DNA from: Paraburkholderia aromaticivorans
GTDB taxonomy: Bacteria; Pseudomonadota; Gammaproteobacteria; Burkholderiales; Burkholderiaceae
DNA length: 64,000 nucleotides
Reading direction: 5' to 3'
Assembly (NCBI RefSeq): GCF_012689525.1
Contig: NZ_CP051515.1
Location: 1,860,001 to 1,924,000 of the forward strand
Positions within the stretch are counted from its first letter, which is position 1. Each line of letters begins with the position of its first letter. The translations under genes and the position numbers were made by a program. Positions 1-64,000 of the stretch are shown piece by piece. The notes under the pieces are model-generated. The model saw only the letters and a list, made by a program, of their open reading frames with translations. It was not told where the DNA came from and ran no database searches.

Positions 1-2697
1 CCATGACGCGTACCCTCGCCGTTCGCGCTCGACGGCCAGCTTGTCCTGAATCACCTCCCAGACCTTTTCGGCCAGTTCATTCGGGTCGGCCGTCTTCTGC
101 GCAGCGGGCGCCGGCGCGGTTTGCGCAGGCGCCGTTGCGCCTGCGGGTCGAGCGGCCGTCTTTTGCGTGTCGACTGGGATGACACCGTATTGCTCGGCCA
201 GCCGATCTATCGCGACCGGCGGCGTGGATGGGTCACTGCCCGTTGGGCTGGCCGCCGCGGCGTGGCGTGCTGGCGCGCCATAGGCGGGCAACAGCGGCAA
301 CGGCGAGCGCTGGACAGCGCGCGCGCCCGTCGCGCGCATGGCCCACGAGCCCGACGGTGTGAACACCCGATGCACATACGGCGAGCGAGCGACGGGCGCT
401 CCCCGCACACTGGCGGTGCTGCGCTCGTCGATGGATGGGGGAGAAAAGTCGTACGACGGCGGTTGACCCCTACCGCCAGGTTCGTGCGTGAAATCGGCCT
501 GGCGCTCGACGCTGGTGTGCATCGATGTCGGAAAATCGTGGTGGAACATCATGCCACTGGGCTGCGTCAGCGGCTTCGCAATCCATTGCGGGTCGGACGA
601 CACCGCCGTACTCCCGGGCACCACTTCATTTGTCGATGTTGGCCGGGGCTGCGGACCGCTCTCGAGTGTTCCCGCCGCCGCCGTCGATGCTGACCAGGGC
701 GCGGACGGTGGCGTCGCGGTTCGGGCGACAACGCGGGCCAACGTGGCGGCTTCGCCAGGACCGGCGGCGCCGCTGAGCGACGCGGTACGCGATCCGGCCG
801 TCTCGCGCCCCGCGTGGTTCGGTGGGATCGGCTTGATCGGCAGATGCGAGGATGGCTCGGCGACAGCGGGGGCATCGGCCAGAACCTTGGCGTCTGATTC
901 GATTGCGGGATCGCGCTGCAAGCTCCTGCGCTCGCTCGAACCTCGCAACAGATTCACGATGGCTCGCGCGTTCACATCGGTTAAGCGGGCAACCGGTAAC
1001 GTTGCGACCGGCTCATGAGGCTCATGAGGCCGATGAGCTTCGGACGAAGCCTCGGCGCGGGACGGATTATTGGCGTCGGCGTGGAGCACAGCAGCCGCAA
1101 CCTGGGTGCGTGCATCAGCGGGGTTGTGTGACGATGCTGCGGTTTCGCGCGCAGGGGCGCCGGCCCATTCGCGGGCCGGTTGCGACGGCGCGCTGACGAT
1201 GGGAGCCGGCGCGAGAAGTGTGTGGTGGTCCACAGCTAATCGACGACGCTCCGGCAAAGCAGACGCGGCGCGGCTCACTGATCCGTACACTGAGGCGCGC
1301 TGCATCGTATTTGCCGTCGGCCACATCGCGACCGCCTCGCGAGTGGCCCGATCGATAGCCCGCTCGGTCCGCACGGGAGCAACGTCGCTCGGGATTCGCG
1401 ATGCGGTCCGCGCAAGGACAGCTTCCCCTACGACGTTCGACGCAGTCCGCGCAGCGGCAGCGTCGGTCTGGACTCGCGATGCGATCCGTTCACGGACGGC
1501 TTCGTTTACGGCAGGCCATACAGTCCGCGTCGCCGAGGTCGAAGCGCTGCTTGCGCCCTTCAGGTTCAAAGACGGGTTGTGGGAAGCGACGCGCATCGGA
1601 CTGGCCAACGGCTGCTCCAACGTCCCCCGGCGGCCGCGCTCGCGATGAATCACGCCGTGCATCACGCCGGGTAGGGGTTGCCTGGATGCCGTCGTGAGCA
1701 TCGTCGAAGGTCGAGGCGTCGCAATCTCGTGCGTGCCGGACGCGACCGATGCGGCCATCGGCATGCGCATCGTGACGGACGTCAACGCGTTCGTTACCTG
1801 TGCGCGAGACTCGACCGAGCCACGCGCACTTGGCTCCCCGATCGTCAAGCTGCCGGAGGGGACCAAGGGCGTGCGCGATTGCGGCACCATTGCGTCCCGC
1901 ACGCTAGCCGAGCCCTCGCCCGCGTGCTGTTGAACTGACTCACCGTGAACATGACCGGTGCTGATGGAGCGCTGCAGCGCAGTGGCGTCGGTCAGATCGC
2001 CGGCAACGGATTGGTCCGCTCGCACGTCCGGCTTCCGCGCAGCCTGCTGGGGCGCTGCGTGAACCTGCGGCGACTCCGGCTGTTCGCTAGCGGTCGCACT
2101 TGCCACCCGGTCAATGGCGCGACGCCCGATCGGCGCGACCGGATCGGGCGCATGCGCAGGTTGAGCGCCATCGCGCGCCACAATCGACGCAATCGCCGCG
2201 CTCGCCGCAGTCGGCACGGATGCCACCGGTGACACGGTCGGTGCACTCTGTGCGCCAGCCTCATCCGCCGCGCTCGCCGCAGCGGATCCTGCACGATCGG
2301 TTGAGGCGTGCGTCCGCGGTATCTGTCCATCATCCTGCCGAGCGTCAGTCGTCAACAGCAGTGCGTCCGCGCTGAACTGATCGTGCGCACTGGCCACCGG
2401 CAACTCCGTCAGTTGCGCGCGCGCGACCACCCTATGCGTCCCGGCGAGGGGCACATCAGGCGGCTGCGGATCAAATCGCGTACGCCACCCAACCACAACA
2501 GGCCAGTTCTGCGCGTCACCCGTTGCGTCGCGGCCGCTTGCGCGCCGCAATGGCCCGGCGACGAACTCCGTGTGTCTGTCCTGGATCGCGGCGCCCATCC
2601 GCGTCGCCTCCCACGACTGCCCCGAGCGGTGCCGCGCGATATGCGTATGACGCTGCCACAGCGCGTCACCGAGCGATCGCGTAACCGACGTAGTCAC
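1..2697 (-). CDS. Long disordered eCIS-cluster protein (3' end beyond the window)
   Basis: This frame is open from a GTG at 2697 to the left edge: I read every codon of the frame and found no stop in 899 codons. The GTG overlaps the stop of the upstream tube gene (GTGA), so it is translationally coupled. The product is dominated by Ala, Ser, Pro, Arg and Thr, with no recognisable globular domain in the middle. There are loose internal repeats of the type (R)TASR and a few short ordered-looking stretches. The last visible residues form a likely amphipathic helix containing LAEKVWEVIQDKL followed by ERERRGY, a type of C-terminal segment I associate with proteins of phage-tail-like/eCIS loci. 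The true end should lie just outside the window. Function is unknown; position in the structural operon suggests an assembly, tape or cap-associated role (inference). The open frame is secure, the role is not. Confidence 0.75.
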   Translation of the reverse strand, partial: MTTSVTRSLGDALWQRHTHIARHRSGQSWEATRMGAAIQDRHTEFVAGPLRRASGRDATGDAQNWPVVVGWRTRFDPQPPDVPLAGTHRVVARAQLTELPVASAHDQFSADALLLTTDARQDDGQIPRTHASTDRAGSAAASAADEAGAQSAPTVSPVASVPTAASAAIASIVARDGAQPAHAPDPVAPIGRRAIDRVASATASEQPESPQVHAAPQQAARKPDVRADQSVAGDLTDATALQRSISTGHVHGESVQQHAGEGSASVRDAMVPQSRTPLVPSGSLTIGEPSARGSVESRAQVTNALTSVTMRMPMAASVASGTHEIATPRPSTMLTTASRQPLPGVMHGVIHRERGRRGTLEQPLASPMRVASHNPSLNLKGASSASTSATRTVWPAVNEAVRERIASRVQTDAAAARTASNVVGEAVLARTASRIPSDVAPVRTERAIDRATREAVAMWPTANTMQRASVYGSVSRAASALPERRRLAVDHHTLLAPAPIVSAPSQPAREWAGAPARETAASSHNPADARTQVAAAVLHADANNPSRAEASSEAHRPHEPHEPVATLPVARLTDVNARAIVNLLRGSSERRSLQRDPAIESDAKVLADAPAVAEPSSHLPIKPIPPNHAGRETAGSRTASLSGAAGPGEAATLARVVARTATPPSAPWSASTAAAGTLESGPQPRPTSTNEVVPGSTAVSSDPQWIAKPLTQPSGMMFHHDFPTSMHTSVERQADFTHEPGGRGQPPSYDFSPPSIDERSTASVRGAPVARSPYVHRVFTPSGSWAMRATGARAVQRSPLPLLPAYGAPARHAAAASPTGSDPSTPPVAIDRLAEQYGVIPVDTQKTAARPAGATAPAQTAPAPAAQKTADPNELAEKVWEVIQDKLAVERERRGYASW

Positions 2698-3131
2698 TTA
2701 TGCACTCCCCGATGTACAACCTCAATCGACTCGAATGCGACCGCCGACGTGTTCGCGTGCATCTCCGGTCCGGTCCACTTGACGGGGCACGCATCCATGA
2801 ACGTCCAGTGCAAGCCGGGCAGGCCGCGCGTGCCGTTCAGAAGAATCGTCAACGGCTGTCTTGCGATCTGTCCATTCAACACCAGTAGATACCAGTGCCA
2901 CAGATCCTGAGGATCACCGAGACCGCGCTTCAGCACGAGCCGCGACGAGTACTTCGTCGGCCCCACCAGTTGGTGTTCGAAATCATTCACGCCGCCTTCG
3001 CGCAGCGACTCGACCTCGGACTCGACGACCAGCCCCGACACCTCGTTAAACCCGGCGACCACACGAGGGCCGATCGAAACGGAGAACACGAAACCGACAT
3101 ACAGGTTGTCTGCTCTGATTGACATGGCCAT
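2694..3131 (-). CDS. gp19-type tail tube protein, copy 2
   Basis: This 145-residue protein belongs to the phage T4 gp19-like tube family, which stacks as hexameric rings to form the inner tube of contractile injection systems. It shows the usual family landmarks: an N-terminal strand with GFVFSVSIG, the AGFNEVSGL motif (about residues 27-35), a KRG turn (about 69-71), and the C-terminal block with PVKWTGP followed by ESIEVVHRG. ATG at 3131 is used; a second ATG two codons in is also possible. It sits 3 bp after the DUF6760 gene and overlaps the next gene by four bases. It is clearly paralogous to the tube gene at 3670-4116 but diverged, so the particle probably uses two tube proteins, one perhaps a baseplate-proximal initiator (inference). 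Confidence 0.9.
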   Translation of the reverse strand: MAMSIRADNLYVGFVFSVSIGPRVVAGFNEVSGLVVESEVESLREGGVNDFEHQLVGPTKYSSRLVLKRGLGDPQDLWHWYLLVLNGQIARQPLTILLNGTRGLPGLHWTFMDACPVKWTGPEMHANTSAVAFESIEVVHRGVHK

Positions 3132-3134
3132 GTG

Positions 3135-3362
3135 CTACTCCAGAGCGCCTGGTTGCGCGTGATTGATGCGCCCGTTGATTCTGGCCACCTCTTCCACCCA
3201 CCGCTGACGCTCGAGATGGTCGAGCTTCATCAGTTGCGAGTGTGGCCAGTGAAAGTGATACGCGACGTAGGCTACCTCCTCGAAGAGCTGGTCGGGGGGG
3301 TAGCCTATGGCTCCCCCGATTCTTCGATTTCCACCTCGAATTTCTTTTCGCAGCCTGGACAC
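3135..3362 (-). CDS. DUF6760-type small tail protein; start codon uncertain
   Basis: The conserved core begins at IGYPPDQLFEEVAYVAY and continues with HFHWPH and ERQRWVEEV, matching my recollection of DUF6760, a short protein found next to tube genes in phage-tail-like clusters and possibly related to tail-assembly chaperones. The only standard in-frame start upstream is a GTG at 3362. Using it forces a 58-base overlap with the preceding gene, and no Shine-Dalgarno sequence precedes it. The homologous part would start at an ATA codon (3306) that overlaps the TAG stop of the preceding gene and follows a GGGGGAG stretch. The extent is therefore given as the longest standard reading. The product is 75 residues from GTG or about 56 from the ATA. 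Identity of the core is moderately sure; the start is not. Confidence 0.7.
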   Translation of the reverse strand: MSRLRKEIRGGNRRIGGAIGYPPDQLFEEVAYVAYHFHWPHSQLMKLDHLERQRWVEEVARINGRINHAQPGALE

Positions 3363-3673
3363 GTCACGCGCACGCGATTGTGGCCATTGCTGTTGATTCG
3401 CTGGTATAGCGCCTCCAGATGCGCAAAGTCTGCCGAAAACAGTTCCTCGATTACGCGCGGGTTGACCTGCGGCAACTCGCCAAGCTGCGTCACCACGCGC
3501 GATAAAAGAATGATCGCCAGATAACCGGGGTTCGATTGCACACGCGGATCCTTCATTGGCGCAATCTCGTCGTTCGCGGTCGCGAGCCGCATCACGCCAT
3601 CGCGATGCAGCGTGCCCTGCGCATCGACGTAGCCATTCGGCAGCGTGAAGGGGAATTCAGTGATGAGGCTCAT
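3305..3673 (-). CDS. Small phage-tail-like assembly protein with a C-terminal CPGC motif
   Basis: This 122-residue protein lies between the tube gene and the DUF6760 gene, overlapping the tube stop by four bases (ATGA at 3670-3673). It starts MSLITEFPFTLPNGYVD and carries a mostly helical middle (about residues 45-95). Its C-terminus has TCPGCEKKFEVE, one CxxC pair followed by an acidic tail. Proteins of this size and position in eCIS and tail clusters are usually annotated as tail-assembly or conserved hypothetical proteins. The single CxxC could bind a metal between two copies or be redox active; neither can be decided here. The role as an assembly chaperone is inferred from position. Confidence 0.75.
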   Translation of the reverse strand: MSLITEFPFTLPNGYVDAQGTLHRDGVMRLATANDEIAPMKDPRVQSNPGYLAIILLSRVVTQLGELPQVNPRVIEELFSADFAHLEALYQRINSNGHNRVRVTCPGCEKKFEVEIEESGEP

Positions 3674-4116
3674 TTGGTCCGATCCAGCCCTTCATGCACA
3701 AGTTCGATCGTATCGATCGCGACTTCGTTAGCCGTTGCGTTGAACGTCGGCCCGGTCCATTTGGTCGGCCACGCTTCGACAAAATCCCACTGCGCGACGT
3801 CGTTGCCTTCGTCGTCCATCAGAATGATCGAGCCATTCTTGCGGCAGTCCTTGATCTTGCCGTCCATCACCTGCTTGCGCCATTTCCACAGGTCATGGTC
3901 GTCGGTAATGCCGCGCTTCAAGGTGAGATTCGAGAACTTCTTCAGCCCCGGCAGCTTGTGAATCGTCAGGGTCTTGTCATCCCCTTCGCGATAGTCGATC
4001 GGATCCGTGGCTGCGTCGAGCCCCGATACTTCCCGAAAGCCTGCCCTTTGAATCCCGTCGATCGACACCCTGAATTTAAAGCCACGAAACGGATCAGAAC
4101 GCTTTCCGGTTGCCAT
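3670..4116 (-). CDS. gp19-type tail tube protein, copy 1
   Basis: A 148-residue T4 gp19-like tube protein. It carries FKFRVSIDGIQRAGF and VSGLD near the N-terminus, TLKRGITDDHDLW in the middle, and TKWTGPTFNATANEVAIDTIELVHEG at the C-terminus (about residues 116-143). This matches the family better than the second copy, so it is the likely main tube subunit of the injection particle. The start is ATG at 4116. It lies 14 bp after the second sheath gene, the usual sheath-then-tube order, and its stop overlaps the start of the CPGC protein gene. Confidence 0.93.
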   Translation of the reverse strand: MATGKRSDPFRGFKFRVSIDGIQRAGFREVSGLDAATDPIDYREGDDKTLTIHKLPGLKKFSNLTLKRGITDDHDLWKWRKQVMDGKIKDCRKNGSIILMDDEGNDVAQWDFVEAWPTKWTGPTFNATANEVAIDTIELVHEGLDRTK

Positions 4117-4130
4117 GATGTGACTCTCCT

Positions 4131-5423
4131 CTATACCGTGGCTGTAGGTCCAGTAACGGTCACGCCGCTCGCACTCTGCGTGATCCTGACAATGACAAAT
4201 TCGCTCGGCACCTCGGGCGCGAGGCCCACCTCTGCGACGACAACGCCGCTATCGCGGCTGTATGGCGGATTCGTTTCGGCATCGCACTTCACGAAATAGG
4301 CTTCTGACGGGCGCTGCCCCTTCAGTGCGCCATGCCTGTATAGCTCCGCGCAATGACGGTCGATCCGTTCGGTGATGATTCCCCACAAGACCGGATCGTT
4401 CAGTTCGAACACCAGATCGCGCAGATCGTGATCGAGCCAGCGCTTGAGTGCGAGCATCACGCGGGTGACGTTCACGTACATCCACGCGGACCGGTCATTT
4501 AGTGTGCGTGCGCCCCACACGCGAATACCCCATCCCGGCGACGCGCGCAGGCAGTTCACGCCAGCGCCGTTCAACTTCGTCTGCCCGCTGTCGTCGAGAT
4601 CGAACGACAGATCGAGCGCGCCTTCCAGCAGTTCGTTCGCGGGCGGTTTGTGTACGCCGATGCGCCGGTCGCTGCGCGCATACACGCCCGCGATGTGACC
4701 GCAAGGCGGAACCAGCATGTCCGCACGCGCAGTGCCGTCGCTCGCCCGGTGACCCTTGACCCGAATCCACGGAAAGTAGAGCGCGCCGTGATTCGCCGGC
4801 AGCGACTGCCAATGGCCGACTGCATCCATCACCACATCATCGTGACGCGGGTCGGTCATGGAGCTGTCCGGGTCGGTGGCACGCACGTCCAGAATCGCAA
4901 ACCGGTCGCCCATGCGCGCGCAGTATTCCATCACGGAGCCTTGCAACTCGATCACGCTCTCAGCGGAGCGCGCAATCACTCGCGTCATGATGTCGGGCAC
5001 ACAAACGAGATCGATCTCCTCGACTTGTTCCAGCGGGCCGCCGATCTCAAACAATGCGAGAAACGCCGACGTTACGTGGCTTGCGTGCATGTCGACGCCC
5101 ACCTCCGCGGGCGGATCGGGCGCCAGTTCGACTGGCATCACGTAGCACAACCGGCCACCATTTTCGAAGAAGCCGCGCACCGCGCACGCGAGCAGGCTGC
5201 TCACCGAATCGCTGGCGAACGCTTCGTCGAATTGCTGCCAGCGTGTCAGGCGGCGCACGGGCGCCGCGTCCTGCCCCGGCTGCACAGGGCCCGTCAAGCC
5301 GACAAACAGCGGCACCCCGCTCGGCAGCCGCGCCGGCGCGTTGGCAGCAATAGCCTGCCAGTCGAAGTAAAGACCGGGCGGACGCTGGAAGTCCGCACCG
5401 GGCGGGGGCAGTCGTGTGCTCAT
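4131..5423 (-). CDS. Contractile tail sheath protein, copy 2 (short form)
   Basis: A 430-residue tail sheath protein. Sheath subunits wrap the tube and contract to drive it into a target. The C-terminal third is the conserved sheath core: VWGARTL (around residue 300), LVFELNDPVLWGII, YFVKCDAETNPP, and the final strand FVIVRITQS that inserts into neighbouring subunits. The N-terminal part has FVGLTGP and FFENGG motifs, also seen in the longer sheath. ATG at 5423 follows a GGAG eight bases upstream-side (GGAGTGAGCG). It sits between the long sheath and the tube gene. Two sheath genes side by side, with the same C-terminus but different N-terminal decoration, suggest a mixed or zoned sheath (inference). 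Confidence 0.93.
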   Translation of the reverse strand: MSTRLPPPGADFQRPPGLYFDWQAIAANAPARLPSGVPLFVGLTGPVQPGQDAAPVRRLTRWQQFDEAFASDSVSSLLACAVRGFFENGGRLCYVMPVELAPDPPAEVGVDMHASHVTSAFLALFEIGGPLEQVEEIDLVCVPDIMTRVIARSAESVIELQGSVMEYCARMGDRFAILDVRATDPDSSMTDPRHDDVVMDAVGHWQSLPANHGALYFPWIRVKGHRASDGTARADMLVPPCGHIAGVYARSDRRIGVHKPPANELLEGALDLSFDLDDSGQTKLNGAGVNCLRASPGWGIRVWGARTLNDRSAWMYVNVTRVMLALKRWLDHDLRDLVFELNDPVLWGIITERIDRHCAELYRHGALKGQRPSEAYFVKCDAETNPPYSRDSGVVVAEVGLAPEVPSEFVIVRITQSASGVTVTGPTATV

Positions 5424-5445
5424 CGCTCACTCCGGACGAACCGGC

Positions 5446-7419
5446 TCAGGTCTGCAGCGCACCGGTGGACTGGGTGATGCGGAAAATCACGAATTCGGCG
5501 GGCCGCACGATCGCCACGCCGATTTCCGTAATCACCTGGCCGACGTCGCGCACTTCAGGTGGATTGAGTTCCGCATCGCACTTCACATAGAAAGACTCTT
5601 CCGGTGTCGCGCCGAATAGTGCGCCGCTGCGCCATACGTTCTTCAGGAACGCGGAGATGTTCAAGCGGATCTTGGCCCATAAAGCCTCGTCATTCGGTTC
5701 AAAGACGATCCATTGAGTCCCTTCTTCAATCGACTTCTGCAGGAACAGGAACAGGCGCCGCACACTGATGTACTTCCATTCACCGTTCGCATCGCCGCCG
5801 ATAGTGCGAGCCCCCCAAACGGTGACCGCACCGTTCATGATGCGAATCGCGTTGACGCCCTGCGGGTTGAGCATTTCCTGCATGGGTTTGCTGACGTAGT
5901 ACTTGACCTCAATGGCGCCACGCACCACGCAATTCGCAGGCGCCTTGTGCACACCGCGCGTTTCGTCAGTCAACGAATAAATGCCGGCAATGTGTCCGCT
6001 CGGCGGCACATACGTGCGGCCTCGATATTTCGGATTGACCTTGCGTGCAAGGTCACTGTCCTGCAATTGCTTGGCGGGATCGATCACCTCGATGTGCGGA
6101 AAATAGAACGCGGCGTCCTTGCACGGGCGCGGCAGCGCCTCGCTGATTCCCCCACTGCTGGTGTAGCTCAACTGCTCGATGTCGAGATCGTTGTCAATTT
6201 CGTCGTTGACTACCTGCTCGCTGTCGAGAATCGCAAAGCAGTTTTCGCGGTCTTCCACGTGGTCCATCAACGCCTCCCACGTAGTCGGGTTCTTCGGCAA
6301 ACCTGGCGCGGCGATAATGGCGAGTTCGTCGATCGACCTGAACTTCTCCAATGCGTCTTCAAGCTGATCGACGTTGTCGATTCGCGCCACGAAAGCCTTG
6401 GTCCCGCCGTTTCTGAAGAAACCATTGAGTGCGTGCGTCAACGCGTGATGGCCAGGATGCATCGGACCGAATATCCTGCTGTCAGGACTGTCGTCCGGGT
6501 TATCGGCGAGCGCTTTATAAGCCGAGAAATTGCCGAAACGCTGCACGTATTCGGTGAAGTTGGTGCACAGCTTCGTGTCGAGCGCGGCGGTTGGAATAAC
6601 GAATTCCTGCAGCACGAACGGACTCAGAATCGAACGGGCAAGAAGCTCGTTGCCGCCCGTCACGTCCTCGAAATCGGCGTCCTCCTGCTCGACGAAACTA
6701 CTTTTTGGCGGCGTCCTGGCCGGCGGCGCGGCCGCGGGCGCTTCCGCCACCGCGACGGCTCCCTCAGCGGCTTCTGCGCCACCAGCAGGAGCAGGCGCCG
6801 GCTGCGTTTTTGCCGCAGCCAGCTTCTCCTTGAGTTCATCGAACTCCTGCTGTTTCTGCGGTATCTCCTGCTCTATCTCGGCAAGATTTCTTATCGCCGT
6901 CGCGTGGGCTTTATCAGCTTTCTGCTCAGCCGCGCGGGCAACGTCGACCGCTCTCTTTTTCGTGTCCCGGTCCGCATCGTCAGTCGCGGCGTTGAGTGCA
7001 GTGGTCGCACTTTCCAGCGTCTGCGCCGCGGCGACCAAGGTTGTTTTCGTCGCGTCCACCTGCTGCTGCGCTAGCGGCTGTTTTTTGGTCAAATCCGCAA
7101 GCGCGGCGCTCACGCGTTGAACGGACTTGTCGAGGACCGCAATTGCCTGCGCTTTCGCCTCCGCCGCGACGGCTTCTCTGCCAGGATCGACAGGCGCACC
7201 CGGCACCGCCGCCGCCTGGCCGGCTAACAGGTCCGCAAGCTGCGCCGCAGCGCGGGCAGCCACCGGATCGTAGTCGGGATTGGGCACCGGAATATAGATC
7301 TTCGGACCGAAGACACCGATAAATCCGGCGACATTGGTTCCCACACCCGCAATCGGTTGCTGTGCGGACGCGACTTCTTCCACATAGACGCCCGGGGCGA
7401 GATAAGTTGCACTTGACAT
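5446..7419 (-). CDS. Contractile tail sheath protein, copy 1, with a coiled-coil insert
   Basis: This 657-residue sheath protein starts at ATG 7419, nine bases after AAGGGGA; a GTG two codons upstream is possible. The N-terminus (LAPGVYVEEV, GTNVAGFIGV) and the C-terminal core (AVTVWGARTI, WIVFEPNDEALW, FYVKCDAELNPP, FVIFRITQS) are standard. Between about residues 45 and 255 lies an unusual insert: a long Ala/Lys/Gln/Glu-rich segment with strong coiled-coil character (about 75-205), followed by a Pro/Ala linker. Ordinary sheath subunits of this type lack it and are close to 400-500 residues. The insert would be expected on the outer face of the particle, where it could bind other subunits or the envelope (inference). 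It is the first large structural gene of the operon. Confidence 0.93.
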   Translation of the reverse strand: MSSATYLAPGVYVEEVASAQQPIAGVGTNVAGFIGVFGPKIYIPVPNPDYDPVAARAAAQLADLLAGQAAAVPGAPVDPGREAVAAEAKAQAIAVLDKSVQRVSAALADLTKKQPLAQQQVDATKTTLVAAAQTLESATTALNAATDDADRDTKKRAVDVARAAEQKADKAHATAIRNLAEIEQEIPQKQQEFDELKEKLAAAKTQPAPAPAGGAEAAEGAVAVAEAPAAAPPARTPPKSSFVEQEDADFEDVTGGNELLARSILSPFVLQEFVIPTAALDTKLCTNFTEYVQRFGNFSAYKALADNPDDSPDSRIFGPMHPGHHALTHALNGFFRNGGTKAFVARIDNVDQLEDALEKFRSIDELAIIAAPGLPKNPTTWEALMDHVEDRENCFAILDSEQVVNDEIDNDLDIEQLSYTSSGGISEALPRPCKDAAFYFPHIEVIDPAKQLQDSDLARKVNPKYRGRTYVPPSGHIAGIYSLTDETRGVHKAPANCVVRGAIEVKYYVSKPMQEMLNPQGVNAIRIMNGAVTVWGARTIGGDANGEWKYISVRRLFLFLQKSIEEGTQWIVFEPNDEALWAKIRLNISAFLKNVWRSGALFGATPEESFYVKCDAELNPPEVRDVGQVITEIGVAIVRPAEFVIFRITQSTGALQT

Positions 7420-7482
7420 GGACACGTCCCCTTTCAGTCGATATTCCTGCGCACAATGATCCGTTTCAACCGCTCTGCTGCG

Positions 7483-8082
7483 TCACCCGCCCTTGTACGC
7501 CATCTCATCGAAATGGAAGATTCTCTCCTTGACGAGATACACCTCTTGCGGCGCGGCAACGTCGATGGAGAGCGTAACGGTGTAGTTGATCGCAGCCTTG
7601 GGCTTGCCACCCATGGCCTGCCAGAATTCGCCGAGGCTCTGCAGACGCCCCGGCTGTAATGCACTGACCGGCAACGGCAGTTCGCTGGCGGCAAGCGTCC
7701 CGTGCAGCAGATCCTGCGGCAGCGTGCGGTAACGCAACAACACGCGCATCACCTCGCCGAGCAGGCGATGTTCGTCTTCCGCCGGATTGGCGATCCCTTC
7801 GCGCGGCCATGCCGTAATCAGATAAGAAGCGTCAACGCGCACCGGCATAAAACGGCGCAACGCGATGCCGTTTTCATGCTTTTCAAGCTCGACATCGTTA
7901 CTGCGCAATTCGAGGTTTTCGCGCACGTCGTAAAGAAACAGATCGACCGCCGGCGTGGTGACAGATTGCGGCGGAAAGCGATCATCCGGCGCCTCGAAGC
8001 TCACCTGGATCTGTTCGCTCAAACCAGGTGCGAGTTCGCGTCTCAGCAATGCCGCCAAGGTCTTGTCGAGGTCGTCAATCAT
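7483..8082 (-). CDS. DUF4255 family eCIS protein
   Basis: A 199-residue DUF4255 protein, a family that marks phage-tail-like/eCIS gene clusters (the Pvc16-type gene is thought to cap or join the tube end). I start at ATG 8082 because the family begins with M-I-x-DLD-x-TL-x-x-LL as here (MIDDLDKTLAALLRREL). The frame is open for a further 69 codons upstream, but that part looks non-coding. An AAGGGA lies 13 bases upstream. Family landmarks are the VDLFLYDVRENLELR strand (about residues 48-62) and the C-terminal strands INYTVTLSID and ERIFHFDEM. It is the first gene of the minus-strand structural operon, after a promoter candidate at 8240-8268. Confidence 0.88.
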   Translation of the reverse strand: MIDDLDKTLAALLRRELAPGLSEQIQVSFEAPDDRFPPQSVTTPAVDLFLYDVRENLELRSNDVELEKHENGIALRRFMPVRVDASYLITAWPREGIANPAEDEHRLLGEVMRVLLRYRTLPQDLLHGTLAASELPLPVSALQPGRLQSLGEFWQAMGGKPKAAINYTVTLSIDVAAPQEVYLVKERIFHFDEMAYKGG

Positions 8083-8239
8083 AGGGGCGAACGCATCCCT
8101 TGGCAGTGCGCCAGACAGTTCTTCGAACACGGGGCGTGCGTCTTTCGACGATCGGCGCGATGCACGTTGGATAACGTTCGATTGAACACCGAACTCAACT
8201 GTGTCGCGTCTCTTTGAATACGAAATCTCAACCGCTTTA

Positions 8240-8268
8240 TGGATAGGGCAGATCTTTAACAATGTCAA
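8240..8268 (-). promoter_or_regulatory. Promoter candidate for the eCIS structural operon
   Basis: On the minus strand, TTGACA (8268-8263) is followed after exactly 17 bases by TATCCA (8245-8240). The -35 box is a full consensus match and the -10 is weak. It would start a transcript about 150 bases before the DUF4255 gene. The same CTTGACA with 17-base spacing precedes the facing operon and the FHA gene at 21066-21923. Confidence 0.45.
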
Positions 8269-8403
8269 GGATACCGATGTATTCACCAATTTCGACTGCG
8301 AGGCGTGTCGAAAAAACCGCTATTGCGATGCACTCTCGTGCACCGTGATACATGGCCATGCACTGTGCAAATCAGACGCACGTCGGCTCATTCCAGCCAA
8401 ATC

Positions 8404-8432
8404 TTGACAAACACGAGTCGCGAGTCTAAACC
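8404..8432 (+). promoter_or_regulatory. Promoter candidate for the phospho-signalling operon
   Basis: TTGACA at 8404-8409, a 17-base spacer and TAAACC at 8427-8432 on the plus strand, about 150 bases before the VWA-FHA gene. The -35 is perfect and the -10 poor, so a second factor may be needed. The 500-base space between the divergent operons holds this site, the opposite-strand site at 8240-8268 and no supportable gene. Confidence 0.4.
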
Positions 8433-8582
8433 TCAGTTCAATAATCCGCGTTGTGTTCGAGGTACGCGTTATTTGCGAACGACGCTTAGTAGCACACGCT
8501 CAAAAAGTTGCATGGGATACGCCAGCCGGACGAGAGCTGAACGGCGCGCAACGCCTTGAGTTGTGATCTGAAGGGCCTGGCC

Positions 8583-10220
8583 ATGCCTGTCGAACCTCGT
8601 TCCGATGCCGCGAGCGGCGGAGTTGTAAGGACGCGACTCCTTCGCGTCGTGCAGGCGGGCGCGATGTTCGCCGCGTGGCTAACTTCATTGTGGATCTTTT
8701 CGACGGGTCTCGCACTCGGGGCCGATCTGCAAATTGTGTCGGTCAAGGAGGCCAGCCCCGGCTCGGTGGTCGCCACGGTTCGAACTGCCGACAGTCAGCC
8801 GCCCGCCACAGCGTTCCATCTGCACTTCCCCAATTCGCCGACCCGGGATGTCGTCGCGAATCAGGTCACTCCCGTCACCGATCTTGCGTCCGCTCAGCCT
8901 ACTGCGGTGATCGTCGGCGTCGACCGCAGCGGCTCCATGCGGCTCGCGGTGCCCGCCATCAAGCAGGCGTTGACCGAGGCCTTTGCCGTATCGCGTCCGG
9001 ATCTGCAGATCGCGGTCCTGCCGTTCGGTTCCGCCATTCCACCACCCCAGCCATTCATGTCGGACCAGGCGGCCGTCACGGGCGCTATTTCAGGCGTGCA
9101 GGCCGAGCGCGGCAAAGATGGCAAGACGTTGCTTTACGACACGGTCAACCACGCGCTCAATCGCTTGCGCGATCAGTCGCAAGGGCGTGGCCGCCTGCTC
9201 ATCATTTCCGACGGCAAGGACGAAGGCAGCCAACTCGCACTCCAGAGCCTGCTCGAAGAAGCAAAAGCGCGCGGCGTCCCCATCGATACCGTTGGCTTCG
9301 GTCCCGAAGCCCATGGCTTTGCGGGGTCGCTGCAGGCCATGTCCATGGCAAGCGGAGGCAAGTTCGTTCTGGCAGGCGACGGCGGACAATTAGCCGACGC
9401 CGTTCGTAGCGATCTCGGGGTCAAGCCAGTGCCGACCTTCGATCTGCATTTCCAGTACCCCGCAAACCCGTCGGCAAGACCTGACGCTTCGGCACAACTT
9501 CGCTACGCGGTGGCCGGAGCCACTGCCGTGAGCGTACCGGTGAACCTGGCGCTGGCACTACCGGCGACGGCTCCCGCCCGCGCCGCCGTGCAGCCCGTGA
9601 AGCGCCCCCCACCGCCGCCGCCGGAAAAAAACTTGCTGGAGAAATTCATAAAGCTGCTGTCTGGCTCGTCTCCTATAGCGAAGGTGAACATCGGCACATT
9701 TGCTGCGGTGATTCTCGCGATGGTCGCGGCGCTCATCTGGTTACTGACCTATCTGTTGCGCCCTCGCCCACCCGAACCGCCGCCTGCCCCCACGCCGCCG
9801 CCCGAGCCTTACGCTCGCCCGCTACGCGCAGGCACGCAGATCGGCGCGTTTTTCGCCGCACCGGCGCGAGGCCGTCCGAACGCCCAGTTGATCGGACGCT
9901 CTGGCCCGTGGCGGGGCAAACAGTTTGCAATCGAGCAAGCGTTGATTCACGTCGGAGCTGACGCGAAGAATGAACTGGCACTCACAGGCGATGAATACGT
10001 ATCGGGCAACCACGCGACGATCCGCTTCGAAGGAGGCTCGCTGTATCTGAATGATTTGTCGTCGACTAACGGCACGTTCCTGAACGGCACCCGTCTGAGT
10101 GGCACGGCTGGCGTGCTCGCGCCTGGCGACGAAATCCGTTTTGGACGGACCACGTTCGAACTGCACAGCATCAGTGAAGGCGCGATTCGCCACAACGAAG
10201 ATCGGCACAGGGTGCCGTAG
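8583..10220 (+). CDS. VWA-TM-FHA membrane protein
   Basis: A 545-residue protein with, in order: an N-terminal hydrophobic signal/anchor (about residues 22-46); a von Willebrand factor A domain (about 100-275) with an intact MIDAS start, DRSGS; a Pro-rich linker; a transmembrane helix (about 365-392, FAAVILAMVAALIWLL); another Pro-rich linker; and a C-terminal FHA domain (about 445-540) with the family pattern SGNHATI, DLSSTNGTFLNG and PGDEIRFG. The predicted topology puts the metal-dependent VWA domain in the periplasm and the phosphothreonine-binding FHA domain in the cytoplasm, so it could relay an envelope signal to the kinases of the same operon (inference). The start is ATG 8583 after AAGGG; a TTG nine codons upstream is less likely. 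It is the first gene of the plus-strand operon, divergent from the eCIS structural operon. Confidence 0.9.
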   Translation: MPVEPRSDAASGGVVRTRLLRVVQAGAMFAAWLTSLWIFSTGLALGADLQIVSVKEASPGSVVATVRTADSQPPATAFHLHFPNSPTRDVVANQVTPVTDLASAQPTAVIVGVDRSGSMRLAVPAIKQALTEAFAVSRPDLQIAVLPFGSAIPPPQPFMSDQAAVTGAISGVQAERGKDGKTLLYDTVNHALNRLRDQSQGRGRLLIISDGKDEGSQLALQSLLEEAKARGVPIDTVGFGPEAHGFAGSLQAMSMASGGKFVLAGDGGQLADAVRSDLGVKPVPTFDLHFQYPANPSARPDASAQLRYAVAGATAVSVPVNLALALPATAPARAAVQPVKRPPPPPPEKNLLEKFIKLLSGSSPIAKVNIGTFAAVILAMVAALIWLLTYLLRPRPPEPPPAPTPPPEPYARPLRAGTQIGAFFAAPARGRPNAQLIGRSGPWRGKQFAIEQALIHVGADAKNELALTGDEYVSGNHATIRFEGGSLYLNDLSSTNGTFLNGTRLSGTAGVLAPGDEIRFGRTTFELHSISEGAIRHNEDRHRVP

Positions 10221-10260
10221 CGCCCGTCACCCAACATGCTGAACGCACCGGCGACCAGGT

Positions 10261-11595
10261 ATGACGGCAACGCCCAGAACGAACAGATGGTCGGTGGGAC
10301 AGCGCTCCGAGACCGGGTATGTGCGCACCGAGAACCAGGATCGCATGAGCTGGGTGCGCACTGCGCAAGCGGATATTTTTGCAGTGCTGGACGGTATGGG
10401 CGGCCATGCGGGTGGCGCGATCGCCGCGCAACTGGCAGCACGGGTTTTGCAGCGGCATTTTGAGGCCCTGGCGTCGCCGGATACGGCGGACGCAGTGTTG
10501 CGCAGCGCGCTGCGAGACGCCAACGAAACGATCTATGTGCAGGCGCAAAGCGGCGATCCGGCCACGCTGCGCATGGGTACGACAGCGGTCGTACTGGTTG
10601 CCGCGGATTCGCGCATCATGCTGGCGCATGTCGGCGACAGCCGCGCGTATCTGATGAAGCGTAACGGCGAATTACGCGCGTTGACGAAGGACCACAGCCA
10701 GGTCCAGAAGATGGTCGACGCGGGCCTGCTGACCCAGGCACAAGCAGCGAGCCATCCCGACGCAAATGTGTTGGAGCGGGCTTTGGGACACGCTGCGCAG
10801 GTCGAGGTGGAGGTCAGCAAATGGCTGCGGCTGCGTAGCGGCGATAGCTGCATGCTCTGCTCCGACGGCTTGCACGGCTATGTCAGCGACGTCGACATCG
10901 CCGCCGTGCTGCAAAGCGCGCGCTCGCCGCAGGAACAGGCTGATGAGCTCGTCAAACTCGCGCTGGAGCGCGGAGGTGAAGACAACGTGACGGTCCAGGT
11001 CATCCGCTATGGCGAGCGCCGGGGGCTGCGCTCAGGCAGAGGCTTCGGCGCATTCGTGCGCAAAGCCGGCATCGTGATCGTGCCGCTGCTTTGCGTCGCA
11101 GTGCTGGTGCTCGGCTGGTTCACATGGCTTGTCTCGCCGTCCAAAGTGACGGAGAACAACGCGCAGACCGCGGACCTCAGGGCGCTCGCGAGCAGTTTGC
11201 GCGGCGAACTTGCGGAAGCCAAAGCGCAACATCAGGCAACCGAACAGGAACTGGTGGCGCTTCGCAAGCACGTTGCCGATCTCGAGGCGAAGCTGCCCGC
11301 GCCGCCGGCAGCCCGCGCGGCGAGCGCGGCCGGTGCAGTGAGCGCGGTGGGGCCATCCGCGATACGCAAGCCGCCGCTCGCGAAAGCGAAATCCGATAAC
11401 CGGAAGCCTCCGGAGCAGCATCGCGGAACAGCGGGCGCCCAGACCGCCGCGGGGGGGCGCGCTGCGAGTAAGGAGACCAAAGCCGACACGAAGGCGAGCG
11501 CGAATGCAGCGACAAGCGCCGCGGCGAGCAGCAGCACACCCGTGCCCGATGCGCCGGACACGCCTGCCTCACCGAATGCGGCGCCCGTGCACTGA
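10261..11595 (+). CDS. PP2C-type Ser/Thr protein phosphatase with TM and coiled-coil tail
   Basis: A 444-residue protein. The first 255 residues are a PP2C (PPM) phosphatase with the metal-binding residues visible: Asp27 in ENQDR, the DGMGGH motif at 44-49, HVGDSRAY, a CSDGLHGY block and the final GGEDNVTV. It would remove phosphates added by the two kinases downstream. A transmembrane helix follows (about 268-290, IVPLLCVAVLVLGWFTWLV), then a coiled coil (about 300-350) and an Ala/Lys/Ser-rich tail. The tail would be periplasmic, which is unusual for PppA-type phosphatases and gives it a possible envelope contact. It begins 40 bases after the VWA-FHA gene. Confidence 0.93.
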   Translation: MTATPRTNRWSVGQRSETGYVRTENQDRMSWVRTAQADIFAVLDGMGGHAGGAIAAQLAARVLQRHFEALASPDTADAVLRSALRDANETIYVQAQSGDPATLRMGTTAVVLVAADSRIMLAHVGDSRAYLMKRNGELRALTKDHSQVQKMVDAGLLTQAQAASHPDANVLERALGHAAQVEVEVSKWLRLRSGDSCMLCSDGLHGYVSDVDIAAVLQSARSPQEQADELVKLALERGGEDNVTVQVIRYGERRGLRSGRGFGAFVRKAGIVIVPLLCVAVLVLGWFTWLVSPSKVTENNAQTADLRALASSLRGELAEAKAQHQATEQELVALRKHVADLEAKLPAPPAARAASAAGAVSAVGPSAIRKPPLAKAKSDNRKPPEQHRGTAGAQTAAGGRAASKETKADTKASANAATSAAASSSTPVPDAPDTPASPNAAPVH

Positions 11596-11611
11596 ATCAC
11601 GGAGCGAAACC

Positions 11612-11755
11612 ATGGAAACGGTTCAATTGACAAGACGGCCACGACCACGCGCGACTCACCCGGCCGACGCTGGCGGCCTCACGGGCCATTTCGATGGATG
11701 CACGTGCCGTGCTGAGCAGCGGCAAGCGCACAGCATCTGGGGCGGCCGGTCATGA
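11612..11755 (+). CDS. Possible 47-residue small protein, coupled to the FHA gene
   Basis: ATG 11612 is preceded by GGAG eight to nine bases upstream (cacGGAGcgaaaccATG), and the frame ends at a TGA (11753-11755) that overlaps the ATG of the FHA gene in an ATGA. The product starts METVQLTRRPRPR and ends with a short Cys-containing segment (DGCTCRAEQRQ) and SIWGGRS. It has no family I recognise. It could be a real small protein or a leader whose translation feeds the FHA gene. The ribosome site and coupling are the only support. Confidence 0.4.
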   Translation: METVQLTRRPRPRATHPADAGGLTGHFDGCTCRAEQRQAHSIWGGRS

Positions 11756-12510
11756 GCGAGAAGTCAATCTGGTCCTCCGTCTCGCGTTTGCTGGGTGGCG
11801 GCCGACAGACAAGCACCGACAGCGGCGCCTCGGAATATACCTGTCCGAAAGGTCATCCAATGGACCCGAGTTGGACCAGTTGCCCGCGTTGCGAAGCGGA
11901 AAGCCGCGCGCAGGAACGCAGCACGGTGGACCCCATGTCCCAGTCCGCGAGCGAAAAAATCGAGAGGAGTTCGAGCATGGCGCACAACACCATCATCGCG
12001 CCGGAAGGCACAGGTCAACCAGGCCGCGGCGGCACCCGCGTGGACACCAGCGACCCGGAAATGATGCCCGTCACACGGCGCGCCGAATCGGGCAACAAGA
12101 TAACCGGCGTGTTGTGTACGTTCGTCTGGCGAGCGCAAGGCGATCTGTTCGTGCTTTACGAAGGGCGAAATGTGATCGGCAAAGGCTATGTCGAGAGTGA
12201 GGGCGGCCGGCCGTGCGACGTGCTGTTGAACTCCGACGCGTCGATGTCGAGCGAGCATGCGGTCATTCTGTGCCGCGCCGGACGCTACGAACTCTTCGAC
12301 CGGCAGAGCACGAATGGCACCTTCGTCGACGACGTATTCGTCGAAAGCCACGGCATCATCCTGAAGGACGGCGCGAGAATCAAGACCGGCGCGACCATCT
12401 GGTTGTTCCGCAAGATCGAATCGGATTCGAGCGGCGTAGTGGCGAGCCATACACGGCGTGACGAGCCGCCCGGGCTGCCCCCGACGCGAGACCCGTCGAC
12501 CGTGCTTTGA
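11752..12510 (+). CDS. Zinc-ribbon / FHA domain protein
   Basis: This 252-residue soluble protein has an N-terminal zinc-ribbon-like motif, with Cys31, His35, Cys44 and Cys47 in CPKGH...CPRC. A Ser/Thr-rich linker (about 50-110) contains several Thr-centred sites that could be kinase targets (TIIAPEGT, GGTRVDTSD). The C-terminal FHA domain (about 130-230) has DASMSSEHAVIL and DRQSTNGTFVDD. FHA domains bind phosphothreonine, so this is the likely soluble reader of the kinases, comparable in place to Fha in type VI secretion loci (analogy, not homology of the whole protein). It lies 6 bases before the first kinase gene. Confidence 0.9.
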   Translation: MSEKSIWSSVSRLLGGGRQTSTDSGASEYTCPKGHPMDPSWTSCPRCEAESRAQERSTVDPMSQSASEKIERSSSMAHNTIIAPEGTGQPGRGGTRVDTSDPEMMPVTRRAESGNKITGVLCTFVWRAQGDLFVLYEGRNVIGKGYVESEGGRPCDVLLNSDASMSSEHAVILCRAGRYELFDRQSTNGTFVDDVFVESHGIILKDGARIKTGATIWLFRKIESDSSGVVASHTRRDEPPGLPPTRDPSTVL

Positions 12511-12516
12511 CCGCAT

Positions 12517-13458
12517 ATGAGCTTGCGGGTGGGTCAGCGCGTCGGACCATACGTCGTCGAGAGTCTGCTCGGCGCCGGCGGTATGGCCACGGTATGGCGC
12601 GCGTGGGACGACAGGAGTTCGGAGCACGTCGCGATCAAGATCATGGCCGACGCACTCGCCGACGACGCGCAACTCACCGCCCGTTTCATCGACGAATTGC
12701 GCCGTCACGTGCAATTGCACCATCCGCATATCGTGGCGGTGCGCGACGTGTTCAGCATTGGAGGTAAGCCGTGCATGGTGATGGACCTCATCCCAGGCGG
12801 CTCGCTCGCCGCGGCGCTCGACGCGAGTCCGGAACGCCGCCTGAGTGTGGAGGTTGCGCGGCCGTTGATGCTAGAGGTGCTGGACGCGCTCGACTACGCG
12901 CATCGCAAAGGCATTGTGCATCGTGACGTGAAGCCGTCGAACATCCTGCTCGACGCGCAACACCAGCATGCATGGTTATCGGATTTCGGCATCGCGCTGA
13001 CGGAGGGCGAAAAGCGGCGCACGCGGGTGGGTGTGTCGGTGGGTACCAACGCATACATGAGCCCGGAACAGATTCGCGCCGAGAAGATCGATTTTCGTTC
13101 GGATGTCTATGCAATGGGCTGCGTGCTGTACGAAACGCTCACGGGGCGCCCGCCGTTCGTCGCCGTCGCGAGCGGTGACAACTCGATACGCGCCGCAGTG
13201 CTCGCCGCGCATCTGCGCGATCAGCCGGTGGCGCCACGCCGCCGCGTCGCGTCGATTCCGGCGAACGTCAGCGAGTTGATCATGTCGGCGCTGATGAAGG
13301 ATCCGGCGCGGCGCGTCGCCGGATGTGCGGAATTCGCGCGCCTGTTGAGTGCGCCCGCGCGGACGCCGGGCGGGGCCGTTCCGCGCAAGGTATGGATTGC
13401 CGCGCTCGTGGCGCTGGCGCTGATAGTGGGCGTGCTTGCACTGTTGGCCGTGCGATAG
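12517..13458 (+). CDS. Membrane-anchored Ser/Thr protein kinase 1
   Basis: A 313-residue Hanks-type kinase. The glycine loop LGAGGMATVW, Lys41 (AIKIM), catalytic HRD at 135-137 (IVHRDVKPSN), DFG at 156-158, and the GTNAYMSPEQ activation segment are all intact. A single transmembrane helix (about 289-311) ends the protein with almost no periplasmic part, so it is a tethered cytoplasmic kinase without its own sensor domain. Its input probably comes from partners such as the VWA-FHA protein or kinase 2 (inference). ATG 12517 follows the FHA stop by 6 bases. Confidence 0.93.
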   Translation: MSLRVGQRVGPYVVESLLGAGGMATVWRAWDDRSSEHVAIKIMADALADDAQLTARFIDELRRHVQLHHPHIVAVRDVFSIGGKPCMVMDLIPGGSLAAALDASPERRLSVEVARPLMLEVLDALDYAHRKGIVHRDVKPSNILLDAQHQHAWLSDFGIALTEGEKRRTRVGVSVGTNAYMSPEQIRAEKIDFRSDVYAMGCVLYETLTGRPPFVAVASGDNSIRAAVLAAHLRDQPVAPRRRVASIPANVSELIMSALMKDPARRVAGCAEFARLLSAPARTPGGAVPRKVWIAALVALALIVGVLALLAVR

Positions 13459-13475
13459 ACGAGAGACAGGCAAGC

Positions 13476-13517
13476 GATAAGGAAGCGACAAGCAGGTGAT
13501 AAGCAGGCGACAAGCAG
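13476..13517 (+). repeat. 20-bp direct repeat between kinase 1 and the lipoprotein gene
   Basis: Two 20-base copies (13476-13495 and 13498-13517) that begin GATAAG and end GCGACAAGCAG differ at two positions and are separated by two bases. They sit in the 143-base gap after kinase 1. They could be a slipped duplication or a binding site; nothing further can be said. Confidence 0.6.
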
Positions 13518-13601
13518 ACGAAAACGATGTCTTACCCGGGCGGCGAACCGCGCGCAATGGCGCGCGAACGCCGATGAAATGAAGAGATTTCGAGGGGACC
13601 A

Positions 13602-14222
13602 GTGATGATCAGAGGGCTTATCGCGGTGGCGCTAGCGTCACTCACCGCCGCCTGCGCGACGGAACAACAGAATGCGTCACTCGAGTGTGGCGCCGTCGGG
13701 GTAGGCCTCGGTTTTCTCGCGTGCAAGCTGGCGGGCGGCAACGACGCGACGTGTGCCGCCGTCGGCGCCGGTGTCGGGCTCGGCGGTGGTGCGCTCTGCT
13801 ACAAACTGTCGGACAACCTTGACAAGCAGCGCAAGGAACTGGCAGGCCACGAGAATGACCTCGACGCGCGGCTTCGCTACATGAAGGCGGTCAACACAGC
13901 CAGCGCGAAATACAACGACGATCTGCAAAAGCAGGTCGTTACGATCACGCAGCACACCGACATCGTGGTCCAGCAGATCCACGACAAGACGATCGACCAG
14001 AAAGCCCTCGACAAGGAACGCGCCAAGCTCGACCAGGCGGTGAAAGATGCGGACCAGTCGGTTGCCGCGCAAGAGGAAGCGGTCAATTACATGCATGGTC
14101 TGCAGGCCCAACACGCATTCAAGGAACACGAGTACACCCAGGAACTGCAGCATCAACAGCAACTGCTCGCGCAGACACGCGTGACCGCACAGGCGGTCGC
14201 GGCACAACGGCAACGCGTGTAG
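13602..14222 (+). CDS. Glycine-zipper coiled-coil lipoprotein
   Basis: A 206-residue exported protein. The N-terminus has a lipoprotein signal with the lipobox LTAAC (Cys18 from the GTG start; ATG at 13605 is equally possible, after AGGGG). A Gly-rich hydrophobic stretch (about 28-68, with VGVGLG and GAGVGLGGG) resembles glycine-zipper segments that enter membranes. The rest (70-200) is a long Gln/Lys/Asp-rich coiled coil. I know no exact family. Placement between two kinases and before an S41 protease suggests an envelope partner of the signalling circuit (inference). Confidence 0.85.
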   Translation: MMIRGLIAVALASLTAACATEQQNASLECGAVGVGLGFLACKLAGGNDATCAAVGAGVGLGGGALCYKLSDNLDKQRKELAGHENDLDARLRYMKAVNTASAKYNDDLQKQVVTITQHTDIVVQQIHDKTIDQKALDKERAKLDQAVKDADQSVAAQEEAVNYMHGLQAQHAFKEHEYTQELQHQQQLLAQTRVTAQAVAAQRQRV

Positions 14223-14255
14223 CGGCCGCGACAAACTTCTGCAGGGGATGCGTCG

Positions 14256-14735
14256 ATGTGTAGAAACATGATGTGGATGCTGTTCGCAGTCCTGGCAGCA
14301 TGGACAGCGTCCGGCTGCACGCTGATGAATCAGTACCAGGACGTGCAAGCGACCCAGCAGCGGGTGCAGTACAAGGAGACAGACCTCGCGCAGGAGCAGG
14401 CGATACGGGATGAGTTGAATCGCCAGACGCGGCAACTCAGCGCCGACCTCGCGAACCGGCAGATGACCGCCGGGCAACTGGACCAGCGGCTGGCGGCCTT
14501 GCAGAAGCAGAATGATCGGCTCGCGGCGACCAATGCGAAGGAGCGCCAGAAGACCGCGCAGCTACGCCAGCAGATCGCCGGCTATCGCGCGCAACTCGAC
14601 GCGCTTGAACACGATACGACGTCGAATCCGGACGACATCCGCGCAAAGATCGACCAGGTCAAGCTGGAAATCAGGCAGCGGCTCGAGGTACAGGCCGGCG
14701 TTCGTTCGACCCCGGCCGCCCCGCCGCATGAATAA
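14256..14735 (+). CDS. Small coiled-coil lipoprotein
   Basis: A 159-residue protein with a lipoprotein signal (hydrophobic MLFAVLAAWTA, lipobox ASGC, Cys21) and then an almost continuous coiled coil (about 25-145), ending in a Pro/Ala tail. It resembles the preceding lipoprotein in design but lacks the glycine zipper. Its last codons overlap the start of the S41 protease gene by eight bases, so the two are translated together. The function is unknown; lipid-anchored coiled coils often bridge outer membrane and inner-membrane partners. Confidence 0.85.
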   Translation: MCRNMMWMLFAVLAAWTASGCTLMNQYQDVQATQQRVQYKETDLAQEQAIRDELNRQTRQLSADLANRQMTAGQLDQRLAALQKQNDRLAATNAKERQKTAQLRQQIAGYRAQLDALEHDTTSNPDDIRAKIDQVKLEIRQRLEVQAGVRSTPAAPPHE

Positions 14736-15846
14736 GGCCATGCTGCTCGCCGTGCTGGTCACGCCGCTCGTCAGCGCGTCGGGGCCGACGCGCGGGCCGT
14801 CCGACTGCCCGCTCGATTGCGCGGCGCAATCCGATCCCGCGTTGCAGCTCTATGCGCAGGCGCTTTCGCTGATCAGCACGAAGGCGGTCTTCGCGCGCGG
14901 TGACCCGTTGCAGATTGTCGGCGAGACGCTCGGCGACTATCTGGCCACGCAAGATCCCTATTCCGGCTTCCTGACACGCGACGAATACGTCGCGTACCTC
15001 GGCGTGCGCAACGGCCACTATTCAGGCGTCGGCGCGGACCTCGAACGGCGGCGCGACGGCACCACCCTGTTCTATCCGTATCCGCAAGGGCCGGCCGCGC
15101 GTGCCGGCATCCGGTCCGGCGAGCAGTTGCTCGCCATCGATGGGCAGCGCGTCAGGGGCAAACCGCTCGCCTTACTCGCCGCGCTGGCGACCGGCCAGGC
15201 CGGCACGCAGGTCAGACTGCAAATCGCCGATGCGCGCGGCGCAGTGCGCGAAGTCAGCGTGACGCGCGAGACGCTCGACGCCTCGCCAGTCTCTGACTAC
15301 ACCGTCGGCGACATGCACGTGCTGAAGATCACCGACTTCACCAGCTCGACGCTGAGCGACGTGAAAGCGACGCTGTCACGCTGGGACCGCAACATGCCGG
15401 TCATCATCGATTTGCGCGATTGCGGCGGCGGCGATTTCTATACGGCGATCGATACCGCGATGCTGTTTCTGACCAGCGGCATGCCGATCGTCTCCGTGAT
15501 CCAGCGCGGGCTCACGCAGACCTACACGAGCACGACAGCGGGACTCGCGCTTGCGCAGCCGGTTTTCCTGTGGCAGAGCGAACACACGGCGAGCGCCGCG
15601 GAACTGTTCATCGGCGCGCTAACCGACAACGGACGCGCCATCTCAATCGGCCGCACCAGCGCGGGCAAAGGCAGCCGGCAGGACATTCTGCCGCTCAGCG
15701 ATGGTTCGGCACTAATCCTGACCACTGGCTACCTCGTCACGCCTCAAGGTGTGCGTTTCGACGGTCAGGGACTCGCGCCGCAACGCCCCGTCATGGACGG
15801 CGCAGCCACCACCATTTATCTACAGGCTACCGTCGCCACGGAGTAA
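14728..15846 (+). CDS. Exported S41-family (C-terminal processing) peptidase
   Basis: A 372-residue secreted or periplasmic protease with a short signal peptide (MNKAMLLAVLVTPLVSASG). A PDZ domain (about 95-180, GVGADLE, GPAARAGIRSGEQLLAIDG) is followed by the S41 core. The catalytic serine is in TASAAELF (about residue 290) and the lysine in SAGKGSRQ (about 315), followed by DGSALILTTGYLVTPQG. Such proteases trim C-termini of envelope proteins and activate regulated proteolysis. It lies between the lipoproteins and kinase 2, so it may process a component of this circuit (inference). The start is ATG 14728, overlapping the previous stop. Confidence 0.92.
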   Translation: MNKAMLLAVLVTPLVSASGPTRGPSDCPLDCAAQSDPALQLYAQALSLISTKAVFARGDPLQIVGETLGDYLATQDPYSGFLTRDEYVAYLGVRNGHYSGVGADLERRRDGTTLFYPYPQGPAARAGIRSGEQLLAIDGQRVRGKPLALLAALATGQAGTQVRLQIADARGAVREVSVTRETLDASPVSDYTVGDMHVLKITDFTSSTLSDVKATLSRWDRNMPVIIDLRDCGGGDFYTAIDTAMLFLTSGMPIVSVIQRGLTQTYTSTTAGLALAQPVFLWQSEHTASAAELFIGALTDNGRAISIGRTSAGKGSRQDILPLSDGSALILTTGYLVTPQGVRFDGQGLAPQRPVMDGAATTIYLQATVATE

Positions 15847-15849
15847 GCG

Positions 15850-17169
15850 ATGCAAGACGATTATCTGATCGGCCGGACCGTGCACGGCAACCTGTTGATC
15901 AAGGCGCGCATCGGCGAAGGCGGGATGGGACAGGTCTATCTTGCGTCCAACGTCGAGGTGCAGGAGAGGCGCTACGCGGTGAAGATCCTCAAGCGCGAGC
16001 TCACGCACGACGCCAGGTTTCGCCAGTACTTTTACGACGAAGCGCGGCATCAGGCGCAGCTCGATCACCCGAACATCGTCCAGATGATCGATTATTTTCA
16101 TATCGACGACGACTATTACCTGGTACTCGAATACGTCGACGGCCAGTCGCTCAGCGAAATGATCGAAAGCAAGGGTAAGAACGGTCTGCCCGAAAAGCAG
16201 GCGCTGTCGACCGTCAAGGGTGTGCTTGCCGGGCTCGACTGTGCGCATCGGCTGGCTATCCTTCACCGCGACGTCAAGTCGTCGAACGTGCTGGTCGACC
16301 GTTCCGGCCGCGCGCGCCTGACCGACTTCGGGATCGCAATGCAAGCCGGCGGTCCGGGCGCGTCGCAGGGAGCGAACGTGATGGGCACGCCCGCTTACAT
16401 GAGCCCTGAACAACTGCGCAACAGCGCGGACATCGATCATCGTTCGGACGTGTATTCCGCGGGCGTCGTGCTATTCGAAGCGTTGACCGGCAGGCTGCCG
16501 TTCACGGGCGAGACCTTCGAGGCCGTCCAGGCTCAGCAGATGGCGCATGCTGCGCCGGATCCGCGCCGGTTCAATCCGAAGATCCGCCGTGGCGTGGCCG
16601 AAGTCGTACGGCGCGCGTTGCGCATCGATCCGGCCGAACGCTTTCAAGGCTGCGGCGCATTCCTGAAAGCGCTCGAGAAGCTCGACAGCGACAAGTGGAA
16701 ATATGTGCTGGTGTCCGCGTGCGTGATGGCGGCGTTGAGCGTCTACCTCGTCAAGGCACTCGTGATCGACAGGCAGGCGATTCACAACGTGCTGACCAGC
16801 GCGACGCGCGCGCACAACCTGCTGTGCCGCGAGCAGACGTTACGCGAATTTCGCGAACGGCAGAGGGACATTGCGACTGCGGACGGCTTCTCGGATCTGA
16901 CCACCAGTTTTACCAAACTGATCTCCGACAGCGATCGCAACATGGTTACGTTCTCGTCCGACTACAGCCAGGCACTGCATCGCCTGACAGATTTCAATCA
17001 GCTGGCAGTTCGGCAGGTGCTTGACGCGCCCGAGTCCGATCCCCACACACGCGAGACGAAGCCGCGGCTGCGTGCCGATTATCAGCAGTATCGCGAGACC
17101 GGGCAGCCCCCGTCGACCCAGGCGATGCGCGGTAATTGTCCGCAGATCGGTTACGACGCTTCCGAGTAA
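15850..17169 (+). CDS. Membrane Ser/Thr protein kinase 2 with ectodomain
   Basis: A 439-residue Hanks-type kinase with IGEGGMGQVY, Lys45, HRD at 139-141 (ILHRDVKSSN), DFG at 159-161 and GTPAYMSPEQ, all intact. A transmembrane helix (about 281-301) is followed by a roughly 138-residue periplasmic segment of mixed helical character with two cysteines (LLCREQ and GNCPQIG) that could form a disulphide. The ectodomain is not a PASTA domain and I do not recognise it; it is the best candidate for the signal-sensing part of the circuit. It begins 3 bases after the S41 protease and is followed by the PAAR-like gene. Confidence 0.93.
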   Translation: MQDDYLIGRTVHGNLLIKARIGEGGMGQVYLASNVEVQERRYAVKILKRELTHDARFRQYFYDEARHQAQLDHPNIVQMIDYFHIDDDYYLVLEYVDGQSLSEMIESKGKNGLPEKQALSTVKGVLAGLDCAHRLAILHRDVKSSNVLVDRSGRARLTDFGIAMQAGGPGASQGANVMGTPAYMSPEQLRNSADIDHRSDVYSAGVVLFEALTGRLPFTGETFEAVQAQQMAHAAPDPRRFNPKIRRGVAEVVRRALRIDPAERFQGCGAFLKALEKLDSDKWKYVLVSACVMAALSVYLVKALVIDRQAIHNVLTSATRAHNLLCREQTLREFRERQRDIATADGFSDLTTSFTKLISDSDRNMVTFSSDYSQALHRLTDFNQLAVRQVLDAPESDPHTRETKPRLRADYQQYRETGQPPSTQAMRGNCPQIGYDASE

Positions 17170-17188
17170 TGACTGGCAGGAGATGGCA

Positions 17189-17578
17189 ATGGCACAACAG
17201 GTCACGATGGGCGCACTCCTGCAGTGCAGTTTTGGCGTCGCGCCCGCAAGTCTCACGGTGTTGCCGGTCAATCGCGTGATGGCCGAAGGTCCGCCGGCAG
17301 CAACCATTCAGGATCATGTGCCGCTCGTCAATATTGGCTCGTTCGGCATGTGCATGTCGATTGCCAATCCGGCCGTGGCGGCCGCGACAAGTGCGGCGCT
17401 CGGCGTACTGACGCCGATGCCGTGCATTCCCGCGACCGTGAGTCCATGGGTGCTAGGCGCGCCGACCGTGCTGATCGACGGCATTCCGGCGCTGGACAAT
17501 CTGTCTCAATGCATGTGCATGTGGGCAGGCGTGGTGACGATCTCCGATCCCGCGACGGTGCGCACCAATGTGCCCTAG
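17189..17578 (+). CDS. DUF4280 PAAR-like spike-tip protein
   Basis: A 129-residue protein of the DUF4280 (PAAR-like) family. It has the family's metal-coordinating cysteines and repeated short turns: LLQCSFG, FGMCMS, MPCIPAT, WVLGAPTVLIDG, LSQCMCMWAG and VVTISDPATV. PAAR proteins sharpen the tip of contractile injection spikes and carry effectors. ATG 17189 has GGAG six bases upstream; the ATG at 17183 is too close to it. It is the last gene of the signalling operon and the only obvious particle component on the plus strand, tying this operon to the injection system. Confidence 0.9.
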   Translation: MAQQVTMGALLQCSFGVAPASLTVLPVNRVMAEGPPAATIQDHVPLVNIGSFGMCMSIANPAVAAATSAALGVLTPMPCIPATVSPWVLGAPTVLIDGIPALDNLSQCMCMWAGVVTISDPATVRTNVP

Positions 17579-17651
17579 CCGGAGTATGCCGCCGCGAGCG
17601 CGTGACTTACGAATCCCGCCGCGAGCTCGGGTGCAGTCGATCGGGCGAGCC

Positions 17652-17676
17652 GGGCATGCCGGGAACCGGCATGCCC
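17652..17676. terminator. Perfect hairpin between convergent genes
   Basis: GGGCATGCCGG (17652-17662) is followed by a GAA loop and its perfect complement (17666-17676). It lies between the converging DUF4280 and PASTA genes. There is no T-run on either side, so it may act as a bidirectional, factor-assisted terminator. Confidence 0.55.
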
Positions 17677-17748
17677 TTGCGGAGGCAACGAATCTGACAG
17701 GGTGTCCGCGCGGCCCCGTGCCGCCCCCCGGCAGACCGACCGGCGCCC

Positions 17749-20394
17749 TTACCTCGAGCTTTTAACCCGCCTATGCAGACCGGCAGCTTGCCGCGAACTG
17801 GACGGCACCGGAGAACCAAGCTTCGCCTTCCGATGACTCCACCAATACTTCGCCAGCGGAATCAGGAGCGTCACCCACAACCATTTCCAGTTTGCTGCAA
17901 TGAACCGGGCGACGAGGCTCATCGGCGTCACGGTGACATCGATGTTCTCGGCGTACGTCTGGATCGTCACCGGTTCAGATTTACCATTAATCGAGACCAG
18001 CGCTTCAAGTTCCAGACGAAGTGCGTGCTTGCCCCAGGTCTTCGGCGTAACCAGCCAGGTCCACACGGCCGGTCGCTTATCACTGACCGCCTGCCGCTGC
18101 CACCCCGCCGGGTCGATGAGGAAGTCGGCGGGGTCGGCCGTCAGCTTCGCGTGCATGACATCGGATATCTGAACCCGGTTGTGGTGGAAACCGCTAGCCG
18201 ACGGATTCATATCGGTGATCATGGCCTCGATCTGTGGAATCTGCCGCGTCGCGTCGAGGACAAAGTCGATCCGGCATGGGCAATTGTCGTCGACGTCCAC
18301 GACATCTGGCACGTTAAAGACTGCATTGGCTGACTTCATTTGCGCGAGCGCAGCGTCGACGGATTTGAACCCCGTGGATGTCGCGGCCGGTTGGGCGGCC
18401 AGATCCGCCGCCGCGTCATGCGCCGTATCAGATGAAGCCTGTCCCGCAGTTGCCGCGTCGTTCGCATGGCTCGCGAGCACGCCCGCACCGGCCGCCCCCG
18501 CCAGGGCAGCCGCCGCCCCTGGCCCCGGACTGGCCGCTGCGGCGGCCGGTGCCTCAGGTGCTGCAACAGGAGGTGCGCCTGCGAGGGGCGCCTCAGCCGT
18601 AGCAACAGGAGGTGCGCCTCCGAGGGGCGCCTCAGCCGTGGCAACAGGAGGTTCGCCGATGGCTTGTGCTTCGCCAGGGGCGGGCTGCCCTTCAATTGCG
18701 ATGCTTCCCGCACCCGTCTGATCGGGTTCGGGCTGCGCCGCCGCGACGTCGGCCGCAGGGGATGTCGCCACATCAGGCGTGTCTGTTTCATCCGGGGCGG
18801 CCTCGACGGTCGCCGCATCTGCGGGCGACGTCATTGCACCCGCTGCCGCTCCGGTGGTGCCCGCTTGCGATGGTCGATCCGACAACGTCGCCGTGGCACC
18901 GACTCCCACGGACGGGTGACCTCCCGAGTCTGGTTGATTTGGTCCCGTGCTCGCAACCGCCGGCGGCGGCTGAACCGTTCCGGTCGCCGGCCGGGGCCCC
19001 GGTGCGGTGGGCGACACGACATCCCTAGGCTGATTTGCGGCAGAAGAGCCGATTGCCCCTTTTGAACCGCCTGCCCCCGAATCGGTGATGCGCGATTGCG
19101 CGGTTATGGACATCCCTGCGCCCCTCCCGTCGCCTTTCAAAACATCACGCCTGTCGTCATGTCCGGATTGCCCGGGCCCCGGTATTTTCAGCATATACAC
19201 CGTGACGGGCGTGCCCAAGGGCACCTCGGTGCCCGGCGCCGGCACCTGGTTCAGGATTTGACCGGCATGAGCCGATCCGTCATTTTCAGCGAAAGCCAGG
19301 ACCAGGTTGCTCGCGCCTAGCCGGCGCCCCGCATCTGCGACGCTCGAATTCGTGAGGTCGGGAACCTTGACACTGGCCGCCGCTGTGCCGGTGATGGATA
19401 CATTGACAACTGTACTGGGAGACACGTGCGTTCCTGGTAGCGGCAGTTGCGTGTGAATGGTGCCGGTGACCTGATTAGCACTGACGCCGCCTATCTGGAG
19501 CCCACTATTGCGTATCTCCCGGCGTGCTTCCTCCAGAGTGCGCCCGACCACTCCTGGAACGACGATGTACACGACCTGAAGGGGTGGCATGTAGGGCCGC
19601 AAATTAGTGGCCGGCACGCCTGAAACGTTGCTGGTCTTCGAATATGGGAGCTTGACTGTCGTCGATGGCACTCCCGCACGGGAATAGGTGGACGCGTTGC
19701 CAACCTGTTGCTGATGGGAACCCAGGGCGGGAGTCGCCACGTTTTGATTCTGAGCCGCGGACATCGGCTGTGAAAGGTTGCCAGCGGTGCCGGGCTTCTG
19801 CTGAGTCCGCCGCATCATCTGCTGTTGCTGCGCCTGCTGCGCCTGCTGCCGTTGCTGCGCCTGCTGCTGCGCCTCCTGCCGTTGCTGCATCCCCCGCTGT
19901 TGCTGCGCCTCCCGCTGTTGCTGCATCTGCCGCTGTTGCTGCGCCTCCCGCTGTTGCTGCGCCTCCCGCTGTTGCTGCGCCTCCCGCTGTTGCTGCATCT
20001 CCCGCTGTTGCTGCATCTCCCGCTGTTGCTGCATCTCCCGCTGTTGCTGCATCTGCCGCTGTTGCTGCATCTCCCGCTGTTGCTGCATCTCCCGTTGTTG
20101 CTGCATCTCCCGTTGTTGCTGCATCTGTTGCTGAGCAGAGGACGTGGATTGCTGGCATTGACCCATCTGAAAATTACAAGCGACGCCGCCCGCAAAAGCC
20201 AAATCAAGCTGGCAGCCCGTCTCAATCGTGACGCAGGCTAAAACCAGGCACCAGAGAAAACGCCTGAACGTTCCACGTGACCGGTATTCATCCAGCCAGC
20301 GCGTCGAGAGCAAGCGTTCGAATGACACAGCAGCCTTTCGTGGCAACGTCAACAGAGCGGGATGAAACGGGCGGTCAGCTTGCTGCACTTCCAT
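17749..20394 (-). CDS. Two-PASTA membrane protein with QQQREM repeats
   Basis: An 881-residue protein. In order it has a basic N-terminus; a hydrophobic export segment (about 44-70); a Gln-rich region (about 83-205) built of hexapeptides of the QQQREM/QQQREA type; two PASTA domains (about 278-340, VVPGVVGRTLEEARREI; and 345-405, VKVPDLTNSSVADA); a long Pro/Ala/Thr/Ser linker (about 410-680); a folded periplasmic-looking domain (about 685-840, with DNCPCRIDFVLD); and a C-terminal transmembrane helix (about 840-862) ending in a basic cytoplasmic tail. PASTA domains bind peptidoglycan fragments and are normally part of PknB-type kinases; here they are a separate protein beside two kinases lacking them. 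A role as the envelope sensor of the circuit is inferred. The start is ATG after GGAGGGGAGAG. Confidence 0.9.
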   Translation of the reverse strand: MEVQQADRPFHPALLTLPRKAAVSFERLLSTRWLDEYRSRGTFRRFLWCLVLACVTIETGCQLDLAFAGGVACNFQMGQCQQSTSSAQQQMQQQREMQQQREMQQQREMQQQRQMQQQREMQQQREMQQQREMQQQREAQQQREAQQQREAQQQRQMQQQREAQQQRGMQQRQEAQQQAQQRQQAQQAQQQQMMRRTQQKPGTAGNLSQPMSAAQNQNVATPALGSHQQQVGNASTYSRAGVPSTTVKLPYSKTSNVSGVPATNLRPYMPPLQVVYIVVPGVVGRTLEEARREIRNSGLQIGGVSANQVTGTIHTQLPLPGTHVSPSTVVNVSITGTAAASVKVPDLTNSSVADAGRRLGASNLVLAFAENDGSAHAGQILNQVPAPGTEVPLGTPVTVYMLKIPGPGQSGHDDRRDVLKGDGRGAGMSITAQSRITDSGAGGSKGAIGSSAANQPRDVVSPTAPGPRPATGTVQPPPAVASTGPNQPDSGGHPSVGVGATATLSDRPSQAGTTGAAAGAMTSPADAATVEAAPDETDTPDVATSPAADVAAAQPEPDQTGAGSIAIEGQPAPGEAQAIGEPPVATAEAPLGGAPPVATAEAPLAGAPPVAAPEAPAAAAASPGPGAAAALAGAAGAGVLASHANDAATAGQASSDTAHDAAADLAAQPAATSTGFKSVDAALAQMKSANAVFNVPDVVDVDDNCPCRIDFVLDATRQIPQIEAMITDMNPSASGFHHNRVQISDVMHAKLTADPADFLIDPAGWQRQAVSDKRPAVWTWLVTPKTWGKHALRLELEALVSINGKSEPVTIQTYAENIDVTVTPMSLVARFIAANWKWLWVTLLIPLAKYWWSHRKAKLGSPVPSSSRQAAGLHRRVKSSR
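19888..20121 (-). repeat. 13-copy 18-bp tandem repeat encoding QQQREM
   Basis: Thirteen consecutive 18-base units within the PASTA gene, reading on the plus strand as CTGTTGCTGCATCTCCCG and variants, encode QQQREM, QQQREA, QQQRQM or QQQRGM. Degenerate Gln-rich copies continue to about 19820. As the unit is a multiple of three, copy-number change would lengthen or shorten the stalk without a frameshift. Confidence 0.9.
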
Positions 20395-20507
20395 GATGAC
20401 TCTCCCCTCCTGGCATGAGAGCAGTCCGCCGATCGTTGGGACACGCGCAGGTCTCGACTCGGGCGGGCGACGGTGCTTCAGGACGTCTTGTCAGGCGCTC
20501 CGGACGA

Positions 20508-20536
20508 AAAAGACGGGCAAGCGCCAGGTCTGTCAA
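20508..20536 (-). promoter_or_regulatory. Weak promoter candidate for the PASTA gene
   Basis: On the minus strand, TTGACA (20536-20531) is followed after 17 bases by TCTTTT (20513-20508). The -35 is perfect and preceded by C, as in the other three promoter candidates of this locus; the -10 is poor. It is about 115 bases before the start codon. Confidence 0.3.
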
Positions 20537-20852
20537 GCCAAAGCCCGCCGTTAAACGGCGTGCCGCCTGCCGTTATGCACCTGTAGCGTGCAGGACATCC
20601 GTTGCAGCCGGGTCAACGCTGCCCCTGTCACTTCAATTGCCTGCCTCTGGCTTCGCCTGGTCGAACCCGCATCTCATCGAGGCTAGTCTTCGCCGCGTTT
20701 TGCGGCACCCGCTGTCTTTCATTCTATGTCGCTCACTTCTGATGTACAGGAATGCGCAACAATGCTCCGCGTTCGTGCTGGCGGGTACGAATGTCGTGTG
20801 ATTGCGCTTCGCATCACGCAGGCAAGGTATGGCCCGCCATGCACTTTTTCGC

Positions 20853-20880
20853 GCACGCACACGCACACGCACACGCGCAC
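20853..20880. repeat. Short ACGCAC microsatellite
   Basis: About four copies of the hexamer ACGCAC, continuing into a CA-rich run, in non-coding DNA. Confidence 0.7.
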
Positions 20881-21065
20881 ACAACACGATGGGGTAAACA
20901 GCGAAAACCTCAAGGCAGGTATCGTCTTGCGAGGGTAGCGGGCCCGGCTGAAGCCTCGTGGATTGTGCGTCGGGTCAACTCGGCATCGACCTGTTGCGTC
21001 GTCTTCCATAGAACGACCGACGGACAGCTTTTTTTAGCACATCGTGCAGCAGGCGCGAGCCGGTC

Positions 21066-21923
21066 TTAGCGCGGACGCGCGGCGCCACCGGAATGGCCAA
21101 TCCTGCGAAGTTCGTAGGTCGTGCGTCCAAAGCGAATCAGGTCCCCAGGCGCGAGCATCACCACGCTTTGGCCGACCCGCGTGCCATTGCGAAAGGTACC
21201 GTTGCTCGATCCGAGATCCTTCAGATAGAGGCAGCCCTCCTGAAACCGAATGTTCGCATGCTTACGGGATACATACGCGTCGCCACGGATGACGAGGTCA
21301 TTTTCATCTTCGGTGCCAATCTGCACCTTCGATTTCTCAATCGGAAAGCGCGTGTCACGGTGTCCGCCCCCATCCTTGAACAGGATCGCCGCGGGCCGGC
21401 CCGGAGCGGGATTCGGAAAAACCACGCTCACCCGGTTAACGCCATGCGCGAGCGGCGGCAGCGGCTTAACCACTTTTGGCTGCGGGACCACAGTAACCGG
21501 ATTCGGACGACGCCCCCAGTGGCGGATCACGGCCCATCCAGCGACGCACGCGAGCAGAAACCCAAAGACTCCGCGCAGGTCGAACCGCACGCTATCGATC
21601 GTGACCGACCACCAGCTCTTCGGGACCGGCTGCCACAAAGACGGCCGAGGAGTGGCTGGTGTAGCGAGCGGCACCTGTGACTCGGGCATGGCGAGTGCGA
21701 CGCTGACTGGCATCAGTGTCGCCGGTTGCGACTTCGATGCGGTCACGGTGAGCCGTGTTGCGGCTGGCGGATTGAATCCGGTGAAAGCCCGCAGTTCGGT
21801 GCGTGCCTGCGCCATCACCCCACCAGGCGCTCGCCATTCCTCCGCGGAGGCTTGCCGGGAGGCGGCGGCGCCTGTGGCAAGTACCACTATTAGCGAAGCT
21901 GAGCGAACTGCTTGAATGTTCAC
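21066..21923 (-). CDS. Signal-TM-FHA membrane protein
   Basis: A 285-residue protein from GTG 21923, chosen because GGAGGG lies just upstream and because it puts a good signal peptide (ending ASRQASA) at the N-terminus; the frame is open 44 codons further. An extracytoplasmic Pro/Ala-rich part (about 30-125) is followed by a transmembrane helix (about 135-155, FGFLLACVAGWAVIRHW), a linker, and a C-terminal FHA domain (about 190-275) with YVSRKHANI, DLGSSNGTFRNG and PGDLIRFGRTTYEL. That FHA domain is very like the one of the VWA-FHA protein, so the two are paralogues. It lacks the VWA domain. It probably forms another cytoplasmic phosphothreonine docking site of the same circuit. Confidence 0.88.
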   Translation of the reverse strand: MNIQAVRSASLIVVLATGAAASRQASAEEWRAPGGVMAQARTELRAFTGFNPPAATRLTVTASKSQPATLMPVSVALAMPESQVPLATPATPRPSLWQPVPKSWWSVTIDSVRFDLRGVFGFLLACVAGWAVIRHWGRRPNPVTVVPQPKVVKPLPPLAHGVNRVSVVFPNPAPGRPAAILFKDGGGHRDTRFPIEKSKVQIGTEDENDLVIRGDAYVSRKHANIRFQEGCLYLKDLGSSNGTFRNGTRVGQSVVMLAPGDLIRFGRTTYELRRIGHSGGAARPR

Positions 21924-22137
21924 AGTCCCTCCATGCGCGTCCATCGTGGGAATCTGGAAAACGCCCGTTGACCGGCAATTTCGCGTGGGATCGTCGGGTC
22001 GAGAGAATCGTAAGCGCGTTTTGCGTGCCACGTATCGCACATTCTGGCATCGCATCGAATCCGGCCCGTGCTGGAAGCGGACGCAATCCGCGCCATGGCG
22101 GCCCTCACATCAACAGTTCGTGTGACTAACTAAATCA

Positions 22138-22166
22138 TCTATAGAAGACCACTTTTGCTTTGTCAA
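22138..22166 (-). promoter_or_regulatory. Sigma-70-type promoter of the FHA gene
   Basis: Minus strand: TTGACA (22166-22161), 17-base spacer, TATAGA (22143-22138). This is the strongest promoter match of the locus. It would give a leader of about 205 bases before the GTG start. Confidence 0.6.
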
Positions 22167-22415
22167 GACAACGCCCTGCACCCCATTAAACGAACGTCTA
22201 ACAGGCCATTTCAAATGGGTTCGCGGTCTGCGAAACCTATGCAACCGCTCAGGCGACCAGAGTCTGGCTGTTGCGGGAGTCCGCCTTAAGCATTCATTCC
22301 GTCTCCCATTTGGTGCGAAGGCGTGAACCTCCGTTCCAGTGAGGGTGTGATTGGAACGCTTATGAAGCGTCGCCAGTCACCGCAAAGCGATAACCAAAAA
22401 TCGTGATGTCGTAAA

Positions 22416-22450
22416 ACAGCGGCACATAAAACACGCTCCTGTGCCGCTGT
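22416..22450 (-). terminator. Rho-independent-type terminator of the binding-protein gene
   Basis: A perfect 11-base stem, ACAGCGGCACA (22416-22426) pairing with TGTGCCGCTGT (22440-22450), with a 13-base loop, lies about 60 bases past the stop. On the minus strand it is followed by TTTTAC, a short T-run. Confidence 0.65.
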
Positions 22451-22509
22451 ACGCACCGCAAGCTGAAAACGGCGTTGCAGCGGAGACAAGACAGACTGCT
22501 AAAGCGCCC

Positions 22510-23664
22510 TTACTTCTCCACAACGCCCAGTAACGCCTGTTTGCCACCGACGTATTTGTACAGCGAGATCACACCGTGCCGCAGATCGCCTCTCGAATCG
22601 AACTGCGTTTCACCGAGCACGCCGTGATAATCGGTCGCCGGCATCGCGGCGAGAATCTTCGCGGAGTCAGTTGACTGCGCGCGCTTCATCGCGGCAACGA
22701 TCACGCCGACTGCGTCGTACGCAAACGGAGAATTCAAGACCGGCGCGTAGCCGAAGCGCTTCTTATAGCGTTCGACAAACGCCGGACCTTCGGCCATTTT
22801 GAGCAGCGGCGCGCCGGCAATCGAGCAGATCACGTTATCGGCGGCGTCCCCCGCGAGCTTCGCGAGGTCGTCGGCACACAAACCGTCGCCGGCAAGCACT
22901 TTTATCGTGATGCCGAGCTGCTTCGCCTGCTTCGCAAACGGGCCGCCGGTGCCGTCGAGGCCACCGTACATGATCGCGTCCGGCTTTTCGCCCTTGATCT
23001 TCGTGAGAATCGCGCGGAAATCGACGGCCTTGTCGGTGCTGGCGTCGTGCGACAACACGGTGATGCCATTCGCCTTCGCCCGCTTCTCGAACTCGACCGC
23101 GAGGCCCTGGCCGTAGGCGGTCGAGTCGTCGACGATCGCAACCGTCTTCACGTTCAGCGTTTTCGCCGCGTAGTCGGCAAGCGTTGGCCCCTGCTGCGCG
23201 TCGGTGGCGACCACGCGGTACGCGGTTTTGAATCCTTGCAACGTATACGCCGGGTTGGTCGCGGACGGCGACACCTGCACGACACCGGCATCGCTGTAGA
23301 TCTTCGACGCGGGGATGGTCGAACCGGACTGCATATGACCGACTACCGCGACCACCTTGTCGTCCACCAGTTTCTGCGCGACCTGGGTCGCCTGACGCGG
23401 ATCGCCCGCGTCGTCCTGCGCGTCGAACACCAGCGTCACCTTCTGTCCGCCGATCACGAGCCCCTTCTGGTTGATTTCCTCGATCGCAAGGCGCGCACCG
23501 TTTTCCGTATCCTTGCCCAGATACGAAGCCGGCCCGGTCACGGGCGCGGCTTCGCCGATTTTCACCATCTCGTCGGCACGGGCGACGCCCACGGCAGCCG
23601 CCGCCAATGTACCCAGAATGCCGACAGTCGCCATGCCGCGACCCAAGGCTGTGCTTTTGCTCAT
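22510..23664 (-). CDS. LivK-type branched-chain amino acid ABC substrate-binding protein
   Basis: A 384-residue periplasmic binding protein with a signal peptide (about 1-30, ending GVARADE). It shows the type I periplasmic-binding fold of the Leu/Ile/Val/amide family: VKIGEAAPVTGPASYLGKD at the N-terminus, VVGHMQSGSTIPASKIY (about 110-126) and YRVVATDAQQG (about 148). It captures an amino acid or small amide for an ABC importer. No permease or ATPase genes lie next to it, so it either uses a transporter encoded elsewhere or serves as an orphan receptor. It is divergent from the GlxA-type regulator gene. Confidence 0.9.
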   Translation of the reverse strand: MSKSTALGRGMATVGILGTLAAAAVGVARADEMVKIGEAAPVTGPASYLGKDTENGARLAIEEINQKGLVIGGQKVTLVFDAQDDAGDPRQATQVAQKLVDDKVVAVVGHMQSGSTIPASKIYSDAGVVQVSPSATNPAYTLQGFKTAYRVVATDAQQGPTLADYAAKTLNVKTVAIVDDSTAYGQGLAVEFEKRAKANGITVLSHDASTDKAVDFRAILTKIKGEKPDAIMYGGLDGTGGPFAKQAKQLGITIKVLAGDGLCADDLAKLAGDAADNVICSIAGAPLLKMAEGPAFVERYKKRFGYAPVLNSPFAYDAVGVIVAAMKRAQSTDSAKILAAMPATDYHGVLGETQFDSRGDLRHGVISLYKYVGGKQALLGVVEK

Positions 23665-23908
23665 GCTTCACCCGAAAAGTAGTGATGGTTGGGGCACGCG
23701 ACTGCATGCGGCCGGTCTTCCTGCCTTCGCCGGATCGCTCGCACCTCGCGGCGCGGCGTCGTTCGTCAGCGGTTCCAAATTTATGCAGCCAGAAAGCGGC
23801 GGCATTGAACCGATCTGCCGGAAAATAGAAGAATTGCGTCAGGCGCCGATTGCGTGAATTCGCGGCACCTCACCGTATAATCAGCGCGAACCGCCCTCGA
23901 GTTCGCGC

Positions 23909-24994
23909 ATGCCGACTACCCGCTCTTCCCATCCTGTGTCCCCTGCGCCGACGGCTCATGAACTGGTTGAGCAACTGGACGCGCTGCCGCGGGCGTTGCA
24001 GGCCCGCCCGAGCCGCTCCGACGCCGAGTTGAGCGTCGGCATTCTGTTGTGGCCGCGTTTTCCGATGCTGTCGCTCGCCGGCTTGTGCGACGCACTGCGC
24101 CACGCGGCGGATCGTGGCGACCAGAGCCGCCAGTTGCGCTGTCTGTGGACCATCATCGGCGTTCAGGCCGAAGCGGTCGAAGCGAGTTGCGGCATTCCCG
24201 TGCAGGTGCAATCGGCGTTTCCGGATGTCACGCAATTCGACTACGTGGTCGTGATCGGCGGATTGTTGCCGCATCTGGATCAGGTCGACCGCCGCTACTG
24301 GGACTATCTGCAGCAGGCCGCTCACGCGGGCATACCGCTGGTCGGCATGTGCACCGGCAGTTTCGTGCTGGCGCGGGCCGGTCTACTGGAAGATCGCGTC
24401 GCCTGCGTGCACAGCTTCCATCTTGACGACTACAGGCGCATGTTTCCGGCACTGCGCGTGATCACGCACGCCGACTATCTGATCGACGGCAACCGCATCA
24501 CCTGTGCGGGCGGGATTTCGGTGGTCGAACTCGCCGCGCGTCTGATCAGCCTGCACTGCGGACCAGACCGCGCGTCGAAAGTGATTCATCAGATGACCGT
24601 CAGCCGTCAGGGCGGCTCATCGTTCGTCGAGCGCCGTGCCGCGCTGGGTTATCTGTCGGTCGAGGACGCGACCGTGCGTCACGCGGTATTGCTCATGGAA
24701 GAGAATCTGGAAGCGCCGCTGAACATCGCGGTCATCGCGAAGATGATCGGCACGAGCGTGCGTAACCTCGAACGCGCGTTCATGACCGAGATGAACGCGT
24801 CGCCGAATGAATTCTATCGGCGGATGCGGCTGCGCTACGCGCGCTGGATGCTCGTCAACACGGCGCGCAAGATCACCGACGTCGCCTACGAATGCGGCTT
24901 CGCGGACTCGGCGCACTTTATCCGGGTCTTTCGCGAAGCGTATGGCGTGACACCCGGCAAGCTGCGCGCCTCGCGCGGCGCTGTCGCCGCCTGA
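23909..24994 (+). CDS. GlxA-family AraC-type transcriptional regulator
   Basis: A 361-residue regulator. The N-terminal half (about 40-215) is a DJ-1/PfpI-type class I glutamine-amidotransferase-like domain with the nucleophile-elbow sequence GMCTGSFVLARAGLL. The C-terminal part (about 255-350) is an AraC double helix-turn-helix with MIGTSVRNLERAF and ITDVAYECGFADSAHFIRVFREAYG. Members of this family commonly control uptake and degradation of amino acids, betaine or carnitine-like compounds. It stands between a binding-protein gene on one side and catabolic genes on the other, both of which it may control. No strong ribosome site is visible before ATG 23909. Confidence 0.92.
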   Translation: MPTTRSSHPVSPAPTAHELVEQLDALPRALQARPSRSDAELSVGILLWPRFPMLSLAGLCDALRHAADRGDQSRQLRCLWTIIGVQAEAVEASCGIPVQVQSAFPDVTQFDYVVVIGGLLPHLDQVDRRYWDYLQQAAHAGIPLVGMCTGSFVLARAGLLEDRVACVHSFHLDDYRRMFPALRVITHADYLIDGNRITCAGGISVVELAARLISLHCGPDRASKVIHQMTVSRQGGSSFVERRAALGYLSVEDATVRHAVLLMEENLEAPLNIAVIAKMIGTSVRNLERAFMTEMNASPNEFYRRMRLRYARWMLVNTARKITDVAYECGFADSAHFIRVFREAYGVTPGKLRASRGAVAA

Positions 24995-25186
24995 CCTTTC
25001 CAGGGCCGACGCCGCACCCGCGAGCGCTTCATTGCACCAGGCAGAGACCTGTCGCATTTCTTCTACTTTTCGGCAAATCGATGCAATTCCTCCGCATCGG
25101 CCTCGTCGTACAGTCGGGTCATCGGGCAAGCCATGCATCGTGCTGCCTCTAACGCAAAGACTATGTAAGAGAGCGAGTGCAGCGGT

Positions 25187-26434
25187 ATGCGGATATTGAT
25201 CATCGGCGCGGGCGTCATCGGCCTGTCGAGCGCGTATTATCTCAGCCGCGCGGGCTACGACGTGACGGTGGTGGAGCGGCATGCGGAGGTCGCCAGCGAA
25301 ACCAGTTTCGGCAACGGCGGACAACTGTCGTATAGCTACGTCGCGCCACTCGCCGGCCCCGGCGTCGTGTCGAAACTGCCGCGCTGGCTGACGCAGCGCG
25401 ATTCGCCGGTGCGCTTCCGGCCGAAGCTGAGCGTCGAACAGTGGCGCTGGTGCTTCGAATTCCTGTCCGCCTGCACGCGCGCACGCAGCGAACTGACCAC
25501 GCAAAAACTGCTGTCGCTGTCGTTCCTGAGCCGCACGCTGATGCACGAACTCATCGTCGCCGAGCCCTCGCTCGATTTCGATTTCGTGCGCTCCGGCAAG
25601 CTCGTGCTGCATCGTGACGCAAACGCCATGCAAAGCGCGGTGAATTTGCTGGCGTTCCAGCGCACGCTCGGTTGCGAACAGCAAGCGCTGAGCGCCGATG
25701 CATGTGTAGAAATCGAGCCGGCACTTGCGCACGCCAGATCGTTTCTGGTTGGCGGCATTCACACGCCGAGCGAAGACACGGCCGATTGCCAGCGCTTTTG
25801 CAAGGGTCTCGAAGCCGTGCTGCGCGAGCGCGGCGTACGCTTCCTGATGAAAACGTCAATCGATGCCCTGAAGCCCAATGCAACAGGCGTCGAAGCAACC
25901 TGCGACGGAGCACCGCTCGCGGCGGATCAGATTGTCGTCGCCTCGGGTGCGGGCGCGGCGCGATTGCTCAAGCCGCTCGGCATCCGCGTGGCGATCTACC
26001 CTATCAAGGGCTACAGCCTGACATTCGATCTTCAGCCGCACATCACGGCGCCGCATGTGAGCGTCACCGACTTCGCCCGTAAGGTCGTTTATGCGCGGCT
26101 TGGCGAACGGCTGCGGGTCGGGGGCATTGCCGATATCGACGGCTATTCGCTCGAAGCGGACCCCGCGCGCTTCGCGACGCTGCGCAAGGAGACGGCAGCG
26201 CTGTTTCCCGAGGTCGCCCAATCCACCGCTACCAGCGAATGGACTGGCTTGCGTCCGGCCACGCCGCACGGCCTTCCGATTGTCGGACCGACGCGCTACC
26301 CGAACCTGTGGCTCAACGTAGGGCATGGCGCGCTCGGTTTTACGCTCGCGACCGGTTCAGCTGCGCTGCTGGCGGATGGACTCGCGGGCAGCAACAGCCG
26401 TGAACTGAGCAGCGCATTTGTCCTTTCGCATTGA
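25187..26434 (+). CDS. DadA-like FAD-dependent D-amino-acid dehydrogenase
   Basis: A 415-residue flavoprotein of the DAO/DadA family. It has the dinucleotide-binding start IIGAGVIGLSSAYYLSRAG, the NGGQLSYSY motif (about 43-51) typical of DadA, and the C-terminal TGLRPATPHGLPIVGPT followed by GHGALGFTLATGSA. It oxidises a D-amino acid (or a related secondary amine) to the keto acid plus ammonia, passing electrons to the respiratory chain. It lies directly before an asparaginase and a cyclodeaminase-family gene, so the three probably serve one amino-acid pathway. Confidence 0.9.
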   Translation: MRILIIGAGVIGLSSAYYLSRAGYDVTVVERHAEVASETSFGNGGQLSYSYVAPLAGPGVVSKLPRWLTQRDSPVRFRPKLSVEQWRWCFEFLSACTRARSELTTQKLLSLSFLSRTLMHELIVAEPSLDFDFVRSGKLVLHRDANAMQSAVNLLAFQRTLGCEQQALSADACVEIEPALAHARSFLVGGIHTPSEDTADCQRFCKGLEAVLRERGVRFLMKTSIDALKPNATGVEATCDGAPLAADQIVVASGAGAARLLKPLGIRVAIYPIKGYSLTFDLQPHITAPHVSVTDFARKVVYARLGERLRVGGIADIDGYSLEADPARFATLRKETAALFPEVAQSTATSEWTGLRPATPHGLPIVGPTRYPNLWLNVGHGALGFTLATGSAALLADGLAGSNSRELSSAFVLSH

Positions 26435-26493
26435 CGTTGCAACGCCGATTCCTTAATGACCGCGTTTCTACTCCCCAACCTGACCAGACCGGC

Positions 26494-27486
26494 ATGACAG
26501 CAAAAGCCAACATCGTGGTGATTGGCACAGGCGGTACTATCGCCGGCCAAGGCAAAGGCAGCGTCAACACGTCCACTTACATGTGCTCGGTGCTCGGCAT
26601 CGACGAGATTCTCGGCTCGATTCCACACGCGGGCGAACTGGCGAATCTGCGCGCGGAACAACTGCTGCAAACCGGCTCCGAGAATTTCAACAACGCGCAT
26701 CTGCTTGCAATCGGCAACCGCGTCGGCGAACTGCTCGCACGAAACGATGTTGACGGCGTGGTCATCACGCACGGCACCGACACGATCGAGGAGACCGCGT
26801 ACTTTCTGCATCTCACCCTCAAGAGCGCAAAGCCGGTGGTGGTAGTGGGCTCGATGCGTCCGCCATCGGCGATGAGTTCCGACGCGGCGCTGAATTTATA
26901 CGATGCGCTTGCGGTTGCAACGCATCCGTCGTCGCGCGGACTCGGGACGCTGGTGGTTGCCAACAATGAGATCCATACGGCGCGTGATGTGGTCAAGAGC
27001 AACAGCTTCAAGCTCGACGCATTCCGCTCGCCATACGGCGCGCTAGGGTATGTGATCGAAGGCGCGCCGCGCTATTACCGTCGGCCCGCGCGCGTCCATA
27101 CGCTCGACACGCCATGGTCGATCAATACGCTTTGCTCACTGCCCAAAGTCGATATCGTCTATGCGTATGGCGCGCTCGAACCCGGCGCGGTCGACGCAAT
27201 CGCCGCGAACGCGCGTGGGTTGATCTACGTGGGGACCGGTAATGGCAACGTCGCCAGTCATCTGATCGACCCGCTTCGGGATGCCGTGAGGCGGGGCGTG
27301 CATGTGGTTCGCGCCTCGCGCACCAGCAGCGGCATCGTGTTGCACAACGGTGCGCAACCCGACGACGACTACGGCTGGCTCACAGTCGACGACCAGATTC
27401 CGCAGAAGGCCCGCATCCTTCTGACATTGGCGCTCACGCAAAGCGACGACACAGCCGCGTTGCAGGCCGTCTTCGAGCGCTATTGA
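26494..27486 (+). CDS. L-asparaginase family protein
   Basis: A 330-residue asparaginase of the AnsA/AnsB superfamily with both active-site signatures: GTGGTIAGQG (about 11-20) with the nucleophilic Thr, and VITHGTDTIEETAYFL (about 90-105) with the second Thr-Asp pair. It hydrolyses L-asparagine (or another beta-amide) to aspartate and ammonia. No signal peptide is visible from ATG 26494, so a cytoplasmic enzyme is expected. It starts 59 bases after the DadA-like gene. Confidence 0.93.
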   Translation: MTAKANIVVIGTGGTIAGQGKGSVNTSTYMCSVLGIDEILGSIPHAGELANLRAEQLLQTGSENFNNAHLLAIGNRVGELLARNDVDGVVITHGTDTIEETAYFLHLTLKSAKPVVVVGSMRPPSAMSSDAALNLYDALAVATHPSSRGLGTLVVANNEIHTARDVVKSNSFKLDAFRSPYGALGYVIEGAPRYYRRPARVHTLDTPWSINTLCSLPKVDIVYAYGALEPGAVDAIAANARGLIYVGTGNGNVASHLIDPLRDAVRRGVHVVRASRTSSGIVLHNGAQPDDDYGWLTVDDQIPQKARILLTLALTQSDDTAALQAVFERY

Positions 27487-27534
27487 AGCGCGCCCATCTG
27501 CTTTCTGACCCACTCTCATCCGACCACACCCATC

Positions 27535-28449
27535 ATGCAATTCATCACCGACGATCACGTGCGCCGCCTCATCACGATGCGCGACGCAATTGCCGAACTG
27601 CGCATCGCGCTCACGGAACACGGCGCGGGCCGCGCTTCGGTTCAACCGCGGGTCAGAACAAAGGGCGAGCATGTATCGATCAGCATGATGGGCGCGATCC
27701 TGCCGTTCCGCGGCGTGTGCGGTGCCAAGGTTTATTCGACGCATGGCGGCCGGTTCGATTTCGTCGTTCCACTCTTTTCGAGCGACGACGGATGCTTGAT
27801 ATCGATTCTTCACGGCGACGCACTAACCGAATTCCGCACCGCAGCGGTCACGCGTATCGCCAGCGATGCACTCGCCCGGCCCGACGCACGCGTGCTCGCG
27901 GTGTTCGGTACTGGCCGGCAAGCCAGAGCACATATCCGTGCGCTCGCTGACGAGTCCAGCATCGAGCGCGTGCTGATAGTCGGAATCGACCACGTGGCGC
28001 AAACGGTTGCTGAAATGCAGGCGCTGTTCCCGGACAAACTGATCGAAGCCAGCCACGCGCAAGCGGTCGCTCGGGCCGCCGATGTGATCGTCACCGCCAC
28101 GCGTAGCACGACGCCGCTCTTCGACGGCACGTGGGTAAAGCCGGGCGCATTCATCGCGGCGATCGGTTCAAGCAAACCCGATGCGCGCGAACTCGACGAC
28201 GCGCTGCTGGCGCGCGCGAGCACGCTCGTCGTCGAGTCGCTGGAGCAGGCCCGCAGCGAAGCGGGCGATCTGCTGATGGCAGCGCCGGGTGTCGTCGATT
28301 GGGACAACATCGTCGAACTGGGCGCGATACTCGCGAACCATCGGATTGCGCATCGCGCGCGAGGCGACGTGACGATTTTCAAGTCGCTCGGGTTCGGTCT
28401 CGCTGACGTTGCGTTAGCCGGTTTGATCGCGCGTCGCATGACCCGCTGA
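27535..28449 (+). CDS. Ornithine cyclodeaminase / mu-crystallin family protein
   Basis: A 304-residue NAD(P)-binding protein with the family core: GAKVYSTHGG, the substrate loop DALTEFRTAAVTRIAS (about 100-115), the Rossmann motif VFGTGRQARAHI (about 122-133), VIVTATRSTTPLF, and AIGSSKPDARELDD. The family includes ornithine cyclodeaminase, alanine dehydrogenase and ketimine reductases, so the exact reaction is uncertain; several members reduce cyclic imines or deaminate amino acids. It closes the small plus-strand catabolic operon and converges on a MarR gene. Confidence 0.9.
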   Translation: MQFITDDHVRRLITMRDAIAELRIALTEHGAGRASVQPRVRTKGEHVSISMMGAILPFRGVCGAKVYSTHGGRFDFVVPLFSSDDGCLISILHGDALTEFRTAAVTRIASDALARPDARVLAVFGTGRQARAHIRALADESSIERVLIVGIDHVAQTVAEMQALFPDKLIEASHAQAVARAADVIVTATRSTTPLFDGTWVKPGAFIAAIGSSKPDARELDDALLARASTLVVESLEQARSEAGDLLMAAPGVVDWDNIVELGAILANHRIAHRARGDVTIFKSLGFGLADVALAGLIARRMTR

Positions 28450-28468
28450 GGGCAGTAGCGCTGCCCTC
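28448..28468. terminator. Hairpin at the end of the cyclodeaminase gene
   Basis: GAGGGCAG (28448-28455), loop TAGCG, CTGCCCTC (28461-28468), overlapping the stop codon. A perfect eight-base stem between convergent genes, without a T-run. Confidence 0.5.
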
Positions 28469-28513
28469 CGGATCATGCATGAAAACGACGAGGCTATGGT
28501 CGAATGACTAGCG

Positions 28514-28954
28514 CTATTCCGCAGTCGGCAACAGTGCCAAAAGCAGGCGCCGCAACTCCAGACATTCGCGTGGCGTCAGCCTCGCAGTGAGAATGCGCTC
28601 GACCTCTTCGACACGTGGACGCAACGTCGCAAGATGCTTCTTGCCTTCGGGGGTCAGGAACAGCACATAACTGCGTTTGTCGACGGGATCGTCCGAGCGT
28701 TCGATCAAATCATTGCGAACCATGCGCGCGACGAGATCGGCGATTGTCGAACGGTCCACGTCGAGTTCATCGCCGAGTTGTCGCTGATTGATGCCGGGCG
28801 TTATCTGCAAGATTTCGAGCGCCGCGTACTGGACGCTCGTGATCTCGGTGGAAACTTCGCTCAGCCATATTGCTACGTGACGCTGCTGGGCCCGGCGCAC
28901 CAGGCTGCCCGTGAACTTCGAAAGTCCTTTGGGGTAGTCGTGTTTGATTGGCAA
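28514..28954 (-). CDS. MarR-family regulator next to a MobA-type hydroxylase gene
   Basis: A 146-residue MarR winged-helix regulator: ALEILQITPGINQRQLGDELDVDRSTIADLVARM is the DNA-binding helix-turn-helix (about 45-78), then the wing with DPVDKRSYVLFLTPEG. MarR proteins of this kind sense aromatic acids. In Comamonas testosteroni a MarR-type protein, MobR, controls the 3-hydroxybenzoate 4-hydroxylase gene mobA. Here the regulator gene follows the mobA-like gene by three bases on the same strand, so an autoregulated MobR-like role is a fair inference. Confidence 0.9.
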   Translation of the reverse strand: MPIKHDYPKGLSKFTGSLVRRAQQRHVAIWLSEVSTEITSVQYAALEILQITPGINQRQLGDELDVDRSTIADLVARMVRNDLIERSDDPVDKRSYVLFLTPEGKKHLATLRPRVEEVERILTARLTPRECLELRRLLLALLPTAE

Positions 28955-28957
28955 TTT

Positions 28958-30871
28958 CTAGACGTTTGGCGAAGGTGTGTTCGTTCGGAAAATGGGCCGC
29001 AAAAACGCATTCAATTCGGCGTAGGCGTCGAGCGGAAGTACATGCGCGACGTACTGGTCCGGACGGACCACGACGAGCGCGCCGCGTTCGCGGTCGATAC
29101 CGCGTGCCGTGAAGATATCAGTCGATGCGTCGCTCGTAAATGCCTTCTCGTAGTCGATGAGTCCGTAGCGGCCCTTGCGCGGCAGCAGCAACGCATGCAG
29201 ATCTTCGAGTCGTACTTCACGATGAGGTTGCTGCAACACTGCGCGCAGATCGAAGACGCTATCGGCATCGGCATCTTTTGATGCGAGGAGACGCAGGACA
29301 GAATCGGGCGACGCGGCAAGATGGTCGCACAACGCATTGAGCGCGCTCCCGCTCGCGTCCGAAAAGGCATACAGGCGCCAGCGACCGTCGGCGCGTGCAA
29401 CATGGCCGAGGTGCATCGGCTTCGCATCGGCGAGACGAACGACAGGCGAGGAATGAAAGCGCATGCCGATCGTGAAGCCACTGGCGAGCGATTGATGCGT
29501 CGATTCGCCCGTCAACGCGCCCGGGCGATATCGCGCCGCGACACCCGCCGTATAGTGGCCCGCACGCACGAAGTAAGCCTGAAGTTCCGCGGGATCGACA
29601 CCGCCTGCTTCGGGCCGATTGGGATCTTTCGGCGGCGCGGCCATCATCGCGGACCATTCCTTGTCGAAGTCGATCAGCTCTTGCGCGATGGGCTGGCGTT
29701 CATCGGAATACGTGCGCAGGAGGTTGATGTCGCCGAGTCCTTGCAGAACGGCGCCGAGCTTCCAGCCGAGGTTGAAGCCGTCCTGCATCGAAACGTTCAT
29801 GCCCTGACCCGCCTTTGCGCTATGCGTATGACAGGCATCGCCGGCGATGAAAACGCGTGGCTCGCGGGATGTTCCATCGGCGGCGATAGCGTCGTCGAAG
29901 CGATCGGTCAAACGCTGTCCCACTTCATAGACCGAGAACCAGGCGACTTCTTTTACGTCGAGCGAATAAGGATGCAGAATCCCTTGCGCGGTCTGAATGA
30001 TGCGTTCGACCGTGATCTGTTTGATGGTGTCGCGATTCTCAGGCGTGACTTCGCCAAGATCGACGTAAAAGCGCACGAGATAGCCGCCTTCGCGCGGAAT
30101 GATGAGCAGATTGCCTTTGCTCGCAGATTGAATTGCAACCTTCAGCCGGATGTCCGGAAAGTCGGTAACGGCGAGCGCATCCATCACACCCCACGCATGA
30201 TTAGCCGCATCGCCGCGCAGCGTTTGGCCGATCGCCGTGCGCACGTGACTGCGCGCACCATCGCAGCCCACGACATAGCGCGCGCGCACGACGACTTTCT
30301 CATCGAGGCGCGACGCATCCGTGCGGCGTAACGTGACGCGCACCGGATACTCGCCCTCGTTATCGCGTTGCACGTCCACGACTTCGAGATCGTAATCCGG
30401 CTCGAGTCGTTGCGCGGAACGGCGCATCACATCAAGTAGATAGTCCTGCACGCGGGCCTGATTGACGATGACGTGCGGAAACTCCGACATGCCTGTTTCC
30501 GTATCCTGAACACGTCCGGTACGCTTGATCGCGCCGCGGTCGTTTGCATCGGGCCGCCAGAAGACCGTCTCGTTGACCCAATAGGCTTCGCGCAACAGGC
30601 GATCGCTGAGGCCGAATGCATTGAACATCTCGACGGTCCTGCACGCGACGCCATCCGCTTGCCCCATCAGCAACGGGCCCGAGCGACGCTCGACGATGCG
30701 TGTCGTGATCGACGGAAACTGCGACAACTGCGCCGCAAGCACGAGCCCCGCCGGCCCGCTTCCGGCGATGAGCACGTCCACCGTATCGGGCATGTCGACG
30801 CGCGGCGCGCCATCAGCGGCCGGCTCGATCGTCGGATCTCCGACGCGAAAACCGTTGAGATGAAATTGCAT
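28958..30871 (-). CDS. MobA-type FAD aromatic hydroxylase (3-hydroxybenzoate 4-monooxygenase-like)
   Basis: A 637-residue flavin monooxygenase of the phenol hydroxylase class. It has an FAD-binding GxGxxG in VLIAGSGPAGLVLAAQLS (about 33-50), the GCDGARSHVR motif (about 203), the second FAD motif FIAGDACHTHSAKAGQGMN (about 345) and a C-terminal thioredoxin-like domain typical of phenol hydroxylases. Length and order match MobA, which converts 3-hydroxybenzoate to protocatechuate with NADPH and O2. ATG 30871 follows GGAGGAAG. It abuts the MarR gene and follows an SDR and a thioesterase gene on the same strand. The substrate assignment rests on family resemblance; a related hydroxylated aromatic acid is possible. 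Confidence 0.88.
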   Translation of the reverse strand: MQFHLNGFRVGDPTIEPAADGAPRVDMPDTVDVLIAGSGPAGLVLAAQLSQFPSITTRIVERRSGPLLMGQADGVACRTVEMFNAFGLSDRLLREAYWVNETVFWRPDANDRGAIKRTGRVQDTETGMSEFPHVIVNQARVQDYLLDVMRRSAQRLEPDYDLEVVDVQRDNEGEYPVRVTLRRTDASRLDEKVVVRARYVVGCDGARSHVRTAIGQTLRGDAANHAWGVMDALAVTDFPDIRLKVAIQSASKGNLLIIPREGGYLVRFYVDLGEVTPENRDTIKQITVERIIQTAQGILHPYSLDVKEVAWFSVYEVGQRLTDRFDDAIAADGTSREPRVFIAGDACHTHSAKAGQGMNVSMQDGFNLGWKLGAVLQGLGDINLLRTYSDERQPIAQELIDFDKEWSAMMAAPPKDPNRPEAGGVDPAELQAYFVRAGHYTAGVAARYRPGALTGESTHQSLASGFTIGMRFHSSPVVRLADAKPMHLGHVARADGRWRLYAFSDASGSALNALCDHLAASPDSVLRLLASKDADADSVFDLRAVLQQPHREVRLEDLHALLLPRKGRYGLIDYEKAFTSDASTDIFTARGIDRERGALVVVRPDQYVAHVLPLDAYAELNAFLRPIFRTNTPSPNV

Positions 30872-30973
30872 GATGTCTTCCTCCAATTAGTCTCGATCAC
30901 CTTGGTGACGAATATACTCCGTACGCCAACCATTTAAAAGTACTTCATGTCGTCATGGATGTTTACCCTGATC

Positions 30974-31747
30974 TCAGGATGCGCTTTGCGAATCTCCGTC
31001 GATCGGGATTATTTGCCCGGAAATGGATCGACCGGCGTCGGATGCCAGAAAAACAGCGAGCGCCGCGATGTCCGCTGGATCGACGAAGTGCCTGATGGAC
31101 TGGTTGGCGAGCGCAGCCGCCTCTTCCTGTGCGACGGTGCGGCCGCTGGCCGAGGCACGTCCCGCCAGCACCTGCTGAATCCGTGGACCGTCCACGGCGC
31201 CCGGCAGGATCGCATTGACCCGTATGCCGAATTCGCCCAGCTCACGAGACAAGGTCTTCGCGAATCCGATGAGCCCCCACTTGGTCGTTGCGTAGGGACT
31301 GCGGTTCGGGTAACCGAAGCGGCCGGCAAGCGACGACATGATGAGAATCACGCCCGCGCCTGATTGCTTCAGGAAAGGGATCGCTTGCTGCGTGACCATG
31401 AATGTGCCGGTGAGGTTCAGACGAAGCACGGCTTCCCAGGCGTCCGGATCCATCTCCGCGACGCTCGCGGTCGGTCCAGCCATGCCTGCGTTGTTGATCA
31501 GGACATCCAGTCCGCCGAGAGAAGACGCGGCGTCCGCGACCATGCGCGATGCCGCCGCGCGATCGGCGATGTCGCATACCGATGTCCTGACGCCCGGCAA
31601 TTGCGCCTGCATCTGTTGAAGCGCCGCTTCGTCGATGTCGCAGACAAAGACGCTCGCGCCCGCCGATACGAATGCTTCCGCGATGGCGCGCCCTATCCCA
31701 CCCGCACCCGCCGTCACCAGCACGCGCCGGCCTTTTGATGTGGTCAT
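30974..31747 (-). CDS. Short-chain dehydrogenase/reductase (SDR)
   Basis: A 257-residue classical SDR with the cofactor motif TAGAGGIGRAIAEAF (about 11-25), the NNAGMAG motif (about 83-89), the catalytic Ser in MSSLAG and the YATTK catalytic Tyr-Lys (about 150-154), followed by RVNAILPGAVDGPRI. It oxidises or reduces an alcohol/ketone. ATG 31747 follows AGAGGA. It lies between the thioesterase and the MobA-like gene on the same strand, so it likely acts on an intermediate on the way to the hydroxybenzoate; the substrate is not evident. Confidence 0.9.
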   Translation of the reverse strand: MTTSKGRRVLVTAGAGGIGRAIAEAFVSAGASVFVCDIDEAALQQMQAQLPGVRTSVCDIADRAAASRMVADAASSLGGLDVLINNAGMAGPTASVAEMDPDAWEAVLRLNLTGTFMVTQQAIPFLKQSGAGVILIMSSLAGRFGYPNRSPYATTKWGLIGFAKTLSRELGEFGIRVNAILPGAVDGPRIQQVLAGRASASGRTVAQEEAAALANQSIRHFVDPADIAALAVFLASDAGRSISGQIIPIDGDSQSAS

Positions 31748-31783
31748 GAAATCCTCTTTTCTGAGTTGGGTCACGCTCGCCGC

Positions 31784-32197
31784 TCAGTCGCAGGCAGCAC
31801 GTATAAACTCGGGCACGGGGACGGCCTTCAGCCGTCCATCGTCCTGTTTGATGCACAACGCGCGAGTCGCTCGCCCCTCGCAAATCAGCGTATCGTTGCG
31901 CATGATTCGATGGCTTTGGATAAAGACTTTGCCTCGCCATTCCTCAATGCGGGTATGCACCTCCAGAGTTTCGCCATAGGTCGCCGAGGTGTGAAAGCGG
32001 GTGTGGACCTCGAGCAACGGCGCGCCAATGCAATTGGGCAGCGTTTGCATCTCCCGCCATGGCGGCAGGCCGCACTGGTTAAAATAATCGTGCGAAGCGG
32101 CGTCCATCCAGCGCGAGAAGTTCGGAAAGAAGACGATTCCGGCTGGGTCGCAATCGCCGAATTGCACGTCGATACGATAGACAGTTTCTTTACTCAC
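31784..32197 (-). CDS. 4-hydroxybenzoyl-CoA thioesterase-type hotdog protein
   Basis: A 137-residue hotdog thioesterase. The active-site helix motif FGDCDPAGIVFFPNF (about 13-27), with the catalytic Asp, is that of the Pseudomonas-type 4-hydroxybenzoyl-CoA thioesterase/YbgC class. It releases a free acid from its CoA thioester. The start is GTG 32197 after GGAG. Its neighbours suggest two readings: making hydroxybenzoate from hydroxybenzoyl-CoA for the MobA-like enzyme on its own strand, or hydrolysing betainyl-CoA for the BKACE/carnitine-dehydrogenase pair encoded just across on the plus strand. Confidence 0.88.
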   Translation of the reverse strand: MSKETVYRIDVQFGDCDPAGIVFFPNFSRWMDAASHDYFNQCGLPPWREMQTLPNCIGAPLLEVHTRFHTSATYGETLEVHTRIEEWRGKVFIQSHRIMRNDTLICEGRATRALCIKQDDGRLKAVPVPEFIRAACD

Positions 32198-32310
32198 GGG
32201 TCTATGCTCCAGTTTCCAGTCCTACCATTGTGTGTGTATTGCACTCGCAACACTGTCCGCGCAGCGACAGTTCGCATCGCCTGCCGGACGAGCAGTTCTG
32301 GGAGAAGAGG

Positions 32311-33015
32311 ATGACCAGACAAAAGCGGATCGCCACTGTTTCGCTTACGCTCGACGAACTACTCGCACAGTCGCCGTGGTTCGCACGGCTGGACGAACCC
32401 GTGAAGTCCCGCGTGCGCGCCGACGCGTCGGAGCGCGCCGTCGCCGCAGGTCAGACTCTCGGGCACCACGGCGAACGGCAACACGTGTGGTTTGGCATGC
32501 TGGAGGGCCTCATCAAGTGGTCGATCACCGCGCGCGACGGACAGACGGTGACTTTAGGCGGACAGTCGGTCGGCAGTTGGTTCGGAGAAGGCACGCTGAT
32601 TCGCAACGCGCCGCGCGAGTCCGATCTCATCGCGTTGCGCGACAGCCGCGTCGCGCAGATTCCACGCACCACGTTCAATTGGCTGCGCGAGCATCAACCG
32701 TCATTCAACGAATTTCTGCTGCTTCAGGTCAACGAGCGTCTGCACTGGTTCATGGGCGCCGTCGCCGCGTACGGATTGCTCGATACCGACAGCCTTGTCG
32801 CACGGGCGCTGGTAGGCATGGTGCAGCCATTGTCCAATCCGGGCGGCGAGGGGCATCTGCCGATGTCTCAGGAAGAACTTGCCAACCTGGCCGCCGTGTC
32901 GCGTCAAACGTGTAATAAAGCGATGACCCGCTTCAAGAGCGCCGGCCTCGTGCGTACCGAGTACGGCGGCATCGTCGTATTGGATCTGCCAGGGCTTCAT
33001 GCCTTGGCACGCTAA
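32311..33015 (+). CDS. Crp/Fnr-family transcriptional regulator
   Basis: A 234-residue regulator with an N-terminal cyclic-nucleotide-binding-type beta barrel (about 30-130) and a C-terminal winged helix (about 165-225, MSQEELANLAAVSRQTCNKAM). There is no N-terminal cysteine cluster, so an FNR-type iron-sulphur sensor is unlikely. ATG 32311 follows GGGAG. It is divergent from the thioesterase/SDR/hydroxylase genes and precedes the MFS-BKACE-dehydrogenase genes, either of which it may control. Confidence 0.9.
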   Translation: MTRQKRIATVSLTLDELLAQSPWFARLDEPVKSRVRADASERAVAAGQTLGHHGERQHVWFGMLEGLIKWSITARDGQTVTLGGQSVGSWFGEGTLIRNAPRESDLIALRDSRVAQIPRTTFNWLREHQPSFNEFLLLQVNERLHWFMGAVAAYGLLDTDSLVARALVGMVQPLSNPGGEGHLPMSQEELANLAAVSRQTCNKAMTRFKSAGLVRTEYGGIVVLDLPGLHALAR

Positions 33016-33159
33016 CGCCGCACATCGTTCTTCGCGAATCGTTGCCGCCGGCGTTCGCGCATTGCTTGGTGTTTACGCTGACTCCAACTGTCGCGCGATC
33101 GACAGTCGGGGGAGCGGTCGATCGAAATAATGCGTGTCATACAGAACCAGGAGACACGC

Positions 33160-34527
33160 ATGCATCACGCTCGTTCGCTGCCAGCCGCAGCCGCGCTCGT
33201 CGACAGCTCGACGGATCGCATAGTCGAAGACGCCCTCTTTCGTAAGATCAGCTGGCGCATCATGCCGCTCGTTTTGATCGCGTATGTCTGCGCGTTTCTC
33301 GATCGAATCAATATCGGATACGCGCAACTGCAGATGAAGCAGGATCTTGCTTTCTCCGATGCCGTGTATGGACTCGGAGCGGGCATCTTCTTCGTCACCT
33401 ATCTGCTGTTCGAGGTGCCCAGCAATCTGCTGCTCGAAAAGATCGGCGCGCGCCTAACCTTTCTGAGGATCATGGTGCTGTGGGGCCTCACGTCGGCGGC
33501 GACCGCTTTCGTTACGGCACCGTGGCAGTTCTATGCCATCCGGCTGCTGCTGGGCATATTCGAGGCAGGCTTCTTCCCCGGCATCATTCTGTACCTGACG
33601 TACTGGTACCCGAGCCAGCGACGCGGCCGTGTGACGGGGCTGTTCCTGTTCGGCATGCCGATCACGGGCGTTCTCGGCGGCCCACTGTCGGGAACGATCA
33701 TGAGCGGCATGGAGGGCCTTGGCGGCATGCATGGATGGCAGTGGCTCTTTCTCGTCGAAGGCTTGCCGACCGTTCTGCTGGGGTTTCTGCTGTATCGCAT
33801 GCTGCCGAACGGACCAAGCCGCGCTCCCTGGCTGAACGATGGCGAGAAAGCGCGGGTGCAGTCGGTCCTGAATGCCGACCACCGAGGCGAGGCGAACGCC
33901 GGGCATCATGGCAGGCTCGTCGCGGCGCTGGCGGACCCGAAGACTTACGTGCTTGCCTTCGTCTACTTCTGCTGCGCTTGCGCCGTCTACACGCTGACGT
34001 TCTGGCTACCGACCATGATCAAAGGCCTCGGCATCGCGCCGATTGCGACGATCGGCTGGTACACGGCGGTGCCCTATATCTTCGGTGCGCTCGGTGTGCT
34101 CGCCATCAGCCGCAGTTCGGACCGTTTCAAGGAGCGTCGCTGGCATGTTGGGGGAACCCTGGTTCTCGGCGCGGTGGCTTTGGCCTCCACATCCTTCCTT
34201 GGCAACGCGATCGTCCCGGTGATGGTCCTGCTGTGTGTTGCCTCGTTCTTCATCTTTGGCGGCGGCTCGCTGTTCTGGTCGATTCCCCCGACCTACCTTG
34301 GCCGGGATGCAGCCGCAGCCGGCATCGCAGTGATCAGCTCACTGGGCATCCTCGGCGGCTTCGTCAGCCCGACGCTGATCGGCTGGATCAAGGGCGCGAC
34401 GGGCAGCATCCAGATGGGTCTGCTGGCCTTGACCGCACTTGTCATCGGCGGCGGCCTGACGATCCTGCTGGGCCTGCCAAAGAACGCGGTCCGAGTAGGC
34501 CCGGACGACGGCGCGAGCGCGCACTAG
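33160..34527 (+). CDS. MFS transporter, anion:cation symporter (ACS) type
   Basis: A 455-residue transporter with about 12 hydrophobic helices. The first cytoplasmic-side motifs ([27 protein letters not shown], split over helix 1) and [20 protein letters not shown] are those of the ACS family of organic-acid carriers (tartrate, phthalate, glucarate types). It imports the substrate for the following BKACE and dehydrogenase genes (inference). The start is ATG 33160 after AGGAGA. Confidence 0.92.
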
Positions 34528-34586
34528 TCGAACAACCCCAGCCAATCCTGTCCTTCAGACCCATTTCTTCCTTGGAGAAGACCAGC

Positions 34587-35507
34587 ATGAGCAAGCCCAA
34601 AGTCATCGTGACGGTTGCCCCGACGGGCGGCATGGCCAACAAGAAAATGAACCCGAACCTGCCGACACAGCCGCACGAAATCGCCGACGACACCTACCGC
34701 TGCTACAACGCCGGAGCCAGTGTCGTGGCAGTGCATGCACGTCGTCCCGACGACGAGGCCACCTGTGATCCCGCAATCTATAGCCACATCAACCGGCTGA
34801 TTCGCGACAGGTGCGACATCATTCTGAACAACTCCACCGGCGGCGGCATTAACGGCGACATGGTCCGCGAACTCGACAACGGTTTGTGGGAAATCCAGTG
34901 GGAAGAACGCCTGAAGGGCATGCAGGGTGACGGGGTCGAGATGTGCACGCTCGATGCACAGACCGTGATCGCAAGTTTCGGCGGCAAGGAAATCCTGGTG
35001 GCGACGCCGCCGTCGCGAATCAGGCAGATCGCCGAGATGATGAGAGAGCGCGGCATCAAGCCGGAGTGGGAGGTGTTCGGTCTTGCCGACATCGTTCAGG
35101 ATGTTCAACGGGCCATCAGCGAGGGCCTCGATGATGCCCCGCACTTCATCAATATCGTCATCGGTGCCAACGCCTTCCAGGGCGCATTGCCCTACACGCC
35201 CCGCCTGTTGCAGACTATGGTCGACCATCTGCCGCGCAACACCGTCTTCAATGTGAGCGCCATCGGCGCGGCGCAGTTGCCCGCCGCGATGAATTCGCTT
35301 TTACTGGGTGGGCACGTGCGGGTCGGGCTCGAAGACAACCTGTACTACAAGCAGGGCGAGTTGGCCACCAACGTGCAACTGGTCGAGCGGCTCGTACGCC
35401 TCGTGCGTGAGATGGGTTACGAGCCGGCCACACCGGCCGAAGCACGGGAGATCATCGGACTGCGGCCGTTGCGCGAAACAATCAACGCTACCTGCCTGGA
35501 GAGTTAG
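34587..35507 (+). CDS. BKACE family beta-keto-acid cleavage enzyme (DUF849)
   Basis: A 306-residue BKACE (formerly DUF849, Kce-like) TIM-barrel enzyme. It condenses a beta-keto acid with acetyl-CoA and yields acetoacetate plus a new CoA thioester. Family landmarks are [16 protein letters not shown] at the N-terminus, [12 protein letters not shown] (metal-binding His region), LNNSTGGG, and [14 protein letters not shown] near the C-terminus. ATG 34587 follows TTGGAGAAG. The next gene, 3 bases on, encodes a carnitine-dehydrogenase-like enzyme. Its product type (dehydrocarnitine) is a known BKACE substrate, so a dehydrocarnitine cleavage role is plausible; other beta-keto acids cannot be excluded. 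Confidence 0.92.
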
Positions 35508-35510
35508 ACC

Positions 35511-36452
35511 ATGACAAAGCAAGCCGTCAACATCGCCATCGTCGGCGCGGGCGTCATTGGCGCAGGCTGGGCGACACACTTCCTGGCTCATGGGTTCGAG
35601 GTCACAGCGACGGATCCCGCCGACGGGGCCGAGTCGCGCCTGCGCGACTGGATCGACAACAGTTGGCCCGTAGTCGAAAGACTCGGGCTGGCACAGGGTG
35701 CCTCGCGGGACAAGCTGACTTTCACGACTGACGTGGGCGCGGCGGTGCGCAACGCCGATTTCATTCAGGAGAGCGGCCCAGAACGGCTGGATGTCAAACA
35801 CTCGTTGATAGCAAGCATCGAATCGGCGGCAAGGGCGGACGTGATCATCGCGTCGTCGTCGTCGGGACTGGCAATCAGCGACATTCAGGCAGGCGCGAGG
35901 CACCCGGAACGAATTGTCCTGGGTCATCCATTCAATCCGTCCCACATCATTCCGTTGGTGGAGGTCGGCGGTGGCAGCCTCACATCGCCCGAAAACATAG
36001 CGCGGACCATGGCGTTCTATTCGTCGACGGGCAAGAAGGTCATCCGGATCAACAAGGAAGTCAAAGGTCATATCGCCAACCGTCTGCAGGTGGCGATATG
36101 GCAGGAAGCCATTAGTCTGGTACAGCGCGGGGTCGCCTCCGTGGAGGACATCGACGCGGCGATCTCCTACGGCCCGGGTCTACGCTGGGCGCTGCTCGGC
36201 CCGTTTCTCAACCTTCACGCTTCCGGCGGCCCCGGCGGCATCGCGCATGTGCTGCGGCATCTAGGCCCGGCCCAACGCGAGTGGGCCAAAGACCTCGGCA
36301 CGTATCCCGAGACAGACGACTACATCGAGTCCATTGCGAAAGGCGTCGATATCGAATTGCAATCGTACGATTTTCCAGAAATGCTTCGCCAGCGCGATCA
36401 ATTGCTGATTCAGCTGATCGAGACGAAGCGAAATCTTTCTCAGATTCCGTAG
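35511..36452 (+). CDS. L-carnitine dehydrogenase-like 3-hydroxyacyl dehydrogenase
   Basis: A 313-residue NAD-dependent dehydrogenase of the 3-hydroxyacyl-CoA dehydrogenase fold, with GAGVIGAGWATHFLAHG (nucleotide binding, about 12-28), ADFIQESGPERLDVK, SSSSGL, and HPFNPSHIIPLVEVGGG (about 140-156). The helical C-terminal domain has HIANRLQVAIWQEA and GPGLRWALLGPF. The IQESGPERL and GLRWALLGPF blocks are close to those I recall for L-carnitine dehydrogenases. It would oxidise carnitine or a similar 3-hydroxy acid to the beta-keto acid cleaved by the upstream BKACE. Confidence 0.88.
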   Translation: MTKQAVNIAIVGAGVIGAGWATHFLAHGFEVTATDPADGAESRLRDWIDNSWPVVERLGLAQGASRDKLTFTTDVGAAVRNADFIQESGPERLDVKHSLIASIESAARADVIIASSSSGLAISDIQAGARHPERIVLGHPFNPSHIIPLVEVGGGSLTSPENIARTMAFYSSTGKKVIRINKEVKGHIANRLQVAIWQEAISLVQRGVASVEDIDAAISYGPGLRWALLGPFLNLHASGGPGGIAHVLRHLGPAQREWAKDLGTYPETDDYIESIAKGVDIELQSYDFPEMLRQRDQLLIQLIETKRNLSQIP

Positions 36453-36701
36453 GTGAAAGGAACCAGGAACTGAGTAGAGCTTGAACGCAAATCCCGTGCT
36501 GAGGTGGCACACGTTGAAACTGCCATTCTTGCAACTGGAAAGACGCACTTGTTTCCGTTTGGCGATGCGAGGAATGATGAATGCCTGGTCCCTTGCTTTT
36601 AAGGTGTTGCTCAGCGCGACATAACCAATTGGCCGAATCGACGCTAATTATCGGATGATTATCCCGCTTTCCGTCAGGCACTTTGCGCGTTGGATGCCTG
36701 C

Positions 36702-38084
36702 TCAAGACGACGCCCTATTCCGCCTCGCTGCTTCGATTGCAGGCGAGAGAACCGATAGCTCGGGCCTCCTGTTGCCCTGCCAGACCCGCCAGGCGATTGC
36801 GGGGCCGAGCAGCGACGACGGCGGCATCATCAGGTTGACAACCTTTAGAAACGCAATCGCCAGCGTGCTGTCGCGTGTCGCGGCGCGGTGAAGCTTGCCT
36901 ATGTACCAGTTGATGAAACGCAGCATCGGCGGGCGCGCGCCCTTGACCTGTGGATGGCGGAGGTCGTTGCCAACCGCAATGTCCCACGGAATATCGACGA
37001 TCTTCGCGGCCGCCTTGAAGAATCGACGCGCAAGATCGTTCGAACCCGCGCGCAGGCACCGCTGCAGCGTCAGCGCTTCCTCTGCCGCGACCGTCATACC
37101 CTGCCCGTAGACAGGGTTGAAGCTGCAGATGGCGTCACCGAAAACCAGATAATTTTTGGGGAAGCGTGCGAGCTTCTCGTACCGCCGACGCAGGTTGGAG
37201 ACGTAGCGGTAGCGCCTGTAGTCGGTGAGCGGCTCCGCTCGTGCGACAACGTCGTGAATCTCCATGGTCGGAAGCGTCGCCAGATAGGCGAGAAAGCCCG
37301 GGTCGTCGTCGGGGGCGTCGTCGCCAAGAAAACCGCCGGCACTGACGATCCAGCTGTCGCTTTCCTGCGCGAGCATGACGCCGTTGCGCCAGTTCGGCGC
37401 ACTCCCGGCGACAACGATACCCTGCTTACCGTCGAGATCGGTCGCTCGACGTCGATAGGTACGGGTCATGTAGCAGATGCCGATCTCGACCTCCTCTTTG
37501 GCGGGAGGTAGGTAGCCGAGCGCTTCGAGCCACGCCGCACTGGATGAGCCACGGCCAGTCGCATCGACGACAAGGTCCGCGTTGATGGTCTCTTCCGGCC
37601 TGCACTCGACACATGTGCGCACACCGGTCACGCATCTGCGAGCGGGGTCGGTGGCAAGCCCCCGCACAGCGCAATTTTCCACGACGCGCACGTTCGTCAA
37701 TCCCAGCAGCCGCCGGCGTAGATGACCTTCGAGCACGGGACGGCTCGCGAGCAGACCGGTCAGCTCGCTCGTGCCGTTGGCAAGCCTGACGTTGCGACCT
37801 ATCCAGATCACATCGTTGGCTACATCACCGATCAAGCCGCCGCTTTGCGCGACAACCTCGTCGTTATATCCGGGCAAGAATTCGTCGAGTATCGCGCTGC
37901 CGCGCGCAAGAAGCCCATGGGTATGACGACCCTGTGGCACGCCCTTGCGCGGCATGTCAGCTGCCGGAAACGCATCGCGTTCGAGCACGGTGACGGTGGT
38001 GAAGAAATCCGACAATACGCGGGCGGCCAGGAGCCCACCCATGCTGGCGCCGATCACGATCGCATGTTCGCCCAGGTTCTTCAT
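36702..38084 (-). CDS. FAD-dependent oxidoreductase/monooxygenase
   Basis: A 460-residue flavoprotein of the p-hydroxybenzoate-hydroxylase-like superfamily: IVIGASMGGLLAARVLSDF (about 9-27), an ERDAFP acidic site, VVDATGRGS (about 165) and FGDAICSFNPVYGQGMTVA (about 305-323). It resembles geranylgeranyl-reductase/halogenase-like proteins and tetracycline-type monooxygenases; the substrate is unknown. ATG 38084 follows GGAGGA. It is divergent from the SARP-hydrolase fusion gene, with about 120 bases between, and may be its regulatory target. Confidence 0.85.
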   Translation of the reverse strand: MKNLGEHAIVIGASMGGLLAARVLSDFFTTVTVLERDAFPAADMPRKGVPQGRHTHGLLARGSAILDEFLPGYNDEVVAQSGGLIGDVANDVIWIGRNVRLANGTSELTGLLASRPVLEGHLRRRLLGLTNVRVVENCAVRGLATDPARRCVTGVRTCVECRPEETINADLVVDATGRGSSSAAWLEALGYLPPAKEEVEIGICYMTRTYRRRATDLDGKQGIVVAGSAPNWRNGVMLAQESDSWIVSAGGFLGDDAPDDDPGFLAYLATLPTMEIHDVVARAEPLTDYRRYRYVSNLRRRYEKLARFPKNYLVFGDAICSFNPVYGQGMTVAAEEALTLQRCLRAGSNDLARRFFKAAAKIVDIPWDIAVGNDLRHPQVKGARPPMLRFINWYIGKLHRAATRDSTLAIAFLKVVNLMMPPSSLLGPAIAWRVWQGNRRPELSVLSPAIEAARRNRASS

Positions 38085-38202
38085 GGCAATCCTCCAGTTC
38101 AATCCATCGCGATGAGTCCAGTGACCATCGCTTGCACGGAATGGTAGGATTGCCCCGTCCCCTGAGCGTCCCTCGGACGCCGTCATTGAGGGTCGCCTCG
38201 CC

Positions 38203-39753
38203 ATGGCTCTGTTCAGCGTGCGGACGCTTGGATTTCCGGAGGTCCGTCGGGACGACCGGCTGTGCCCGTTGCCCTTGCGCAAGGGCCTGGCCCTGCTGGT
38301 CTACCTGGCCGAAGCGAAGGGCTCAGTCGCGCGCGATGCCGTCGCTACGATGTTGTGGCCGGAAGGCGGTGAAGAGGTTGTACGGGCGCGGCTGCGGCGT
38401 CTGTTGCATCGCCTCCAGCACACGCTCGGCGACGACGTTCTCACCACAGACCGGTCAACCGCTCGATGGTCGGCCGCGATTGATCTGCAAGTGGATTCCC
38501 AGCTGTTCGAGCAAGCCTGCGACCGCGGCGATTTCGAGCGGGCGTGCCGCCATTATCCCGGCGACTTTCTCGAAGGTTTTTCGCCCGGCGACTGCCCGCA
38601 GTTCGACGAGTGGGCTTTTTTTCGCCGGGAGGCCTTGCGAGGCCGGGCGATCCAGGCGCTAGAGCGAGTGGTGCACCACAAGAACGCAGCCGGCGACTAC
38701 GCGGCCGCGGCCGCGCATGCCGGCCGTCTTGTCGAGCTCGATCCGCTCAGCGAAGTGTACGGCCGGCACCTCATCCGCAACCTTCTGCTCGCTGGAGACC
38801 GGACCACGGCCCAGCGGCAGTTCGAGGCCCTGACACAGCGACTTCGCGACGAGCTCGATGTGGTGCCCGAATCCGAGACCCGCATGCTGCTCGACGCCGG
38901 CGCGGCGTTGCCCTTCGAGGATCCGCCGTCGACGCGCTACGTCAGCGGTGGCGGCGTCCATCTCGCCTACCAGACGTACGGCGCCGGCCGCATTGATGTG
39001 CTGGTGCTGCCCGGTTTCGTGTCTCACGTCGAACGGGTGTGGGAGGAGCCTCGCTGCCGGGCGTTCCTGTCTTCCCTTGCCGAGATGGGCCGTCTCATCC
39101 TGCTCGATCGTCGCGGCGTCGGGCTTTCCGACCGGGTCGGGTTCAATCCCAGCGTCGACGCGACCGCGCAGGACATCGGCACCGTGCTGGACGCCGCCGG
39201 CAGCCGGAGGGTCGTGTTGTTCGGCGCGTCAGAGGGCGGACCCGCATGCATCAGGTTTGCCGTTGATCACCCCAATCGCGTCGCCGGCCTCATTCTGTTC
39301 GCCTCGTTGGCGAAGGGAACCGCAACGCACGACTATCCCCACGCACTTCACGCCAGTCAGTACGACATGTGGCTGCAGCAGCTCATCGCGGTCTGGGGCG
39401 GCCCTGCAGGCATTGAAACATTCGCGCCGAGCCTGTCCCGCGATCCTCAGGCGAGAGCCTGGTGGGCAGGCTTGCTTCGGGCCGCGTCGAGCCCGGGCGC
39501 CATCAAGGGCGTGCTCGAGGCGTTGCGCGACATGGATGTGCGACATCTCCTGGGCCGAATTTCCGTGCCGACCCTCGTGCTGCATCGTCACGACGACCGC
39601 GCCGTTCGCATCGGCGCGGGCCGGCATCTCGCCAGCCACATCGCGCAGGCGCGATTCGTCGAGCTCGACGGCGCCGATCACTGGGCCTTCGCGGGCGATC
39701 AGCAACCCGTCCTGGACAACATCAAGCAATTTGTCGGCAGTCTCGCTGGGTAA
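38203..39753 (+). CDS. SARP/BTAD regulator fused to an alpha/beta hydrolase
   Basis: A 516-residue fusion. Residues about 1-95 look like an OmpR-type winged helix (LPLRKGLALLVYLAEAKGSVARDAVATMLWP). Residues about 100-230 are the bacterial transcriptional activation (BTAD) helical repeats (LVELDPLSEVYGRHLIRNLLLAG). After a short joint, residues about 245-515 form an alpha/beta hydrolase with the nucleophile elbow GASEGGP, an acidic residue in RHDDRAV and His in ADHWAF, so the catalytic triad appears complete. SARP regulators are best known from actinobacterial antibiotic clusters. The fusion suggests the hydrolase domain binds or turns over the ligand controlling the DNA-binding half (inference). 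It is divergent from the flavoprotein gene. Confidence 0.9.
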   Translation: MALFSVRTLGFPEVRRDDRLCPLPLRKGLALLVYLAEAKGSVARDAVATMLWPEGGEEVVRARLRRLLHRLQHTLGDDVLTTDRSTARWSAAIDLQVDSQLFEQACDRGDFERACRHYPGDFLEGFSPGDCPQFDEWAFFRREALRGRAIQALERVVHHKNAAGDYAAAAAHAGRLVELDPLSEVYGRHLIRNLLLAGDRTTAQRQFEALTQRLRDELDVVPESETRMLLDAGAALPFEDPPSTRYVSGGGVHLAYQTYGAGRIDVLVLPGFVSHVERVWEEPRCRAFLSSLAEMGRLILLDRRGVGLSDRVGFNPSVDATAQDIGTVLDAAGSRRVVLFGASEGGPACIRFAVDHPNRVAGLILFASLAKGTATHDYPHALHASQYDMWLQQLIAVWGGPAGIETFAPSLSRDPQARAWWAGLLRAASSPGAIKGVLEALRDMDVRHLLGRISVPTLVLHRHDDRAVRIGAGRHLASHIAQARFVELDGADHWAFAGDQQPVLDNIKQFVGSLAG

Positions 39754-40176
39754 TCGTGACCGGAAGATGCGGCACAAAGACTTCCGTCCGGGCAGAGCGC
39801 GATTCAGAGGGAATCCGCCACATCGACCGCGCGCGAATGGTCCGATAGCCATGTGAAGCTCCGTGCGACTTATCGGCGCTTTGCGCTGACAAGTCGCACT
39901 CTTCTGGACCGGACATGCACTGTTTGAGCGCAACGGCATCTCTCCGGCAGTCGTACGTTCGCAAAGGCGAGATGACGAAACGACACCCGTCATGGCCGTT
40001 TTGTACAAATCGGACGCATCCGGCCACCGACCCCAGCAGATCATGCCAACTAAGGCGCCGACTAGGACAGCCCGTCAAATGCGGCCCGGAAGTCGCTAAA
40101 GACCATCCAACTTCGTTTGTACCGGCACGCAAAATCCGCGAGCCAAACGGTCGGGCGACTCTAAAGGATGACAGCG
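39754..40176. other. Intergenic region before the CobW remnant
   Basis: No supportable gene, hairpin or repeat seen in these roughly 420 bases. Confidence 0.5.
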
Positions 40177-40794
40177 ATGCGACTCGGCAAAATCCCCGTG
40201 ACGGTCATTACCGGCTTTCTCGGCGCAGGCAAGACCACGCTCGTCAATCACATTCTCGACGCAACCCGGCCGATGCCGATCGGCATCATCGTCAATGAAT
40301 TCGGCGAGGTGGGCATCGACGGCCAATTGATCGTGGCCAACGAAGAAGCCGTGGTCGAGATCAACAAGACTGATGCCGCTACGCCCGCTCAACGCGCAGC
40401 GCTGGCCGACATCATTGCCACGCTGAATCCGACCGCGAAGCTCGAATTCACGGCTCACAGCGTGATCGACGTCAACGCGCTGCTCGGCGTGCGCAGCTTT
40501 TCGCTCGACAACCTGCTCTCGATCGAACCCGATCTTCTGCAAGACGGCGCGCACGATCACGAACACGACAACTCGATCGCGTCTTGCGCGTTCGTCGTGC
40601 AGGGCGACGTGTACGCCGAGCGCTTCAACCGCTGGGCCAATCAGCTCGTGCAAACGCATGGACAGCAACTGCTGCGCATGAAGGGCGTGCTCAACATGCG
40701 TGGCGAGGCACGGCGGCTCTATTTTCACAGCGTGCACATGTTGATGGACACGCGCTTTGGCAAAGCCTGGGCGCGCGACGAAACGCGCAGCTAA
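40177..40794 (+). pseudogene. Internally deleted CobW/P47K-type GTPase gene
   Basis: The N-terminus is a good COG0523 (CobW/NHase activator) GTPase: [20 protein letters not shown] with the Walker A, then [14 protein letters not shown]. After VVEIN the sequence jumps directly to [10 protein letters not shown], the guanine-specificity motif. In the family these are separated by roughly 80-90 residues containing the CxCC metal motif and the switch/Walker B region. Both junction sides normally carry an ATCAACAA-like stretch, so a short-homology deletion is likely. The C-terminal domain ([27 protein letters not shown]) is present, but the protein stops at DETRS, short of the usual end. The frame is intact at 205 codons, but the product should not work as a metallochaperone. 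Confidence 0.75.
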
Positions 40795-40825
40795 TTCGAT
40801 TCCTATCCGTCTGCGTAGACGTATC

Positions 40826-41089
40826 GTGAAACTACAGCATCACCTTGGCGGCATTGAAAATCTCGGACCTGTCAGCACGGGAACACGCGTGTTCGTCGAA
40901 CCGTGGGAAAAGCGCATCTTCCGGCGCCGACTACAGATCAATCCCGCGGAGTATCGCGAACGTTTCAGGTCGAGCAATGCATCATCCAGAACAGGTGTGA
41001 GCACGGTCCCCGCTGAAACGCATCCGGCCGATAGCGCGAGCCGCGCTCTGAATACGTCGCTCAAGGCCCGCACTTTGGCTGAGGCATGA
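40826..41089 (+). pseudogene. Chimeric remnant: nitrile hydratase beta N-terminus joined to an AraC C-terminus
   Basis: From GTG 40826 the frame gives VKLQHHLGGIENLGPV and TRVFVEPWEKRIF, which I recognise as the N-terminus of nitrile-hydratase beta-type subunits (about 32 residues). It then passes without a stop into FRRRLQINPAEYRERFR (to about 40969), the typical C-terminal end of an AraC/GlxA regulator. About 40 residues without a match follow. Neither part is complete. Nitrile hydratases need a CobW/P47K-type activator, and the damaged gene just upstream is of that type, so a lost nitrile-hydratase locus is the likely origin. Confidence 0.6.
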
Positions 41090-41110
41090 CCCGTTTGCGG
41101 CCAGCGCGCC

Positions 41111-42100
41111 CTACATCCCCCACCGCAACGACGGCGTATGGACCGGGCTGTCCCAGTGGCGTGCCATTTCGTCGTCCAGCACACATAACGTAATCGACGC
41201 GCCCGCCATCTCGAGCGAAGTCGTCAGTGCACCCACCTGTGCCCGGCCGACCTTCAGGTCGCGTTGCTGGAGCCACGCGCGCGTTGAGTTGAAGAGCAGG
41301 TAAAGTTCGCCAAGCGGTGTTCCGCCAAGGCCGTTGATGAGCACCAGCAATTCAGTTCCGGCTTGGGGCTTGAGGTCATCAACGATCGCTTTGAGCAGCT
41401 CTCCGGCAATCGCATCGGCCCCCGCAAACTTCGCCCGGCGCCGGCCCGGTTCGCCATGAATGCCGACGCCGACTTCGATCTCGTCGTCGCCGATCTTGAA
41501 CGTCAGGGTGCCGGCCGCCGGCACTGTGCAACTGGTGAAAGCCACGCCCATCGACGCAGTGCGCTTGTTGATCCGGTCGCCAAATGCCTTGCATTGTTCA
41601 AGGTCTGCGCCGCCTTCCGCCATGCTGCCGACCAGCTTCTCCACGATCACCGCACCCGCGACCCCGCGCCGTCCGGTGGTATAACTCGAGTTTTCCACGG
41701 CCACATCGTCGTTGATCAGCACCATCGCGTTCGGGACCTCCGTCATTTCCGACGCCATTTCGAAATTCATCAGATCACCAGAGTAATTTTTCACGATGAA
41801 CAGCACGCCGGCCCCGGTATCGACGGCGCCGGCAGCGGCCATCATCTGGTCCGGTGTGGGCGACGTGAAGATCTGGCCCGGGCAGGCCGCGTCGAGCATC
41901 CCATAGCCGACAAAGCCCGAATGCAGGGGCTCATGTCCCGAGCCGCCTCCCGATATCAGAGCCACCTTGCCAGGCTTGAGTGTCTTGCGCCTCACGAACA
42001 CAGGTTCGGTGTTGACCACGACCAGATCGCTATGTGCAGCGGCAAATCCCGCCAGGCTTTCGGCGAGGAAATCGTCGACATGGTTGATGAATTTTTTCAT
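41111..42100 (-). CDS. dhaK: Dihydroxyacetone kinase subunit DhaK
   Basis: A 329-residue DhaK-type protein. It binds dihydroxyacetone or a related short ketose covalently through a histidine, here in VGVGIHGEPG (about 212-221). Other landmarks are VALISGGGSGHEPLHSGFVG (about 46-65), IVKNYSGDLMNFEMA and INGLGGTPLGELY. ATG 42100 follows GGAGGCC. It is the last gene of the ABC-transporter operon, just after DhaL. No DhaM phosphotransfer subunit is encoded, so an ATP-dependent kinase is likely; relatives act on erythrulose as well as dihydroxyacetone, so the substrate is open. Confidence 0.92.
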   Translation of the reverse strand: MKKFINHVDDFLAESLAGFAAAHSDLVVVNTEPVFVRRKTLKPGKVALISGGGSGHEPLHSGFVGYGMLDAACPGQIFTSPTPDQMMAAAGAVDTGAGVLFIVKNYSGDLMNFEMASEMTEVPNAMVLINDDVAVENSSYTTGRRGVAGAVIVEKLVGSMAEGGADLEQCKAFGDRINKRTASMGVAFTSCTVPAAGTLTFKIGDDEIEVGVGIHGEPGRRRAKFAGADAIAGELLKAIVDDLKPQAGTELLVLINGLGGTPLGELYLLFNSTRAWLQQRDLKVGRAQVGALTTSLEMAGASITLCVLDDEMARHWDSPVHTPSLRWGM

Positions 42101-42114
42101 GGTCTGGCCTCCAT

Positions 42115-42753
42115 TCACGGTTGGTTTCGCGCGAGATGCGTGCACACCGCTGCAATCATGATCTGACTGGAACGCGCACCGGGATCGATATGACCACGCG
42201 AGCGTTCGCCCAGAAACGACGCCCGCCCTTTGGTCGCGAGCATGTCGCGGGTGGTGAGCATGTTCTCTTCGGCCACCCGTGGCAACGTATCGAGCACCGT
42301 CTGCCGCGTCGCGGGCGACCCGGTTGCGGCCAGCTCGTTAAAGCGCGCGGCGACCGGAATCAGCACGTCCATCATCGTCTTACTGCCGACTCCCGTCTTG
42401 CCCCGCTGTCCGACCGCCTCGACGCCGGCCGAATAGATACGCGCAAAACCCGCAATGTCCATCGGATTGTCCACCGAGGCTTTCGACATCCCGCTGAGCA
42501 ACGAAAAGAACAGCGGCCCGGATGATCCGCCGACCGTCGATAGCACCTTGCTCGCCGCCAGTTCCAACGCGGCCCCTAAGGTTTCGGCTTCGATATCCGC
42601 GCGCACTGCGAGCAAGGCCTCCATGCCGCGCAGCAGATTGAAGATGTGATCGCCATCGCCGATCTGCTGGTCGAGTAAGGCGATTTCGTCCGTGTGCTCC
42701 TTCAGCGCTGCGTATGCGGCGTCGATACACTCCATGACCGTTTTGCCGTTCAT
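42115..42753 (-). CDS. dhaL: Dihydroxyacetone kinase subunit DhaL
   Basis: A 212-residue nucleotide-binding subunit with DQQIGDGDHIFNLLRGM (about 28-44), the Asp-rich Mg-nucleotide site, then GGSSGPLFFSLL and RGKTGVGSKTMMDVL, and the C-terminal LGERSRGHIDPGARSS. It transfers phosphate to the ketose held by DhaK. Its start overlaps the stop of the ABC ATPase gene by four bases (ATGA), and it precedes dhaK by 14 bases. Confidence 0.93.
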   Translation of the reverse strand: MNGKTVMECIDAAYAALKEHTDEIALLDQQIGDGDHIFNLLRGMEALLAVRADIEAETLGAALELAASKVLSTVGGSSGPLFFSLLSGMSKASVDNPMDIAGFARIYSAGVEAVGQRGKTGVGSKTMMDVLIPVAARFNELAATGSPATRQTVLDTLPRVAEENMLTTRDMLATKGRASFLGERSRGHIDPGARSSQIMIAAVCTHLARNQP

Positions 42754-43787
42754 GTCGGGATCCTCCTGCCGTCTGCACGGAAATATAAGAGACTGCGTGT
42801 GGGCAGCGACACGCCCACCGACTGCCCCGGGCTGAAATTGCGCTCGGCCATCGTGGTCGCCACAACCGCGGTTCCAGCGCGCTCCAGAATCAGAAGATGA
42901 CGCAACGGTGAGTATTCGAGCACCTTCAGGTCGAGTGCATGATGGCTGCCGGGTGCATCACGCGCTTCGCCATCGCGCAGCACCACGTCTTCAGGACGAA
43001 TCGCCACGGTCGCGGTACCAGACGGCACGGCTACCGAATCGAACAGGCCTGGCGGCAGCAGGTTGATCGGCGGCGAGCCGAGCCGCTGCGCCGCGCTCAA
43101 TGAAACCGGATTACCGTAGACCTCGCGCGGCGTGCCGAGCTGCACCAGACGGCCGTGTTCAAGAATGCCGATGCGGTCGGCCAGTGTGGTGGCTTCCACC
43201 TGATCATGCGTGACGTAGAGAATGGTCGCGCCAATCGTACGATGTAGCCGCTTCAGCTCGGTACGCAATTCCTCGCGCAGTTTTGCATCGAGCGACGACA
43301 GCGGTTCGTCCATCAGAAACACTTTCGGCTCCCGCACGAGCGCACGCCCTATCGCGACGCGCTGCATCTCGCCCCCTGACAAATGTGTTGCCATGTTGTC
43401 GAGCTTCGCTTCCATATGCAGCATCTGCGCGACCGCGTGCACGCGCGCGCGGACCTGTTCCTCGCCGCTGCGACGACGTGGCGAACGCAGCGGAAACGCA
43501 AGATTGCCGAACACAGTCAGATGCGGATACAGCGAGTATTGCTGAAAGATAAACGCGACATCGCGATCGGAAGGATGCACGCTGGTGGCGACCACGCCGT
43601 CGATTAGCACGTCGCCGGCATCGGGACGTTCGAGTCCCGCGATCAAGCGCAGCGTCGTGGTCTTTCCCGCGCCGCTCGGCCCGAGCAGCACGACGAATTC
43701 GCCGTCTTTCACGTCGATCGACAGGTCGTCCACGGCAACAATGTTGCCGAAGCGCTTCGATACATTGCGTAGCTGGATTTCAGCCAT
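42750..43787 (-). CDS. ABC transporter ATPase 2 (MalK/UgpC type)
   Basis: A 345-residue ATPase of sugar/polyol importers, starting at ATG 43787 (MAEIQLRNVSKRFG). Walker A GPSGAGKTT, the signature LSGGEMQRVAIGRAL, Walker B VFLMDEPLSSLDAKLR and the switch His in YVTHDQVEA are all intact. A C-terminal TOBE-type domain (about 235-345) is present. It overlaps the stop of the first ATPase gene by eight bases. Two different ATPases in one operon suggest a heterodimeric motor, as in some glycerol and polyol importers. Confidence 0.93.
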   Translation of the reverse strand: MAEIQLRNVSKRFGNIVAVDDLSIDVKDGEFVVLLGPSGAGKTTTLRLIAGLERPDAGDVLIDGVVATSVHPSDRDVAFIFQQYSLYPHLTVFGNLAFPLRSPRRRSGEEQVRARVHAVAQMLHMEAKLDNMATHLSGGEMQRVAIGRALVREPKVFLMDEPLSSLDAKLREELRTELKRLHRTIGATILYVTHDQVEATTLADRIGILEHGRLVQLGTPREVYGNPVSLSAAQRLGSPPINLLPPGLFDSVAVPSGTATVAIRPEDVVLRDGEARDAPGSHHALDLKVLEYSPLRHLLILERAGTAVVATTMAERNFSPGQSVGVSLPTRSLLYFRADGRRIPT

Positions 43788-44883
43788 GACCGCCTCCGTT
43801 GGCAGAAAGCGTGGCAGCGGCGCCCGGCAGCAGGCGTTCAGTAGCGGCGTCATAAAGCAGCGTGCGTTCTTTCCGAAACAACAGACCGACGGTCGTGCCC
43901 GCGGCAACACGATCGTCTTTGCTTGCCCGCACGCGCACGACGCCGAGCGCGGTTTCAACCGCCAATATCTGGTGCGAGCCGAGATATTCGTCGGCGATCA
44001 CTTGACCGCGCAGCGGGCCGTGCTCGTCGATCACGATGTGCTCCGGTCTGATGCCCAGCAACACGCGCGCGGCGGCGGCATCGCAACGGGGCACGGACAC
44101 CGCCGCGCCATGCAGATTCACCTGCTCCTGGCCCATCATGACCGCTCCGTCAACGGGCAAGAAGTTCATGGGCGGACTGCCAATGAAGTTGCCGACGAAC
44201 ACAGTCGCGGGGAAGTGATAGATCTCATGGGGCGAGCCCGCCTGCAACACTTCACCCTGGTTCATCACCACGATATCGTCCGCCATGGCCATCGCCTCAC
44301 TCTGATCGTGTGTGACGTACACCGTGGTGGCGGCAAGCGCGTTGTGCAGTTTGCGCAACTCCAGGCACATCAGTTCACGAAAGTCCGCATCGAGGGTGCC
44401 GAGCGGTTCGTCCATCAGGAATGCTTTCGGTTGCCGCACGATCGCGCGGCCGAGCGCCACGCGCTGCCGGTCGCCGCCGGACAAACCGCCCGTCTTGCGA
44501 TCGAGAATGTTCTCGATGCGCAGCATATGCGCCGCCGCGTCGACACGGGTGACGATCTCGCGGCGCGATACATGCTCGTTTTTCAACGGGAACGCGAGGT
44601 TATTGCGCACCGTCATGTGCGGATACAGCGCGAACATCTGGAACACGAAGGCAATGTCGCGTTGCCTTGCGCGCAGCGCCGTCACGTCCTCGCCGTCGAT
44701 CAGGATCTGACCCGAGGTCGGCAACTCCAGCCCGGCGATCATTCGCAGGGTCGTGGTCTTGCCGCAGCCCGACGGGCCGAGCAGCACGACGAAGCGGCCA
44801 GCGCCGATCGTCAGGCTGGTGTCACGCACCGCGATGAAATCGCCGAAGCGCTTGTGGAGGTGAGAGAGAGCGATCGTGGACAT
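43780..44883 (-). CDS. ABC transporter ATPase 1 (MalK/UgpC type)
   Basis: A 367-residue ATPase: IALSHLHKRFGDF at the start, Walker A GPSGCGKTTTLRMIAG, signature LSGGDRQRVALGRAIV, Walker B AFLMDEPLGTLDADFR and VYVTHDQSEA, followed by a TOBE regulatory domain (about 240-355). It lies three bases after the small membrane protein gene and overlaps the next ATPase gene. It is similar to ATPase 2 but diverged, so the pair is old. Confidence 0.93.
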   Translation of the reverse strand: MSTIALSHLHKRFGDFIAVRDTSLTIGAGRFVVLLGPSGCGKTTTLRMIAGLELPTSGQILIDGEDVTALRARQRDIAFVFQMFALYPHMTVRNNLAFPLKNEHVSRREIVTRVDAAAHMLRIENILDRKTGGLSGGDRQRVALGRAIVRQPKAFLMDEPLGTLDADFRELMCLELRKLHNALAATTVYVTHDQSEAMAMADDIVVMNQGEVLQAGSPHEIYHFPATVFVGNFIGSPPMNFLPVDGAVMMGQEQVNLHGAAVSVPRCDAAAARVLLGIRPEHIVIDEHGPLRGQVIADEYLGSHQILAVETALGVVRVRASKDDRVAAGTTVGLLFRKERTLLYDAATERLLPGAAATLSANGGGHG

Positions 44884-44886
44884 GAT

Positions 44887-45081
44887 TCACTCAGGAAAGT
44901 GGCTGGTGACGATGAATGCGAGCGCGCCCACCAGAATGACCGGAAACGACCAGGTGAAGAGCGCTAAAGAAAACGGCTGCACCAGCATCCCTACCCCCAG
45001 ACCGATCAGGACCGTCGACGCGCCCTCGCTGTAGCTGCGGCGCAGCAGTCGGCCGCGCGGCAAAGCGGCTTCACGTTTCAT
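44887..45081 (-). CDS. 64-residue membrane protein in the ABC operon
   Basis: A small protein with a basic N-terminus and two hydrophobic helices (about 22-42, STVLIGLGVGMLVQPFSLALF; about 45-61, FPVILVGALAFIV). Its start overlaps the stop of the permease gene by four bases and its stop is three bases before the ATPase gene, so it is translated within the operon. No family is recognised with confidence; it could be a small accessory or regulatory subunit of the importer. Confidence 0.75.
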   Translation of the reverse strand: MKREAALPRGRLLRRSYSEGASTVLIGLGVGMLVQPFSLALFTWSFPVILVGALAFIVTSHFPE

Positions 45082-46031
45082 TTGCGCACGGCTCCAAAGG
45101 TGATGCCGCGCAACAGATGCTTGCGAAGCAAGACGGTGAAGAAGAGGATCGGCAGCACAAATAGCGTCGTCGCTGCTGCCACAGCGGGCCAGTCCTGGCC
45201 ACCCTCACCGATGATGAACGGGATGAAAGGCGGCATCGTCTGCGCATCGCCGCTCGTCAGCAGCGAGGCGAACGCGTACTCGTTCCACGCGAAGATCAGG
45301 CAGAAGATCGCCGTGGCGGCGATGCCGGTCATTGCCTGCGGCAACACCACCTTCACAAAGGCCTGCAAGCGCGTGTAACCGTCCACCAACGCAGCCTCTT
45401 CGTACTCGCGCGGGATCTCATCCATGAATCCCTTGAGCAGCCATACCGCCAACGATACATTGACCGCCGTGTACAGCACGATCATGCCGACATAGCTGTC
45501 GCTCAACCCTAGCGCGCGGTACATCAGGTAGATCGGAATGGCGACCGCGATAGGCGGCATCATCCGTGTCGCCAGAATGAAGAACAGCAGGTCGTCGGCC
45601 AGCGGCACCTTGAAGCGCGAGAACGCGTAGGCTGCGAGCGTGCCGAGAAACACGGCCAGAAATGTCGAGCCGAAACCGATCACGAGCGAATTCACGAAGC
45701 GCGGCAAGACCTTGGATGGCCCGGCGATCACCAGATTGCGCGTGCGTACCTCGCGCTCATACCAGGTGCGCGCAGGCGGCAAACTCGCAATAAACTCCGG
45801 TGTCTGCCGCGAGCGGATCGTGAACAGGTTCACATAGCCTTCCAGCGAAGGCTGAAACAACACAACGGGAGGATAGGCGATCGCATCTTCCTGCGTCTTG
45901 AAGCTCGTCAGAAAGATCCAGACCATCGGCAACGTGGCGACAAGCGCATACGCGATGACGACCGCGGCCGCAAACCGTTTGCCGCGCGGCGACGCCGCCA
46001 CCACCGAATATTGGGTCGTAGTCGGTCTCAT
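45078..46031 (-). CDS. ABC transporter permease 2 (MalG type)
   Basis: A 317-residue permease from ATG 46031, which overlaps the stop of permease 1 in an ATGA; the frame is open upstream but the extra part is not permease-like. Six transmembrane helices are expected, with the cytoplasmic EAA loop seen as EEAALVDGYTRLQAFVKVVLPQA (about 208-230). It passes the sugar or polyol through the inner membrane together with permease 1. Confidence 0.92.
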   Translation of the reverse strand: MRPTTTQYSVVAASPRGKRFAAAVVIAYALVATLPMVWIFLTSFKTQEDAIAYPPVVLFQPSLEGYVNLFTIRSRQTPEFIASLPPARTWYEREVRTRNLVIAGPSKVLPRFVNSLVIGFGSTFLAVFLGTLAAYAFSRFKVPLADDLLFFILATRMMPPIAVAIPIYLMYRALGLSDSYVGMIVLYTAVNVSLAVWLLKGFMDEIPREYEEAALVDGYTRLQAFVKVVLPQAMTGIAATAIFCLIFAWNEYAFASLLTSGDAQTMPPFIPFIIGEGGQDWPAVAAATTLFVLPILFFTVLLRKHLLRGITFGAVRK

Positions 46032-46984
46032 CGCTGTTTCATCCGGTTGAGCGCCTTCACGTAGATACTCGCCGCGCCGAAGACCGTCACGAACAGGATG
46101 ATCGCGAGCGCCGACGAGTAACCGGTCTGCCATTTCTCGAATGCGGCACGCTTGAGCGTGATCGATACGGTCTCCGTCACCGACCCCGGGCCGCCCGATG
46201 TGAGCAGGTTCACCATATCGAACATCTTGAAGTTTTCGATGCCGCGAAACAGGACTGCCAGCATCAGGAACGGCATGGTCATAGGCAACGTGATCGACCA
46301 GAACTGACGCCACGGCGTCGCGCGGTCCACTTCCGCTGCTTCGTAGATATAGTCGGGGATTGAACGCAGGCCCGCGAGGCAGATGAGCATGACGTACGGT
46401 GTCCACATCCACGTATCGACCATCACAATGGTCCACGGCGCGAGCGATACGTCGCCGATCATCTGGAACGACCCCGGCGCGATGCCGGTGAAGAAGCTGA
46501 CGATATCGTTGAAAAGCCCCGTCTGCGGTTGCAGCAGGAACGTCCAGAAGTTGCCGACCACGGCGGGCGACAGCATCATCGGCAGCAGGATGAGCGTGGT
46601 CCAGAAGCTATGTCCGCGGAACTGCCGGTTGATCAGCAATGCAAGACTGAAGCCCAGCAACACCTCCAGCCCGACCGACCAGAACACGAAACGCGCGGTC
46701 ACTTGCATCGCGTACCAGATATCTTCGTCGGTCAGGATGTCGACATAATTGTCGATGCCGACAAAACGCGCCGGCACGCTCGGCATGTTCGACTTGAAGT
46801 TGGTGAACGACAGTCGAAGCGCCCAGATCAACGGGAAAATGTTGATCGCGAGCAGCAGCAGAATGGTCGGAAGAATGAACAGCCACGCGATGGCCCGATC
46901 CGACAGTCCGCTGAGCCGCTTTGCGATGCGCGTTGACGCACCCGCTTCGAGACTCGTGGGAGAAAAGGGTTTGTCTGCCAACAT
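46028..46984 (-). CDS. ABC transporter permease 1 (MalF/UgpA type)
   Basis: A 318-residue permease with an N-terminal helix AWLFILPTILLLLAINIFPLIWALRLSF (about 30-57) and the EAA motif in YEAAEVDRATPWRQFWSITLP (about 210-230). ATG 46984 follows AAGGAG by seven bases. It is preceded by the substrate-binding protein gene, the standard order for carbohydrate uptake class 1 importers. Confidence 0.92.
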   Translation of the reverse strand: MLADKPFSPTSLEAGASTRIAKRLSGLSDRAIAWLFILPTILLLLAINIFPLIWALRLSFTNFKSNMPSVPARFVGIDNYVDILTDEDIWYAMQVTARFVFWSVGLEVLLGFSLALLINRQFRGHSFWTTLILLPMMLSPAVVGNFWTFLLQPQTGLFNDIVSFFTGIAPGSFQMIGDVSLAPWTIVMVDTWMWTPYVMLICLAGLRSIPDYIYEAAEVDRATPWRQFWSITLPMTMPFLMLAVLFRGIENFKMFDMVNLLTSGGPGSVTETVSITLKRAAFEKWQTGYSSALAIILFVTVFGAASIYVKALNRMKQR

Positions 46985-47055
46985 GCCTGGCTCCTTCAAG
47001 CGGACCGGAGACAGGCCGTTCAGCCGTCGCCGGTCCAGTCAAGTCCAGCTAAAAG

Positions 47056-48387
47056 CTAATACTTCCCTTCTTCCTTAAAGACCTTGGTCCAGTCTTTCAC
47101 CAGCAGATCCAACGCATCTTTGGCCGTGCCCTTATCGGCGACGACGTAGTCGTGCACACGCTTCTGCATGTCGAGCAGCAGTTCGGCATAAGCGGGCTCT
47201 GCCCAGAAGTCTTTGACGATTGCCATCGACTTCAGGAAGGCAGGTGCGAACGGCGCGCTCTTCGGAAAGTCCGGTGCGTCGACCACTGATTTAGCCGCCG
47301 AATAGCCGCCCAGTTGCCACCATTTCTTCTGCACGTCAGGTTGCGCAAACCATTTGATGTACTCGAGCGCGTCTTCTTTATGGTCCGAATACGAGACGAC
47401 CGAGATGCCCTGCCCGCCCAGTTGCGTGTATTGCTTCAGCTCACGCGGATTGACGAAGAAGCCGATCTTGTCGCCACCGACGTTCGGGTCTTTATAAAGC
47501 CCTGGAAAGAACGCAAACCAGTTCATCTGCATCGCCACCTGACCGGACTTGAACGCGTCGAGTCCTTCCTGCATGTAGGCGTTGGTCATGCCCGGCGCCG
47601 TGCAGCACTTATAGAGCGCCTTATAGTATTCGAGCCCCTTCACCGCGCCTGGCGAGTTCACGAAGCCATCGAGGTGATAGGGCTTCTTGGGGTCCTGATA
47701 CTCGAAGCCGAAGTTGTACATGGCGTTGGTCACGCCCATAGTAATCCCCTCGGATCCACGCTCCGTGAAGATGTACACGCCATAGACCGTCTTGCCGTCG
47801 ATCTTGCGACCTTGGAAGAATTCCGCAGTCTGCTTGAGTTCATCGAGCGTACTGGGCGGTGCGAGTTCACGGTTGTATTTCTTCTTGAATTCCGCGCGCA
47901 GCTCCGGGCGCGCAAACCAGTCCTTACGGTAGGTCCACCCGACCGCGTCAGCCATCGCGGGTAAGGCCCAATAGTTCGGCGTATTCTTTGGCCACTCCGA
48001 ATATCCCACCACCGTTGCCGGCACGAAGTCGTCCATAGAGATCTTGTTCTTGCTAAAGAAGTCGTTGAGCTTGACGTAATGCCCATTGACCGCCGCGCCG
48101 CCGATCCACTGACTGTCGCCAATGATCAGATCACACAGCTTGCCGTGCGAATTGAGTTCATTGATGAAGCGGTCGGCATAACTGGTCCACGGCACGAACT
48201 CGAACTTCATCTTGATGCCGGTCTTGGACGTGAAATCCTTCGAAAGTTCGACCAGTGCATTGGCGGGATCCCATGCCGCCCAACAGAGTGTCAACTGCTT
48301 GTCCTGTGCGTGCGCGCCCGTTGCAATGCCGAGCCCCAGCGATATGAGGGTTGCCGCCACTACCCTCGCTGACGTTAGACGTGACAT
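47056..48387 (-). CDS. ABC transporter substrate-binding protein (sugar/polyol type)
   Basis: A 443-residue extracellular solute-binding protein (family 1) with a signal peptide (about 1-28, ending GAHAQ). LCWAAWDPANALVELSKDFTSKTG begins the mature fold; ITMGVTNAMYNFGFEY and AMQMNWFAFFPGLY are in the ligand region. It delivers the substrate, probably a polyol or sugar, to the permeases. ATG 48387 follows AAGGAGAAG. It is the first transporter gene after the LacI gene. Confidence 0.92.
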   Translation of the reverse strand: MSRLTSARVVAATLISLGLGIATGAHAQDKQLTLCWAAWDPANALVELSKDFTSKTGIKMKFEFVPWTSYADRFINELNSHGKLCDLIIGDSQWIGGAAVNGHYVKLNDFFSKNKISMDDFVPATVVGYSEWPKNTPNYWALPAMADAVGWTYRKDWFARPELRAEFKKKYNRELAPPSTLDELKQTAEFFQGRKIDGKTVYGVYIFTERGSEGITMGVTNAMYNFGFEYQDPKKPYHLDGFVNSPGAVKGLEYYKALYKCCTAPGMTNAYMQEGLDAFKSGQVAMQMNWFAFFPGLYKDPNVGGDKIGFFVNPRELKQYTQLGGQGISVVSYSDHKEDALEYIKWFAQPDVQKKWWQLGGYSAAKSVVDAPDFPKSAPFAPAFLKSMAIVKDFWAEPAYAELLLDMQKRVHDYVVADKGTAKDALDLLVKDWTKVFKEEGKY

Positions 48388-48500
48388 GTCTCTTCTCCTT
48401 GTCTTTCTCGGGTCTCCAACCTGATGACATTCAGCGCCCATGCGCCGGGCACCGTATTTCGGCTCTGGCGGATCAGAAGTCGGTCCGCGTGTCGCGAGCG

Positions 48501-49520
48501 TCAGGCATGCGCATTCTCACGAAGATAAATCCGGGTTTCCGGCGTCGGGATGGCAAGCGCCCCCCGGACGTCGTTAAGAAAGTTAATGGCGGCGAGCCCC
48601 GCCCAATGTACGATGCCGCGGACGTCCTGATCGAGGATCACGTCGATCGCGCGTTCCGATAGTTGGATGCGAGTTTCCGCGGTGCATTCGTGGCCGATCA
48701 GGACCAGGTGGGCCTTGTCTCCGGACTCCTGCAATGCCGCTGCAATGCCGGAGATGCCGCCGCCTGTCACATAGACGCCGACGAGATCCGCATGGCGCGC
48801 GCGCAAGCCCTGCACGGCAAGACCGGCGCCGTCGTCGTCTTCCGCGAAGTCCGGCTCGGCGACCCAGCGCAGGTTGCGGAAATCCTCTTCCAGCACCTGC
48901 GAGAATCCGGTGCGGCGCTCCACCTGATCATGCAGACGGGACGATCCCGATAGTACGGCGACCGTACCGAGTCGCATGCCCAGAAAGCGGCCCATCAGCA
49001 GTCCCGCGGTGCGTCCGGCAATCCGGTTGTCGACGCCGACGTAAGCGGCGCGGCGGCTTGCGGGCAAATCGGAGAACACCGTAACGACCGGCACGGCTGC
49101 GTCGCTCATCTCTTCGATCACACGCTCCACCCAGGGATAGTCGAGCGGTGCGAGAACCAGTGCGTCGTAGTCGACCATCTGAGCGGCGAATGCAGCGGTG
49201 TCGCGCTGCGTGGAGAAGTCGCACCGGTAAAACGAGGGGGTGATGCGGTGCTCGCGAAAGAAGCTGGCAGACAGCGCAATGTCGCGTTCGACGTGATCCA
49301 GAAAGCGCGAGTTGACTTGCGGAAGAACGAACGCGACGCGAAATGAGCTGATTTTTGCCGGACGGCCGCGGCTCGCCCGCTCGTCGCGCAGATTGGCGAG
49401 CGCCAGGTGAACACGCTCGGCGGTTTCCGGGCGCACAGCATGATCGTCGCGCAAGACACGATCAACCGTGGCGACGCTTACGCCGGCCCGACGCGCAATC
49501 ATCGTACGAGTAGCCGGCAT
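48501..49520 (-). CDS. LacI-family regulator of the polyol/ketose operon
   Basis: A 339-residue LacI-type regulator: helix-turn-helix TMIARRAGVSVATVDRVLR (about 5-23), hinge, then a periplasmic-binding-protein-like ligand domain with VGVDNRIAGRTAGLLMGRFLG and AVLSGSSRLHDQVERRTGF. It resembles the LacI subgroup that binds sugar or polyol ligands. ATG 49520 follows CGGAGGAG. It is the first gene of the minus-strand operon; palindromes upstream are likely its operators. Confidence 0.92.
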   Translation of the reverse strand: MPATRTMIARRAGVSVATVDRVLRDDHAVRPETAERVHLALANLRDERASRGRPAKISSFRVAFVLPQVNSRFLDHVERDIALSASFFREHRITPSFYRCDFSTQRDTAAFAAQMVDYDALVLAPLDYPWVERVIEEMSDAAVPVVTVFSDLPASRRAAYVGVDNRIAGRTAGLLMGRFLGMRLGTVAVLSGSSRLHDQVERRTGFSQVLEEDFRNLRWVAEPDFAEDDDGAGLAVQGLRARHADLVGVYVTGGGISGIAAALQESGDKAHLVLIGHECTAETRIQLSERAIDVILDQDVRGIVHWAGLAAINFLNDVRGALAIPTPETRIYLRENAHA

Positions 49521-49568
49521 GGTCTCCTCCGGTGCCGAGCGTAGAGCGATTTTGTTTACAGAAAGTAG

Positions 49569-49611
49569 TTTTTTCTGAGAAAAATGCAAGCTTTTTCTTC
49601 GAGAAAAAAGC
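49569..49611. promoter_or_regulatory. Two palindromic operator-like sites upstream of the LacI gene
   Basis: TTTTTTCTGAGAAAAAT (49569-49585) and an inverted repeat centred between 49600 and 49601, with arms 49590-49600 and 49601-49611 matching at 9 of 11 positions around a central CG. Both resemble each other. A palindrome with a central CG suits a LacI-type regulator, and they lie 50-90 bases before its start codon. Confidence 0.5.
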
Positions 49612-49942
49612 GTCATTGTTTTGATAAACAGAGCAGCGCCTAATAGGCGCCCGCAAGCGCAACGGAACGCGCAGCGAACCCGAAGATTGCGAATCGCAGG
49701 GAGAGTCGATGGTGTGCGGCGGCGACTAACGGCCGACGAGAAGTGCCGGCCGAGACAAACTCCTCGTTCACGCCACCGTTCAAGCGTCGTATATGTGTGC
49801 GTGAATACAGCGCGCCCGGCGATGCGCGGAGGGAGAAAATCTCGGCGAGGTTCGTGCCGTTCTCAGGAAGGCGATGGCAGAGCACGCGATCAGCAGCGCC
49901 CGCCGCTTGCGCGTACTCATTTCCAGCGGGCCTGCAGTCAGA
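49612..49942. other. Intergenic region between the LacI and BON genes
   Basis: No supportable gene in about 330 bases. A minus-strand fragment from 49920 begins like a signal peptide (MSTRKRRALLIACSAIAFL) but ends after 46 residues and may be a relic. Confidence 0.45.
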
Positions 49943-50680
49943 TCAGGCACGCACCTGGATACGATTGACGACGCCCCCGATAGCATCCATGCACCAGGCG
50001 TCGTGTTCCGCCTGCCGTTTTTCAGCTTCGGTCGCCACCCAACCTGCCAGGGTGATCCTGTGGTTTTCCACGTTGATGGTGATCTGCCCGGCGCGCACGC
50101 GCGGGTCGGTTTCTAGCACCAAGTGCAGGATCTCGGACATTTCATCGTCGCCGTCGGCTTCGGCGGGCACCAACTCCAGCAGGTTCACCACGTCGCGGCA
50201 GCCGCCGACCCACCAGGCAGTCACACTCGCCAGGCGCCTGTGAGACAGGCTGATCACCTGCCCCGTCAAGGTCACCACACCGTCCTCGACCGTGATCTCG
50301 ATGACGCCGCTGCCGTCGTTGCCCGCTTCGTCCATGGTGCCGCGCAGCACTTCGAGTTGGCCCTTCACGCGTGCACAGATCACGCAGTTGCGGAAATCCA
50401 CCGCCTGAGCCAGCCGTTCGCCGATACGTATGCGCAACTCGCCATCGGCGACCGGTGGGTTGGCGGTGACACGTAACTGATCGACCAGGCGCTTGTCCTC
50501 GCTGTGCATCCGGGCCAACTGAAGAAGACGCTTCTTGGAGGCGACATCCGGCACCTCGCCTGCCACGATCAAGGCACCGTCGTCGAAACTGATATGAATG
50601 GGATGATGGTGAAGCTTCAGGTGTGATTCGCGTTCGAAGGCTGCCATCACCTGCTTCAGGACCGTATCGCTGCGTTGCAT
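49943..50680 (-). CDS. Triple BON-domain protein
   Basis: A 245-residue protein with three BON-like repeats (about 5-70, 85-160 and 165-245). Each ends in a V/I-x-x-G-x-V element: GALIVAGEVPD, GVVTLTGQVISL and HRITLAGWVATE. BON domains bind membranes or lipids and are common in osmotic-stress proteins. No signal peptide is seen. The DFRNCVICARVKG segment between repeats 1 and 2 contains two cysteines. The role is probably in envelope or stress response; it stands alone. Confidence 0.8.
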   Translation of the reverse strand: MQRSDTVLKQVMAAFERESHLKLHHHPIHISFDDGALIVAGEVPDVASKKRLLQLARMHSEDKRLVDQLRVTANPPVADGELRIRIGERLAQAVDFRNCVICARVKGQLEVLRGTMDEAGNDGSGVIEITVEDGVVTLTGQVISLSHRRLASVTAWWVGGCRDVVNLLELVPAEADGDDEMSEILHLVLETDPRVRAGQITINVENHRITLAGWVATEAEKRQAEHDAWCMDAIGGVVNRIQVRA

Positions 50681-50746
50681 GATCTGCCTTGCGCAAAGGT
50701 TGGGTGACGCAGCGCGCCTTATGGCGCACTGCGCAAACCAGGCCAG

Positions 50747-51232
50747 TCACATTGGCATACCCTGCATGCGACGGGCGAAACGTGTCCGCTCGGCTCGGTC
50801 CATCAGGTCCAGGAATTGATCCGTGCCCATGTGAATCAGCGCTTCATGATCGCCGGCCTCGAAATAAACGTCCGGCTGCAGGGCGAGGCTCTCGTCGAGA
50901 TAGGTTTGCATACCATAGGCCGTACAAACCGGCGGGAGCGCTCCCGCGTCGCAATCCTTGAACAACTCCCGCAAATCGGTCTCTTTGGCTAGCAGGAGAT
51001 GGCGTCCGGTCTTTGCCCAAAGCTCGGACAGTCGCACGGCGTAGGTCGATGGCAACACCGTTGCCACATAGCCGTGCTCGTCTTCAAAAAGCACGGTCTT
51101 GGCAAGGCGATCGCCAGGAATATGGGCTGCCGCCGCGGTTTCGACGCTGGAATGGCTGTAAGGATGACGCACGATTTCGTACTGCGAGCCCTTGCTGCGC
51201 AGGCAGTCCTGAAGCGTGGCTGACATTGACAT
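50747..51232 (-). CDS. YbaK/ProX-type aminoacyl-tRNA deacylase
   Basis: A 161-residue protein of the YbaK/prolyl-tRNA editing family: YEIVRHPYSHSSVETAAAAHIPGDRLAKTVLFED (about 19-52, with the conserved Lys in the catalytic pocket) and a C-terminal DVYFEAGDHEALIHM. Such enzymes clear mischarged tRNA. ATG 51232 follows GGAGGTGCG. It is near the BON gene on the same strand, with about 65 bases between. Confidence 0.88.
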   Translation of the reverse strand: MSMSATLQDCLRSKGSQYEIVRHPYSHSSVETAAAAHIPGDRLAKTVLFEDEHGYVATVLPSTYAVRLSELWAKTGRHLLLAKETDLRELFKDCDAGALPPVCTAYGMQTYLDESLALQPDVYFEAGDHEALIHMGTDQFLDLMDRAERTRFARRMQGMPM

Positions 51233-51481
51233 GACGCACCTCCGCTGGAAGCAAACAGGAAATTGCTTTCGCAAGATTCTTTAAGAATAGTTCGCTTTCG
51301 CTGGCGCGTGAAAAACATGCGGACAACTGCGCCGTGACTGCGCGGGCGCGGCAGCGAATGGGACATTTTCCCCATATGGCACACACGTGTACCCGACGAA
51401 TCTCAGCCGTCGACGTGCCAGAAAGCCGCAAACAGCGATGCCACGCAACCTGTCCACGACGCATCCGTTGAATTGCGTTTC

Positions 51482-52183
51482 CTACCTGTCGCTTGTCGCA
51501 TTGTTTACATACATGGACTGGATCCCTACGCGGCCCGGACCGGTGAACCGGTTCACGGTAAAGTTGAAGCCCGATGCGAAAAGACCGCTCGTCAGCCTGT
51601 CAACCACGGTGTCCATCTTGACGTGCGGATCCTTGTAAAGCCATCCGCCCGGTTCCACATCGATCGTCTCCCCCGCAGTCAGCACCTTTTCGAAGACGTT
51701 TCCGTACCCATGTAACCAGAGCACGCCCTCTCCGGCGTGTCCACGAAACTTGTCGACGAAAAAACCGGTCTGGCCGAAAAGCATGTTGGAGATTCCGCGG
51801 ATCCGCTCGAACGTGTATTCGATATTAGCCGTGGCAGCCAGGAATTGATGTTCCCGCACGTGAAGCTCCTCGTCCGCCCGAAGATGAATCGGCACGACAT
51901 GACCGGCGCCGTCGCGGCTGAACGCGATTATTCCGTCGCCACTCGCCTCCGTGACGAACACCTGCATGCCCGCGAGCATGCGCTTGACTGCCCCCTTCAC
52001 GGGCCTGATGCTGATGCGGACGTTTGAGTTTTTCCAAAGCAAAATATGGTGTTCGAAGTAGACCGGGCGGTTCGATACGTCAACCGACAAAACCGGCACA
52101 AGCTCACCGCCGATGTGATAGGTCACTCCGCCGAAGGTTTCATCTGACGCCGCAGTCGGCAAGAGCCGGGGTAACTGATTCAT
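51482..52183 (-). CDS. AIM24 / TIGR00266 family protein
   Basis: A 233-residue beta-rich protein of the AIM24-like family: VSNRPVYFEHHILLWKN, KGAVKRMLAGMQVFVTEASGDG and GEGVLWLHGYGNVFEKVLTAGETIDVEPGG fit the repeated beta-strand pattern. The bacterial function is poorly known. It has no signal peptide. Its gene stands alone, about 80 bases downstream of the DUF2235 gene on the same strand. Confidence 0.82.
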   Translation of the reverse strand: MNQLPRLLPTAASDETFGGVTYHIGGELVPVLSVDVSNRPVYFEHHILLWKNSNVRISIRPVKGAVKRMLAGMQVFVTEASGDGIIAFSRDGAGHVVPIHLRADEELHVREHQFLAATANIEYTFERIRGISNMLFGQTGFFVDKFRGHAGEGVLWLHGYGNVFEKVLTAGETIDVEPGGWLYKDPHVKMDTVVDRLTSGLFASGFNFTVNRFTGPGRVGIQSMYVNNATSDR

Positions 52184-52263
52184 TTTCTTTTCCTACTCGT
52201 GGTCGCCCGACGATTTCCGAGCGCATATCGGCCGTTCAGGCACAAACTTCAATGCCTGACTTG

Positions 52264-53805
52264 TCATGATGGTTGACCCGCTCCGGAACCTCCGGGTGCT
52301 GTTGCAGGTGCGGTCAGGTTATCAGCCGCTCCATTGCTAGCCGGCATGCCGCCTGATTCGGTTATTTCAACCCGCAGACTGCCTTGATTATTCCAATACG
52401 CCCAACTGGCGTCGTTGGCGAAGCAATACAGGTAACCCGAGCAGGGAGCCTTGATCTCCACTTCCCTACCAATTCTGAAGTAGAAGGGTTGAGGTGACAC
52501 GTCTGTCTTGGCCGCTTGCCCCGAATATGAAATTGCACCGCAGAGTTCGAACCACTTCGCCTCCCTGACCCGCCTGGGCCAGGCAAACAGGCGTTGCATC
52601 CAGTTACCCGGCATTCCCTCCGCACCGGATGGCGTGTCCCCATCCAGCCACGCCTGACCTTCAGGCACCTTGAACCGGTAGCGCGTCCCCTCCTTCATGA
52701 AAATACCGGTCCAATTCCACAACGGGCTGGCGAAAACCCGCACCTGAACAGCCGTCGCAGGGTCTATGTTCGGTCGATAAGGAGCCTGAAAGATGGGAGG
52801 ACTAGCCTGCCGTTCCACCGTCAGGTCCGATATCGATTCAGAGCATCTTCGTGAACCCTTCGCCAGATACGGAAAGGATCGGGGACGAAAGCCGATTCTC
52901 CTGTAAAAACCGGTGAGCGAATTGTGGAGGACACCATGTACCGCCGATGGCGACAACTGGTCCGCATCGGCTAACTGCTTCAACATGTCTGACTCAAACT
53001 TCGCACCGCACCGCGCGGCCTCGGAAATCATCCATTTGAGCGTGGCATCGGAAAGTCCGGTCTCTTTATAGCCGCCCCCAACGTCAGCATGCACGCCAGG
53101 GAACCACACCTGCAACACGCGTGACAGGTCGCAACCATCCGAGTCCGTCCACAACGTTGGAGAGAAATTGTTCCGCTGCTCGTCGATTGCAAGGGCATGG
53201 ACCGCGCGTTCAACTTCCGGCGGGAGCGTCGTGTCATGAAATTCGTAGCGCTTTCTGCTGAAACCGAACAAGTCCACAATTCCCGGGATGCCAAGAGCGC
53301 CCACCGTCTCCCACACTCCCAGGAAGCGGATAGGCGGAGGTTTGCCATGCTCGATGCGGAACCGTTCCTGCCGGCTGACGCTTTCGGGTATGTTTGGGTC
53401 AAGCCGGTACAGGTTCCATGCCTGCCTGACCAGCGCCCAGGTTGCCTTGTGAGGAAGTCCGCAATGGTGCAGCATGCCGACCAGGCTTCGAGCTGTGAAC
53501 GCGCCACGAGAGAAGCCGATGACAAAAATTTCAGAACCTTCTTCGTAATGGTCGGACAGCCACTTGTACGCGGTTCGAATGTCACGGGAGAGGCCTAGTC
53601 CTAGCGCACCATCCACGAGCCGACGCAGCCGGCCTTCGTTGGCGCCAATGCCGACGTGATAGTACTTGAGCTGCTCGACGCCATCCTCACCGTGGTCGCT
53701 CAACGCGTTGAAAAAGCGAACGACATTGGTTGGAACGGGCACGCCCTGAAACCGGTCGCTCTCCGAGTTCCATGTGCCGTCACAGCAGACGAAAAGTCTC
53801 TTCAT
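52264..53805 (-). CDS. DUF2235 alpha/beta hydrolase (Tle1-like phospholipase family)
   Basis: A 513-residue protein with the DUF2235 domain: it starts KRLFVCCDGTWNS, has the nucleophile elbow GFSRGAFTAR (about 96-105) and PGVHADVGGGY (about 234-244) carrying the conserved Asp. Members of the family include type VI secretion lipase effectors of the Tle1 type. A C-terminal extension (about 390-513) is of unknown fold. No immunity gene, VgrG or PAAR gene lies alongside, so effector status is unproven. It follows the DctD-like gene on the same strand. Confidence 0.88.
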   Translation of the reverse strand: MKRLFVCCDGTWNSESDRFQGVPVPTNVVRFFNALSDHGEDGVEQLKYYHVGIGANEGRLRRLVDGALGLGLSRDIRTAYKWLSDHYEEGSEIFVIGFSRGAFTARSLVGMLHHCGLPHKATWALVRQAWNLYRLDPNIPESVSRQERFRIEHGKPPPIRFLGVWETVGALGIPGIVDLFGFSRKRYEFHDTTLPPEVERAVHALAIDEQRNNFSPTLWTDSDGCDLSRVLQVWFPGVHADVGGGYKETGLSDATLKWMISEAARCGAKFESDMLKQLADADQLSPSAVHGVLHNSLTGFYRRIGFRPRSFPYLAKGSRRCSESISDLTVERQASPPIFQAPYRPNIDPATAVQVRVFASPLWNWTGIFMKEGTRYRFKVPEGQAWLDGDTPSGAEGMPGNWMQRLFAWPRRVREAKWFELCGAISYSGQAAKTDVSPQPFYFRIGREVEIKAPCSGYLYCFANDASWAYWNNQGSLRVEITESGGMPASNGAADNLTAPATAPGGSGAGQPS

Positions 53806-53838
53806 GTTTGCGGCCCTGATGGCGATTCATGCCGGCTC

Positions 53839-55200
53839 TCACGCGTCGAGTCCTTCACTTTCCGCGTCTCCCGCCGAAATCTTCAATTGACGCACCTTGT
53901 GATACAGCGTCTTTTTCGGCATTCCCAGTTCCGCGCTGGCCTCAGCGATATTTCCATTGTGCCGTCGCAGCATATCGTCGATCAGCATGTGCTCGAAATG
54001 CGCAAGTTGCTCCGCAAGTGTTCCACTTTTGATTCGCTGACTGCCGTTCGGCAACAGACGATCGCCACCGAGACCCAGCACAAATCGGTCTGCGACGTTC
54101 TGCAGCTCCCGCACATTGCCCGGCCACTGATGCGACATCAGCTCGGAGACCTGCGATGCAGACACGATCGGAGCGGACTGTCCGAAACGAAGTGCGGCAG
54201 CGAGCACAAAGTGCTCGAATAGCAGCGGTACGTCTTCACGACGTTCGCGCAAAGGCGGCAATTCGATCTGCGCGACGTTCAGCCGGTACAGCAAGTCGGC
54301 CCGGAAACGTCCGTCTGTCGAAAGCTCTGCGAGATCCGCCTTCGACGCAGCCACGATCCGGCAATCGACGGCGATCTCCTCGTTTGCGCCCAGCCGCTCG
54401 ATTCGGCGTTCCTGCAGTACTCGCAGCATCTTGATCTGCAGTGCGATCGGCATGGTTTCGATTTCATCGAGAAAGAGCGTGCCGCCGTTGGCCCATTCGA
54501 TTTTGCCAATCCGATTCTTGATTGCACCCGTGAACGCGCCGGCCTCATGACCGAATAACTCACTTTCGAATAGCTGCTCCGGGAGACCGCCACAGTTGAG
54601 AGCAACAAAATGATGATCGCGGCGCCCGCCGAAATCGTGCAGCCCGCGCGCGATCAGCTCCTTGCCCGTGCCAGTTTCACCCGTGACCAGCACGGACACG
54701 GAAGTATCCGCGAGCCGCAGAATCTTCCTGCGAACCTCTACGATTGCGGGTGACTTGCCGAGCACGAGGCCCTCTATGCCTTTCCAGTTTCGCAGCGCCG
54801 CGCGCAAGCCCTGTACTTCGAGCGTCAAACGACGCTTCTCGACAGCGCGTGCGACTCGACTCGCGATGTGGTCCGACGAAAAAGGCTTTTCAATGAAGTC
54901 ATAGGCGCCCGTTCGCATCGCACCCACTGCGGTCGCGATGTCCGCGTGCCCGCTGATCAGTACCACAGGGATCTGCGCATCGATCGCGAGGACGCGTTCA
55001 AGCAACTTCAGGCCGTCGATGCCCGGCATCCGGACATCGGACACGATCACCAGCGGTGCCGCCGGCGTGACCTCCGCCAGCGCCTCAGCCGCAGCCGCAT
55101 AAGCACGCACAGGAAATCCCGCGAGAGCAACCGCCTGCTCGACGCCGAGCCGCACGTTCTCATCGTCCTCGACTACAACAACGCAAATCTCATCGCCCAT
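53839..55200 (-). CDS. DctD-like sigma-54-dependent response regulator
   Basis: A 453-residue response regulator: receiver domain (about 1-120, phosphorylation site in IVSDVRMPG), AAA+ sigma-54 activator domain (about 145-375) with GETGTGKE, GAFTGA, ANGGTLFLDEIETMP and FRADLLYRLNV, and a Fis-type helix-turn-helix at the C-terminus (ASAELGMPKKTLYHKVRQL). It drives sigma-54 promoters. ATG 55200 overlaps the kinase gene by 11 bases. Downstream of a citrate-type transporter and lyase, it likely controls them. I found no convincing -24/-12 element in the gaps I examined. Confidence 0.93.
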   Translation of the reverse strand: MGDEICVVVVEDDENVRLGVEQAVALAGFPVRAYAAAAEALAEVTPAAPLVIVSDVRMPGIDGLKLLERVLAIDAQIPVVLISGHADIATAVGAMRTGAYDFIEKPFSSDHIASRVARAVEKRRLTLEVQGLRAALRNWKGIEGLVLGKSPAIVEVRRKILRLADTSVSVLVTGETGTGKELIARGLHDFGGRRDHHFVALNCGGLPEQLFESELFGHEAGAFTGAIKNRIGKIEWANGGTLFLDEIETMPIALQIKMLRVLQERRIERLGANEEIAVDCRIVAASKADLAELSTDGRFRADLLYRLNVAQIELPPLRERREDVPLLFEHFVLAAALRFGQSAPIVSASQVSELMSHQWPGNVRELQNVADRFVLGLGGDRLLPNGSQRIKSGTLAEQLAHFEHMLIDDMLRRHNGNIAEASAELGMPKKTLYHKVRQLKISAGDAESEGLDA

Positions 55201-57061
55201 TTGCTGCCCCCTGTGCCGTCGTCTCGGAGAATTCAATCGTGAATTGTGCGCCGCCGTCGGGTCGATTGGCAGCGAAGATCCGCGCCCCAAAGCCATTGAC
55301 CAGTCGGGAAGTGATAGCGAGTCCGAGTCCCAGGCCGTGGCCTCGCGGCTTCGTGGTAACAAATGGCTCGAACAGATGCGCCAGAACCTCCGGTGCGATG
55401 CCGGGGCCACTGTCGGTGACGGTGAAGAGTACGCGACCCGCCTGTTCGCTCCTGGAAGCTTCGATGGCGATAACACGCCTCGCCTGGCCGGCAACGGCAT
55501 CGAGCGCATTGCCGAGCAGATTGACGATCACCTGCTGCAACTGGCTCGGCTCCGCGCATATCGTCGTGCCGGCCGGGATGAAGATATCGAGTTGCACGTG
55601 TTCGTCGCGAATTCGCGCTTCGTAGATCAGCACCGCATGCGTCACCGCTTCATTCAGTGACACCGCAACCCGTTCGAAATCAGGCTTGCGGGCGAAAGTC
55701 TTGAGTTCACTTGTCAGTACCGCCATGCTGTCGACCAGGCGCGAAATTCGTTGCAGGTTTCCGATGGCAGGTGCAGGTTGATTGCGTTCGAAAAACGTGA
55801 GGGCATTTTCGCAAAGCGTTTTGATGGCAACGAGCGGCTGGTTCAGTTCATGGGTCAAACCGGCCGCCATCTGTCCAAGCACGGCAAGCTTGCCCGCATG
55901 TACGACCTCTTGCTGGGAGTCCCGCAGGAGCTGTTCAGCGCGTGTGCGCTCGACGATCTCCTGCCGCATCCGCTCGTTGGCCTGCGTCAGTGCTGCCGTG
56001 CGCTCGCGAACCGTGATCTCCAGCCGATCGTTGGCGCTGCGCAACGTGTCCTGTGCTCTTAGTTTTTCCGCAATGGTGCGACGGCGCTGGATCGCATAGA
56101 GGCAATAAAGCCCCACGATGAGGAAAGCCCCCGTGACGAACGCAAGCGCAATTTGCTGCTGGTGCCGCGCCCCGGCGATGTCGAGCAGAACCAGGATGGA
56201 ATCGCCGGCCTGGGGCGCGGTTCGCGACATCGCCAGATAGCGCCGCTCGTGGCCAGGGTGCGCCCAGTCGGGAAAGCGTGCAAACCACGCCGACGTGCCC
56301 CAGTCATCAAGACGCCGATACGGCAGCGCATCAACGCTACGGCCCGCGTATTGCCGCGACGTCTGGATGCGGTGCTGCTGCTCAGCGGTAATCGGTCTGA
56401 GCGCCGTGAACTTCCACGCCGGAATCGTCGAAATGACAATCACGCCGTTTGCGTCGATTACCATCGCCGCTTCGCCCGGCGTCCTCCACGCGGATTCGAG
56501 CGCGTCGACGCTGACCTTGACTGCCGTCACACCGATCGGCCCACCCGCATCCCGCACCGCGCTCGCGAAATAAAGGCCAGGCATCCCGGTGTTGGTACCG
56601 ATGCCGAAAAAGCGACCCGCCCCATGCGCGAGCGCGTCCTGGAAATACGGTCGATATGACACGTTTGTGCCGACGAAACTCTCTGGCCGATTCCAGTTGC
56701 TCGCGGCAATGACCAGGCCGTGCTGGTCGATCACATCCACGGCAACGCTGCCAGCCTCGTGATTCACTGCGTCAAGATAGCTATTCACCGTTTGTAGAAG
56801 TTCGGCCGCCGGGTCGGGCATCGCGCCCAACAATTCACGCACGCTTTCCTGTCTCGCGACGATGGACGGCATCACCTCGTACCGGCCGAGTTCACTTCTG
56901 AGGCCGGCGGCATACAAGTCGAGCCGGTGTGCGCCGATCTCCGCCAGCGCATTGATCGAACGGTCCCACGCAAACTCGACCGCAGCGGCCGCCGCGCCGA
57001 AGTAAAGCGCGGCCGCGGCCGCCAATCCCCACCATGGAATACCGCTTTTCCTCACGCTCAA
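55190..57061 (-). CDS. DctB-like sensor histidine kinase
   Basis: A 623-residue membrane kinase: first transmembrane helix (about 10-32), a periplasmic double-Cache-type sensor (about 35-285, with RPYFQDALAHGAGRFFGIG), second helix (about 298-320), a coiled coil, H-box LTHELNQPLVAIKTLCENA (about 400) and an ATPase domain with VNLLGNALDAV, DSGPGIAPEVL and GHGLGLGLAI. The sensor type binds C4-dicarboxylates or related acids in the DctB family. The start is TTG 57061 or GTG 57055; neither has a strong ribosome site. It lies after the transporter gene and overlaps the regulator gene. Confidence 0.92.
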   Translation of the reverse strand: MSVRKSGIPWWGLAAAAALYFGAAAAAVEFAWDRSINALAEIGAHRLDLYAAGLRSELGRYEVMPSIVARQESVRELLGAMPDPAAELLQTVNSYLDAVNHEAGSVAVDVIDQHGLVIAASNWNRPESFVGTNVSYRPYFQDALAHGAGRFFGIGTNTGMPGLYFASAVRDAGGPIGVTAVKVSVDALESAWRTPGEAAMVIDANGVIVISTIPAWKFTALRPITAEQQHRIQTSRQYAGRSVDALPYRRLDDWGTSAWFARFPDWAHPGHERRYLAMSRTAPQAGDSILVLLDIAGARHQQQIALAFVTGAFLIVGLYCLYAIQRRRTIAEKLRAQDTLRSANDRLEITVRERTAALTQANERMRQEIVERTRAEQLLRDSQQEVVHAGKLAVLGQMAAGLTHELNQPLVAIKTLCENALTFFERNQPAPAIGNLQRISRLVDSMAVLTSELKTFARKPDFERVAVSLNEAVTHAVLIYEARIRDEHVQLDIFIPAGTTICAEPSQLQQVIVNLLGNALDAVAGQARRVIAIEASRSEQAGRVLFTVTDSGPGIAPEVLAHLFEPFVTTKPRGHGLGLGLAITSRLVNGFGARIFAANRPDGGAQFTIEFSETTAQGAANGR

Positions 57062-57146
57062 GGTCGCCCCGCCGATCGCCCGATTGCAGAATGACCGCCG
57101 AACCCGACGTACAGTGCGGCGTCCCGGCGGTCGCCAATAGCGATGA

Positions 57147-58502
57147 TCATCCCATGTGCGCTAGCACGATCAACGTGACCGTGACGACAATCGCCCCGCC
57201 GATGCGGGTGGCGATCTGCGCAAACGGCATCAGTTGCATACGGTTGGCGGCGGTGAGGATGGCCACGTCGCCGGTCCCGCCCTGTCCACTGTGACAGGCG
57301 TTCACGATCGCCGTGTCGATAGGGTACATCTTCAACACGCGCCCGACCACAAAGCCGGTCCCCATCAGCGTCGCCACCGTTGCGACGATGGTGATGATGT
57401 TGACTAGTGTGAACGCCGCCATCAGTTTGTCCCACGGCGTCATCGCCACGCCGATCGCGAACAGCAACGGATAGGTAACGGCCGTCGAAAAGAACTTATA
57501 GACGACAAAAGCACCTTCCTGCAAAGGCGGCGACACTGCGCGGGCGAGCTTGACCAGCACCGCGAGAAACAACATGGCCACCGGCGCCGGCAGTCCGAAC
57601 ATATTGCGGCACATCAGCCCCAGCAGGTACAGCGTGATCGCGGTGATTCCCGCTGCTGCGATATGGGAGACGTCGACATGTCCGCGAATTTCCTCCTGCA
57701 CCGGATCCATTTCGTCCTCCTCTCCGACCTGCAGACGGCCCTGACCCGTGAGATGCGGCAGGCGTTTTCCGATCATATCGAGCGCGCCTGCGAAGATGAT
57801 CGCGGTGAGACTGCCGAGCATCACTGGCGGCAGAACTTGAGCGAACAGTTCGCCCTGCGGCAGGTGAAGGATTTCCGAATAGCCGATCGACAAAGGTATC
57901 GCGCCTTCACCGATGCCGCCCGCCATGATCGGCACCACCACATAGAAGAACGTATGGCGCGCGCCGAGGCCCAGCGCCGTGCCGACCAGCGTCCCGACAA
58001 TACCTGCCGCGATCGAGCCGAGGGCGAGCGGCACGAAGATCTTGATGAAGCCCCGGATCAGCACGCGGCGGTCCATGCTCAGGATACTGCCCACGATGAT
58101 CGAGGCGATGAACAGGTAGAGGAAGTTGGTCGACTTCGTGAAGTCCGTCGTGAGCGTAATGATCGGCTTCGGCAGCAAATGATAGTAAGTCAGTGCCGAC
58201 GGGATGAAGGTAGCGAAGATTGCGGCAGCTCCGATATTGCGGACGATCGGCAGGCGCTTGCCGATCTCCGCGCAGGTGAAGCCGAAAAACGCCAGCACGG
58301 CGATGGCCATCGAGATCTCACCGGGCACCTTTCCGGTGATCGCGAAGCCCGCGATCAGCGCCAGCAGAATGACGTAGACCGGCAGCGGGATGATACCGAT
58401 CCGGTATTCCATCAGCTTCCACCAGCCCTCAGGCCAGAAATGCGGCTTGATCTGGGGTTGCTGCGCCGGCGCCGGATCTGATGTGTGTGAAGTGATTTGC
58501 AC
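57147..58502 (-). CDS. 2-hydroxycarboxylate transporter (CitS/CimH family)
   Basis: A 451-residue carrier of the 2HCT family. The two signature GGxG loops are GGIGEGAIPLSIGY (about 195-208) and SGQGGTGDVAILTA (about 405-418). It transports citrate and/or malate with cation coupling. The start is GTG 58502, eight bases after AGGAGA, rather than an upstream ATG. It stands between the citrate-lyase-type genes and the two-component system, giving a complete uptake-and-cleavage module. Confidence 0.93.
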   Translation of the reverse strand: MQITSHTSDPAPAQQPQIKPHFWPEGWWKLMEYRIGIIPLPVYVILLALIAGFAITGKVPGEISMAIAVLAFFGFTCAEIGKRLPIVRNIGAAAIFATFIPSALTYYHLLPKPIITLTTDFTKSTNFLYLFIASIIVGSILSMDRRVLIRGFIKIFVPLALGSIAAGIVGTLVGTALGLGARHTFFYVVVPIMAGGIGEGAIPLSIGYSEILHLPQGELFAQVLPPVMLGSLTAIIFAGALDMIGKRLPHLTGQGRLQVGEEDEMDPVQEEIRGHVDVSHIAAAGITAITLYLLGLMCRNMFGLPAPVAMLFLAVLVKLARAVSPPLQEGAFVVYKFFSTAVTYPLLFAIGVAMTPWDKLMAAFTLVNIITIVATVATLMGTGFVVGRVLKMYPIDTAIVNACHSGQGGTGDVAILTAANRMQLMPFAQIATRIGGAIVVTVTLIVLAHMG

Positions 58503-58609
58503 GAAGCGTCTCCTCGCGGTTAAAGACCGGTGCTGCATTGCAATAGAGCAGTCGAATGCGGCCCGGGCTTTGTCTGATCAGTGGATCGTAGTGGCAGCGT
58601 TCAGTCTGC

Positions 58610-61315
58610 TCAGGCGACGAATCGAACATTAGACTGCGGTGTGCGAGTGTCAAGGTTTCGACCGCGATTCAGGTGGTCGTCAACCTCCGCGGCGCAGCCG
58701 ATCATCCGGCCGTACAGGAAGACCGTGAAGGCGGCGGTCTCGAGTGCCTGGTTGGAGAAGTCGCCCGCACGATGGCGCGCCCACAGCATTTTTAGCAGCA
58801 CCGAAGCAATCACTGCATCGACGTTGACCGCGAACACGTTGCGCGTCACGTTCTCGTCGTACAGCGCCTGCACGAGTTCCCGATAGTAGTGGTGGAACAC
58901 GTTGTATTCGCCCCGGGCCTCGAAGCGCTGACGCACGAACTCTTCACGTGGATCGACGTTCACGGGCTTGCCCTTGAACACCGGATGGTTGATGCAGGGC
59001 AGCGCGGTCGCTTGCTGGGCGCCGACCTCCTTGCGCTGTGCCCGCTCCTCGCCATAGGCACGCGCGAATCCGGCGGCCATCGCCTTCAGGTCGAGGCCGT
59101 GCGCCGGGTCGCCGGGATCGGACATCGCGACCTCCCTGAAGCGTTCGAGCAGGAACGCCACGCCCTCGAAGCCATTGCCGCCATGTGCGTAACCCGCATG
59201 CGTCAGAAAGCCAACCATGGCCTTGTTCAGTTGCACGCGCTCCGGGGTCTCGGGACCGTCCGCCGATACCGCGCCCTTCGCTCCTTGCGCGGAAATCGCC
59301 CCCGGGCCGTTGGTGAGCAGCAGGCCCACGAGTGTCTGGAATCCGAAAAGCTCGGCTTCATCGGGCTTGCCCCCAATCAACGCGGCGCACGCAACATCGG
59401 TCAGTGAGCGTTGTCCTAGCACCTCGTCCATGGCGATACCGCAAAAGCGCCCCACTTCATGCTGGCGTGCATCGACCGACGCGCCGATCAGCGTGCCGAA
59501 CAGGCGCATCCACCATGGCAGATTTTCGACGCTCATCCGCGATACGCGCTTGCGCATCAACGGTCCCCACGCGAGCGTCGTGGTGATGGCAGCCAGCACG
59601 GCATCCGCGCTCGGATGCCCGTCGAGGCTCTGTAAGTAGCGGATGAACACGGACTTCGCCTCTCTTTTCGTGAGACCCGCGAGCATCGCCGTGGCCTTTT
59701 CGTCAGGCGCATCGCACGTGAGCAATGTGCGCGCCTCGGAATCGCAATGCATCGACGTTACGTCGAAACCTTCGTCGAGCGCATCGCGCAAGCCCGCCGC
59801 GGTGCCGAGTTCGACCAACGCCCGCGCGGCCCGGCGCGCGCCGTCCGCGCGACGCGGGCCGACAATACTCGCCGCCGCCGCGAGCACGCTGTTTGGCGCG
59901 TTGCCCGCGTCGCGTGCAGCCTGAGCCGCCGCAAGCGTCGCGTCGCCAAGCAGATTGAGCTCGGCTCCGACCGCGACGCTGACAAGTCTCGCGTCGTTCA
60001 CGCCTCCCGGCTCATGCAGCAGCGCGAGACAAAGGTTGCCCTCGAGCGAATACTGCGCGGCCTGCAGCACCGGAACGCCATGCAGGCTCGTCACCTGCGT
60101 GCCCGGGTCCATCTGCGAGGCGCCCGAAGCGTCCTTCATGTTCTGGCGGGGAAACACGATGCCGACTTGCTGGTTCAGTGTGGCGATCTGCGCGTCATAC
60201 GGCGACAGCGCTGCGACAACGGGCAGGTCGAGTTCGGGCGGCATGGCAATTCCGTTCGACGAACGAAACCACGGTTTGAGCGCGAGGTTGCCTTCCGGCT
60301 CGAAATCCGGCCGCGCGCCGTTTTCGCGCATGACCGCCGTCAGGGCCGCCGGAATGTAGGCGATGTTGGTCACCAGCGCGCCCTTTGCACTGCATACCGG
60401 ATCGTCCGGTGTGAACGGCCGATCGACGCCGAACTTCTGCATGAACCAGCGCTCCTTGGACGCCGCGTCGTCATTGCCGCCTGCCAATGCTCCCGCATGA
60501 CCGACGGCGCGCGTCAGCTTCTGCTTCCAGCGGCCGACCACACAAGCCACCACCGGTTTGCTGAATTCCGCTTCGAGTTCGTAGTACCCGCCCGGCTCCG
60601 AGTACAGGACGGCCGCTTTGCTGCGTGCGTCATTGGCGAGCGCGAACGCGAACTCCGGCGCCGCGAAGTGGATATAGACGTCCTTGCCGCTCGACATGAG
60701 CGTGGTCGTTCCCCACCCGGCCATTCGCAGGTAGGTGGCGATCGTTGTGGTGAAGTTGCCCGAGTTGGAGAAGATCGCAATCGAACCTTTCTTGAGCGCC
60801 TCGTCGGGACTATCACCGCCGAGTGCACCGCCGATGCGCACGCGGTTCCAGGCATCGGCGATACCGAGGCTATTGCCGCCGAAAATATCAATGCCGTTTT
60901 GCTGCCCCATCGCCCGTATCTCGCGCGAATCATGCACGGACAATTTCTCCGTGACGATGAAGATCTTCTTCAGTTCGGGATTGACGCGAATCAGTTCCGC
61001 CACACCATCGCGCGCGGCGGATGGCGGCAAGTAGATCACCCCGCAATTGAAACGGTGGCCGTCCTGCAGCCCCTCCAGCACGCTGTTGTACACGGGGATA
61101 TTGCCAAGCGACGTCTCGAGCACCTGTCCGCGTCGCCCGGGCGATGTGCCGAAAACGACGTTACCACCCGAATACACGTGGCCGACCGGCGTGACCTGCT
61201 TCGACTCGCCGCCGAGTATGTTCAGCACGCACACGCGGTCCTCGCGGCTGGCCGCCTGCGCGAGTGAACTGATGCCGACGTAGTATTTGAAATCTCCTGC
61301 ACCTTGCCTGTACAT
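58610..61315 (-). CDS. ATP-citrate-lyase-type large subunit (CoA-ligase plus citrate-synthase-like domains)
   Basis: A 901-residue protein. The N-terminal part (about 1-330) is succinyl-CoA-synthetase-alpha-like: a CoA-binding Rossmann fold, IAIFSNSGNFTTTIA, and the phospho-histidine motif AVGHAGALAGG (about 265-275). A long middle part (about 340-600) looks like a second, degenerate ligase-type region. The C-terminal part (about 610-890) is citrate-synthase-like, with THAGYAHGGNGFEGVAFL and CINHPVFKGK in place of the usual active-site histidine motifs. With the ATP-grasp partner it would cleave citrate to acetyl-CoA and oxaloacetate using ATP. It is much longer than the roughly 600-residue alpha subunit of green sulphur bacteria, so substrate and kinetics could differ. 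Confidence 0.82.
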   Translation of the reverse strand: MYRQGAGDFKYYVGISSLAQAASREDRVCVLNILGGESKQVTPVGHVYSGGNVVFGTSPGRRGQVLETSLGNIPVYNSVLEGLQDGHRFNCGVIYLPPSAARDGVAELIRVNPELKKIFIVTEKLSVHDSREIRAMGQQNGIDIFGGNSLGIADAWNRVRIGGALGGDSPDEALKKGSIAIFSNSGNFTTTIATYLRMAGWGTTTLMSSGKDVYIHFAAPEFAFALANDARSKAAVLYSEPGGYYELEAEFSKPVVACVVGRWKQKLTRAVGHAGALAGGNDDAASKERWFMQKFGVDRPFTPDDPVCSAKGALVTNIAYIPAALTAVMRENGARPDFEPEGNLALKPWFRSSNGIAMPPELDLPVVAALSPYDAQIATLNQQVGIVFPRQNMKDASGASQMDPGTQVTSLHGVPVLQAAQYSLEGNLCLALLHEPGGVNDARLVSVAVGAELNLLGDATLAAAQAARDAGNAPNSVLAAAASIVGPRRADGARRAARALVELGTAAGLRDALDEGFDVTSMHCDSEARTLLTCDAPDEKATAMLAGLTKREAKSVFIRYLQSLDGHPSADAVLAAITTTLAWGPLMRKRVSRMSVENLPWWMRLFGTLIGASVDARQHEVGRFCGIAMDEVLGQRSLTDVACAALIGGKPDEAELFGFQTLVGLLLTNGPGAISAQGAKGAVSADGPETPERVQLNKAMVGFLTHAGYAHGGNGFEGVAFLLERFREVAMSDPGDPAHGLDLKAMAAGFARAYGEERAQRKEVGAQQATALPCINHPVFKGKPVNVDPREEFVRQRFEARGEYNVFHHYYRELVQALYDENVTRNVFAVNVDAVIASVLLKMLWARHRAGDFSNQALETAAFTVFLYGRMIGCAAEVDDHLNRGRNLDTRTPQSNVRFVA

Positions 61316-61357
61316 GGTCTTCCTCCAGATCGATTTATGCGTTCAGGTTGTGGCGGC

Positions 61358-62650
61358 TCATGCCTGGGCGGGCGCGCTTTGCGCGCTATTGAGCCTTGCG
61401 GCGACCTGCTCACGGCCTCCTGCCTTCATCCATCCATCGGCTGCCTTCGCGTACTGGATGACTTCGCTAATATCCGAATCGAATCCGAAAATGCTGTATG
61501 GCAGACCGAGCGCATCGCAGGTATCGCGCATCGCACCCATGCCGCGCACGAGATTTGGTCCGCCACGGCCGATCACAACGTAGAGCGGCGTCGGCCCGTT
61601 CTTGCTGAAGTGCTCGCGCAAGGCGTCGGCCATGGCGCGCAACGTCTCGAAGATATCGGTGTTGTTCGACTTCCCACCGATGATGAACAGTACGTTGGTC
61701 TGCTTCAGCCAGTGCTTGAAGCAGATGCGAGCCACTTCCTTCATCTTTTCGTAGGGCGGATTTCCACCAAAGTCCGAGGAGATGATCGCGTCGTCGCCGA
61801 GCATCTCCGACACGAGCGAGTTCGCCCCGCCGCCAAAAGTCGGCGCGAGGATGGTGCCGCTTTCGTTGATCACGTAGACGTCGCTTTGGCCCTGGTAGGT
61901 CCGCAACTGATTGATCTCCGATTCGAAATCGGAATAGTCGACCGAGAACACATGGGCGGGTATGTCGAGGCGCTGCCAGCGAAGGTCGTCGCGGTCAAAG
62001 CCGCATTTGAAGTCGCAGGCGACGGGCGTCAGTCTGCCGTCGCGACCCGGCTGCATGCGAATCGGGTTCAGTTCGAGCGTAGTCATGCCAAAGTTGTGAT
62101 ACAGCTCCCACAGCTTCGGCAGGTGTTGAACCAACGGCGAAATAATCTCTTTAGGCGCATTCAGGCGTGACAGCGCGTTGGCGACGACGAACGCCTTCAG
62201 GCCGGTGAGTGGATCGAATGGCACATGCGCGATCATGCTGGGGTCAAGCTCCTCGATGTCGACGCCGCCGTGATGCGTGATCGTCATGGTCGGCGCCCTG
62301 AAACGCGTCGAATCGGTGATCGAGAAATACACTTCGTGCTGAGCCGGTACTGCGCCCTCGAAGGTCACGCCATTGGCCTTGGCAGTCTGATTGCCATGCC
62401 GGTGTTCGGCGAAGTACAGGCGCTCCTTCTCCTTCAATGCGGTTTTCAGGTCGCTCGCGCGCCCGATCAGTCCTGCCTTGCCCTTTTTGCCTATCCCGCC
62501 CTTGAACATCGGCTTCACAAACACTGAACCATAACGATCGATCAGGGCCTTGATCTGCTCTTCACTCGCGTCAGGGCCGAGCACTTCGGCAGTCGGAAAG
62601 CCGCCGAACTTCAGCAGTTTTGAGCCGTACAACATTCCGGTGACTTGCAT
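61358..62650 (-). CDS. ATP-citrate-lyase-type small subunit (ATP-grasp, citrate-binding)
   Basis: A 430-residue protein with an ATP-grasp fold (about 1-240: VFVKPMFKGGIGKKGKAG, NFGMTTLELNPIRM) and a C-terminal citrate-binding-type ligase domain (about 250-410: INESGTILAPTFGGGANSLVSEMLG, DFGGNPPYEKMKEV, VVIGRGGPNLVRGM). This is the arrangement of the ATP-citrate lyase beta-type subunit. ATG 62650 follows AGGAGACG. It is transcribed before the large subunit gene with 42 bases between. Confidence 0.87.
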   Translation of the reverse strand: MQVTGMLYGSKLLKFGGFPTAEVLGPDASEEQIKALIDRYGSVFVKPMFKGGIGKKGKAGLIGRASDLKTALKEKERLYFAEHRHGNQTAKANGVTFEGAVPAQHEVYFSITDSTRFRAPTMTITHHGGVDIEELDPSMIAHVPFDPLTGLKAFVVANALSRLNAPKEIISPLVQHLPKLWELYHNFGMTTLELNPIRMQPGRDGRLTPVACDFKCGFDRDDLRWQRLDIPAHVFSVDYSDFESEINQLRTYQGQSDVYVINESGTILAPTFGGGANSLVSEMLGDDAIISSDFGGNPPYEKMKEVARICFKHWLKQTNVLFIIGGKSNNTDIFETLRAMADALREHFSKNGPTPLYVVIGRGGPNLVRGMGAMRDTCDALGLPYSIFGFDSDISEVIQYAKAADGWMKAGGREQVAARLNSAQSAPAQA

Positions 62651-63340
62651 AACGTCTCCTTTCGGGTTGCTTCCTGAATGAAACTGAGAGTTGGCGTCGT
62701 CGGGGACATGCATTTACGAGCCGAACGACGGCCGAACGACGGACGCATCTTTCCCGCCGGCCGCATAAAGCGGTCGGTGCTGAAGCCGGCTGGGAAACGG
62801 TAACTTGCGGTGTGCTAGCGCCGCGCGTTTGCGCAAGGGGGGATAAATAGAATCATGGGTGTCGTCTCCGTAATCGCGCCGCTGAACGGACGCCTTGATG
62901 GCGTTAAACGCCTGTGCACCAAGGAATGCAAGGCCCGTGCCAATGATCGACGCTCGACAAGATCACGTATGTCTTTGATTTATTTGACTTTAATTCCATT
63001 GAAAGCGCGGGGGTCGGCAGGGGAAGTCTCGAACGTCAGAATTCGCTGGCTGCGCAGGCTTAAACTTCATCCACGGGAGAAAGCCAGCGGACATGAATTG
63101 GCCTCGGTTCGGCGCGGGGATCTGGCGAACGTGGTGCGCAACCAGGCGAACTCGCACAGCATCCGCGTCCTGCCGCACCCGAACTACAATCATTGATAGG
63201 GTCCCTATTGAGTTCTGGTGGTGTGCCGGCTTTTTCGGCGCGCGCATTGACAGAACGCTCTGCCTCGCTCCTAGCGGATCAGCGGTTTAACAGGCCCGAT
63301 CGCAGCAAGCCATGAGCGGCGTCCCGGCACAGGAGGATCG
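62651..63340. other. Divergent intergenic region upstream of the citrate-lyase and UPF0182 genes
   Basis: About 690 bases without a supportable gene; the short frames here have no recognisable product. It must contain the promoters of both neighbours, but I could not point to a clear -35/-10 pair or a -24/-12 sigma-54 element. Confidence 0.5.
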
Positions 63341-64000
63341 ATGCGTTCGCAGGCAAGCTCCCGCGTGCGCTTCAAACGCACCGCAGTCACGGTTGCGATC
63401 ATTGTTGTCGGCCTGATCGTCGTCGGGCGGATCACGGGCATCGTGGTCGACTGGCTGTGGTTTTCTTCAATCGGCTATGCCCAGGTTTTCTGGACGGTCA
63501 TCTCCGCCCGGACACTTCTGTTTGCCGCGGTGTTCGCCGCCTCGGCGGGCGCAATAGGCGCATCAGGGTTCCTCGCGCATTATTACGCGCGGCGTCCCGG
63601 TAGCTGGCGAGTGGAACCCCGTCATCCGCCAGCTACGCCGGAGATCATCAGCGGACTGGCGGACCAGTTCGCGCCGTACATTCCCTGGCGCGCCAGCATT
63701 GCCGGCATCGCCATTATCCTGGGACTGGTCATCGCCGCCGGCGAAATCGCCAACTGGGACCTGGTGCTGCGCTTCCTCTATCAGGTGCCCTTTGGCGAGC
63801 GCGATCCTGTCTTCGGCAAGGACTTCGGCTTCTATCTATTCTCGCTGCCCGCCTACATCGCGTTCAAAAACTGGCTGCTGCAGTTGCTGTTTTGCAGTTT
63901 GATCGTTGCCGGCGTGGTCTACGGAATACGCGGCGACATCACCTTCGAGCGGCCGGCACGCCAACTCTCGGCTGCTGCCGCCGCTCATGGTTCTGTGCTG
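63341..64000 (+). CDS. UPF0182 family membrane protein (3' end beyond the window)
   Basis: The first 220 residues of a UPF0182 (COG1615) protein, whose members are about 900 residues with several N-terminal helices. Visible helices are at about 14-36, 52-80, 113-135 and 170-192. The family block WDLVLRFLYQVPFGERDPVFGKDFGFYLFSLP lies at about 140-171. ATG 63341 has AGGAGG four bases upstream. The function is unknown. The reading frame runs off the right edge with no stop. Confidence 0.92.
   Translation, partial: MRSQASSRVRFKRTAVTVAIIVVGLIVVGRITGIVVDWLWFSSIGYAQVFWTVISARTLLFAAVFAASAGAIGASGFLAHYYARRPGSWRVEPRHPPATPEIISGLADQFAPYIPWRASIAGIAIILGLVIAAGEIANWDLVLRFLYQVPFGERDPVFGKDFGFYLFSLPAYIAFKNWLLQLLFCSLIVAGVVYGIRGDITFERPARQLSAAAAAHGSVL

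Follow-up and report, generated by a model that had tools for sequence, protein, structure and literature searches.

A conserved pairing of eCIS structural genes with a predicted trans-envelope Ser/Thr phosphorylation cassette in Paraburkholderia aromaticivorans and its relatives

Introduction

Why should the genes of a phage-tail-like injection machine stand beside an operon of membrane kinases, a phosphatase and FHA proteins, and do the two sets work together? The question is raised by a locus of Paraburkholderia aromaticivorans, a soil-type bacterium, in the 64,000-nucleotide stretch of DNA that was analysed, here called the window (contig NZ_CP051515.1, positions 1,860,001 to 1,924,000). 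Little is known of how eCIS-type machines are controlled; that some of them work from within the cell is clear from CisA and tCIS. A conserved kinase/phosphatase/FHA circuit would connect eCIS with post-translational control of the T6SS kind, would bring the question of firing within reach of simple gene deletions, and would provide VWA-FHA and lipoprotein A as markers to find further such systems. We propose, at roughly even odds (a probability of about 0.5), that the locus represents a betaproteobacterial eCIS lineage whose own trans-envelope Ser/Thr phosphorylation module arms a cell-retained particle. That the two gene sets make up one conserved system is well supported by the sequence comparisons; from there we infer that docking or firing is gated by phosphorylation.

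The structural operon

Back to back with the structural set (Pvc16/DUF4255, two sheaths, two tubes, hub, spike, baseplate and AAA) stands a cassette of nine genes (Table 1). The operon extends about 11 kb past the window start, up to the AAA gene, and this outer part (on L004) encodes a tube-LysM protein, hub, OB spike, gp25, two baseplate-J-like proteins, Tail_P2_I, a 337-aa protein and the AAA protein. The features by which an eCIS is recognised, namely sheath, tube, Pvc16, hub, spike, gp25, J-like baseplate and AAA, all occur within this one cluster, and a further one, an eCIS_core (DUF4157) gene, lies about 15 kb out (L004:73-1002; PF13699, 7e-33). Pfam confirms the view of the first-pass annotation that eCIS-type structural genes face a kinase/PP2C/FHA/lipoprotein/S41/PAAR-like operon. 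A T6SS is ruled out by sheath type, both sheaths matching PF04984/PF17482 and not the two-chain TssB/TssC, and the cluster proteins scanned gave no Pfam match to the TssJLM membrane complex.

Among the scanned proteins no tail fibre was matched, save weakly (0.00025) in a long cargo candidate, and no PAAR protein was recognised in the structural operon. Nor did any structural protein show a recognisable membrane anchor, the one borderline case being a hydrophobic stretch in the 337-aa protein, for which Pfam and PHROG gave no match and the structure model is poor (pLDDT 45). Tube protein 2 is 54-64% identical across the other examined loci. The 900-aa protein is matched in five relatives over a short stretch beside the next gene only (8-18% of the protein). 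The Pvc16 reading frame is open to 8289; its homologues start near 8082. A phage-type lysozyme gene adjoins the AAA gene in G000 and G108, two of the six loci compared.

Two promoter-like elements lie between the gene sets. The one directed towards the structural operon has 9-12 of 12 consensus matches in seven Burkholderiaceae loci and 8 of 12 in the other two, by a consensus picked after looking at the loci, and is absent from the output of a standard promoter scan.

Table 1. Features of the locus, in window coordinates
Feature	Position	Strand	Basis or remark
900-aa Ala/Ser/Arg-rich protein	1..2697	-	end just past window start
Tube protein 2, gp19 family	2694..3131	-	Pfam
DUF6760 protein	3135..3362	-	Pfam 6.6e-17
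Tail assembly chaperone-like protein	3305..3673	-	PHROG 508 4.1e-7; conserved in relatives
Tube protein 1, gp19 family	3670..4116	-	Pfam; 90-91% identity, five relatives
Sheath A	4131..5423	-	Pfam Phage_sheath_1/1C
Sheath B	5446..7425	-	Pfam Phage_sheath_1/1C; long insert near N terminus
Pvc16/DUF4255 protein	7483..8082	-	Pfam Pvc16_N 1.8e-30
Promoter-like TTGACA-17-TATCC(A/C), towards structural operon	8240..8268	-	
Promoter-like TTGACAAA element, towards cassette	8404..8433	+	present in 4/9 loci
VWA-FHA membrane protein	8583..10220	+	Pfam FHA and VWA in 8556-10220
PP2C phosphatase	10261..11595	+	Pfam PP2C 7.8e-20; predicted TM and periplasmic tail
FHA2, soluble FHA protein	11752..12510	+	Pfam FHA
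Ser/Thr kinase 1, C-terminal TM tail anchor	12517..13458	+	Pfam Pkinase
Lipoprotein A	13602..14222	+	lipobox and coiled coil by eye
Lipoprotein B	14256..14735	+	lipobox and coiled coil by eye
PDZ-S41 protease	14728..15846	+	Pfam S41 and PDZ; export signal by eye
Ser/Thr kinase 2	15850..17169	+	Pfam Pkinase; TM near 288-306
DUF4280 PAAR-like spike-tip candidate	17189..17578	+	DUF4280 2.5e-31
PASTA protein, Gln-rich repeats	17749..20394	-	PASTA 6.3e-18
FHA3, membrane FHA protein	21066..22055	-	FHA 2.6e-18

The regulatory cassette

The conserved cassette spans about 8583-17578 in the order VWA-TM-FHA, PP2C-TM, FHA2, kinase 1-TM, lipoproteins A and B, S41, kinase 2 and DUF4280. By predicted topology it crosses the envelope, which bears out the envelope-spanning character ascribed to it earlier. 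The VWA domain (DRSGS motif) of the first protein is predicted to be periplasmic, followed by a TM at 370-388 and a cytoplasmic FHA domain; this fusion had gone unmentioned in the first-pass annotation. The PP2C of N. tenuis is predicted to lack a TM. In the alignments, the catalytic motifs of both kinases (Pkinase scores 9.2e-52 and 8.7e-53), PP2C and S41 are kept, as is the VWA motif. The S41 protein has a Ser-Lys pair at a 25-residue spacing, which we take to be catalytic. FHA2 has a Cys/His-rich N terminus that, by eye, is Zn-ribbon-like; lipoprotein A has four invariant Cys and an LDARL motif. The periplasmic domain of kinase 2 is predicted to be helical, with Cys326 and Cys430 invariant, and a Foldseek search with the kinase 2 model returned, in the best 50 of 1997 PDB rows, kinase-domain alignments throughout (about 263-282 columns of 439 residues). 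The DUF4280 protein matches the PAAR motif at just 0.038; the DUF4280/IglG family is named PAAR-like in the accessible part of PMC5014421.

The PASTA protein and FHA3, the latter resembling VWA-FHA minus its VWA, had also been counted as parts of the system. Neither is a conserved neighbour in the relatives compared, the PASTA protein being matched in part in one of five, and both were rejected as core parts.

The two gene sets are conserved together

Full-length VWA-FHA (E<1e-100) occurs in 6 of 398 family genomes; these six are also the ones with a close Pvc16 (E<1e-90), and in them the two genes are adjacent and divergent with the cassette in order. An order-wide sample agrees, the 2 of 399 genomes with VWA-FHA at 1e-25 being the same two with Pvc16 above 60% identity. 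Nitrosovibrio, G789 and P. caribensis share the arrangement. With the window included, all nine loci examined carry the eight regulatory genes, in unchanged order and next to the same structural genes. Several of these loci were retrieved by searching with the cassette itself; the comparison leaves out most sheath relatives (e.g., Paraburkholderia GAS334 and BR13444, Nitrosospira Is2 and Variovorax) and distant sheath matches. Conservation of this kind across the examined loci rules out chance neighbourhood.

Trees of 10 structural and 7 cassette genes from the nine loci have unrooted topologies that agree by eye, with support of 0.997 or more, and machine and cassette identities correlate at r 0.955, a value attained in 0 of 5000 permutations. 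The contigs of four of the six VWA-FHA homologues (window's own aside) have exactly the length of the contig of a listed sheath match, as do those of 9 of the 36 listed lipoprotein-A matches on contigs of 10 kb or more; this pairing, by eye among the best 120 of 1637 sheath matches and the best 120 of 211 lipoprotein-A matches, is supportive only. The DUF4280 gene closes the cassette in seven of nine loci, its product being 78-89% identical to the window's (81-89% in five relatives), a degree of conservation nearer to that of tube 1 (90-91%) than to that of the kinases (48-76%). In N. tenuis and G789 it lies outside, about 14 and 27 kb beyond the AAA gene.

The first-pass annotation had treated the two sets as one unit and named their separation in most relatives as the finding that would speak against this. 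In the betaproteobacteria sampled they are together, as the same six genomes, the nine loci and the agreeing trees attest.

Other eCIS loci and the Chloroflexota

Among the best 80 of at least 585 confirmed other eCIS loci, this cassette was found in one, that of N. tenuis. These 80 include no Burkholderiaceae, and since about 50 of them (by eye) have 8 kb or more upstream, cassette absence is weak evidence for the remaining surveyed loci. Partial matches to cassette profiles were single or few in L051, L057, L082, L089 and L103, with a set in L072. Of 22 loci from Anaerolineales (Chloroflexota) that carry a kindred kinase/PP2C/VWA-FHA/FHA set, 10 have eCIS genes nearby, another five show no eCIS gene within the stretch read, and seven are undecided.

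These five loci are what would be expected if the cassette were an independent envelope-stress system hitch-hiking on the same island. We consider this very improbable, since in the betaproteobacteria sampled full-length VWA-FHA and close Pvc16 were not found apart, the trees of machine and cassette agree, and the tip candidate sits within the cassette in most of the loci.

The FHA arginine

The canonical phosphothreonine-binding Gly-Arg arginine is missing from the cassette FHA domains viewed, being replaced, in rows aligned by eye, by A/S in VWA-FHA and K/S in FHA2, with T in FHA3. The loss is not unique to this cassette, because of three other FHA proteins taken as a control one (G108) has Gly-Arg and two (G000 and G371) lack it. 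All three FHA proteins of the window also score against PF16697, the cytoplasmic domain of YscD, less strongly than against FHA. VWA-FHA and FHA2 might accordingly be scaffolds of a phosphorylation-independent kind, comparable to the FHA-like domain of YscD in T3SS, with the kinases and PP2C in another or a minor role. Both the missing arginine and the PF16697 matches lean that way. However, Ser and His near the binding site are retained in the rows viewed, the kinases and PP2C keep their motifs, and eight aligned Chloroflexota VWA-FHA proteins retain Gly-Arg; we therefore hold the scaffold reading to be improbable. Given the missing arginine, one cannot count on the Fha mechanism of T6SS having been copied here: the likeness to the PpkA/PppA/Fha pathway suggested earlier stands for the kinase and PP2C motifs and falls short as a straight copy.

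A model for arming a cell-retained particle

Injection machine genes travel with envelope kinases, a phosphatase and their partners, and it is therefore suggested that the cell itself controls the mounting or firing of the needle. The two coiled-coil lipoproteins, VWA, S41 and the part of kinase 2 that lies in the periplasm would sense an event at the envelope (contact, damage or the state of the cell wall). Both kinases would then phosphorylate cytoplasmic targets, with PP2C resetting them, and the VWA-FHA membrane protein may act as a docking platform that works with FHA2 to recruit or arm a particle retained by the cell that made it. The baseplate would meet the membrane, the DUF4280-tipped spike would be mounted, and the sheath would contract.

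Counted against this explanation are the FHA arginine loss, the N. tenuis PP2C without its anchor, the displaced DUF4280 genes of N. tenuis and G789, the module-only Anaerolineales loci and the structural proteins without a recognised membrane anchor. Alternatively, the module may govern a step before or after firing, be it assembly, the loading of cargo by the AAA ATPase or particle release (e.g., through wall opening by S41 or lysozyme), the particles acting outside the cell as in classical eCIS. The structural set, otherwise that of an ordinary eCIS, and the lysozyme gene next to AAA are in keeping with this; on the other hand, that gene is confined to two of six loci, and lipoproteins with periplasmic VWA and kinase domains would seem more than assembly control needs. 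We regard this as the less likely course, though the strongest of the alternatives.

It is tempting to extend the arming model to an eCIS class of two distant phyla, betaproteobacteria and Chloroflexota, held and fired inside the living cell by a kinase/PP2C/VWA-FHA circuit with VWA-FHA as a phospho-controlled docking platform; this wider form is tentative, and we would sooner doubt it than accept it. If true, it would amount to a weapon built from eCIS parts and set off by contact or damage, which in function would form a third way next to T6SS and free eCIS.

Comparison with known systems

The locus shares with eCIS of the Afp/PVC/AlgoCIS type the single-chain sheaths, DUF4255, LysM tube protein, hub, OB spike, gp25, J-like baseplate, AAA and eCIS_core gene. 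It differs in its kinase/PP2C/FHA cassette, in the tip candidate within that cassette and in having no tail fibre recognised here. The accessible part of Geller 2021 (PMC8213781) names GerE/BTAD regulators and a histidine kinase, with zero occurrences of “FHA” or “phosphatase”. A literature search, covering few subscription papers and no preprints, found no account of such a cassette with an eCIS, which is no proof of absence; PMC10598620, PMC12210884 and PMC11297309 have zero mentions of kinase (or protein kinase) and FHA.

With the T6SS PpkA/PppA/Fha and TagQRST pathway the locus has in common a membrane kinase with a periplasmic domain, PP2C, FHA and lipoproteins, and its membrane Ser/Thr kinase and PP2C each carry their catalytic motifs. 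In contrast, the machine here has a PF04984 sheath, VWA is joined to FHA, PP2C is membrane-bound, and no FHA with the phosphothreonine-binding Arg and Ser together was found in the rows viewed, whereas T6SS Fha carries the arginine, R30, according to the part of PMC3953482 available. The GAP1-N2 operons resemble the cassette in having kinase, PP2C and vWA in neighbouring genes; they are actinobacterial and GTPase-centred, and the accessible portion of PMC7159879 contains neither “contractile” nor “phage tail”.

Cell-held relatives of eCIS are known. Chloroflexota such as Roseiflexus have a cytoplasmic CIS that stays inside the cell, as stated in the available part of PMC12998442, a text with zero occurrences of “kinase”, “FHA” and “phosphatase”. 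The thylakoid-anchored tCIS, as far as the accessible part of PMC8894136 goes, is likewise a cell-anchored eCIS relative; it is anchored through extensions of its fibre and baseplate, and neither “kinase” nor “FHA” occurs in the text. In the Streptomyces CIS, on the available portion of PMC12237407, an eCIS-type particle is retained in the cell and its contraction needs the membrane protein CisA. The P. aromaticivorans system would resemble it in combining a proposed cell-retained particle with a membrane protein. The CisA text (PMC12237407) contains none of the terms “kinase”, “phosphoryl” and “FHA”, and CisA, in what is available of that account, would be the closest working precedent, to which the present locus would add a phosphorylation switch.

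Co-occurrence of the cassette and the machine

We consider the nine-gene cassette and the eCIS machine facing it to be one conserved system (probability about 0.95). Across the 398 genomes of the family, six full-length matches to the VWA-FHA profile were found, the others listed being partial (FHA or VWA part), and Pvc16 was matched in 12 at ≤1e-10. The six Pvc16 genomes with 73–100% identity are exactly those with a full-length VWA-FHA; the other six (31–35% identity) have none. All cassette genes were matched, in unchanged order, in five of five relatives.

Among 399 genomes of the order, the VWA-FHA profile matches genomes G000 and G789, and Pvc16 matches four: G000, G789 (64%), G595 (40%), and G688 (30%). 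The cassette is missing from G595, which does have the structural set and one weak PP2C match 16 kb off, and G688 has Pvc16 and the AAA ATPase with no cassette gene within the 20 kb read. The same unit also occurs in G789, Nitrosovibrio tenuis, and the P. caribensis MBA4 megaplasmid. In plasmid records, VWA-FHA at 1e-30 and Pvc16 above 60% were found in P. caribensis only, and among the best 80 named eCIS loci listed, the cassette was found in N. tenuis only. Trees of the machine and cassette halves across nine loci agree in topology as read by eye, with the P. caribensis AAA missing and the sheaths, tube 2, lipoprotein B, and DUF4280 left out.

Gene layout and the spike tip

The window (C2:1860001-1924000 of a 10.84 Mb genome in four contigs) starts with only the first part of the minus-strand eCIS operon; the remainder was obtained from adjoining DNA. 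The second J-like baseplate protein was assigned by PHROG 6 (2.4e-6), and the 337-aa protein between Tail_P2_I and AAA was assigned to no family. Beyond AAA, the DNA encodes an eCIS_core protein and long putative cargo proteins.

Features and their coordinates (window positions unless a contig or locus is named; L004 and L005 lie outside the window)
Feature	Position	Strand	Content
Structural operon		−	Pvc16, sheath B, sheath A, tube 1, chaperone-like, DUF6760, tube 2, 900-aa low-complexity protein, CIS_tube-LysM, hub, OB spike, gp25, two J-like baseplate proteins, Tail_P2_I, 337-aa protein, AAA ATPase
Sheath B	5446-7425		Long insert, charged, Ala-rich
Pvc16–cassette intergenic	8083-8582		Two opposed promoter-like elements
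Cassette, facing operon	from 8583		VWA-FHA, PP2C, FHA2, kinase 1, lipoprotein A, lipoprotein B, S41, kinase 2, DUF4280
Trio beside AAA	L004:1549-4126	+	Membrane protein, phage-type lysozyme, LprI-domain lipoprotein (lysozyme-inhibitor family)
Putative cargo	L005:17167-19986	−	Long protein, weak tape-measure-like PHROG match
Putative cargo	L005:12178-16362	−	Long protein, weak tape-measure-like PHROG match
Near N. tenuis DUF4280	G440:C12:157854-161358		Sigma-54-type activator; second VWA-TM protein, without FHA (by eye)
Kinase–FHA pair	G000:C2:251056-259438		Another kinase and FHA protein, ~8 kb apart

The promoter-like element directed at Pvc16 is present in the seven Burkholderiaceae loci and, in weaker form, in the other two, and sheath B of N. 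tenuis is shorter (550 aa). The trio beside AAA may pair a cell-wall effector with immunity to it, or may serve in lysis; G108 shares all three genes and G402 the membrane protein. The L005:17167-19986 protein has hydrophobic segments and an LQRAVGN motif, which we take to be leader-like.

Since the gap between spike and gp25 is 76 bases, no PAAR gene fits there. DUF4280, termed PAAR-like (PMC5014421), ranks among the best conserved proteins. It is the last cassette gene in seven loci, and thus ties cassette to machine in Burkholderiaceae; in N. tenuis and G789 its gene is found across the structural operon from the cassette, ~14 and ~27 kb past AAA, respectively. It is therefore on the same contig as machine and cassette in 9/9 loci.

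A kindred module in Chloroflexota

In one surveyed Anaerolineaceae locus (L072), AAA, Pvc16, and sheath come immediately after genes for a kinase, PP2C, VWA-FHA, and one more FHA protein. At 1e-5, its VWA-FHA has matches in 3 of 13 Chloroflexota eCIS genomes, one weak and partial (6.8e-7), and at 1e-15 in 22 of 154 genomes of its order, the four module genes not all being seen in every locus. When all 22 were read, eCIS genes stood in the stretch in ten (L072, L080, L225, L226, L232, L234, L235, L236; L227, whose contig ends in a partial AAA; and G879 (L246), where they are ~6 kb or more from the module) and were absent from it in five (G899, G911, G862, G905, G901); seven contigs were too short to decide (L222, L224, L230, L231, L237, L239, L219). 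In at least L080, L226, and L236, FHA and AAA are separated by a PAAR gene (by Pfam in the latter two). Two module-only Anaerolineales loci, L223 and L240, have genes with LQLQRLxGN leaders, presumably like those of eCIS cargo, so these genomes may contain an eCIS at another site.

In a profile comparison of betaproteobacterial and Chloroflexota VWA-FHA, the VWA part alone aligns (E 2.7e-9), which does not establish a shared origin for the module as a whole.

Predicted topology and catalytic motifs

Simple hydropathy, a rough method, places a TM (370-388) between VWA and FHA, and scores an N-terminal hydrophobic segment in five of seven VWA-FHA rows; for the exceptions, the window and G371, the export signal was judged by eye, as were the lipoboxes, coiled coils, and S41 export signal. 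PP2C is predicted to have its enzyme inside, then a TM and an outside tail (6/7 rows), and kinase 1 a tail anchor. In kinase 2, a TM precedes ~130 residues predicted to be outside and all-helical, with two invariant cysteines. The kinases, PP2C, and S41 all carry their catalytic motifs in the window and five relatives; the Lys pattern went unmatched in two kinase-1 rows and the second VWA motif pattern in two VWA rows.

Comparison with known systems

T6SS kinases phosphorylate Fha or TssL, whereupon assembly starts, and PP2C reverses this (PMC6082577, PMC3953482, PMC12607579). In A. tumefaciens, secretion was reduced by an R30 change alone and abolished by changes in both R30 and S46 (PMC3953482). 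By visual reading of the window and of relatives other than G789 and P. caribensis, the cassette FHA domains lack the arginine, which cautions against carrying the T6SS scheme over to the cassette; the arginine is also absent in two of three control FHA proteins read, and Gly-Arg is kept in all eight Chloroflexota VWA-FHA aligned. The kinase–FHA pair of G000 is perhaps a T6SS phosphorylation set.

A literature search, with preprints and most subscription papers outside its scope, returned no description of such a cassette with an eCIS. We give phospho-gated docking or firing inside the producing cell an even chance. The cassette resembles the kinase/Fha/PP2C control of T6SS and also the Streptomyces CisA system, in which an eCIS-type particle kept inside the cell needs the membrane protein CisA in order to contract (PMC12237407).
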